Virus record (IMG/VR): IMGVR_UViG_3300009024_000058
Span: 1 to 27,733 of that record
DNA: 27,733 nucleotides
Source of the DNA: a virus
Strand: one strand, 5' to 3'
Shown in pieces: positions 1 through 27,733 of the stretch. How positions within the stretch are numbered: position 1 is the stretch's first letter; the number at the start of each line of letters is the position of its first letter. A program made the translations under genes and the position numbers. A model generated the notes under the pieces. The model did no database searches. It was given only the letters and a program-made list of their open reading frames with translations, and was not told the DNA's origin.

Positions 1-623
1 ACCCCGGCCCGATTGACGGCGTAAGAGGTCCAAGAACTGACGCGGCGGTTGTCGCGTTCAAGCGCTCTATCGGGTTTCTGCCCCGGCCATACATCGGACC
101 CCTGACGCTCGCGGCTCTGATGGACAGCGCACCAAAGAGCGAAATCCCTTGGATGGCTGAGGCTATCCGCGTCAAGGGGCTGCACGAGGTCAGGGACTAC
201 GCACGGTTGCGCGGATGGATGGATCGGGCGGTGTTCCCATATGATCCACGAGAGGTTGCGTGGTGCGGTTCCTTTGTGGCGACGTGCTTGCTCAAATGGA
301 GCGCGACAACGAAGCTGCCCGACAACCCGCTGGGCGCTAGGAACTGGTCTCACTACGGCCTTGAATGCACGCCTCAGATGGGGGCGATCATGGTTTTCTG
401 GCGAGGATCACGCAGCGGCTGGAAAGGTCATGTGGGGTTCTATTGGGGCGAGGACGACACCGCCTTTCATATTCTTGGCGGGAACCAATCCAATGCGGTG
501 ACAGTCGCTCGGGTTTCCAAGGACAGGTTCCTAGCCGCTCGCCAGCCATTAGGACACCGCCTGACAGGTGGTCCGATTTATCTGTCAAAGAGCGGCGTTC
601 CCCTGACAACAAACGAGGCTTAA
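1..623 (+). CDS. Endolysin: peptidoglycan-binding domain plus TIGR02594-type cysteine peptidase (5' end outside window)
   Basis: The reading frame is open from base 3, so the gene begins before the window. The visible N-terminus (through about base 120) reads like a PG_binding_1 repeat, with GPIDG and IGPLTLAAL. The rest matches TIGR02594/CHAP-like cell-wall hydrolases: the nucleophile is the Cys of AWCGSF (bases 264-266), the His is in GHVGF (429-431), and a GGNQ motif follows near the end. Inferred role: cutting host peptidoglycan at lysis. It heads a cassette with holin and spanin genes. A downstream ATG at 120 would drop the binding domain and is not the likely start. The family call is strong; whether it is an endopeptidase or an amidase cannot be told. 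Confidence 0.85.
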   Translation, partial: PGPIDGVRGPRTDAAVVAFKRSIGFLPRPYIGPLTLAALMDSAPKSEIPWMAEAIRVKGLHEVRDYARLRGWMDRAVFPYDPREVAWCGSFVATCLLKWSATTKLPDNPLGARNWSHYGLECTPQMGAIMVFWRGSRSGWKGHVGFYWGEDDTAFHILGGNQSNAVTVARVSKDRFLAARQPLGHRLTGGPIYLSKSGVPLTTNEA

Positions 624-638
624 CAACGAGGCTTAACA
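613..638 (+). repeat. Perfect 13-bp tandem duplication carrying the holin ribosome-binding site
   Basis: ACGAGGCTTAACA occurs twice head to tail. The first copy contains the endolysin stop codon (TAA, 621-623); the second ends immediately before the holin ATG and supplies GAGG as Shine-Dalgarno. It looks like a recent local duplication. Confidence 0.9.
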
Positions 639-836
639 ATGACTGAATACGCACCAATAATTCGGATCATCCTGCGCTATCTGGCGATGTTTCTGATGAC
701 CAAGGGCATAATGTCCGAACAGGCCGGTGAGCTATTCCTTGAACCGGCAACCCTGACAGCGCTGACAGGGCTTATCATCGGAGTGGGGACCGAGGTCTGG
801 TACAAGGTTTCCAAGAAACCCGGCAGGGCAACCTGA
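639..836 (+). CDS. Small holin-like membrane protein
   Basis: This 65-residue protein has an N-terminal hydrophobic stretch (about residues 5-25), a short acidic turn, a second hydrophobic stretch (about 35-55, rich in Leu, Ile and Gly) and a basic C-terminus. Size, topology and position directly after the endolysin fit the small holins annotated as Pam3_gp28-like; that family name is from memory. Inferred role: forming the inner-membrane lesion that lets the endolysin out. The start has a GAGG site in the duplicated leader. The stop overlaps the next start as TGATG, so translation is probably coupled. An antiholin cannot be excluded. Confidence 0.65.
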   Translation: MTEYAPIIRIILRYLAMFLMTKGIMSEQAGELFLEPATLTALTGLIIGVGTEVWYKVSKKPGRAT

Positions 837-1063
837 TGCTGGAATTACTCACGCCGATCTTGCCCTACCTGTTGACGGCGCTTGTCACCATTGCGGGGTT
901 CCTCGGGTATGGGGCCGTAAAGGAGAAAAAGGGCCGTGACAAAGAGCGTCGCCGGGCCAATGAAAGGGACCAAGAAAATGCAGATGATATTCGTGATCGC
1001 GTTGAGCGCGATCTTCCTGACCGGGTGCGTGAAGCCCACGACGATGCAGGGTGGCGCGACTGA
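836..1063 (+). CDS. Putative i-spanin (Rz-like)
   Basis: The 75-residue product has one N-terminal transmembrane segment (about residues 4-26) followed by a highly charged tail rich in Lys, Arg, Glu and Asp, expected to be helical. This is the design of inner-membrane spanins, which pair with an outer-membrane lipoprotein to disrupt the outer membrane at the end of lysis. The assignment rests on topology and context: it follows the holin gene, and a lipoprotein gene begins inside it in another frame. It is short for an i-spanin. No sequence family was recognised. Confidence 0.65.
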   Translation: MLELLTPILPYLLTALVTIAGFLGYGAVKEKKGRDKERRRANERDQENADDIRDRVERDLPDRVREAHDDAGWRD

Positions 1064-1202
1064 AACTGAGCTATGTCGCCAGTGGGGCGGATCACTTCCA
1101 AGCCGCTCGCGCCTTGACACAGATCAGACCAAGAAAGAAATCCAAGACGGGTATGGCACCTTTGTCTTGGCTTGCCCCAAGTTTGATCATCTGGTGCCTT
1201 GA
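978..1202 (+). CDS. Putative o-spanin lipoprotein (Rz1-like), overlapping the i-spanin gene
   Basis: The product begins with a lipoprotein signal peptide: basic start, hydrophobic core, and the lipobox LTGC near residue 17. The ATG at 978 is chosen because AAAGGGA at 962-968 is well spaced; in-frame ATGs at 936 and 960 would lengthen the protein. The mature part has paired cysteines (ELCRQWGG and VLACP). About 86 bases of the gene lie inside the i-spanin gene in a different frame, the arrangement known for Rz/Rz1. Lipidation follows from the lipobox; the partnership with the upstream product is inferred from position. Confidence 0.7.
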   Translation: MQMIFVIALSAIFLTGCVKPTTMQGGATETELCRQWGGSLPSRSRLDTDQTKKEIQDGYGTFVLACPKFDHLVP

Positions 1203-1480
1203 TGGATCAGGTTTTGAAATTTCTGCCGATTGGCGCGGCGGCGGTTGCGATCATCGCGGCAGCGTCGGTGGGTCAGTTTCAGCTTGGCGCGATTGCCGCT
1301 GAGACTGTTGAGAACGCTCGGGACATTGAAGAAAACGAGGACGATATTGAGGACATTCAGCGCTCCCTGATCAAGAGGCAGGGTGAGATTGGATTGGACC
1401 TTGAGCGATTGCGAATTGAGCAAAGCGCCCAAGGGTCAAAAATTGATCAAGTTTTAGAGTTGCTGCGTCAAGAGGATTGA
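1202..1480 (+). CDS. Membrane-anchored coiled-coil protein, unknown function
   Basis: The ATG at 1202 overlaps the o-spanin stop (TGATG) and is preferred over the TTG one codon upstream. The 92-residue product has an Ala/Ile/Val-rich membrane segment (about residues 6-30), then an acidic heptad-like helix rich in Glu, Asp, Ile and Leu. Its position at the end of the lysis cassette suggests a lysis accessory role such as an antiholin, but no family is recognised. It ends 12 bases inside the convergent leftward gene at 1468-1656, so the two transcription units meet tail to tail here with no obvious terminator. Confidence 0.6.
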   Translation: MDQVLKFLPIGAAAVAIIAAASVGQFQLGAIAAETVENARDIEENEDDIEDIQRSLIKRQGEIGLDLERLRIEQSAQGSKIDQVLELLRQED

Positions 1481-1656
1481 CCGCGCTTGATCTGGCTTTC
1501 GATGTTGCGCGTCATTATCCGAAGCTCGGCCAACCGGACGCTTCTTGTGAATGAGCCGGTGCCAACAACAATCCAAGCGCCCCTGACAGACACGCGAGCG
1601 ACCTTGCCATACAGCGCAAGATACGCGGCCTTGTACCTGTCGATGACCTCAGTCAT
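1468..1656 (-). CDS. Hypothetical small protein, last gene of the leftward early block
   Basis: A 62-residue basic protein of unknown function. Its start codon overlaps the stop of the preceding gene as ATGA (1653-1656), which supports it as a coupled, real gene despite its size. No motif or membrane segment is evident. It converges on the lysis cassette with a short tail-to-tail overlap. Confidence 0.5.
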   Translation of the reverse strand: MTEVIDRYKAAYLALYGKVARVSVRGAWIVVGTGSFTRSVRLAELRIMTRNIESQIKRGQSS

Positions 1657-1916
1657 GGGGAAACCCCCAAGATGAAAAGGATCATGCCAAGAACGGCGGC
1701 GATCTGAATGCCTATCAGCAAGCGTGCCCGTCGCGACTGTTCTTTGTGCATTTCAATGGCAAGCTCGAGAGCCTCTTTCCCCTTATCCCGGTGCGCCTTG
1801 GATTGCTTGATTATTTCAATGAACAGTTTGACACCTTCGGGATTGATGCTGACACCCTCGCCCATGACCATTGCGTGACGGATATGCTTTAACAGCGCCT
1901 CGTGATCTTCGTTCAT
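1653..1916 (-). CDS. Small C-terminally membrane-anchored protein
   Basis: The ATG at 1916 has a purine-rich site (GAGGGGG) seven bases upstream and overlaps the previous stop as ATGA; a longer frame to 1955 lacks this. The 87-residue protein is a charged helix (about residues 1-60) followed by a hydrophobic C-terminal segment (about 64-84, with Leu, Ile, Ala and Gly), so it is probably a tail-anchored inner-membrane protein. No family is recognised. Small membrane proteins in an early phage block can act on host functions or exclusion, but that is speculation. Confidence 0.6.
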   Translation of the reverse strand: MNEDHEALLKHIRHAMVMGEGVSINPEGVKLFIEIIKQSKAHRDKGKEALELAIEMHKEQSRRARLLIGIQIAAVLGMILFILGVSP

Positions 1917-2152
1917 GACCGCCCCCTCGCTTCCATCCATGCCAGCCGGTTGCAAGCGTTTCCGAATGTCTCGAGTTGATCGGGGTCAATATCGGGCCGG
2001 GCTGAAATATGCGCCAGCACGTCCTCTAGGGCCAGATGGAAGGGAAGGCCCGCTAAAACCTCGGAAACCGCCTCAGGCGGGCGCTCTGGCGCTCTGCGGG
2101 CGGAAATAATGCTGTCTCTCTGACTTTCGCGCAGAGTTTTGTCGTCAATCAT
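1913..2152 (-). CDS. Hypothetical protein
   Basis: A 79-residue soluble protein with an acidic central helix and no recognised family. The start is supported by the AAGGGGAAAACC leader directly upstream, the signature used by many early genes in this window. A G+C hairpin at 2171-2196 lies just ahead of this leader, so the gene may be transcribed or processed separately from those further upstream. The stop overlaps the next start as ATGA. Confidence 0.55.
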   Translation of the reverse strand: MIDDKTLRESQRDSIISARRAPERPPEAVSEVLAGLPFHLALEDVLAHISARPDIDPDQLETFGNACNRLAWMEARGRS

Positions 2153-2170
2153 GGTTTTCCCCTTAAAGAA

Positions 2171-2196
2171 GCCCCGCCAAGGAATTCTCGGCGGGG
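2171..2196 (-). terminator. G+C hairpin between leftward genes, possible terminator or processing hairpin
   Basis: CCCCGCC (2172-2178) pairs with GGCGGGG (2190-2196) around an 11-base loop containing GAATTC. On the leftward transcript the stem is followed by CTTCTTT and then the AAGGGG leader of the next gene. It could be a weak intrinsic terminator or an mRNA end-protecting hairpin. Confidence 0.5.
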
Positions 2197-2272
2197 AAGT
2201 TGAGTTGGGTCGGGTATTGAGCCTAAACCTCCAAAATGAGTTTACACGGCTGGTCCCCGCCGCCGGGCCTTG

Positions 2273-2623
2273 TCATCGAAAGCGGCGCATAGTCGGATCG
2301 TCCACGGTTCTGAGACCCTGAACAATTTCCGATACGCGGCCACCGTCAATTCCGTATATCCTGCCAATGGCGCGGTTGCTCATGGCGGGATATTTTTTCA
2401 GGTGTTCCAGCACGTCCCGAACCATGTCCTCAGTTATCCGGTTCTGACGCGGCAGTGCCTTTCGTTTCTGCGTTGCTTTGCGTGTCATCAACCCGTCAAC
2501 GACAGCTTCAATTTCTTCCCTGACGCCGGGAAATGCGGTTTCATCAATGTTGGCCGCAATGCGACGCAACTCTGATCTGGCAAGGGGGATACGACGAACC
2601 CTCACGTTGTCGTATTTGGTCAT
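2273..2623 (-). CDS. Putative helix-turn-helix DNA-binding protein
   Basis: A 116-residue basic protein. Its C-terminal third has a helix-turn-helix pattern: SNRAIGRIYG is a likely first helix and turn, and GGRVSEIVQG a likely recognition helix (about residues 80-105). The middle is basic (MTRKATQKRKAL) and may also contact DNA. It overlaps the upstream small membrane protein gene by ATGA. A regulator or nuclease-associated DNA-binding domain is possible. No enzymatic motif is visible. Confidence 0.55.
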   Translation of the reverse strand: MTKYDNVRVRRIPLARSELRRIAANIDETAFPGVREEIEAVVDGLMTRKATQKRKALPRQNRITEDMVRDVLEHLKKYPAMSNRAIGRIYGIDGGRVSEIVQGLRTVDDPTMRRFR

Positions 2624-2787
2624 CGCAGGTCTATCCCACGACGCTCTTTCCGCGCCTTGCTGCGCCGCTTCTCGCTTTCTTCCAGATCATCGGCGGCGTC
2701 ATACAGGCGACGCACGATAAACATCGCGCTTTTAGCGCAAACCCAGATGATCCCAAACAGGATCACAAATCCAAATAGAGCTTCCAT
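2620..2787 (-). CDS. Small membrane protein, 55 residues
   Basis: A short gene starting at ATG 2787, preceded by AAAGGGA, and ending in an ATGA overlap with the next gene. The product begins MEALFGFVIL, has one N-terminal transmembrane segment (residues 3-24), and a strongly charged tail of mixed Glu, Lys and Arg. The tight spacing (two bases after the upstream stop, four-base overlap downstream) and a proper ribosome-binding site support it as real. No family is recognised. Confidence 0.6.
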   Translation of the reverse strand: MEALFGFVILFGIIWVCAKSAMFIVRRLYDAADDLEESEKRRSKARKERRGIDLR

Positions 2788-2789
2788 AG

Positions 2790-3065
2790 TTATCCCTTTC
2801 TGTTTTTCAAAGCTTGACGCTCTGCCAGCTTGTGGAGCGTCATTTCGAGAAATTCATCGACACTCAGGCTCATGGCAAGACACGCCCTGAAAATGAAGTC
2901 GATACTGGCACTGCTCTTGCCTCGTTCATATGTCGAGAGCGTCTGCCCTGACACGCCGGTCATTTTAGCAAGATCGGCTTGAGTGAGGTCGGCGCGGCGG
3001 CGAGCCTTTCGCAAGTCTCGGCCAAAGGCGCGGCGAACCTCTTTGGTGCAATTATAGTTTTTCAC
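2790..3065 (-). CDS. XRE-family (Cro/CI-type) transcriptional regulator
   Basis: The 91-residue protein contains a canonical HTH_XRE domain: an RKARRRADLTQADLAKMTGV core, then SGQTLSTYERGKSS as recognition helix and following turn (about residues 17-52). A GTG start at 3065 is chosen because GGAGG lies seven bases upstream and the codon overlaps the methyltransferase stop (GTGA); an upstream ATG would overlap that gene by 55 bases. A C-terminal helical tail may dimerise. It is the only Cro/CI-like regulator here and therefore a candidate reader of the GATCGTTWACC operators at 7503 and 26165. That link is inference. Confidence 0.8.
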   Translation of the reverse strand: MKNYNCTKEVRRAFGRDLRKARRRADLTQADLAKMTGVSGQTLSTYERGKSSASIDFIFRACLAMSLSVDEFLEMTLHKLAERQALKNRKG

Positions 3066-4099
3066 TTGGGTTCCTCCATGCTTATCCGCATCCGGTCCAT
3101 GATCCACGCGATGCAAGGCACCGCCATCGAATTGCCAATGGCTTTGTATCGCGGGCCATCGGCGGCGGGTTTGTTGCGGTGAGTGATCGCCGTAAAATCG
3201 TCAGGGAAGCCCTGCAACCGCTCACATTCGGTGGGCGTCAATCGGCGCATCGCCCAAGGCTGCGAGCCAGCATCGAAGCCTTGCCGTTCCGTGAATACTG
3301 CCGCCCCGATCTGATTGCGGATTGGCCCGTCATTGCACCGCGCGTCAAGCGTCGGCGCTACATCTGTGAAGCCACCGCCCGAAGGGCCGAACTCAACGCC
3401 TCTGGCAGAACCTTGCCCCGCTTGTTGGCGCGGCGGATGATCCCCGCGCAAGCGGTCTGGCTCAAGTAATACCGCTGCTGGATCGAGACAGTTTCCAAAA
3501 TCGACGAGAACGAACACGCGCCGCCGCCGCTGCGCCACTCCGAACCAGCGGGCGTCAAGAATGCACCATGCGAGCCGTGCCCTTGGCCCCTCAACCATAC
3601 CTTCAGTTGGCCAGCTTCCCCCGGCAGGTTGTGGTATGGCGTCCACTGCGCCGACAATTCCTCCCAAGAAATTCCCAAATGCGTTTCCCCTGTCTGACAG
3701 AACGCCGGGCACGTTTTCCCACAGGACCGCGAGTTTTCCATCAGGTCTAGCATCGGCAATTTCATGACATATTTCCACAAATTTCAGGGTGAGATTTCCA
3801 CGGTCGCCAGCGGTCCCGGCTCGAAGGCCCGCAATCGAAAAGTCTTGGCACGGCGTTCCCGCAACGAGAATGTCAGGCAGTGGAACCCCGCGCTGCCGCA
3901 ATAGCTCCGGCTTCACTTCGGTCATGTCACCCCAGAGCAATGGATCGCCTTGATTGTGGTCCTCTGGCAGTTTGTATCCATGCCGTGCTTGCAGTACCGC
4001 GCGGGGGAAAGGCTCGATCTCAGCGGCCATGCGCCAATCCATCCAAGGTGCGGCCACTTCCGGCGCACCAATCCCGCTGCAAAGCGTCATTCCGATCAT
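3062..4099 (-). CDS. DNA (cytosine-5) methyltransferase
   Basis: A complete C5-MTase of 345 residues that transfers methyl from S-adenosylmethionine to cytosine in DNA. Visible motifs in order: I (TLCSGIGAPE, residues 5-14), IV with catalytic Cys84 (GTPCQDFSIAG), VI (ENV, 128-130), VIII (QRRRRVF), IX (RRLTPTECERLQGFP) and X (YKAIGNSMAVP). The ATG at 4099 is chosen for its GAGGGGC site rather than an upstream ATG at 4144 that overlaps the previous gene. The target sequence cannot be read from the protein. No restriction enzyme gene lies beside it, so self-protection against host restriction is the simplest role. Confidence 0.92.
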   Translation of the reverse strand: MIGMTLCSGIGAPEVAAPWMDWRMAAEIEPFPRAVLQARHGYKLPEDHNQGDPLLWGDMTEVKPELLRQRGVPLPDILVAGTPCQDFSIAGLRAGTAGDRGNLTLKFVEICHEIADARPDGKLAVLWENVPGVLSDRGNAFGNFLGGIVGAVDAIPQPAGGSWPTEGMVEGPRARLAWCILDARWFGVAQRRRRVFVLVDFGNCLDPAAVLLEPDRLRGDHPPRQQAGQGSARGVEFGPSGGGFTDVAPTLDARCNDGPIRNQIGAAVFTERQGFDAGSQPWAMRRLTPTECERLQGFPDDFTAITHRNKPAADGPRYKAIGNSMAVPCIAWIMDRMRISMEEPK

Positions 4100-4109
4100 C
4101 GCTCGCCCC

Positions 4110-4511
4110 TCATGACGTGACTTTGCGGTACAGTGCGCTGTCAATGAGGCAGGGCGCGATGATGTAGCTTTCGCCGTTCTTGATAACCCTCATGGCTTGG
4201 GCGTCATAATGGATTGCGCCGCTGATGGAGCTGATGTTTTCGGTGCTTTCATACTCGAAGGATGGAGCATCCAAGTATCGAACGAATACCACCTTGGCAG
4301 CGCCCCGCGAATACCCAGCCTCAGGCATGACATGCTCGACCATATCGCCCGGCATAAACTTGACGCGGGACTTGTGTACCTCCCTGATTTCATCGGCAAG
4401 GGTCTCGGTCAGTGATTGATTAACCTGAAGCTCATCTGAGCGTGATGCGACACCCCCAAGCATTTCCTCTTTAATCATTTCGTTCAGCATTTCTTCAATG
4501 TCTTTACTCAT
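4110..4511 (-). CDS. Hypothetical protein, 133 residues
   Basis: This acidic soluble protein starts with a helical Met/Glu-rich segment (MSKDIEEMLNEMIKEEML), followed by a likely beta-rich domain (about residues 50-130). No family is recognised. Its start overlaps the DUF1364-type gene by ATGA, and its stop lies ten bases before the methyltransferase start, so it is an operon member. The methyltransferase's ribosome-binding site lies around its stop codon. Confidence 0.55.
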   Translation of the reverse strand: MSKDIEEMLNEMIKEEMLGGVASRSDELQVNQSLTETLADEIREVHKSRVKFMPGDMVEHVMPEAGYSRGAAKVVFVRYLDAPSFEYESTENISSISGAIHYDAQAMRVIKNGESYIIAPCLIDSALYRKVTS

Positions 4512-4879
4512 CTGTTTCCCTTTCTGATTTTAGCGCCGGGAACTGTGATCAAGCCCTTCCCGACAAGGGCGTCTATAGTTGCGGCTGACCCTGTTATGAC
4601 CCTTCGCCAAAAGGCATCAGCCCGGCCCGGCATACTGTCTGGCCCTGTCAGCCCCATGTCAGCGATTGCCACCCTGTCAAGAATTCCATGACAAGTATGA
4701 CAAGCCGCGACAATGTGCAGATCGGACGCCTTGGTCCCCATGCCAGAACCACAGCCGGGCAAGTGTGCCGCGACAACGGTTTCATCTGAGGCGCAGGTCA
4801 TCCCGAAGAGGCTGGCCACCCGAAGCTCGCAGGACATGCCGCGAACCCCGTCAGTGATCTTTTTTGAGCGGACCTTCAT
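4508..4879 (-). CDS. DUF1364/YbcO-like HNH-related phage protein
   Basis: The 123-residue protein has the pattern of the DUF1364 (YbcO) family of lambdoid phages: RGMSCELR near the N-terminus, AHLPGCGSGMGTKASDLH with a His and Gly-rich turn, then CHTCHGILD, a CxxC-type metal site. The family is related to HNH nucleases and lies in phage recombination regions; the exact substrate is not settled. It sits among RecT and methyltransferase genes, which fits. A C-terminal extension (about residues 85-123) is unassigned. Both ends overlap neighbours by ATGA. Confidence 0.7.
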   Translation of the reverse strand: MKVRSKKITDGVRGMSCELRVASLFGMTCASDETVVAAHLPGCGSGMGTKASDLHIVAACHTCHGILDRVAIADMGLTGPDSMPGRADAFWRRVITGSAATIDALVGKGLITVPGAKIRKGNR

Positions 4880-5154
4880 ATCGCTGGCCAGCTACGCACA
4901 AGCGCAAGCCCCAATGGCGTCAGCGAATAGAGCCGACAAAACACAGAGCGATCAATCGCGATGATCCCGTCAGCCTCTGCCCTGAGGACAGCCCGGTTCG
5001 CGTTGCGGTGTGGGGGCCTCAGGTATGATCCATTTTCGTCCGTAATGTTGGCGATCATTTTCAGAGGCACGGGGCGTCCATAGATGAGCAGCTTTTTCAT
5101 CATCATCTTTCTTGTTCTGGACAGCCCCCGGCCATTGGCCGTTACATAGGTCAT
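4876..5154 (-). CDS. Hypothetical basic protein, possible winged-helix fold
   Basis: A 92-residue basic protein between recT and the DUF1364-like gene, overlapping both by ATGA. A run of three Met codons near residues 17-19 offers an alternative start with AAGAAAG upstream. The C-terminal part (LRAEADGIIAID, then RLYSLTPLGLALV) resembles the end of a winged-helix domain, where a helix is followed by a beta hairpin. This is weak pattern evidence; no family is recognised. Confidence 0.5.
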   Translation of the reverse strand: MTYVTANGRGLSRTRKMMMKKLLIYGRPVPLKMIANITDENGSYLRPPHRNANRAVLRAEADGIIAIDRSVFCRLYSLTPLGLALVRSWPAI

Positions 5155-5933
5155 TTCTTGCCAGCCTCTTGGCGGGCCAGCAATTCAGCGGCGGTCATCA
5201 CTTCGACCTTTTCCGCGTCAATCTCTTCTGGAATATCCAGCGGGATTTCGTCGTTTGCTGGAAGCTTGGCTTGCTCGGCCCGGTCGGCAAACCCGCCTTT
5301 GGATGGCGTAATGTCCCGAATAGGCGCGGCCTCAAGCTCATCCTTGGCGTAGATACCAAGCAGAAGCTCGGGGAAGTGCCTGCGGCACCAAGCACGCGAC
5401 GAAAAGTAAACCAGTTGCTGGTCAGGGTCGGACTTCCAGAGCGGCGAGTTTTTCACCGGAATGGCAGACAGCGGCGGCGAGACATATTTAAGCTCGCTTT
5501 TGGTCTCGCGCTCAACACCGATAACGGTGCAGGACCGTGACTGACCCTCGCCCGAGAATTCATACCGGAGCTTGCCAAGAGTTGGCGATGACATGTTGAC
5601 CATTGCCATGATTAGCTGAGCCTCAAAGCTGACCGGGGCGTCCTGCCCTTTGCTGGCCTTGTAGGTTTTCCAGCTTACCAGATACGGATTGAACCCGTAT
5701 GGCTGGCAGATCATGATAAGAGCCGCGCAATCGCCCGGCGAATTCCGATAGAAATCCTTGATCATGGTGCCAGACGTGGCCAGCAGGTTTGCCATGTCCA
5801 GAAGCTCGCGCCCATTGGCCGGCTGCATGAGAGACCCATTGTCCCCGCCGGTGAATTCTGCTTGCTCCAACTCAGCGCGACGTATCGCGCGGGCTTCGGC
5901 GGCGTTGTCGATTTTGTCAGTTTTGTCAGTCAT
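5151..5933 (-). CDS. recT: RecT-family single-strand DNA annealing protein
   Basis: A 260-residue protein with the RecT signature: GDCAALIMICQPYGFNPYLV in the N-terminal half, a central PVSFEAQLIMAMVN segment, then SPPLSAIPVKNSPLWKSDP and QLVYFSSRAWCRRHFPELLLGIY (about residues 165-215), ending in an acidic tail. RecT proteins coat single strands left by a partner exonuclease and pair them with homologous DNA. The start at 5933 has an AAGGGGAACC leader. The partner exonuclease is two genes upstream (6204-7184), separated only by a small HTH gene. The family call is firm. Confidence 0.88.
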   Translation of the reverse strand: MTDKTDKIDNAAEARAIRRAELEQAEFTGGDNGSLMQPANGRELLDMANLLATSGTMIKDFYRNSPGDCAALIMICQPYGFNPYLVSWKTYKASKGQDAPVSFEAQLIMAMVNMSSPTLGKLRYEFSGEGQSRSCTVIGVERETKSELKYVSPPLSAIPVKNSPLWKSDPDQQLVYFSSRAWCRRHFPELLLGIYAKDELEAAPIRDITPSKGGFADRAEQAKLPANDEIPLDIPEEIDAEKVEVMTAAELLARQEAGKK

Positions 5934-5944
5934 AGTGGTTCCCC

Positions 5945-6175
5945 TTATTTTACATGACGCCAAGATTTGCGGTTGACCACCTTCCAGATGGCTACCGGTG
6001 AAACGCCGTATTTGAAGGCTAAGCCTCGTATGGAATTCTCACGGTAGCGGGTCTTTGAGCGCTCGTAGTCTCGACGGATTTGCCTGACCTTCGCCTCAGT
6101 CAGTCTGGCAGAGTGATGATCGACCCCGGCAACTCGTTTTGCCGGGGGGTGTAAGCTTTCGTTTTTCTTACTCAT
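5945..6175 (-). CDS. Small HTH DNA-binding protein resembling the DNA-binding module of homing endonucleases
   Basis: The 76-residue basic protein contains a pattern common in the DNA-binding modules attached to HNH homing nucleases: ARLTEAKVRQIRRDY, then IRGLAFKYGVSPVAIWKVVN and KSWRHV (about residues 23-75). No nuclease motif is present, so it is an orphan DNA-binding module, either a regulator or the remnant of a homing enzyme inserted between the recE-like and recT genes. An AAGGATT site about ten bases upstream supports the ATG at 6175. Confidence 0.65.
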   Translation of the reverse strand: MSKKNESLHPPAKRVAGVDHHSARLTEAKVRQIRRDYERSKTRYRENSIRGLAFKYGVSPVAIWKVVNRKSWRHVK

Positions 6176-6203
6176 TTCAAGCTAATCCTTGATTTACGAG
6201 AAT

Positions 6204-7184
6204 TCAAGCGATGACTGCATTTATCTCGTCCTGACCCAAACCGTCCTCGGCCATTTGCTTGAAAATCTGGTCGCGCTGCCAGTCTGGGCGCTTGTAGACG
6301 CCTGTGTCATCGCCCGGCCCGGCCCAATAGCCGCTGTCAAGGGCAGACCGGATACGCCGCAATGCACGCTGGTTCCGCCATTGTCCGATTTTCAGATCAC
6401 TGTCTGATATTTCCCGCAAGATGACGTGGTGCGGCGGCTCATCCCATTGGAACACGAGACCAACGGCTGACGGTTCGTTCCCTGTCAGCGTTTTGAAGGC
6501 ATGGCCCGCCAGACCCATTTGCATGTCATAGCCGTGCTGCGTTGTTCGCGCGTCGCATACGCCGTGGTCAAAGGCTCGGCCCTGAGTGTTGATCTTTTTG
6601 TAGTCGGCAAGAACCCCGTCAAATGACGTGTTGTCAGGACGTGCCAGAACCCAAAGCCCGGTCTCATCGTCCTTGTAGGCCATAGTGATTTCAGGCTCGC
6701 CACCAAGGACCGCCATCGCCGCCGGGTCTTGGCGAACAACGCTACCCATGTTTTCGATGGTCTTGTACTGAGCGGCTGTCAGCGTCTGCATACCCTCAAG
6801 CTCACGCCAGAACTCGACAGACTTTTTGCCAGCCGCCGTGGCTTCCCCGGCATCATAAGCGTCGATCTGCGCGGCGGTTGGGCGGCGAACTGAGACCTCA
6901 GGCAGAACCGCAAATTCGATTGCCAGCATGTCAGGACCGCCCTCGATAAACGAGGCCATTGCCCGGCCAAGCTTGAGCGCATCGGTTTCCTTTTGTTCCC
7001 ATCGGTCATCATTCCAGTCATGGAAAGCCCAAACATCGGCGGGGGTTCTTAGCTCCATTTTGCGCAGGACGCCGCTTGTCACGCTCGGGCCATCGCAAGG
7101 CTGGTGGTGGTGCCGGTCCAGCGACATACGATAGAACCCCGGCTCGGTTATCTTTTCGTCTTTTTTCAGATCATAAATTTCCAT
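6204..7184 (-). CDS. RecE-like exonuclease (PD-(D/E)XK superfamily)
   Basis: A 326-residue protein fitting the exodeoxyribonuclease VIII-like nucleases. The core reads ITMAYKDDETGLWVLARPDN, then LADYKK, placing the acidic residues at Asp184 and Asp194 and the catalytic Lys at 196; a QMGLAGHAF helix follows, as in YqaJ/RecE enzymes. The usual early GxxxH element appears as GRAMASF, lacking the His. Predicted role: 5'-3' resection of duplex ends to give strands for RecT. The ATG at 7184 overlaps the previous stop (TGATG), with AAAGGGAAAC upstream; a GTG one codon earlier is possible. Confidence 0.78.
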   Translation of the reverse strand: MEIYDLKKDEKITEPGFYRMSLDRHHHQPCDGPSVTSGVLRKMELRTPADVWAFHDWNDDRWEQKETDALKLGRAMASFIEGGPDMLAIEFAVLPEVSVRRPTAAQIDAYDAGEATAAGKKSVEFWRELEGMQTLTAAQYKTIENMGSVVRQDPAAMAVLGGEPEITMAYKDDETGLWVLARPDNTSFDGVLADYKKINTQGRAFDHGVCDARTTQHGYDMQMGLAGHAFKTLTGNEPSAVGLVFQWDEPPHHVILREISDSDLKIGQWRNQRALRRIRSALDSGYWAGPGDDTGVYKRPDWQRDQIFKQMAEDGLGQDEINAVIA

Positions 7185-7486
7185 CACACAGTTTCCCTTT
7201 TCGAGTGATAATCTTGGAACGCGGCGTCATCCAATTGGTCAAGGCGCATCGCGCTGCCGCCTAGTATTGCTAGGACTTCGCCTCGGTCTAGCTCCAATCC
7301 GCCGATCTGCATCCCAACGACGCGACAGGTTGCCTCATCATACCAAGCGCCGGAATTGAACATGGGATCGGACACCCTCTCAACCGACACAGAATACCGG
7401 CATGTAACCCCGTCCAGAACAGCCCAAGCGCCGCCCGGTTGTGATACTGAAAAGTCCTCTAGCAACATGTCGAAGTGTTCGTTCAT
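7184..7486 (-). CDS. Hypothetical protein, first gene of the leftward early operon
   Basis: A 100-residue acidic soluble protein of unknown function, translated first from the leftward promoter at 7520-7547. The ATG at 7486 follows an AAGGGGAAAT leader; a GTG one codon upstream is possible. A likely beta-rich N-terminal domain (VLDGVTCRYSVSVERV) precedes an Asp/Leu-rich helix. First-position early genes often counter host functions, but nothing in the sequence shows this. Confidence 0.55.
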   Translation of the reverse strand: MNEHFDMLLEDFSVSQPGGAWAVLDGVTCRYSVSVERVSDPMFNSGAWYDEATCRVVGMQIGGLELDRGEVLAILGGSAMRLDQLDDAAFQDYHSKRETV

Positions 7487-7502
7487 CACGATTTCCCCTT
7501 TT

Positions 7503-7521
7503 GATCGTTTACCAATTGGAA
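7503..7521. promoter_or_regulatory. Operator-like site GATCGTTTACCAATTGGAA in the divergent promoter region
   Basis: The first 18 bases match 26165-26182 at 16 positions, and the GATCGTTWACC core recurs at 26188. The site contains the perfect palindrome CCAATTGG (7512-7519), overlaps the rightward -35 box and lies just downstream of the leftward -10 box, so a bound protein could control both promoters. The XRE protein at 2790-3065 is the obvious candidate; this is inference. Confidence 0.55.
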
Positions 7522-7544
7522 CATAACAGCGATAACCATATATT
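7516..7544 (+). promoter_or_regulatory. Putative rightward promoter for the replication block
   Basis: TTGGAA (7516-7521), a 17-base spacer, then TATATT (7539-7544). The -10 box matches the consensus at five of six positions, the -35 at four. The predicted start near 7551 leaves a leader of about 58 bases before the DUF1064-type gene. Confidence 0.5.
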
Positions 7545-7547
7545 CAA
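7520..7547 (-). promoter_or_regulatory. Putative leftward promoter for the recE/recT/methyltransferase block
   Basis: On the minus strand TTGAAT (7542-7547), a 16-base spacer and TATGTT (7520-7525). Each box matches the consensus at four of six positions. It overlaps the rightward promoter, so the two would compete or be switched together by the operator. Confidence 0.4.
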
Positions 7548-7608
7548 GTGCGGAAAGCACCGGGCGAGAAATCCCCAAACAAAAAAATAGTTGTTCAAGG
7601 ATAGACTG

Positions 7609-7974
7609 ATGAAAGCCAAGAAGCCTTACAAGACAAGCCAGCGGGAACCCCGGCAGAAATACGGAAACAAAAAGGTAGTTGTTGCGGGACTGTCTTTCGA
7701 CAGCAAGAGAGAGGCCAAGCGCTGGTTCGAATTGACCATGCTCTGCCGGGCCGGTGAAATTAGCGATTTGCAGCGGCAGGTTGTCATATTCTTGGAGGGC
7801 CGTGACGGGGCGCTGCTGACAAAGACGGGGCGTCCAATGCGCTGCACGATTGATTTCTCATACATCGAAAACGGCAAGCTGATCTTGGATGACGCCAAGG
7901 GATACGCAAGCCGCGACTGGCCTGTCAGGAAGGCCGTTCTTGAGGCAATGAGCTATACTGTCAGGGAAAGTTGA
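7609..7974 (+). CDS. DUF1064-family PD-(D/E)XK-like endonuclease
   Basis: The ATG at 7609 has AAGGA seven bases upstream. The 121-residue protein matches the DUF1064 pattern found in phage replication regions: KYGNKK, then FDSKREAKRWFEL, CRAGEISDLQRQ, and TIDFSYIENGKLILDDAKG with Asp and DAK as catalytic-core candidates. Inferred activity: a structure-specific or resolvase-like endonuclease acting during replication or recombination. It is the first gene of the rightward block and is followed at once by a strong hairpin. Confidence 0.75.
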   Translation: MKAKKPYKTSQREPRQKYGNKKVVVAGLSFDSKREAKRWFELTMLCRAGEISDLQRQVVIFLEGRDGALLTKTGRPMRCTIDFSYIENGKLILDDAKGYASRDWPVRKAVLEAMSYTVRES

Positions 7975-8006
7975 AACGGCCCCGCCAGTGAGGGAGCGGG
8001 GCCGTT
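7975..8006 (+). terminator. Strong hairpin after the DUF1064-type gene
   Basis: AACGGCCCCGC (7975-7985) pairs perfectly with GCGGGGCCGTT (7996-8006), an 11-bp stem with a ten-base loop, starting one base after the stop codon. The downstream bases (CTTAGG) are not a clear U-run, so it may attenuate rather than terminate. From 8007 to 8177 there is an AAAGGGG leader (8025-8031) with no start codon after it, and a weak promoter-like pair TTGAAA (8125) / TACCTT (8147) overlapping a GTTTACC element. Confidence 0.65.
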
Positions 8007-8177
8007 CTTAGGTTGCGAGCGAGGAAAGGGGAAACTAACCAAAAACTCATCAGCGATAACGGGAACGCTAACTGCACAACCATCGCAGTCAACATAACCC
8101 CGTTGGCTAGGAATTCAATAGACCTTGAAAACCAGCGTCAACTGTTTACCTTAGCTGAGGCAAAAAAGGGGAACCAA

Positions 8178-8360
8178 ATGAAAAAGACAGATGCACGCAA
8201 GCCAATCTCAAACCGGGGGATACCGGGGAAGGATTACGCCGCTGAGGTCGCTGAGATACTGAGGCGACCACTGAAAAACGTCAGCGGCACCCCGCAACAT
8301 GAGCGCAAGTTTTCAGGCGCTCGCGCGGTCAAGAAATACCTTGAAGGGAAGCGCAAATGA
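8178..8360 (+). CDS. Small basic protein preceding the helicase
   Basis: The 60-residue protein starts at ATG 8178, behind a perfect AAGGGGAACC leader. The frame is open further upstream but lacks a site there. It is Lys/Arg-rich (MKKTDARKPISNRG near the start, VKKYLEGKRK at the end). Its stop overlaps the helicase start (ATGA), so the two are translationally coupled. No family is recognised; a nucleic-acid-binding partner of the helicase is possible but unproven. Confidence 0.6.
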   Translation: MKKTDARKPISNRGIPGKDYAAEVAEILRRPLKNVSGTPQHERKFSGARAVKKYLEGKRK

Positions 8361-10825
8361 AGGTTGCTCGCCCGTATCAAGATCGGTCCATTGATCAGTT
8401 GAGACGCGCACTGAGGGCCGGGAAAAAGCGCGTCGTCCTGCAACTTCCAACCGGGGCCGGGAAAACCTTTATCGCATCAAAGATCATCGCCGGGGCGCGG
8501 GCCAAGGAAAACCGCGTTGCCTTTACCGTGCCGCTGATCAGTCTCATCGGACAGACCGTTGAGAGCTTTTCAAACGAGGAAATTGATGCGGGGGTTATCC
8601 AAGCGGATCACGCCCTGACCGACCCTGAAAAGCCGGTTCAGGTTGCGAGCGTCCAGACCCTTGTGCGCCGGGATCGGGCTGACGCTGGACTAGCTCACAC
8701 AAAGCTCGCGGTCGTCGATGAATGCTTTAGTGGCGACACCGAAGTCCTGACTTCCAATGGGTTTGTGCGCTTTGATGAGACAAGCGGCGATGAGCTTTTC
8801 GCGCAATACGACATTGAGACCTCTGGGATAAGCTTTGCCAAAGCCTCAAGGCGCGTAAAGCGTAAGGCCACAGGCGTGGTCTATTCTGTACGGTCAGATC
8901 AGGGCGTTGATTTGATTGTCACCGGCGGTCATGAAATCATCAAGCAGCACAGCAAAACGGGCGTCAGATCAAAGGTGGCGGTCGAGAATTTCAGGCCGAA
9001 CAGCTATTGGCGACTGCCGGTTGCTGGGAGAGGGACCGGGCCGGAATTCCCCATGTCATCTTGGGAGCGCTTCATGATTGCGTATCAAGCTGATGGCTCA
9101 CTGCATCGGGAAAACAATGACGGTAGCTCGACCCTTTCGTTCAGCTTTTCAAAGCAGCGCAAAATTGATGAATTCCTTCGCCTGATCGAAGAGACTGGTC
9201 TCCGGTGGAGCGAGGTTTCTGGAAAGCAGAAAGAGGGTGTGGTGAAGGCAAGGCGGCGCTTTATGGTTTATATTGGCAGCGCTCCATCAAAGCAGATTTC
9301 CCATCACTTCAATCTTGCCAGCCTGTCAGCCACAAAGGCCAAGGCAATCATTGCGGAAATGGTCAAATGGGATGGTCATATCAATGCCAGCGGGCCTCAC
9401 AGCCTTGGCTTGAATACGACAAGCAAGGATGCGGCTGATTTCTACTCTGCGGTCTGTGTGCTGGCCGGATACAAAGCGACTGTCAGGCGGGTAACTGATA
9501 AGCGATCCCCCAAATTCAATGACGTGTTCAGGGTGGGTATTCTTACCGACAGGGATTACATAGGCACGCAACAAGTCAGGATTGAAACTGAGGATTATTA
9601 CACTGGAGACCTGCACTGCGTAACTGTGCCAAAGGGCAATATCGTCGTTCGCAGGAACGGCAAACCGGTGATTGTAGGAAATTGCCATATCGCGTCAAAG
9701 GCCATTGATGATTGGATGGGCGAAGAGCCTGACACGATTTTCATTGGCCTGTCAGCGACGCCTTGGCGCTACGGAATGGCCGAGCAATGGGACCACCTGA
9801 TCATCGGCTCGACCATCAGGGAGCTAACAGAACAGGGGTATCTTTCCCCATCGCGTTTCTTTGCGCCTCAACACCCTGACCTTGGCAACGTCAAGTTGGT
9901 CGCTGGTGACTTCAAGCTGGATCAATTGGCTGAGGCCATGCAAAAGGGCGATCTTGTCAGCGGCATCGTTTCGAATTGGATCGAAAATGGCGAGCGCCGC
10001 CCAACGCTTTGTTTCTGCGTTGACCGCGCACATGCCAGAGCGGTTCACCACGAATTCATGCAGCACGAGGTCAGGTCCGCATATATCGACGGGAACACTG
10101 ACACGATTGAACGCGCAGTTATTCTTGAGCGGTTCAGCCGGGGCGAGCTTGAGGTCATCGTCAACATCGGGACCATGACAGCCGGGGTCGATCTGCCAAG
10201 CGTTAGCTGCGTGGTTTTGGCTCGGCCTACCCGGTCTGAAATGCTCTACATCCAGATGGTCGGTCGCGGATTGCGGTTGCATGAGGGGAAAGAGGATTGC
10301 CTTGTGTTCGATCACTCAGGCACCGCCCTCAGACTTGGCTTGCCTGAAAACATTCACCACGAGGAATTGCGAGCGCCGCGACTTGAGGAACGCGAAAAGG
10401 GCGAGGCTGTCAAAGAGCCTAAGCTGCCAACGGAATGCCCTGAGTGCAGCTACCTGATCGCAGTCGGGGAGTACGATTGCCCATGCTGCGGATACAAGGG
10501 TCAGCCGCCGGTCATCCAGCGTGAGGTGATTGACAGTGATTTGATTGAGGTCGGCAAGGGCAAGGCCGAGAAACCAGTGGCGACGCACGAGGAAAAGCAA
10601 TTTTGGTATTCTGAGCTGCTGACCTATTCCCGGTCGAAAGGCTACAAGGACGGTTGGGCGTCAAACAAGTATCGGGACAAGTTTGGCGTATGGCCTCGCG
10701 GTCTGGACAAGATACCGGCACGCAAAAGTGCCGACACGCGGATTGTTCGCGGCTGGATCAAACACACTCAGATTGCATACGCGAAACAAAAGGAAGCTGA
10801 GAAAAAACAGGCTAAGGCGGGATAA
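8357..10825 (+). CDS. SF2 DEAD/DEAH-type helicase precursor containing an intein
   Basis: An 822-residue precursor; after splicing the helicase would be 502 residues. Extein motifs in order: Walker A LPTGAGKT (residues 30-37), Ia (FTVPLISLIGQT), II (VVDE before the intein, CH after it, giving a DECH box), III (GLSATPWR), V (NIGTMTAGVDLPS) and VI (QMVGRGLR). The C-terminus has a four-Cys zinc ribbon (CPEC, CPCC, about 694-714) and a basic tail, resembling RadD/UvsW-like phage helicases. Likely role: ATP-driven unwinding or branch remodelling in replication and recombination. The mature enzyme cannot have an intact Walker B motif until the intein leaves. Confidence 0.9.
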   Translation: MKVARPYQDRSIDQLRRALRAGKKRVVLQLPTGAGKTFIASKIIAGARAKENRVAFTVPLISLIGQTVESFSNEEIDAGVIQADHALTDPEKPVQVASVQTLVRRDRADAGLAHTKLAVVDECFSGDTEVLTSNGFVRFDETSGDELFAQYDIETSGISFAKASRRVKRKATGVVYSVRSDQGVDLIVTGGHEIIKQHSKTGVRSKVAVENFRPNSYWRLPVAGRGTGPEFPMSSWERFMIAYQADGSLHRENNDGSSTLSFSFSKQRKIDEFLRLIEETGLRWSEVSGKQKEGVVKARRRFMVYIGSAPSKQISHHFNLASLSATKAKAIIAEMVKWDGHINASGPHSLGLNTTSKDAADFYSAVCVLAGYKATVRRVTDKRSPKFNDVFRVGILTDRDYIGTQQVRIETEDYYTGDLHCVTVPKGNIVVRRNGKPVIVGNCHIASKAIDDWMGEEPDTIFIGLSATPWRYGMAEQWDHLIIGSTIRELTEQGYLSPSRFFAPQHPDLGNVKLVAGDFKLDQLAEAMQKGDLVSGIVSNWIENGERRPTLCFCVDRAHARAVHHEFMQHEVRSAYIDGNTDTIERAVILERFSRGELEVIVNIGTMTAGVDLPSVSCVVLARPTRSEMLYIQMVGRGLRLHEGKEDCLVFDHSGTALRLGLPENIHHEELRAPRLEEREKGEAVKEPKLPTECPECSYLIAVGEYDCPCCGYKGQPPVIQREVIDSDLIEVGKGKAEKPVATHEEKQFWYSELLTYSRSKGYKDGWASNKYRDKFGVWPRGLDKIPARKSADTRIVRGWIKHTQIAYAKQKEAEKKQAKAG
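8723..9682 (+). other. In-frame intein (320 residues) with a LAGLIDADG-type homing endonuclease domain
   Basis: The intein starts at Cys123 (CFSGDTEVLT, block A) and ends at Asn442 (CVTVPKGNIVVRRNGKPVIVGN spans 20-odd residues here; its core is VVRRNGKPVIVGN, blocks F/G), followed by Cys443 as +1 residue. Block B is IVTGGHEII, with the usual Thr and His. Two dodecapeptide-like motifs, MIAYQADGS (about residue 240) and MVKWDGHIN (about 335), each keep the acidic residue, so the nuclease may be active. The penultimate residue is Gly rather than the common His, a known tolerated variant. Composition matches the flanking helicase. Confidence 0.9.
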
Positions 10826-11138
10826 ACTGGTTATGTCAGGCCATTTATGCCCTCAAATAGCCCCTCTCGCTCGTTTTAAGCGCCTTGGGGAGCGTTTGGA
10901 GCTTTTTTTGACCCACCCATACCGCAAACCAGTCAGGCGCAGTCTGGGGTCATTTTGTGAGGGGGGTGAGAATGGGCGACAGCGGTAGTCCCTGACGTGT
11001 CCTGAGGTGGCCAAGGCGCTGCCGCCCTGATGAGTTTTCTCATCGGCCTGTGATAACCAATAGCTGGCAAATGAGAGTTTGTGAATATACGTTGTGATAC
11101 CTACGCTCCGGTGTGGCAAAAAAGAAAAGGGGAAACGA
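10826..11138 (+). other. 313-base gap between helicase and primase genes
   Basis: No convincing gene. Seen here: a T-run near 10905 without a clear stem, a perfect hairpin GATGAG-TTTT-CTCATC (11029-11044), a G-rich stretch near 10963, and the AAGGGGAAAC leader just before the primase ATG. A 51-codon frame from 10833 lacks a ribosome-binding site. It may hold a promoter or small RNA, but nothing decisive is visible. Confidence 0.4.
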
Positions 11139-12077
11139 ATGTATCAGAAGAGCAGATTTCCAGACGTGCGGGAACAAGCCACCGGAAAGTGGACCGGGAT
11201 TTTGCAGTCTTTGGGTGTTCCAGATGAATTCCTGAAAAACAAGCACGGGCCATGTCCATTCTGTGGCGGCAAGGACCGATACCGATACGACAACAAGGAT
11301 GGTCGCGGGACTTACTATTGTGCGCAGTGTGGATCGGGCGATGGCTGGTCATTGCTTATGAATTTCAGGGGTTGGGAATTTGGGCCAGCCGCTCGCGAGG
11401 TACGTCAGGTTCTGGGCCTTGTTGGCGAGGACAAGATCGCCGCCCAAAAGACAGAGCAGGAAAAGCGGGAAATTGTTCGCGCGGCATTCCGAGAGACAAA
11501 GCGCGTCAGCCACGGTGATCCTGTTGACCTGTACCTGACCTCGCGCGATCTGGATGAACAGGAATACCCGACCAGCATACGATACCATCCATCTGCATTC
11601 TACGCGCCGGGCCTTTCCATGCCAGCCATGTTTGCCGTGATGCAGGACGCGGACGGACGCGGGGTGAATATCCAGCGGACCTTCCTGACACCGGACGGGA
11701 AAAAGGCTGACGTTGACCCCCAAAGGAAGCTTATGCCGGGAACCATCCCAAAGGGTTCAGCCGTGCGCTTAGGCGAGGTCAGCGAGGTCATGGGAATATC
11801 TGAGGGGGTCGAGACAGCGATGGCCGCTTGCGCGATGCACGGCTTCCCCGTCTGGTCAGCAATTTCGTCGCAGCTTTTGAGGGAATGGGTTTTGCCTGAG
11901 GGCGTCAAGGAACTGGTGATCTTTGGTGACAATGATCCTCTCTATGGCGGACAAGCTGCGGCCTATCACTTGGCGCACCGCTTGTCAGTGACCCACCGGG
12001 ATTTGTCGTGCAGCGTTATGATCCCCAAAAACATCGGTCAGGACTTCGCTGATATTCACAAGGGATACTCAAAATGA
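11139..12077 (+). CDS. DNA primase (zinc ribbon plus Toprim domain)
   Basis: The 312-residue protein starts at ATG 11139 behind AAGGGGAAAC. The N-terminal zinc ribbon has CPFCGG (Cys39, Cys42) and CAQCG (Cys61, Cys64), as in P4/gp4-type primases. The C-terminal Toprim-like domain shows GISEGVETAMAA (Glu222) and VIFGDND (Asp264, Asp266), the metal-binding acids. It lacks a helicase domain, so it probably works with the upstream helicase or a host enzyme. Role: making RNA primers for phage replication. The stop overlaps the next start (ATGA). Confidence 0.85.
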   Translation: MYQKSRFPDVREQATGKWTGILQSLGVPDEFLKNKHGPCPFCGGKDRYRYDNKDGRGTYYCAQCGSGDGWSLLMNFRGWEFGPAAREVRQVLGLVGEDKIAAQKTEQEKREIVRAAFRETKRVSHGDPVDLYLTSRDLDEQEYPTSIRYHPSAFYAPGLSMPAMFAVMQDADGRGVNIQRTFLTPDGKKADVDPQRKLMPGTIPKGSAVRLGEVSEVMGISEGVETAMAACAMHGFPVWSAISSQLLREWVLPEGVKELVIFGDNDPLYGGQAAAYHLAHRLSVTHRDLSCSVMIPKNIGQDFADIHKGYSK

Positions 12078-12550
12078 GGATTTATGAGAACGCCACCAGC
12101 TTGCAAAGGGAAGCTCTTGTCGCTGAGGCGGTCGCGCACGTCTGGCCTCTCAAGCTGATCAAGCTACCCAAGCTCGCAGCGGCGGATTTCATCGCCCTGA
12201 AAGATGGTCGCGCCCGATCCCTGATTGAGATCAAGGCTCGGACGACAAAACTCGACCAGTACCCGACACTGATGCTTTCCATGTCAAAGGCGGTCGCGCT
12301 GAAAACGCTGACACGAGAAACGGGACTTCCATCAATCATTGTGACAACGCTGACAGACAGACACTCGAACGAATGTTTTTGGTACTGGCACAAGCTGACC
12401 GATCTACCGCTCGGGGAAAGCTACCGGATAGAAGTTGGGGGCAGGACCGACCGAAACGACGCTATGGACGTGGAGCCGGTCATCATGATCCCATATACTG
12501 ACTTCAAATCGGGCGGAGCGGTCGATTTCAGCCCCGTGGAGCCGCCTTAG
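12074..12550 (+). CDS. PD-(D/E)XK-like nuclease, putative
   Basis: A 158-residue protein whose N-terminal half shows ADFIALKDGRARSLIEIKAR (about residues 37-56): a beta strand with Asp, then E-I-K, the usual core of restriction-like nucleases (resolvase, VRR-NUC and relatives). The rest has no recognised motif. It overlaps the primase by ATGA and is therefore likely to act in replication or recombination, for instance on branched DNA. This is a fold-level guess from one motif. Confidence 0.6.
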   Translation: MRIYENATSLQREALVAEAVAHVWPLKLIKLPKLAAADFIALKDGRARSLIEIKARTTKLDQYPTLMLSMSKAVALKTLTRETGLPSIIVTTLTDRHSNECFWYWHKLTDLPLGESYRIEVGGRTDRNDAMDVEPVIMIPYTDFKSGGAVDFSPVEPP

Positions 12551-12563
12551 CCACCGTCAGGCC

Positions 12564-12764
12564 ATGATGGCCCTCTATCCCGGCCTACCCGCATCAGAGC
12601 CGACCATGATTGACGTGATCTATGCCTGTGATGATCTGGGAGAGCTTGAGGGCGTCGAGCTTGTGATGCTCAAGTATTCATCGGTCGCAAAGCCCTTTGG
12701 CAAGAATGAACTGAAAGCTCTGGACCGGCGCAAAAGAGAGCTAACGAAAAAGGGGCCACGCTGA
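12564..12764 (+). CDS. Hypothetical small protein at the end of the replication block
   Basis: A 66-residue protein, last gene before a bidirectional terminator; its TGA stop lies within the terminator stem. The ribosome-binding site is poor at either ATG 12564/12567 or ATG 12606 (which would begin MIDVIYACDDLGE), so the start is uncertain. The acidic first half and very basic tail (KALDRRKRELTKKGPR) look like an ordinary small phage protein. No family is recognised. Confidence 0.45.
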   Translation: MMALYPGLPASEPTMIDVIYACDDLGELEGVELVMLKYSSVAKPFGKNELKALDRRKRELTKKGPR

Positions 12765-12782
12765 ATTAACAGCGCGGCCCCT
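12751..12782. terminator. Bidirectional terminator between convergent blocks
   Basis: AGGGGCC, one A, CGCTG, loop AATTAA, CAGCG, one C, GGCCCCT: an 11-12 bp stem with a 1x1 mismatch. It is preceded by an A-run on the plus strand, which becomes a U-run for leftward transcripts, and sits between the rightward replication block and the leftward accessory block. Confidence 0.8.
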
Positions 12783-12798
12783 CTGGGTTTCACTCGTA

Positions 12799-13170
12799 TT
12801 ACAAGGGCAGTGATGTGACCTCACCGTCAATCGCCACCGTCAAGATGCTTGGGGTTTCGTCGCTCGAGTATGCGGCAAGGCCAATAACATCAACGGCCCG
12901 GTCATCCCCCGTGAGAGCCTCGATCACAGTGTCCTTTGACAGCCCCCCTTCAAGAAGGGCATTAGCGCAATCGGCAAGCGCCTCAGGGTCCGTCCCCTCA
13001 GCCGCCAAGATTGCGCCAAAGATACCCGGCACCTTTTCAGCCGCCTCGCTGGCAAGGTGGTGAATGAATGCGTAGTCTGGCGCACCATCCACAGCCTCAG
13101 CCCCGACGCTGTAGACCGCTTGCCGATCCTCAGTGAAGGTGCAGATCATCGCTCTGAATTCATTTTCCAT
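12799..13170 (-). CDS. Hypothetical acidic protein, 123 residues
   Basis: A soluble acidic protein, last in the leftward accessory block, with an AAAGGGAAAC leader before ATG 13170. It has an Ala/Glu-rich helical middle (about residues 35-85) and a likely beta C-terminus. No family is recognised. The bidirectional terminator lies directly downstream. Confidence 0.55.
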   Translation of the reverse strand: MENEFRAMICTFTEDRQAVYSVGAEAVDGAPDYAFIHHLASEAAEKVPGIFGAILAAEGTDPEALADCANALLEGGLSKDTVIEALTGDDRAVDVIGLAAYSSDETPSILTVAIDGEVTSLPL

Positions 13171-13182
13171 GTCGTTTCCCTT

Positions 13183-13590
13183 TCAGTTTTTGTTTTGAAT
13201 TTCTGCGATCACTGGCATCATTGCCGGGTCGCAGGTCTTGAACCCTTCGCTGCTCATCATGCCAACGAAGTCGAAGCGGACAGCGCGTCCGTCAAGCCGG
13301 GTGATTGTGTCCTCGCCCACAGACAGGCACTGACCCTGCCGGGCGACCTTGAGGCCAACCCAGACCTGATCAATGTCAGCGATAGGCACGTTAAACTCGA
13401 CCGCTTGGCGAAGGCTCTTGCCCGTTATGATCTTGACCGCCTCGACGGTTTTTTCCACGTCATTGCCGGGGTCAAACAATTCGTCTGATGACCCTGCTAT
13501 TGCGGTTGCGGCCTTTGTGCCTGAGGCAATGGAGACGTAGATCACAACGTCCTTTTCCATTGTCGTTTCGAAAGTTTGAAGCTCATCCAT
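13183..13590 (-). CDS. Hypothetical protein, 135 residues
   Basis: A soluble protein with no recognised family. An AGAGGGAAC leader supports the ATG at 13590, which falls just inside the end of the HNH gene (eight-base overlap). A predicted helix-rich middle is followed by the strand-like VWVGLKVARQG. The HNH gene immediately upstream appears to have inserted at this junction without disturbing the frame. Confidence 0.55.
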   Translation of the reverse strand: MDELQTFETTMEKDVVIYVSIASGTKAATAIAGSSDELFDPGNDVEKTVEAVKIITGKSLRQAVEFNVPIADIDQVWVGLKVARQGQCLSVGEDTITRLDGRAVRFDFVGMMSSEGFKTCDPAMMPVIAEIQNKN

Positions 13591-14101
13591 TCTGTTCCCT
13601 CTCTTTCAGATATTCATTCACTGCATCCTCACGGGCCTGTATGGCCCGGTCAAGCTCGCGGAAATTCCCAACATGCTTTCCCCGAACCTGAACCCGATAT
13701 GAGCCGTGTTCCTGCATTGCGATACCTACATGGCCAGAAGAATTCCCCCGGCTGACAGCGCCTCGCAGAAGTTTTTGGCTGACGTGTTCCCCTGTCAGGT
13801 TTGACAGGCGGTTGTCAGAGCGGTCCCCGTTGATGTGTCGAATTGGATGGTCTGGCCACTCACCAGTTGAGAACCCCCAAGCGATCTTGTCAGCAAGGTA
13901 GGTCACGCCACCAATCCGAATAAAGAGGCAGGGGTATTTCCCCGCGCGAACGGTCCCGGCAGTCTTGCCAGCAAAGCGTGAATTCCAACTTGAGAACGCG
14001 CGTTTTGTTTTGAAGTCCTTGCGGACCCTTGGCAACCACCGGAATTCGCCGGTCTCAGGATCATACCTGAGGAACCGGCGTAGATGATTTATGGTGTTCA
14101 T
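13583..14101 (-). CDS. HNH homing endonuclease with AP2-like C-terminal DNA-binding domain
   Basis: The 172-residue protein begins at ATG 14101 (AAAGGGAAAAC leader). The central HNH core reads HPIRHINGDRSDNRLSNL (about residues 85-102), with the His-Asn-Asn spacing of the HNH_3 type, and the C-terminus SGHVGI...YRVQVRGKHVGNF resembles AP2 DNA-binding domains. Such free-standing enzymes nick or cut intron-less or marker alleles and spread by gene conversion. It sits between unrelated accessory genes and is probably a mobile passenger. No intron was found nearby. Confidence 0.85.
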   Translation of the reverse strand: MNTINHLRRFLRYDPETGEFRWLPRVRKDFKTKRAFSSWNSRFAGKTAGTVRAGKYPCLFIRIGGVTYLADKIAWGFSTGEWPDHPIRHINGDRSDNRLSNLTGEHVSQKLLRGAVSRGNSSGHVGIAMQEHGSYRVQVRGKHVGNFRELDRAIQAREDAVNEYLKEREQNG

Positions 14102-14115
14102 TGTTTTCCCTTTCC

Positions 14116-14131
14116 GGGGGTCAAAGCCCCC
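14116..14131 (-). other. Intercistronic hairpin before the HNH gene leader
   Basis: GGGGG (14116-14120) pairs with CCCCC (14127-14131) around TCAAAG, and on the leftward message the stem runs straight into the AAAGGG leader. The same hairpin-plus-leader layout recurs at 14983, 17177, 17437 and 2171. Confidence 0.5.
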
Positions 14132-14961
14132 TACTTTTGAAATCTGGCGATCATGTCCGATGACCATTTCGCAGCGGTTTTGTCAGAGGACCAGATCGAG
14201 TTTTTCCCGCTTATCCCCTCAAGGACGATTGTGTTTTCCGCCTCGCTGCCCAAGATATTTGACCAAGCCTCGGCGGGGTTCTTTTCGATTTCGGAAACCT
14301 TATATCCGCCCTTCGTTGCCTTGCCGTGAACAATCCCCGTGACACCGTGGAACCCGGTGCGCAGAACCTGAGGCGATGAAACGGCCCAAGCCGCGCGAAC
14401 CAGATCAATCGGATCGGTCTCAACCTTGAACCCGACAACGGTGTTCGTGCCGCCGCTCCCGAGGCCCACCGCCGACCATAGCGTGATCGGCATGACCGCT
14501 GACAGCGCTCTGACAACAGCCAGCACCGTGACGCCGCGCCTGAGAATATGCTCTTTCGGCACATCAACCCGGTGCCAGTGACTGGCAACGAAGGTTACGG
14601 ACGGAGCCTGAACCCTGACAGGCTGACGCCGCCGCATGGACATTGGCGAACCCGCCAGCATGGCCGGGACATTCGGCGCACCACCGGCAATCGCCGGAAC
14701 GGATATGGTCCGCTCGACCTCGCCCATCATGTCATCAAAGCCGCGCATGATTACCTCGCTCTTACTGACAAGCGACCTGTCGCCGTGCGTCATGCCGTTG
14801 AAGGCTTGCCTGACACTGCCGCCAGCCCAAGCACCATCTGGATGACCATTGGCGTAGTCGGCAAGCGGCTTGTTGTGTTCCACGAGATACCCGCGCATCT
14901 CATCAGCGCTCTCAAAGAGAAACGCCTTGCCACCGTATTTGTGTTTGAAAATCTTAGCCAT
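14131..14961 (-). CDS. Possible VWA-like partner of the adjacent AAA+ ATPase
   Basis: The 276-residue protein starts at ATG 14961 with AAAGGGGAAAC upstream. Its middle contains APSVTFVASHWHRVDVP and a hydrophobic LRRGVTVLAVVRALS helix followed by a strand (MPITLWSAVG), the order seen in von Willebrand A-type domains, but the DxSxS metal site is missing. An N-terminal WAGGSVR stretch and NVPAMLAGSPMSMRRR resemble phage proteins found next to CobS/MoxR-like ATPases. The pairing with 15002-16249 is the main argument; the fold is not proven from sequence alone. Confidence 0.5.
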   Translation of the reverse strand: MAKIFKHKYGGKAFLFESADEMRGYLVEHNKPLADYANGHPDGAWAGGSVRQAFNGMTHGDRSLVSKSEVIMRGFDDMMGEVERTISVPAIAGGAPNVPAMLAGSPMSMRRRQPVRVQAPSVTFVASHWHRVDVPKEHILRRGVTVLAVVRALSAVMPITLWSAVGLGSGGTNTVVGFKVETDPIDLVRAAWAVSSPQVLRTGFHGVTGIVHGKATKGGYKVSEIEKNPAEAWSNILGSEAENTIVLEGISGKNSIWSSDKTAAKWSSDMIARFQK

Positions 14962-14982
14962 TTTGTTTCCCCTTTCTGTTAT

Positions 14983-15000
14983 GGCAGGGCCATCCCCGCC
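14983..15000 (-). other. Intercistronic hairpin after the AAA+ gene
   Basis: GGCAGGG (14983-14989) pairs with CCCCGCC (14994-15000), seven pairs with one G-U wobble in the leftward RNA and a four-base loop. It starts two bases after the ATPase stop codon and precedes the AAAGGGGAAAC leader of the next gene. Confidence 0.5.
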
Positions 15001-15001
15001 C

Positions 15002-16249
15002 TTATGCGTCGAGCATCAAGGCTTGCTCGGGCGAGACGTTCGCCAGATATGTCAGCCGTGCCGCCGCGTCAGCGCTCATCCCGCCAGCAATCAGCGCCGC
15101 GCCAGCCTCAGAGGCTCGCGGGGTGATCATGACTTTCAGACCGTTTTTCTCGGCGTTTGCCCGAGCGTTCTGTACGCGCTTTGCCCAATCTGCGTTGCCG
15201 CAAATCTTGCGTTCCAGAACCTCGTCGTAAGGCCAGTCGATGCGAGCGCCAAACCGGTCAAGGAATGCCGCGTCAATACGACTGCGACCAACGTATTCAG
15301 CGGTCGGACCTGACCCCCAAGTGTTGCCAGCGGCAAGACAGATGAAATCCGCATGCCGCGTGATCAACTCACCATTCGGCAAGCTCATCATGCCATTGGC
15401 CAGCGCTGCGTTGAGGGCCAGCCGCGCCTCATCACTACCGGCGTCAACCTCATCCAAGAGGATCACACCGCCGCTGCGATACAGGCGAACAAATGGCGTC
15501 TCGTGATAGCGACCGTTCGCGTCAACAAATCCGATCAATTCGTGCGCCATAAGCATGGCACCGTGAAAGTCGAATTCGAGACCGAGAACCTTGGCAAGCT
15601 GCTTGGCGGCGTAGGTCTTGCCGCTACCTGAGGGTCCAGAAATCCAGACATTCAGGGGCGTCCCGTCAGGACCGCGTGACACGGCAATCTGGACAAGGGT
15701 ATCGAAGCGCTTGTGGCGCATCCCCTCGACCTTGCCAATCTCAGCACGGTTCTGATCGACCACCAGCAAAGCCGGTTCCTGACCCTCAAGCGCGGTCAGG
15801 CGGTCGCGCAGTGTTGCGGTCGCCTTGATGACAGCGGCCTCAAGCGCGGCCTGATCAAGCTTTGGCGACAGGAGCGCCTCAAGCATTTCAAGCTTGCTCG
15901 CGGCATCACCGCTGAGGGCTTTAACCGGAGCCTCGACCGGAGCCTCGACCGGAGCCTCGACCGGAGCCTCGACTTCGGCCTCATCATCCCACGCAGCTTC
16001 CAGCGCAGCTTCAAGATCAGCTTCAAGATCAGCAATGTCGGCCTTAGCTGGTTTCGCTTTGTTAACCGGGTCAAGGTGATCAATCTTGATCGACCATTCC
16101 TCGGCCAAGTTGAACATATCCGAGACCGTCAGCTTTGCGCTGTTGGTATCGTTCGCGATACGCCAAGCTTTCCAACGCGGATGCTTGACGATGGACGAGC
16201 GCAACTCGCTGCGAGTTTCGTTCGTCAGTTTGAAATGTGGAGCGTTCAT
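15002..16249 (-). CDS. MoxR/CobS-like AAA+ ATPase
   Basis: A 415-residue AAA+ protein of the AAA_5 (MoxR/CobS) type. An N-terminal helical domain (1-60) is followed by an acidic linker with four EAPV repeats (about 94-109), then the ATPase: Walker A GPSGSGKT (205-212), Walker B VILLDEVD (262-269), sensor 1 CLAAGNTWG, and an arginine-finger region RSRIDAAFLDRFG. Relatives remodel partner proteins, often together with a VWA-domain protein, and the next gene may be such a partner. In phages the role is unknown. The AAAGGGGAAC leader lies upstream of ATG 16249, which overlaps the preceding stop by ATGA. Confidence 0.85.
   Translation of the reverse strand: MNAPHFKLTNETRSELRSSIVKHPRWKAWRIANDTNSAKLTVSDMFNLAEEWSIKIDHLDPVNKAKPAKADIADLEADLEAALEAAWDDEAEVEAPVEAPVEAPVEAPVKALSGDAASKLEMLEALLSPKLDQAALEAAVIKATATLRDRLTALEGQEPALLVVDQNRAEIGKVEGMRHKRFDTLVQIAVSRGPDGTPLNVWISGPSGSGKTYAAKQLAKVLGLEFDFHGAMLMAHELIGFVDANGRYHETPFVRLYRSGGVILLDEVDAGSDEARLALNAALANGMMSLPNGELITRHADFICLAAGNTWGSGPTAEYVGRSRIDAAFLDRFGARIDWPYDEVLERKICGNADWAKRVQNARANAEKNGLKVMITPRASEAGAALIAGGMSADAAARLTYLANVSPEQALMLDA
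15924..15971 (-). repeat. Four perfect 12-bp tandem repeats encoding (EAPV)4 in the AAA+ linker
   Basis: ACCGGAGCCTCG is repeated four times without change. The unit is a multiple of three, so copy-number change alters linker length without frameshift. It is a small in-frame minisatellite likely to vary among related phages. Confidence 0.9.
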
Positions 16250-16566
16250 GCTTGTTCCCCTTTCATGTTGAATTGACCGGGCGCTGGAAAGGTGCGCCCG
16301 AGTGCAATCGCGGTGCCTTTGGCGAGGCTGACAGACCAGACAAGGCCAGTTTCGGCCTCAAGGAAGTCAGCCATCGCTTGGCGTGTCGTCGGCGTCGGGT
16401 AGCCACAGGTATCAAGGGTGACGTTGTCACCCTCGACCTGCACAATCCGGTGGCCGTGAAGGAAGCAATCTAGCCTACCCTCAACCCGGCTGACAGCGCG
16501 ATTGTTCCCGACAGTCACGCGCCGCTCACCGGCGGCGCGAAACTTTCTCATGTCGATCTTGGCCAT
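16246..16566 (-). CDS. Hypothetical protein, 106 residues
   Basis: A basic, probably beta-rich protein upstream of the AAA+ gene and overlapping it by ATGA. Its N-terminus (MAKIDMRKFRAAGERRV) is strongly basic. The motif HGHRIVQVEGDNVTLDTCGYPTPTTRQAMADFL is typical of small phage proteins of unknown role found in such cassettes; no function is assigned. The coupling with the ATPase may reflect a shared pathway. Confidence 0.55.
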   Translation of the reverse strand: MAKIDMRKFRAAGERRVTVGNNRAVSRVEGRLDCFLHGHRIVQVEGDNVTLDTCGYPTPTTRQAMADFLEAETGLVWSVSLAKGTAIALGRTFPAPGQFNMKGEQA

Positions 16567-16567
16567 A

Positions 16568-16828
16568 TCAGTCCCCTTTCATATAGATTTCGATCCCAAG
16601 CTCGGACACCGCAAGAGCGGCAGTCAGATAGCTGTCAACGCGGGCCATATCGACATGACGCGCGGCCTCAGGATTGGATGAGGTCTGATAGTTACGACCG
16701 TGCATAACCTCAGACCGCATGGTGGCGAGAGCCTCAGTCAGAGCGTTCGCAGCGGCGTGAACCGCGCGACCATGACGCTTGAATGTCTCTGGCGTGTCGC
16801 CGTTACGATTTGGTTTTGCATTGAGCAT
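16568..16828 (-). CDS. Hypothetical protein, 86 residues
   Basis: The ATG at 16828 is preferred because a full AAAGGGGAACC leader precedes it; a longer frame to 16882 overlaps the previous gene and lacks a site. The protein is largely helical (Ala/Glu-rich centre with HAAANALTEALATMRSE) and soluble. No family is recognised. It ends one base before the start of the next gene. Confidence 0.55.
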   Translation of the reverse strand: MLNAKPNRNGDTPETFKRHGRAVHAAANALTEALATMRSEVMHGRNYQTSSNPEAARHVDMARVDSYLTAALAVSELGIEIYMKGD

Positions 16829-16844
16829 GTGGTTCCCCTTTCGA

Positions 16845-17147
16845 TTAGGTAAAGCAAACGATTGTCGTGGCATCATCGCCACTCACACGGATTTCAGTCC
16901 AGCGCGTCGAGCCGCTGGCATTCTTGACGAACTCAACGCCGGTGATGCCGTGCATGGTTCCGTACACTGCCGAAACATCGCAGTCCCGCACGGGAAGGCT
17001 CAGGTTCAAATCCGCCTCACTGAAAAGCGTGAATTCAGACACGCCCTGCGAAGTGTGTACGTTGATGACTTGCGAGATCGTGCCACCGCTCAAAGTGCGG
17101 GGCGGCGACATTGTGATTTCGGTTACATTGTGAATAGAAAGTTGCAT
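16845..17147 (-). CDS. Hypothetical beta-rich protein, 100 residues
   Basis: The start at 17147 has the AAAAGGGGAACC leader. The sequence alternates hydrophobic and polar residues (MQLSIHNVTEITM, VINVHTSQGVSEFTLF, ADLNLSLPV), which suggests a small beta-sandwich or barrel. No family is recognised and no signal peptide or membrane segment is visible. Confidence 0.55.
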   Translation of the reverse strand: MQLSIHNVTEITMSPPRTLSGGTISQVINVHTSQGVSEFTLFSEADLNLSLPVRDCDVSAVYGTMHGITGVEFVKNASGSTRWTEIRVSGDDATTIVCFT

Positions 17148-17176
17148 TTGGTTCCCCTTTTTTCAAATCTCATCAG

Positions 17177-17193
17177 ACCGGGTTTGACCCGGT
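17177..17193 (-). other. Intercistronic hairpin ACCGGG / CCCGGT
   Basis: A perfect six-bp stem with a five-base loop (TTTGA on the plus strand) between the genes at 17220 and 17147. It lies 14 bases ahead of the A-rich AAAAAAGGGGAACC leader of the downstream gene and lacks a following U-run on the leftward message, so it is more likely a processing or stability hairpin than a terminator. Confidence 0.45.
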
Positions 17194-17219
17194 GACGCCC
17201 CCGAAGGGACGTTTCGATT

Positions 17220-17423
17220 TTAGCGCAGTCGCGCGGCTTCATACATGAGGTTGGCCCGCTTAACGGCCAACAGAACCGCGCTTTTGCGGGGCGTCACGCC
17301 GAATTCATCGGCGGCATATTCCGCAGCAACTCGCGGCATGTCACGGCGCTCGCCGCTGACCATAAAGGTCTCATATGCGGCGTGAGCCATGTCATCAATT
17401 TGGGTTTCTGTAAGGTAGGTCAT
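17220..17423 (-). CDS. Hypothetical small helical protein, 67 residues
   Basis: The product (MTYLTETQIDDMAHAAYE at the start) is predicted to be all helical and soluble, with no recognised family. An AAAGGGACTAA leader supports the ATG at 17423. A hairpin at 17437-17452 directly precedes this leader. Confidence 0.55.
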   Translation of the reverse strand: MTYLTETQIDDMAHAAYETFMVSGERRDMPRVAAEYAADEFGVTPRKSAVLLAVKRANLMYEAARLR

Positions 17424-17436
17424 TTAGTCCCTTTCT

Positions 17437-17452
17437 GGGGGCCGAAGCCCCC
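17437..17452 (-). other. Hairpin with a UUCG tetraloop ahead of a gene leader
   Basis: GGGGGC and GCCCCC enclose CGAA on the plus strand, which is UUCG in the leftward RNA, an exceptionally stable tetraloop. It lies between the stop at 17458 and the AAAGGG leader of the next gene. A stable intercistronic hairpin can protect the upstream message or partly terminate it. Confidence 0.6.
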
Positions 17453-17457
17453 GGCCA

Positions 17458-17628
17458 TTAAGCGGCAAGACGGTCCATTTCAGCCTTAGCGGCACGAACC
17501 TCAACTTCGTCGGCGTCACCGCGCTTAAACATGGTCAGCAGACGGTTAAATTCGGTTGCGGCCTTGTCACTAGCAACCAGACGCTCGACTTCGAGCTTAA
17601 ACTCGGTAGCACTGTTCAGATTACACAT
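17458..17628 (-). CDS. Small acidic protein, 56 residues, first gene of the leftward accessory block
   Basis: A short gene with ATG at 17628, AAAGGGG eight bases upstream, and a TAA stop at 17458-17460. The product begins MCNLNSATEFKLEVERLV and is probably a single amphipathic helical hairpin rich in Ala, Glu, Asp and Arg. The good leader, the hairpin directly after it and the first-in-operon position support it as real. No family is recognised. Confidence 0.6.
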   Translation of the reverse strand: MCNLNSATEFKLEVERLVASDKAATEFNRLLTMFKRGDADEVEVRAAKAEMDRLAA

Positions 17629-17871
17629 AACAAGTCCCCTTTCGTTTCGGCCCTGCGATGGGCGCTCATCAGTGACCCCGCTTCAGGGTCATACGAGTGT
17701 CTGTCTCAAACCAGTCCGGTGGTGCAGCGTCGTCCAAGTGCGATGCGGTCCTGCGTTAGTGGGATGTGCGGCTTACATTCTATGCGCCCACCCCAACCCC
17801 GTCCTAGAGATCAGTTGGCCCTTATGCTTGGGGGGTCCGTCCCGTGAGGCTCTTCTGTGTGCCTCAATACT

Positions 17872-17899
17872 GATATATGCAGGTTTTTGCTGCTTTCAA
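17872..17899 (-). promoter_or_regulatory. Putative leftward promoter for the accessory block
   Basis: On the minus strand TTGAAA (17894-17899), a 16-base spacer and TATATC (17872-17877). The predicted start near 17865 would give a leader of about 240 bases containing a TGACCC/GGGTCA hairpin before the first gene at 17628. Confidence 0.4.
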
Positions 17900-17975
17900 T
17901 AGATTATGAGAATAAATCGTATAACCCACTGAAATCATTGAATGTTGTTCGTGACAGAAATGACCCCAAAAACAC

Positions 17976-18055
17976 CCCTGACACGAGAAAACCCTTATTT
18001 TTATGACGCTGACAACCCTGACAGCCGGCTAAAACCCCCTGACACGGCCCTGACA
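17976..18055. repeat. Four CCCTGACA direct repeats (iteron-like)
   Basis: Exact copies start at 17976, 18016, 18037 and 18048, with a partial GCTGACA near 18008, all in the same orientation and within 80 bases. They lie between an A+T-rich segment and the C-run array in the gap upstream of the terminase genes. Confidence 0.75.
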
Positions 18056-18076
18056 GGGTGGCGATGACAGAAGTAT

Positions 18077-18126
18077 CCCCCCCATGTCCCCCCGCATGTC
18101 CCCCGCATGTCCCCCGTGTCCCCCCC
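18077..18126. repeat. Five-fold C-run array with G-quadruplex potential on the minus strand
   Basis: C-runs of 7, 6, 5, 5 and 7 bases are separated by ATGT, GCATGT, GCATGT and GTGT. On the minus strand these are five G-tracts with four- to six-base loops, well beyond the usual four-tract quadruplex rule. The spacer regularity (repeat unit near CCCCCGCATGT) argues for function. The array is about 165 bases upstream of the small terminase start. Confidence 0.8.
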
Positions 18127-18290
18127 GATATGTAGGAACGCACCCGCTGTTGTCATGGCAAGGTGTCATCGGTAATGTCCCCGCCAAGCCAGTTGCAATC
18201 CTCAGTGCGTGATTGGCTCAAGGCGGGTCGGGGCCTTTCCTCCCTTTTGTGCCTCGACCCGCAGCGCTGGACAGCGAAAGGACAGACCGG

Positions 18291-18818
18291 ATGGTCAAGA
18301 TGATCAAGAACGCGCCACGTCAGCGCAAGGTCACAGCACCAATGGGCGACGCCGACTTTGGCACCAAGCTCAATGGCGAGGAAAAGATCAAACCCGGCAG
18401 AGACCAGATAGCCGCGCTGGATGATCAGGAATTCCAGCAAGTAATCCGCATGTGTCGGTGGCAAGCCTCAGCCGAGGAAGTGCGCGATGTGATGCAACTC
18501 ACACAGCAAACACTTGAGGCGCTTTGCAAGAAACATGGGTTTCCGTCCTTCAGGTCAGTTTACCTAAAATACAGTGCTGGCGGGCGGATGAGCTTGCGCC
18601 GGGCGCAGTATGCAGCGGCTATATATGACCGCAATCCGGCCATGCTTATATGGCTCGGAAAACAGCACTTGGATCAGGCTGACAAGAAGCACGTTATCAA
18701 TGAGAACATCGAAAAGCTGACGGTAGACCCGAGCAAGCTTTCGGATGAGACCCTGAAGGAAATCGTGGACAACGCTGAGGTCATCGACCTTGAGGCCAGC
18801 GAGTACAGTGAGGACTGA
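18291..18818 (+). CDS. Terminase small subunit, putative
   Basis: The 175-residue protein starts at ATG 18291, with AAAGGA eight bases upstream; the frame is open further upstream but without a good site. The N-terminus is basic. The middle has a helix-turn-helix-like stretch (ASAEEVRDVMQLTQQTLEALCKKHG) and a conserved-looking MSLRRAQ...PAMLIWLGKQHL segment seen in phage small terminases. These proteins bind the packaging site and load the large subunit. The gene directly precedes the large subunit with a TGATG overlap, which carries most of the weight. Confidence 0.75.
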   Translation: MVKMIKNAPRQRKVTAPMGDADFGTKLNGEEKIKPGRDQIAALDDQEFQQVIRMCRWQASAEEVRDVMQLTQQTLEALCKKHGFPSFRSVYLKYSAGGRMSLRRAQYAAAIYDRNPAMLIWLGKQHLDQADKKHVINENIEKLTVDPSKLSDETLKEIVDNAEVIDLEASEYSED

Positions 18819-20245
18819 TGCGGCTGACACCTCAGGACATTGTTGCCGCCGAAAAGGAAATGTGCAGTCGGTCTCTGTCATACTTCCTCAAGAGGGGCTG
18901 GCCCGTGATCGACCCCGGTCAGACCTACCTGCACGGATGGCACATGGATGCGATGGCAGAACACCTTGAGGCGGCGGTTGACGGGAAGATCAGCCGACTG
19001 TTGATCAACATCCCGCCGGGAACCTCGAAGTCCTCAATGGTCGGCGTGTTTTTTCCCGCGTGGCTATGGGGGCCGAAAGGTATGCCTCACTCGCGCATCC
19101 TGTCAGCCTCACATGAACAGGACTTGGCGATAAGGGATAACAGGAAGTCCCGGCTATTGATCGAAAGCGACTGGTATCAATCCCGCTGGCCAGTGCAGAT
19201 GACAAGCGACCAGAACGAGAAACGGTACTTCGAGAATGACAAGCGCGGGTTCCGTCAGGCGAGCGCAGTCAAGGGCATGACAGGCAAGCGTGGCGACTTT
19301 GTGATCTGGGATGATCCCCTGTCACCTGAGAAAGCCTACTCTGACGTTGAGCGCGAGACCGCGAACCGGGTATTCTCTGAGACCCTGCCACTGCGCCTGA
19401 ATAATCCCGATAGCTCGGTGATCATCATTGTCATGCAGCGACTGCACGAGGGCGACGTGTCAGGCTACATCCTCGAGAACGACTTTGGGTATGAGCATTT
19501 GATGTTGCCGATGGAATACGAACCTGATCGGGCGCGTACCACCTCTATCGGGTTCAAAGACCCAAGGACCAAAGAGGGCGAGCTTCTTATGCCGGATCGG
19601 TTCAGCCGCAAGACGGTTGAGCGCGACAAGAAAGTTCTGGGTCCGTTCGCACATGCTGGCCAGTATCAGCAAAGGCCAGCGCCACGAGAGGGTGGCCTGT
19701 TCAAGCCCCACAAGATGGAAGTGATCCAAGCGCCGCCGGTCTGCGTCAGAGAGGTCAGGGGGTGGGACTTGGCCGCGACCGCTGATGTGAGCGCCGCAAG
19801 GACCGCCGGGGTTCGCATCGGTCGGCTACCTGACGGACGAACGGTTATTGTCGATGTGGTGAAAGGTCAGCTCGGCCCGGCGGATGTTACGGCCCTGATC
19901 AAGAACACCGCTGCCATAGATGGCCGGGGGGTCGAAGGCTCGCTGCCACAAGACCCCGGTCAGGCCGGTAAAGCTCAGGTCCAGTCGCTACTGGCGAGCT
20001 TGGCAGGATTGGTTTATCGCGCTACACCGGAGACTGGTGACAAGGTGACAAGGGCGACACCTCTTGCAGCTCAGATTGACGCGGGGAATGTTTTGCTTGT
20101 CAAAGGGGATTGGAACCGCGATTTTATTAATGAGCTTGCAAGTTTTCCGTCTGGCAAATTTGCTGACCAAGTTGATGCGGCCTCAAGGGCGTTCATGGCC
20201 CTGACATTGGCACCGCCGCGAGCCAAGCAAGGAAGGCAACGATGA
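18818..20245 (+). CDS. Terminase large subunit (ATPase and nuclease)
   Basis: A complete 475-residue DNA-packaging motor. ATPase: Walker A-like IPPGTSKS (residues 65-72), Walker B FVIWDDP (161-167) and coupling motif VIIIVMQRLHEGD (201-213). The RNase H-like nuclease has acidic residues Asp317 (RGWDLAATAD), Asp379 (LPQDPGQ) and Asp450/Asp453 (KFADQVDAASRAF). It translocates DNA into proheads and cuts it to length. It resembles TIGR01630-type terminases. The start overlaps the small-subunit stop (TGATG) and its end overlaps the portal start (ATGA). Confidence 0.92.
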   Translation: MRLTPQDIVAAEKEMCSRSLSYFLKRGWPVIDPGQTYLHGWHMDAMAEHLEAAVDGKISRLLINIPPGTSKSSMVGVFFPAWLWGPKGMPHSRILSASHEQDLAIRDNRKSRLLIESDWYQSRWPVQMTSDQNEKRYFENDKRGFRQASAVKGMTGKRGDFVIWDDPLSPEKAYSDVERETANRVFSETLPLRLNNPDSSVIIIVMQRLHEGDVSGYILENDFGYEHLMLPMEYEPDRARTTSIGFKDPRTKEGELLMPDRFSRKTVERDKKVLGPFAHAGQYQQRPAPREGGLFKPHKMEVIQAPPVCVREVRGWDLAATADVSAARTAGVRIGRLPDGRTVIVDVVKGQLGPADVTALIKNTAAIDGRGVEGSLPQDPGQAGKAQVQSLLASLAGLVYRATPETGDKVTRATPLAAQIDAGNVLLVKGDWNRDFINELASFPSGKFADQVDAASRAFMALTLAPPRAKQGRQR

Positions 20246-21735
20246 AAAACCCAAGCACTCCGTCCCGCGATCATGTGGCAATGGCTCCCTATTGGTCTAA
20301 GGTCTCGGCAATCATGGGGGGTGTTGAGGTTATGCGGACGCGCCCTGATTATCTGCCACAATTCCCTGACGAGGATGACAAGGCATATGAATTTCGGCGC
20401 AAGAATGCTCGGATGACAAACGTGTACCGGGACATTGTTGAGAACTTGGCGCAGCGGCCATTCTCGGCTGAGGTTGTCTTGAGCGAGGACACGCCGGAAA
20501 AGTTCATCGAATTCTCTGACAACGTGGACGGGCGCGGATCATCAATTCACAGCTTCGCCGGTGATGTTTTCTTTGCCGGGATCAATTCATCCATCGACTG
20601 GATTTTAGTGGACTATTCGAGCAACGAAAAGCTACCCGCTGACGCCAGCGTCGAGGATGAGCGCATCGCCGGGGTTCGACCGTTCTGGGTCAGATACCCG
20701 GCGGAGAGCGTCATCGCGGTTCGCTCACAGGTTATCGCCGGGGTCGAGCAGATTGTTCACGCGCGGCTGATGGAAGTCGAAACCGTGATGAGTGATGACT
20801 TCGAAGAGACAGAGGTCAAGCAGGTCCGCGTGTTCAACCGTGAAGTGCTTGATGATGTGGCGGTGGGCAAGCCAACTTTCGAGCTTTGGCGCGAGGTCAA
20901 GGATCGACCCGACAAATGGGAGCTATTCCAGCCCGCTCGGGCGATGACGATTGACGAAATCCCCCTTGTGCCGTTCGCGACCGGGCGGCGTATCGGATCG
21001 TCGTGGACTATGCACCCACCCATGCGTGACGCGGCTGACTTGCAGGTTGAGCTATTCCAGCAGGAAAGCGCCCTCAAGAATATATGGACGTTGACAGGGT
21101 TCCCGATGTTGTCAGCCAATGGGATCGACCCCGAGGTTGATGGTTCTGGCGAGCCTGTTCCCATTCGCGTTTCACCTCATACCGTCCTGTACGGCGGGGT
21201 CGGCGCAAGCGGCACGGCTGGATCATGGGGATACATCGAGCCAAACTCTCAATCGCTCCGGTTCTTGGCTGACAATATCAAGGACACAATCAGGGAATTG
21301 CGCGAGCTAGGGCGACAGCCCCTGACAGCGCAGTCTGGAAACCTGACGGTCGTGACAACCGCCTTTGCCGCCCAAAAGGGCAATGCTGCCATTCAGGCAT
21401 GGGCGCTGAACCTCAAAGCGGCGCTCGAACGCTGCCTTACGCTCACGGGCAAATGGGTCAAAGAGGAATTCTCTGGTGACGTTGTGATCGACACTGAATT
21501 CGACCTTGGATATGGCGATGATGAGAGCTTTGCCCATGTCCTGACAATGGCGACAGCCGCCGTGCCTATGATTTCAACCGCCGCCGCCATTAGAGAGGCC
21601 GTGCGCCGGGGAATTCTGGACCGGAGCTTTAGGAAAGATGAGGATGAATTGGAACTTCTGGATGAGGAGGCTTCCGATGACGAAGTGCTGCCTAATAAGG
21701 GCAACATCACAGCGCTCGGACGTGCGCGAAAATGA
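20242..21735 (+). CDS. Portal protein (DUF4055-like)
   Basis: The 497-residue protein directly after the large terminase has the features of DUF4055 portals: an N-terminal YLPQFPDEDDKAYEFRRKNA segment where the chain enters the ring, a central wing region (FWVRYPAESVI), and a long C-terminal helix (NIKDTIRELRELGRQPL) before an acidic tail. A dodecameric ring at one vertex forms the channel for DNA and the tail attachment point. Identification rests on family resemblance plus position; the ATG overlaps the terminase stop. Confidence 0.78.
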   Translation: MKNPSTPSRDHVAMAPYWSKVSAIMGGVEVMRTRPDYLPQFPDEDDKAYEFRRKNARMTNVYRDIVENLAQRPFSAEVVLSEDTPEKFIEFSDNVDGRGSSIHSFAGDVFFAGINSSIDWILVDYSSNEKLPADASVEDERIAGVRPFWVRYPAESVIAVRSQVIAGVEQIVHARLMEVETVMSDDFEETEVKQVRVFNREVLDDVAVGKPTFELWREVKDRPDKWELFQPARAMTIDEIPLVPFATGRRIGSSWTMHPPMRDAADLQVELFQQESALKNIWTLTGFPMLSANGIDPEVDGSGEPVPIRVSPHTVLYGGVGASGTAGSWGYIEPNSQSLRFLADNIKDTIRELRELGRQPLTAQSGNLTVVTTAFAAQKGNAAIQAWALNLKAALERCLTLTGKWVKEEFSGDVVIDTEFDLGYGDDESFAHVLTMATAAVPMISTAAAIREAVRRGILDRSFRKDEDELELLDEEASDDEVLPNKGNITALGRARK

Positions 21736-21759
21736 CCGGATGGTCAAGGAGAATGAAAA

Positions 21760-22542
21760 ATGTCCTTTGAACTGAAAACTTTCGAAACCGATGGTAAAGT
21801 CTATGCCGAACTGCGGGATGGAAAACCAATCTACATGAATGCTGGCAAGGAGGTCGCCCTCGACCCACCCGGTATGCACCAGAAGATCATTGATCTGGGC
21901 GTCGAGAACAAGACGCGCCGGGAAGAGGCCGCTGCCTCACAGACCGCTCTGGAAGCCTTTGGCGATCTGGACCCTGCCGCCGCTCGCAAGGCTCTTGAAA
22001 CCATGTCGAACCTTGATGACAAGAAGCTGGTCGATGCTGGCGAAGTCGAGCGCGTCAAGGCAGAGGTGATCAAGGCCGTAGAGGACAAGTACAAGCCAGT
22101 CGTGGCCGAGAACGAAACCCTCAAGGCCAGCTTGCGCACCGAAAAGATCACGGGCGCTTTCAGCCGGTCTGAATACCTGCGCGAAAAGGTATCCCTTCCC
22201 GCTGACATGATCGAAGCAATCTTTGGTGGCAATTTCAGCTTGGATGAAACTGGCGGGATGGTCTCGAAAGATGGAAACGGGAATGCGATCTATTCACCGG
22301 AAAACCCCGGCGAGGCCGCGTCCTTTGATGAGGCAATTGAACACCTGATTTCAAGCCACTCGGGCCGTGACAAGATGCTGCGCGGGGCCAATCAAAACGG
22401 CTCGCAAGCACCGGGCGGTGGCAACGGTAGCGGTTCAAACGGAAAAACCATGACACGCGGCGAATTTGACAAGCTCGCCATGTCCGATCCCGCCGCCGCT
22501 CAAAAGGCTCTTGTCAGCGACGGCATGACTGTGGTTGATTAA
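21760..22542 (+). CDS. Putative capsid scaffolding protein
   Basis: The 260-residue acidic protein lies between portal and major capsid genes, the standard place for a scaffold. The middle (about residues 40-130) is a long charged helix with coiled-coil character (RVKAEVIKAVEDKY), the C-terminus has a Gly/Ser/Asn-rich linker (GGGNGSGSNG, about 220-229) and a short helical end that could bind coat protein. A ribosome-binding site (AAGGAG) precedes ATG 21760. It resembles DUF6651-type phage proteins. Function is inferred from position and shape. Confidence 0.6.
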   Translation: MSFELKTFETDGKVYAELRDGKPIYMNAGKEVALDPPGMHQKIIDLGVENKTRREEAAASQTALEAFGDLDPAAARKALETMSNLDDKKLVDAGEVERVKAEVIKAVEDKYKPVVAENETLKASLRTEKITGAFSRSEYLREKVSLPADMIEAIFGGNFSLDETGGMVSKDGNGNAIYSPENPGEAASFDEAIEHLISSHSGRDKMLRGANQNGSQAPGGGNGSGSNGKTMTRGEFDKLAMSDPAAAQKALVSDGMTVVD

Positions 22543-22635
22543 GGGCCATTAAAGCGAACGGACGTTTGCGAAAATTGAAGGTCGGACGGCCAGCACCGCC
22601 TTGACAGGCAAACCCTCAAAATAGGAGACATGGAA

Positions 22636-23781
22636 ATGTCTAATACTCTATCTGGCCTCCTGCCGATCATGTATAACGCGATGAATGTCGTGTCGCGTGA
22701 ACAGGTTGGTATCATTCAGGCCGTATCTCGTGACGCAACGGCTGAAATGGCCGCTATCAACGCAACCGTCCGTTCGCCAGTTGTCGGCGCGATGGCCGCT
22801 GCTGACATTACCGCTGCCAACATCGCGGCAAGCGGCACTGATCAGACCATCGACTACGTTGACATGTCGATCACCAAGCAACGCAAGGTTTCTTTCAACC
22901 TGACCGGCGAAGAAAGCCGTGGCCTTGGCGACAAGAACAAGTCTGTCATTGCTGAGGGCCGTTTTGCCCAAGCCATGCGGACCCTGACCAACGAAATCGA
23001 AGCTGATCTTGCCGCGCTCTACGTCGGTGCCTCCCGCGCCTACGGTACGGCGGGAACCACGCCTTTTGGCACGGGTGATGACCTCACCGACCTGTCCGAA
23101 GCCATGCGTATCCTTGATGACAACGGCGCTCCGAAGTCTGACCGTCATGCGGTTCTGGGATCGGCGGCTGTTGCCAAGCTCATTGGTAAGCAACCTGCGT
23201 TCTTCAAAATCAACGAAGCTGGCGATGATACCGCTCGCCGGTTTGGTGCGATGGAACAGACCTTTGGCGCGTCTATGCACGCCTCTGGTGCGATTGCGAC
23301 CCACACGCCGGGAACCGCTGCCAACTACCTGATTGATGGCAACGTGGCCGCTGGCGTCGCTACGGTTCACCTTGACACTGGTACTGGTACGCACGTTGCG
23401 GGCGATCTGATCAGCTTTGCTGGCGACGCAAGCAAGTACGTCATCACGACCGGCGCGGCTGGCGATGGTGACAAGGACGTTGTTCTGGGAGCGCCCGGTC
23501 TGGTCGCTGCTGGTGCTGACGGCGTTGCTGCCTCTGGCACTGCTGCCTACGTTGCCAACATGGTGATGAGCCGTGACGCGATCCAGCTCGCGGCCCGTGT
23601 TCCTGCCCTGCCAGATGGTGGTGATCAGGCTGATGACCGGACCTATGTCGCCGATCCGGTTTCGGGTCTCGTGTACGAGATTTCGGTGTACCGTCAGTAC
23701 CGTCAGGTGACATACGAAGTCGCCATGTGCTGGGGCGTCAAGCTGATCAAACCGGCTCACCTTGGCTTGCTCATTGGCTAA
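22636..23781 (+). CDS. Major capsid protein, P22 coat-like (HK97 fold)
   Basis: A 381-residue coat protein. The N-terminus MYNAMNVVSREQVGIIQAVS and the following TVRSPVVG segment resemble the P22-type coat family; the C-terminal YRQYRQVTYEVAMCWGVKLI also fits. An insertion-like Gly/Ala/Thr-rich region (about 225-300) may be the I-domain equivalent. Two in-frame ATGs exist: 22636 is preferred because AGGAG at 22623-22627 is eight bases upstream of it but only two from ATG 22630. A strong terminator follows the gene, as expected for an abundantly expressed gene. Confidence 0.8.
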   Translation: MSNTLSGLLPIMYNAMNVVSREQVGIIQAVSRDATAEMAAINATVRSPVVGAMAAADITAANIAASGTDQTIDYVDMSITKQRKVSFNLTGEESRGLGDKNKSVIAEGRFAQAMRTLTNEIEADLAALYVGASRAYGTAGTTPFGTGDDLTDLSEAMRILDDNGAPKSDRHAVLGSAAVAKLIGKQPAFFKINEAGDDTARRFGAMEQTFGASMHASGAIATHTPGTAANYLIDGNVAAGVATVHLDTGTGTHVAGDLISFAGDASKYVITTGAAGDGDKDVVLGAPGLVAAGADGVAASGTAAYVANMVMSRDAIQLAARVPALPDGGDQADDRTYVADPVSGLVYEISVYRQYRQVTYEVAMCWGVKLIKPAHLGLLIG

Positions 23782-23787
23782 ACAGAT

Positions 23788-23821
23788 CGGGCCGGGATTA
23801 ACCCCCCGGCCCGTTTCTCTT
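23788..23821 (+). terminator. Intrinsic terminator after the major capsid gene
   Basis: CGGGCCGGG (23788-23796) pairs perfectly with CCCGGCCCG (23805-23813) around an eight-base loop and is followed by TTTCTCTT. Probably a partial terminator that lowers expression of the genes downstream relative to the capsid gene. Confidence 0.75.
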
Positions 23822-23835
23822 AACGGAGCGACAGC

Positions 23836-24324
23836 ATGGCTACCTCATTTTTCAGATACCTCGACACGAACGGCGACGGCACCGGAGCCAAGGAAGCCAA
23901 CGTGGACGGGTCCGTTACGCCGGTCGAATTCTCTCTTAGTGTTCCTGCCGGTGTTGGCTCAATGAAGCTCACTCGCATGATCGTTTATGTCAGGGACACC
24001 GGGTCATTCGACACCGGCGCTTATGGCAACGCGATTGCAATGACAAACGGCATGTTGATCGAGCATGTTGACGCGGATGGAAACGTCATTACCGATCTGC
24101 TTGACGGCGTGCCGATCCTGACCTCAGGTGGCTGGTCTCGCCAGTGTTTTGACGTTGTGCATTCGGATTGGGGATCGGGCGATGAATTTCTGGCCGTTCG
24201 CTGGACGTTTGAAAAGGCTGGTGCGCCGCTGATCCTGAACAACAACGAGAGGCTGCGGCTGACCATCAGGGATGACCTGACAAACCTCGTGTCGCACACC
24301 TTCATGATCCAAGGAACTATGTGA
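23836..24324 (+). CDS. Putative virion protein, 162 residues
   Basis: This beta-rich protein lies between the capsid gene and the connector-like gene. It opens MATSFFRYLDTNGDGTG, an Asp/Asn/Gly turn like a calcium-binding loop, and has strands such as VEFSLSVPAG and FLAVRWTFE. It could be a decoration or head-completion protein. No family is recognised. AACGGAG precedes the ATG, and its stop overlaps the next small gene by TGATG. Confidence 0.55.
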   Translation: MATSFFRYLDTNGDGTGAKEANVDGSVTPVEFSLSVPAGVGSMKLTRMIVYVRDTGSFDTGAYGNAIAMTNGMLIEHVDADGNVITDLLDGVPILTSGGWSRQCFDVVHSDWGSGDEFLAVRWTFEKAGAPLILNNNERLRLTIRDDLTNLVSHTFMIQGTM

Positions 24325-24455
24325 TGGAAACCATCAAGATCATCGACGATACCCCGCGCGGGTTTCGGATCATCAACAAGGCGGACTTTGATCCCAAGGT
24401 TCACACTGAATTCGGCAAGGCCAAGGCACCAGTCAAGCGTAGGGGTTCCAAGTAA
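24324..24455 (+). CDS. Small basic protein, 43 residues, in the head gene cluster
   Basis: The gene starts by a TGATG overlap with the previous stop and ends by a TAATG overlap with the next start, filling the gap exactly. The product begins METIKIIDDTPRGFRI and ends in a Lys/Arg-rich tail (KAKAPVKRRGSK). Tight coupling on both sides supports a real gene. Small proteins of this kind at head-tail junctions are common in phages; no function is assigned. Confidence 0.6.
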   Translation: METIKIIDDTPRGFRIINKADFDPKVHTEFGKAKAPVKRRGSK

Positions 24456-24976
24456 TGGCTTTGGTCGTAGAGGATGGAACAGGGCTTGCCACGGCTGAGA
24501 GTTTCGGCGCGGTTGCAGGTGCTGACGCCTATCACAGCGACCGGGGCAACACAGACTGGACGGGAACGGACGAAGTGAAGGAACAGGCGCTGCGCCGGGC
24601 CTCCACGTTCCTGTCAGAAGGGTTCGCTTGGAAAAGCTGGCCTGTCAACGGACGCGATCAGGGGTTAGCTTTCCCCCGCGCCGTGTTCACAGACAATAAT
24701 GGGTACACCGTTTCTGGACTACCCAAGGAGATTGTTCTGGCGACGTATGAGATAGCCCTGAGGGAACTTGTGACACCGGGGGCAATGACCCCTGACTACA
24801 CGCCATCAGAACGGCTCGCATCAGCGTCGGTCGGTCCAATTTCCGTATCGTATGATCTGAGCCGCACAGATGCTGAGAGCGCCAGACCGGTGCTGCTTAT
24901 TGTCAAAGGGATCATCGGCCCACTGTTGGCTGGCGGTGGCGGCTCACGCCTAGTCGGCAACTCAAACCGGGCCTAA
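24455..24976 (+). CDS. DnaT-like / head-tail connector protein
   Basis: The 173-residue protein begins MALVVEDGTGLATAES and has ADAYHSDRGNTDWTG and EQALRRASTFL (about residues 22-52), a pattern shared by phage proteins annotated as DnaT-like single-strand DNA-binding proteins but always sited in head-tail clusters, where a connector role is more likely. It is all-helical in the first two thirds. It is the last virion gene in the window and is followed by a strong terminator. Tail genes are not present here and must lie elsewhere. Confidence 0.7.
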   Translation: MALVVEDGTGLATAESFGAVAGADAYHSDRGNTDWTGTDEVKEQALRRASTFLSEGFAWKSWPVNGRDQGLAFPRAVFTDNNGYTVSGLPKEIVLATYEIALRELVTPGAMTPDYTPSERLASASVGPISVSYDLSRTDAESARPVLLIVKGIIGPLLAGGGGSRLVGNSNRA

Positions 24977-24993
24977 CAATTCTGCCCCAACTG

Positions 24994-25021
24994 GACCCTC
25001 ATTCTCGGGGGTCTTTTTTTT
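24994..25021 (+). terminator. Strong intrinsic terminator ending the virion block
   Basis: GACCCTC (24994-25000) pairs with GGGGGTC (25007-25013) with one G-U pair and a six-base loop, followed directly by eight T. It separates the virion block from the RNA-like region that follows. Confidence 0.88.
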
Positions 25022-25027
25022 GACCGA

Positions 25028-25056
25028 TTGACGGTTGGGGAAATTGAGCCTAGAAA
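25028..25056 (+). promoter_or_regulatory. Putative promoter of a non-coding RNA
   Basis: TTGACG (25028-25033, five of six consensus), a 17-base spacer, then TAGAAA (25051-25056, four of six). It lies just after a strong terminator and predicts a transcript start near 25063, exactly where the first stable hairpin of the structured region begins. Confidence 0.6.
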
Positions 25057-25062
25057 AGAAAA

Positions 25063-25560
25063 ATGCCCCGGCTGTTTATCAGACACCGGGGCGTGGCGAC
25101 ACCGAATTTTATGGTCAGACGTAATGGTGTTGCAGAACAAGGGTTACAACAACATGAACCTACGTTCAAGAAATATGTCTGACCCCCGGTTTGCAGCGTT
25201 CCCGTGCCCAAAACGCTGATATGATCTGGGGTATTCACCCAACCCGGCAGGGGACTGGTTCCTACTAGGCCTTGCCAGATACGCGACAAAAGAACCCACC
25301 GGCTGGTGAAGGTCAGAATAGTGACTGTGACAGATCGGGGACCGTTTAACAGCGGGTCAGGATAGAAGCCTGAGGGATAGCGGCTGGCCACCGACAAAAG
25401 GCATCGCGTGGATACAGGTCAGGAGGTGTAGGAACTATCCCTGTATATCGGGGGATAGGAGCGGGTGACGGCTATTGCCTGACGAAAACTAGGTCACAAT
25501 CACTGACATATATCCCACCTATCAAAGCGGCTCTGGCCTCAGTAAACTGGTGCAAATCAG
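25063..25560 (+). ncRNA. Candidate large structured non-coding RNA (about 500 nt)
   Basis: No credible reading frame, but dense potential helices: GCCCCGG/CCGGGGC (25065-25071 with 25086-25092); a 72-base arm closed by GGTCAGAC/GTCTGACC (25113-25120 with 25177-25184), continuing as GTA/TAC and ATGGTGTTG/CAACAACAT; CAGCGTT/AACGCTG (25194-25218); GGCAGGG/CCTTGCC with inner CTGGT/ACTAG (25246-25276); ACC-CACC/GGTG-GGT (25294-25313); TCAGG/CCTGA (25357-25373); CTATCCC/GGGATAG (25435-25458). Size, promoter and phage setting recall the ornate large RNA classes GOLLD and ROOL, but membership is not shown. No clear terminator is seen before the next gene. Confidence 0.6.
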
Positions 25561-25572
25561 AAGGGGTGAATT

Positions 25573-26166
25573 ATGCGTGGATTGACTATGGGAGCGGCTG
25601 GTTTTTCGTGGCCAGCGACGGACGTGTTTGGGGTGGGATCGGCCATTGAGGCCGCAAGTGATCTTGTTGAGGCTTATGCCTACGTCTCACGGTACGGAGA
25701 GGCGATTTGTACCGTAGGGGATTGCGGCGTTTCGGCGGTGCTTTTGTCAGCGGAATTCAGGCGGGTCGAAGCCTATGAGCCTGACCCCGAAAATTACAGG
25801 GCGCTCTTGAAGAATTCGACCGAGAACGTCATGCCCTACTGCGCCGGCCTTTCTGGCAAATCTGGGACTGGTCATCTTGTCAGGGATGATCCCGACAATT
25901 GCAGATCGAACCGGATCATCATGTCAGGATCAAAGGTTGAGGTCTTTACCCTCGACAGCCGGTCATCCCGGCCCGACCTCATTGTCATTGGCGAGACCAA
26001 TCAGGACGCGCTTACAGGCGCAACAAGAACCCTGTCAGAGAACCGCCCGGTCCTGTTCTGCTTTGGCAAGCCTGAACCGACCCTTGAGCCTTGGCTGGAG
26101 ACGGTCGGCTACCGGATCGTACAGCGCACAGATAGCGGGTTCATCTGTACTCATTCCGCCGATTGA
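25573..26166 (+). CDS. FkbM-like SAM-dependent methyltransferase, divergent
   Basis: A 197-residue protein with a Rossmann-type methyltransferase outline: motif I-like TVGDCGVSAVLLS (about residues 47-59), VEAYEPDPENYRAL carrying the acidic ribose-binding loop, and a C-terminal LTGATRTLSENRPVLFCFGK...VGYRI block as in FkbM enzymes. The usual KxDVEG segment is replaced by LIVIGETNQD, so activity is uncertain. FkbM relatives O-methylate sugars. AAGGGG lies six bases before ATG 25573. It follows the structured RNA and may be read from the same transcript. Confidence 0.6.
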   Translation: MRGLTMGAAGFSWPATDVFGVGSAIEAASDLVEAYAYVSRYGEAICTVGDCGVSAVLLSAEFRRVEAYEPDPENYRALLKNSTENVMPYCAGLSGKSGTGHLVRDDPDNCRSNRIIMSGSKVEVFTLDSRSSRPDLIVIGETNQDALTGATRTLSENRPVLFCFGKPEPTLEPWLETVGYRIVQRTDSGFICTHSAD

Positions 26167-26208
26167 TCGTTTACCTATTGAATGGATGATCGTTAACCAC
26201 TAGGTTGG
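26165..26208. promoter_or_regulatory. Double operator-like site with embedded promoter upstream of the accessory cassette
   Basis: GATCGTTTACCTATTGAA (26165-26182) matches 16 of 18 bases of the site at 7503, and GATCGTTAACC recurs at 26188, where AACC-ACTA-GGTT forms an inverted repeat. TTGAAT (26178-26183) and TAGGTT (26201-26206), 17 bases apart, are a weak promoter candidate that the sites would cover. Confidence 0.5.
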
Positions 26209-26238
26209 TTTGTGCAAATCCAATCAAAGGGGAAACCG

Positions 26239-26502
26239 ATGGATATTTCAGAAAAAGAAGCGAAGAGGTTGATTGACGTTGCTATTGAAAAAGCTGCGGC
26301 GGCCTCAAGGAGCATCTGCGTCGGGGAGCAAAGTCCAGAGGTGATGCTACTCGCGCTCGAAATGACAATCTCAATTGTCGCGTCATGGGCTTGTGGCGAG
26401 GATGAGGCTATGGCCACCGAAGTGATCGAAAGCGCCCTTGCTCCAGCCGCTGTCGCGCGGATCAAAAGGCTTTCATTTGGCGGTGTGCGTTATGACCACT
26501 GA
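26239..26502 (+). CDS. Hypothetical helical protein, 87 residues
   Basis: The first gene of a small-gene cassette, with a full AAAGGGGAAACC leader before ATG 26239. The product (MDISEKEAKRLIDVAIEKAA) is nearly all helical, with a hydrophobic middle (MLLALEMTISIVASWAC) that might be a buried or membrane helix. No family is recognised. Control by the double operator just upstream is likely from position. The next gene starts 11 bases before its stop. Confidence 0.55.
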   Translation: MDISEKEAKRLIDVAIEKAAAASRSICVGEQSPEVMLLALEMTISIVASWACGEDEAMATEVIESALAPAAVARIKRLSFGGVRYDH

Positions 26503-26842
26503 ACAAGAGGAAAAGCTCAAGGTCAACATGACCGACAAGTATGCTCACGAGTTCGACCCAACCGCAGAGGTTCGCGTCCTGACCGTTGACGGAACCCTCC
26601 CCGGACACCCCGTAGTGGTGCAGGATAAGGAAGGCCGGATTACCCGGCATACATCGGATGGCACCAGCAGGTTTGGCCGTCCAAACCTCAAGCTCGTCCC
26701 GCTGGAAGAGCCGCTACCTGAGGGGTGGGTGAATATATACCAGAACGGGCGGCTTGGGGCTTATCACGCCAGTAAAGCAGAAGCCCAGCGGTATGCTGTG
26801 GGCGCTGTTCGCACAATCCATCTGCGGGAGGTGCAGGAATGA
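26492..26842 (+). CDS. Hypothetical protein, 116 residues
   Basis: Two starts are possible: ATG 26492, which overlaps the previous gene by 11 bases but has a weak site, and ATG 26528, which has AAGG five bases upstream and gives MTDKYAHEFDPTAEVRV. The protein has two likely beta segments (VRVLTVDGTL, HPVVVQDKEGRI) and a C-terminal GWVNIYQNGRLGAYHASKAEAQRYA stretch of a type seen in small phage proteins. No function is assigned. The stop overlaps the next start (ATGA). Confidence 0.55.
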   Translation: MTTEQEEKLKVNMTDKYAHEFDPTAEVRVLTVDGTLPGHPVVVQDKEGRITRHTSDGTSRFGRPNLKLVPLEEPLPEGWVNIYQNGRLGAYHASKAEAQRYAVGAVRTIHLREVQE

Positions 26843-27033
26843 CATACCAAGAAGCAATCCGCGCCCTAAATGCCGCCGCCTATGCCGCCATTCGCGCGGG
26901 TGGCGACACAGCGGCTCTACCTGACGTTGACAGGCATTCACTGCGCCTAATCGCAAGCGAGACTGACAGGCTGGTGGATTACATAGAGAGCAGCGGGCGG
27001 TATCCGTCACGGATCAGGGGGGCGAGCCAATGA
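26839..27033 (+). CDS. Hypothetical small protein, 64 residues
   Basis: An Ala/Arg-rich soluble helical protein coupled by ATGA to both neighbours. No family is recognised. Coupling and the lack of space for alternatives support the gene. Confidence 0.5.
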   Translation: MTYQEAIRALNAAAYAAIRAGGDTAALPDVDRHSLRLIASETDRLVDYIESSGRYPSRIRGASQ

Positions 27034-27266
27034 CCGAAGCACCAGAACGGATTTGGGCCACTGGAAACGGAACTACCGGCAGTTGGAACGATGACGAAGT
27101 CCGCATGAAAAAACATATGCCAGAAGGTTGGCAAACCGAGTACGTCCGCGCCGATCTTGTTGCCGATCAACAGGCCCTGAGGGCTGCGTTAAAGGCAATT
27201 ATGGAGGCGTCTGAACACAGGGATTTAAGCGCCTGCTATGCACTTGCTCATAAGGCTCTGAAATAG
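27030..27266 (+). CDS. Small phage protein of the PERIWA...EYVRADL type
   Basis: The 78-residue protein has the pattern APERIWATG near the start and TEYVRADL in the middle, which is recurrent in small accessory proteins of many phages, usually of unknown role; the C-terminal half is helical. It overlaps the previous stop by ATGA. A 50-base gap with AAGGAG separates it from the next gene. Confidence 0.6.
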   Translation: MTEAPERIWATGNGTTGSWNDDEVRMKKHMPEGWQTEYVRADLVADQQALRAALKAIMEASEHRDLSACYALAHKALK

Positions 27267-27316
27267 ATGGCCTGCCCGCAATCCCTGATCGCCCCACCCA
27301 CACAAGGAGAAACGAC

Positions 27317-27664
27317 ATGAGCCTGATAGACGACATTCGCCGCGACCGTGAAGCTGGTACGCCGGGGGATTGGAGCGCGGCACTTGGGCGCGGATGCCAT
27401 GGTGTAATTGCCGCCGAATTGCCCGAGGATGGTGCCAACTTTGTGGCACTGGTCGCCAACGACAAAGACACACCGGAGAGGGAGCCAACCCGCTTTGCCA
27501 ACGCCCGCCGCATTGCCCGCGTCCCACAACTAGAGGCGCTGGTGCTGGCTGCGGACGAACTGGCGGAGGCTGTTCGCTCTGAGATATTCTACTCTCGTGA
27601 TGGTGCCCCGAGCCTGACCGAAGCCCTCGCCAAATACGAAGCCGCGAATGAGGCGCAGACATGA
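27317..27664 (+). CDS. Hypothetical protein, 115 residues
   Basis: AAGGAG lies ten bases before ATG 27317. The soluble protein begins MSLIDDIRRDREAGTPGDW and continues with FVALVAND, ANARRIARVPQLEALVLAADELAEAV, a layout common in phage accessory proteins of the same small-gene cassettes. The C-terminal half is helical. No function is assigned. The stop overlaps the next start (ATGA). Confidence 0.55.
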   Translation: MSLIDDIRRDREAGTPGDWSAALGRGCHGVIAAELPEDGANFVALVANDKDTPEREPTRFANARRIARVPQLEALVLAADELAEAVRSEIFYSRDGAPSLTEALAKYEAANEAQT

Positions 27665-27733
27665 GTTACAGAACCGAACTCCTCACGCGCTGGCAGGAGC
27701 AAAACCGCCTGTGCATCTGGTGTGGTCGTGAAA
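27661..27733 (+). CDS. Probable HNH-endonuclease-type protein (3' end outside window)
   Basis: Only the first 24 codons are visible: MSYRTELLTRWQEQNRLCIW followed by CGRE. The CxxC knuckle close to the N-terminus after a Trp/Gln-rich helix is the usual beginning of zinc-stabilised HNH endonucleases. The start overlaps the previous stop by ATGA. The catalytic part is not in the window, so the call is tentative. Confidence 0.5.
   Translation, partial: MSYRTELLTRWQEQNRLCIWCGRE

Follow-up and report, generated by a model that had tools for sequence, protein, structure and literature searches.

The window analysed here, the whole 27,733-base stretch of an IMG/VR viral fragment, has a G+C content of 56.0% (the initial annotation had put it at about 58%) and carries 31 predicted genes. 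Three sibling contigs (L002, L163 and L167), which are records of three IMG datasets, match it at 99.95–99.99%, and a sibling contig (L163/L169) carries the phage sequence on for another 16.3 kb past the window, bringing the partial genome to 44 kb in total. This extension encodes a head-morphogenesis-like protein, a tail terminator, a major tail protein, a tape measure protein of 2,024 aa and tail fibre genes. The features of the window referred to in the text are the following, site counts being given here and below as observed/expected:

3062..4144, minus strand: C5-cytosine DNA methyltransferase of the Dcm/HhaI type, 360 aa (Pfam PF00145, E=1e-30; PHROG 116)
8357..10825, plus strand: SF2 helicase (Pfam ResIII/Helicase_C) with an intein (about residues 127–440 of the translation) in the DECH motif
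18818..20245, plus strand: terminase large subunit (TerL), with Roseovarius/Rhodobacteraceae elements as nearest kin (60–62% identity)
22630..23781, plus strand: major head protein, 100% identical to that of the siblings L002, L163 and L167 and 66–74% identical to that of the relatives L164–L166
1..27733, no strand: region free of the degenerate palindromes GRGCYC (0/40), GWGCWC (0/33), CCYRGG (0/31), RGATCY (0/30) and GAYRTC (0/28)
1..27733, no strand: region free of 38 of the 64 six-base palindromes, among them GCGCGC, GGCGCC, CCGCGG, CGGCCG, CGATCG, CAGCTG, ATCGAT and others

The closest solved structures to the C5 methyltransferase include the HhaI and HaeIII methylases. No other DNA methylase was found in the window and none of CcrM-like type in the 44 kb, and since the C5 enzyme modifies cytosine at C5 and not adenine, it cannot serve as CcrM. 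The adenine methylase families PF01555 and PF05869 are absent from the sibling record G001, which covers an incomplete genome; a trade-off between encoding an adenine methylase and losing GANTC was set aside, as the search for these two families, which are not specific for GANTC, covered 41 records, mostly fragments. The genes examined, from 44 kb of this incomplete genome, include neither an integrase nor a repressor. Naming the host through the capsid was abandoned, the best candidate being a 45% match in a Roseovarius metagenome-assembled genome (MAG). The initial annotation rightly remarked that the window lacks tRNAs (none was found), but this has no evidential value, since most short phage fragments have none.

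As the initial annotation had stated, GANTC occurs on neither strand of the window (0 in 27,733 bases), where 128.3 sites (sd 10.8) are expected from dinucleotide shuffles (n=100) and 105 from mononucleotide composition. When synonymous codons were shuffled in the 31 predicted genes without changing the proteins or the overall codon usage, the coding sequence was expected to contain 44.5 ± 5.6 sites (minimum 29 in 200 shuffles) and contains none. Of the 24 words that can be made by placing G, A, T and C on either side of an N, GANTC is the sole absentee, the others having observed/expected ratios (O/E) of 0.70–1.83. Its one-mutation neighbours are present at expectation (O/E 0.86–1.32), so that new sites should keep arising and then be purged. 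The intein-split helicase gene is free of GANTC as well; the intein had been cited as an argument for selection, and it does lack the site, but its approximately 0.94 kb would hold only 1–4 sites by chance, which makes the argument weak. GANTC is also missing from each of the three siblings, and the recount beyond the window that the initial annotation had called for gave the same outcome (0/65.7 in the 16.3-kb extension).

The loss had been considered specific to GANTC on the grounds that GATC and GAATTC are common. This view does not hold, since at least 17 non-nested palindromic motifs have been eliminated together. CCWGG is missing from the window (0 vs 66 expected) and from its coding sequence (0 vs 65.6 ± 6.5 in codon-preserving shuffles), several degenerate palindromes are equally absent, and so are 38 of the 64 six-base palindromes, for which 4.2 ± 1.7 absences are expected; restricting the count to coding sequence gives 39 absences, where codon shuffles give 5.1 ± 1.9. 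Summed over the window, six-base palindromes reach 0.39 of their expectation. Independent phage sequence from outside the window shows this absence again: with the absent set fixed on the window and then counted in the 16.3-kb extension, the 38 palindromes lacking in the window were seen 8 times vs 151.5 expected, compared with 87 vs 130 for the 26 that the window contains, CCWGG again being missing (0/33.9).

Over the 44 kb, 20 of the 96 testable REBASE palindromes (expectation of at least 15) are eliminated, i.e., have an O/E below 0.1: GANTC (0/195), CCWGG (0/102), GRGCYC (0/61), RGATCY (0/45) and 16 more. They correspond to 17 non-nested classes, GAWTC, GGGCCC and GGATCC being nested inside others. 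Expectations were calculated with a first-order Markov model, and the compositional-bias formula of PMC6286503 likewise equals 0 for a zero count; in second-order simulations (n=30) no REBASE palindrome was eliminated. Among 6-mers with an expectation of at least 10 and without GANTC or CCWGG inside, an O/E below 0.1 was found for 21 of the 35 palindromic vs 33 of the 2,199 non-palindromic words. The depletion is confined to palindromes and is not a general sequence bias.

Several six-base palindromes (GAATTC, TGATCA, AAGCTT, AGCGCT, TGGCCA and CGCGCG) are near or above expectation. TGATCA and GAATTC exceed their first-order expectations, probably through displacement, whereby surviving GATC and GAATT contexts would pile up in these two words once RGATCY and GAATC are forbidden; the highest-order model expects 33.3 and 22.9 copies in the window, not far from the 24 and 28 observed. 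General avoidance of hairpins or palindromes was ruled out, four-base palindromes being normal and some six-base ones common; the bimodal pattern, with some palindromes kept and others gone, is as enzyme-specific selection predicts, unlike such general avoidance.

All four-base palindromes, GATC included, are near normal in the window (O/E 0.69–1.23). Four-base sites should be strong targets, and that they are not avoided counts against a restriction reading. Possibly they are shielded by the phage's own C5 methylase, a candidate second anti-restriction layer that may guard the retained sites.

dsDNA phages, mainly non-temperate ones, are known to eliminate orthodox Type II sites as a standard strategy, avoidance being defined by an O/E below 0.1 at an expected number above 15 (Rusinov et al., 2018; PMC6286503). 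By this definition the window phage avoids its sites, and like the phages of that study it does so for palindromic orthodox Type II sites only, long bipartite sites of the Type I-like kind not being conspicuously lost. It differs in breadth, since a single partial genome of 44 kb has eliminated 20 of 96 REBASE palindromes (17 of them non-nested). The same test gave 15 eliminated palindromes for Erythrobacter phage vB_EliS_R6L (first 50 kb), 13 for Roseophage SIO1, 6 for Escherichia phage T7, 3 for lambda and 1 for Paracoccus phage Pkon1; the window phage is the most extreme of these few phages compared. RGGWCCY and GRGCYC are eliminated in the window phage, SIO1 and R6L alike, although their sets of eliminated sites differ and in both SIO1 and R6L GANTC remains at the level usual for the class (52/167 and 55/257, respectively); R6L encodes a CcrM-like methylase (PMC5463345). 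T7, a classic lytic phage lacking many sites, is also low in CCWGG, RGATCY and GRGCYC, but it avoids GATC and CCNGG, whereas in the window phage GATC is normal and GANTC gone.

To place the GANTC deficit among relatives, we surveyed 158 loci that carry TerL and are 5 kb or longer (82 viral and 76 genome loci) and built a tree on TerL. The median GANTC O/E of these loci is 0.30, and the chromosome of a Roseovarius MAG, sampled in six stretches of 20 kb, gave 0.32 for GANTC and 0.82 for six-base palindromes, none of which was absent. An approximately threefold deficit is thus ordinary both for phages of alphaproteobacteria and for a host-like chromosome; total loss is not, an O/E below 0.1 being found in 17 of the 82 viral loci (4 of them the window and its siblings) vs 1 of the 76 genome loci. 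On the TerL tree the elimination state requires at least six changes, and complete loss arose several times. The supported TerL group of the window (the Roseovarius/Rhodobacteraceae elements L083 and L086 and the viral locus L030) has O/E values of 0.19–0.51, with 15–31 GANTC sites in each member, and the capsid relatives L164–L166 keep 9–18 sites. Complete loss is therefore not common to the nearest known relatives. Whether GANTC and CCWGG are lost as one linked trait on this tree could be followed in six independent pairs only, too few to test.

The alternative that survives best invokes CcrM itself: GANTC in phage DNA, once methylated or hemimethylated, would be read by cell-cycle regulators of the host (GcrA) or would titrate CcrM, and the phage would escape cell-cycle control by losing the site, the other motifs having separate causes. 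GANTC is the biggest single deficit, and its threefold depletion across the TerL relatives and the Roseovarius chromosome agrees with this proposal; moreover, about half of the pelagiphages are GANTC-depleted (Seong et al., 2022; PMC9516812), yet SAR11 genomes seem to be without restriction-modification (R-M) systems. We nevertheless regard a CcrM-based cause as unlikely. CCWGG and some 15 other classes are equally lost in the same genome, and the nearest TerL kin keep their GANTC sites. Many alphaproteobacterial phages carry GANTC methylases (PMC5537653; PMC7139368), so methylated GANTC is tolerated; PhiLM21 and its relatives (PMC5537653) and vB_OspM_OC (PMC7139368), which encode GANTC-specific enzymes, are likewise alphaproteobacterial phages adapting to GANTC, but by the opposite solution, the site being methylated in them and deleted in the window phage. 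For the pelagiphages, one reason proposed in PMC9516812 is past restriction or restriction in related hosts. There, too, GANTC has been removed lineage by lineage from alphaproteobacterial phage DNA, but the passages concerned treat the site alone, whereas in the window phage CCWGG and many further sites have disappeared along with it, a pattern that favours restriction over CcrM. The cell-cycle cause offered in the initial annotation thus finds no backing, since most of the at least 17 non-nested motifs lost have no link to CcrM and an approximately threefold shortage of GANTC is normal anyway. CcrM alone is insufficient to explain the site loss.

Mutational decay, in which C5 methylation by host or phage would erase sites through C to T changes without selection, is very improbable. 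The phage does encode a C5-methyltransferase, and the CCWGG neighbours TCWGG/CCWGA are approximately twofold enriched, but the deamination product of GANTC, GANTT, stands at 1.12 of expectation and that of Dcm-type methylation, CTWGG, at 1.25, and mutation by itself would not keep over 20 motifs at a zero count. A link between site loss and the phage methylase was also rejected, as locus L168, whose methylase is 72% identical, retains GANTC (11/35). That the zero is the chance tail of ordinary alphaproteobacterial depletion and codon bias is refuted: the background O/E is indeed around 0.3 and codon usage does cut the coding expectation, as given above, but at a baseline of 0.32 the Poisson probability of finding no GANTC is approximately 1e-18 for the window and 1e-27 for the 44 kb. 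An assembly or library artefact, such as restriction-based fragment selection, might be suspected, since the fragment is metagenomic and contains a low-complexity break at 18,076–18,124, where two sibling contigs start, but is negligible given that L002, L163 and L167, from three IMG datasets, agree at >99.9%, that reading frames are intact and that the palindromes differ, some being common and others absent.

Our preferred reading, to which we give a probability of roughly 0.8, is that a siphovirus whose hosts are probably Rhodobacteraceae has been exposed to selection by many Type II R-M systems, both the selecting agent and the breadth of exposure being inferred from the pattern of sites. 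Selection by many orthodox Type II enzymes is suggested because the loss is restricted to palindromes, is near all-or-none, leaves neighbouring words untouched and spares a defined subset. An unmethylated site would expose the phage to the risk of being cut on entry into a host with the corresponding enzyme, and mutants without the site would outbreed the others until the site is gone. Of the 17 or more non-nested palindromic classes lost, the most abundant targets would be those of HinfI-type (GANTC) and EcoRII-type (CCWGG) enzymes. Restriction endonucleases would be the selecting agent, and the phage would meet many different R-M systems, either through a broad host range or through a host population with diverse R-M systems. 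GANTC would have been lost for the same reason as the other sites, on top of the class-wide, approximately threefold depletion shared by host chromosomes. The strong and long selection and the escape from restriction put forward in the initial annotation are in line with this reading, in a form broader than GANTC alone.

Endonuclease families were counted in 199 genomes of the Roseovarius family, the family of the nearest prophage, which serves as a proxy and may not be that of the host. Families cognate to lost sites are scattered among these genomes, namely EcoRII-C (11), BsuBI/PstI (5) and SacI (2); EcoRI was counted in 3 (two of them with stops) and HindIII in none. The three EcoRI-family genes are a counter-example, because GAATTC is kept in the phage.

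More speculatively, the missing sites could be a readable log of the R-M systems met by one lineage, reflecting a broad host range or R-M diversity, and alphaproteobacteria might run GANTC endonucleases without a methylase of their own, CcrM protecting the chromosome, so that only phages deleting or methylating GANTC would survive; we consider this improbable.

The window phage is an extreme case of a known restriction-escape strategy, with no CcrM-specific signal, and an unusually complete natural case of a phage purging restriction sites, its pattern of losses fitting selection by many orthodox Type II enzymes, from which we infer the causal role of endonucleases. Where a GANTC deficit is seen in an alphaproteobacterial phage, other palindromes should be counted and the background of about 0.3 subtracted before CcrM is invoked. 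The list of missing and retained sites, in turn, predicts the enzymes of the host.

Three features of the window bear on its gene content and assembly:

14131-16249, minus strand: CobS-like AAA ATPase gene, adjoining a DUF7192/phrog_1909 gene
8357-10825: SF2 helicase gene with an intein within the DECH (Walker B) motif
18076-18124: C-rich tandem repeat of low complexity, with units CATGTCCCCC

The intein junctions in the helicase read VVDE|CFSGDT...VIVGN|CHIAS. The C-rich repeat lies between 16.9 and 18.2 kb, where some 1.3 kb of sequence has no clear genes, and is an assembly break point, the sibling contigs L163 and L167 both starting at this repeat.

Other motif biases are present in the 44 kb formed by the window and its sibling contig L163/L169. 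TGNCA is 1.8-fold in excess (390 versus 213 expected), a bias opposite in direction to the loss of GANTC. The non-palindromic BfiI/BmrI site ACTGGG is absent from both strands (19.5 expected), and GAAGAC and GAGGAG, also non-palindromic, are strongly depleted (2 of 21 expected each). ACTCC, counted on the plus strand of the window, is likewise strongly low (3/21). These four deficits possibly arise because asymmetric Type IIS sites, or motifs resembling ribosome-binding sites, are avoided.

Among relatives in bacterial genomes, L083, L084 and L085 are three near-identical copies of one terminase-bearing element in a single uncultured Roseovarius chromosome (OX638333.1). The prophage-like locus L149, from a Burkholderiales MAG, has the lowest ratio of observed to expected six-base palindromes of all loci compared (0.21).

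Both GANTC and CCWGG are nearly gone from viral contigs forming one distant clade by the terminase large subunit TerL, a protein in which they share about 46% identity with the window (L058, L064, L065, L067, L070, L071, L072, L076 and L077); in L064, for example, the counts are 0/152 and 0/34, respectively. The remaining six-base palindromes are only slightly lowered in this clade. The joint loss of GANTC and CCWGG recurs there, independently of the window phage.

Follow-up and report, generated by a model that had tools for sequence, protein, structure and literature searches.

A structured noncoding RNA of an undescribed family in mobile elements of the Rhodobacterales

The RNA locus and its surroundings

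The window, a 27.7-kb virus record (27,733 nucleotides) analyzed over its whole length, carries a series of phage head genes: a terminase region (18213-20245), followed by the portal, scaffold, and major head protein genes, and then by the head-tail adaptor gene Ad1 (24455-24976, + strand; PHROG 477, E 8.8e-40). The operon is closed by an intrinsic terminator with a T8 tail (24993-25014, + strand), the strong terminator of the original prediction, and this is the upstream neighbor of the RNA, which is encoded on the + strand at 25104-25480 and does not adjoin the terminase genes. Downstream lie a gene for a methyltransferase-like protein (25573-26166, + strand; PHROG 8156, E 7e-6) and a number of small genes. 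Because more head-completion genes resume about 3 kb past the RNA region on a longer contig from this phage, the RNA-bearing stretch looks like an accessory insert; judged by ORF layout, an equivalent gap is absent in relatives with a 66-74% identical head protein. ARAGORN detected no tRNA or tmRNA in the window. Elsewhere in the record, the helicase gene (8357-10825, + strand) contains an insert of approximately 320 aa that matches intein-bearing parts of other phage proteins and is likely an intein, and much of the gap at 16567-18212, examined for comparison, seems to be made up of small genes, read leftward, that have AGGGG ribosome sites.

The original prediction placed a large structured phage RNA, with its own promoter, at 25028-25560. 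The promoter letters (TTGACG, 25028-25033; TAGAAA, 25051-25056; 17 bases between) are present, but a promoter is not supported: the letters are weak and not conserved, the promoter scan found none where 2.0 were expected by chance, and sigma-70-like enrichment was absent throughout the upstream regions of 59 family members. Neither the scan nor the upstream regions of members revealed a conserved promoter or terminator of the RNA family, and no terminator was found 3' of the RNA in the window. A hairpin at 25050-25092 (GCCCCGG...CCGGGGC), followed by ATTTTTCTTTTCT on the - strand, resembles a terminator of leftward transcription that faces the one of the head genes.

As anticipated, the region lacks a usable reading frame, the largest being 63 aa (+ strand, TTG start) and 115 aa (- strand; no Pfam match), and a coding explanation was rejected because the conservation is not protein-like and the structure covaries. 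The + strand of 25050-25570 folds more stably than each of 100 shuffled sequences (z = -2.93), and the - strand is ordinary (z = -1.03). The suggestion that the density of structure is unlike that of other gaps did not hold, however; several 250-base windows elsewhere, some of them coding, fold equally well or better relative to their own shuffles. As other windows reach similar z values, folding energy alone was judged insufficient to set the region apart.

Family members and conserved fold

At gathering thresholds, Rfam models matched neither the window nor 11 other loci that carry the family, and the GOLLD or ROOL membership suggested originally is thus not borne out by the covariance models. 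With Rfam 15 at a relaxed threshold (E up to 5), the region alone gave two implausible eukaryotic/plant-virus matches (E 1.8 and 3.3). BLASTN against phage records returned no relatives, just chance matches in Klebsiella phages; E. coli genomes contained no match to the RNA; and viral contigs searched with the neighboring proteins and the spurious 115-aa frame yielded only same-phage copies, on two contigs. The first relative came from a sensitive search of plasmids, as a weak BLASTN match (E 0.2) in several blocks of conserved order, on a Rhodobacteraceae plasmid, within a 1.2-kb noncoding gap immediately upstream of a small terminase gene. Search patterns derived from the segment common to window and plasmid identified six further records among viral contigs, with one more viral contig from another pattern search, and, in genome contigs, a set of Rhodobacteraceae loci amid random matches, including loci of Leisingera sp. 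JC1, Ruegeria lacuscaerulensis, and Yoonia ponticola. A later viral-contig pattern added 16 viral members. Alignment of these relatives shows that they have the RNA in common.

A covariance model of 204 positions, R1, was built on window positions 25277-25466 and scores 117-211 bits on all members, with no matches in 18 unrelated phage loci. The window, which is part of the seed, matches R1 over its full length (25277-25466, 194.7 bits); the highest score among members not in the seed is 199.7 bits, and the family was first detected through unrelated records. The 64 distinct members occur in Rhodobacterales genomes and viral contigs. Of 397 genomes from the family to which a Leisingera genome belongs, 17 matched R1, as did 21 of 296 from the corresponding order; these counts are lower bounds given the strict filters, and the search in the order found three copies in one genome. 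Beyond the order, under equally strict filters, no other genome matched among 384 from the class and 298 from the phylum. We found no description of the RNA family in the open-access literature. The noncoding RNA encoded at 25104-25480 (+ strand) belongs to a new, undescribed family that has no Rfam match and is found on several types of mobile element, all within a single bacterial order, the Rhodobacterales.

The size and complexity of the RNA, together with HNH genes in some of its settings, would suit a ribozyme, a group I/II intron, or a nuclease guide RNA (HEARO/OMEGA RNA). Yet no such family gave an Rfam match, no gene is interrupted by the RNA, and no IscB/IsrB/TnpB-like partner gene was recognized beside it, and we regard these identities as extremely improbable.

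In the member alignment, conservation extends over approximately 377 nt, from TTTTAT before helix P0 to TATTGCCT; these limits of conservation define the ends, which are putative as transcript ends. The conserved part falls within the interval proposed originally but is shorter than the roughly 500 bases envisaged. All helices described here are on the + strand. The 5' domain, P0 (25113-25184), pairs GGTCAGACGTA (25113-25123) with TATGTCTGACC (25174-25184); the helix is kept with different letters in 39 members, and own-strand pairing reached 729, as compared with a mean of 539 and a maximum of 621 in 10000 permutations. A CCACGG/CCGGGG pairing at the 5' end, noted by eye, was dropped, as it competes with the better supported P1. 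Hairpin P2 (25194-25218), in which CAGCGTT (25194-25200) would pair with AACGCTG (25212-25218) around the loop CCCGTGCCCAA, is proposed from the sequence; by eye, the loop CCCGYGCC is common to nearer relatives and the stem letters differ.

The core is enclosed by two helices supported by covariation. In the long-range helix P1 (25222-25421), TGATCTG (25222-25228) pairs with CAGGTCA (25415-25421); 301 of 312 cells pair across 52 members (permuted mean 223, maximum 243), with two-sided change in six of the seven pairs. The closing helix (25235-25468) joins TCACCC (25235-25240) to GGGTGA (25463-25468), and across the family ACCC accompanies CGGGT in 34 members and ACCCC accompanies CGGGG in 24, with two exceptions. 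Hairpin P3 (25246-25276), GGCAGG with CCTTGCC, covaries by eye and carries in its loop one strand of a pseudoknot (25260-25433) between TCCTAC (25260-25265) and GTAGGA (25428-25433), for which 308 of 318 pairs form (permuted mean 255, maximum 270) and five of six pairs change on both sides. Covariation likewise supports helix P4 (25281-25409; ACGCGA, 25281-25286, with TCGCGT, 25404-25409), with 97.9% of cells paired and all six pairs changing on both sides; arm P5/P5a (25299-25338; CCGGCTG with CAG-A-TCGG, inner GTCA at 25312-25315 with TGAC at 25322-25325); P6 (CCGT, 25342-25345, with GCGG, 25352-25355; 98.4% paired); and hairpin P7 (TCAGG, 25357-25361, with CCTGA, 25369-25373; 100% paired), P6 and P7 together showing two-sided change in nine of nine pairs. 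The most conserved segment, GGGATAGCGGCTGGCCACCGACAAAAGGCATCGCGTGGATA (25374-25414), contains many invariant columns and served as a search pattern. The 3' hairpin P8 (25434-25459), ACTATCCCT with GGGGATAGG, also covaries. Comparison of the members shows a predicted fold made up of the P0 stem, a multibranch core closed by P1 and the outer closing helix and locked by the pseudoknot, and a 3' hairpin.

When the 64 distinct sequences were aligned by fitting to R1, 96.6% of cells in the R1 helices were standard pairs, as opposed to 80.4% in shuffled alignments and 38-53% in slid structures; two-sided change was seen in 30 of 35 pairs (293 cells versus 62 in shuffles), a level that none of 500 shuffles reached. 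An independent MAFFT alignment of 21 sequences, with P1 and the pseudoknot included, was 95.7% paired (0 of 500 shuffles), and 25 of its 37 pairs changed on both sides. Although kinship of the sequences inflates the counts, the number of independent letter combinations (e.g., GATCC/GGATC, TTCACC/GGTGAA, AGTTC/GAACT, and TAGATC/GATCTA) leaves us in no doubt that the covariation is real. We regard this overwhelming compensatory change among relatives as decisive for the structured RNA predicted at 25028-25560 and, with the lack of an Rfam match, for the variant of that prediction in which the large, ornate, phage-borne RNA belongs to a new class. The strand is fixed by the G-U cells (155), which outnumber A-C cells (17) when the + strand is read as the RNA.

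The alternative pairings proposed for GGATAG (25360, 25375, and 25453; CTATCC at 25435, CCTATC at 25518) are real and conserved in the family, and involve two copies of GGGATAG and one of CTATCCC. The CTATCCC of P8 also matches the upstream GGGATAG at 25374-25380, giving an alternative helix in which 403 of 440 cells pair, above all of 2000 permutations. The upstream GGG-N-N-AG, middle CU-N-N-CCC, and downstream GGGG-N-N-AG vary together across the family. The simplest reading of this three-way pairing would be strand exchange while the RNA folds; the measured covariation of both pairings is compatible with a switch and is no proof of a dynamic one, and the triple pairing might, in principle, stem from a DNA repeat instead.

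Genomic settings and a second RNA class

The RNA occurs in several settings. At 15 loci (setting A), it points away from the recombinase operon of integrating islands, which encodes two tyrosine recombinases, a helix-turn-helix protein, a protein of about 290 aa, and often a serine recombinase; unrelated DNA follows the RNA. At 24 loci (setting B), a small ORF of about 80 aa is followed by the RNA, sometimes a head-tail adaptor gene, a cos-like block (GGTCCCAATGCC), and TerL, after which come HNH, capsid, protease, and portal genes; integrase and replication genes are also present, and no tail genes were recognized where annotated. By gene content, these carriers appear to be capsid-encoding satellites. 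They resemble capsid-forming PICI satellites in combining integrase, replication gene, TerL, HNH, capsid, protease, and portal within approximately 10-14 kb and in lacking recognized tail genes, a likeness drawn from gene content, with not every ORF annotated. At five loci (setting C), the RNA precedes a Terminase_2 small subunit (TerS) gene, and in three of these it lies between that gene and the type VI secretion gene vgrG (L093, L245, L246). The remaining loci (setting D) include the window and a 37-kb phage contig (L247), in which the RNA is near recombination and lysis genes. In a Paracoccus contig (L134), a CRISPR-like repeat array starts about 250 nt after the RNA, probably by chance of insertion.

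In most satellites (e.g., L327, L334, L345), the conserved block and a GC-rich tract lie about 84 bases before TerL and probably constitute a cos site. This block is separate from the RNA and is also kept by satellites without it, which argues against the RNA locus acting as DNA, that is, as a recombination, packaging, or single-strand origin site folding as single-stranded DNA. Proximity to recombinases in the islands and to the cos-like block in the satellites would agree with such an element; the one-strand bias of G-U over A-C and a multibranch, pseudoknotted fold of more than 300 nt fit RNA, and we consider a DNA-level element highly improbable.

The satellites also bear on a packaging RNA, a motor or recognition RNA working with terminase or portal in a manner comparable to phi29 pRNA, which is 174 nt long and essential. 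Like that molecule, the RNA belongs to tailed phages and part of its family is encoded near packaging genes, between the small ORF and the cos-like block by TerL (24 loci) or before TerS (five loci), in a slot that a second RNA class can also occupy. The family differs from pRNA, however, in its roughly twofold size, its lack of an Rfam match, and its optional presence among elements with the same terminase: of approximately 38 copies of the same TerL (at least 59% identity) in 397 genomes, three have the RNA. Further, no terminase was found in the examined flanks of the recombinase islands, and the window copy lies away from the terminase genes. A packaging RNA is therefore quite improbable, and the few RNA-bearing copies among the related TerL, together with the 15 recombinase loci, argue that a role at the packaging stage is not general.

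In nine RNA-less copies of related TerL satellites, the slot is filled by a second conserved structured RNA of approximately 320 nt (L334:2238-2584, - strand; L335:3977-4323, + strand; L336:2228-2581, - strand; L345:4015-4351, + strand; L346:2398-2732, - strand; and further loci L311, L313, L323, and L330). Among the nine sequences, 29 of 57 predicted pairs show two-sided compensatory change. There was no Rfam match in five of the nine loci and L330, which were scanned, and we found no relation between the two classes, R1 having no match to the second. It is possible, if rather unlikely, that the satellites have a dedicated RNA slot between the small ORF and the cos site/terminase, in which unrelated, interchangeable classes of structured RNA do the same job, the window family with a strand-exchange switch.

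The main rival to an independently acting RNA is a cis-acting leader, in which case the RNA would be the 5' untranslated region of the mRNA from the downstream operon and would control that operon, for example as an antiterminator or through its alternative helix. In its favor, the RNA is co-directed with the next genes in the window and at the 24 terminase and five TerS loci, the alternative pairing is conserved, and no terminator was found after the RNA in the window. In the window, eight bases of the RNA are also perfectly complementary to the region of the methyltransferase ribosome site: ATTCACCC (25233-25240) could pair with GGGTGAAT (25564-25571) over the start of that gene. This start-codon pairing is peculiar to the window, however; the downstream genes are unrelated across settings (TerL operons, the TerS gene, the methyltransferase gene, or unrelated host genes) and often not co-directed in the recombinase islands; and some members have an operator-like site after the RNA. 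In the window this is a near-palindrome, TAGGTCACAATCACTGACATA (25490-25510, + strand), directly 3' of the RNA and one mismatch from the strict form AGGTMA-N4-10-TKACCT, which occurs in nine of 64 members within 120 nt past the RNA end, usually at 22-24 nt, and nowhere in the 3 kb beyond those 120 nt. TAGGTMA-N-TKACCTA, sometimes in two copies, lies approximately 22-24 nt past the RNA in L223, L229, L233, L254, L258, L294, and L296. The near-palindrome probably serves as an operator through which a regulator controls the next operon, and its occurrence immediately 3' of the RNA in some members points to a separate promoter for this operon. Taken together, we find a cis-acting leader unlikely.

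Proposed role and known phage RNAs

We favor, at a probability of about one-half, a free-standing, trans-acting RNA that is induced by its element and that aids a late stage or interferes with a competitor. The element would make the RNA upon induction; the RNA would fold during transcription, strand exchange among GGGATAG, CTATCCC, and GGGGATAG delaying the final fold; and, once folded, the RNA would act by itself, as an oligomer, or in a complex with a protein from host or phage, aiding the element's late stage or interfering with a competing element. That the RNA is transcribed seems very probable. Action in trans, instead of on a downstream gene, is fairly probable, because no gene is a constant companion and the RNA heads no operon in the recombinase islands; against it, the RNA points into downstream genes in the window and at the terminase loci, and neither a conserved promoter nor a conserved terminator was found for the family. 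A late-stage or particle-related role is a tentative suggestion, to which the 24 loci where the head/packaging module of capsid-encoding elements begins with the RNA lend some weight, as does the second RNA that otherwise takes this slot.

Phage ICP1 and its PLE satellites are known to produce noncoding transcripts in abundance (PMC7567579), and, as in the new family, both phage and satellites carry them; one difference is that those RNAs were detected by RNA-seq. Inverted repeats flank the PLE transcript, which also matches its own leaders in antisense. This precedent, and the similar carriers (satellites and prophages), would accord with an antisense or immunity-type RNA, akin to the P4 immunity RNA or the PLE noncoding transcript, that base-pairs with element or helper transcripts. 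The whole RNA is selected for intramolecular structure, however, and most of its exposed conserved letters are invariant, not matched to element-specific targets; an antisense function is accordingly improbable.

The RNA that we propose to act in trans has its closest counterparts among the large RNAs of phages and prophages. GOLLD is structured, pseudoknotted, and several hundred nt long, and ROOL is ornate, with pseudoknots and no known protein partner (PMC12286853). The new family is likewise phage-borne, large, and pseudoknotted, but at about 380 nt it is shorter than ROOL and than GOLLD, which often exceeds 800 nt; it has no sequence or structure match to GOLLD and no Rfam match to ROOL. 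GOLLD is often beside tRNA genes, which the window lacks; nor is the family near tRNAs, as ROOL is. It also differs from GOLLD in occurring in satellites and recombinase islands, and from ROOL in being confined here to the Rhodobacterales. As far as one can see, it resembles other ornate phage RNAs in being large, pseudoknotted, and optional.

That a second RNA class occupies the satellite slot hints at a role in common, and the conserved three-way pairing offers a concrete folding hypothesis for probing. To our knowledge, very few large structured phage RNAs are known, and none has a settled job. As this family is compact and well defined, and resides in culturable Rhodobacterales hosts on elements of approximately 10-14 kb, the role of ornate phage RNAs may be testable by deleting the RNA from a small satellite.
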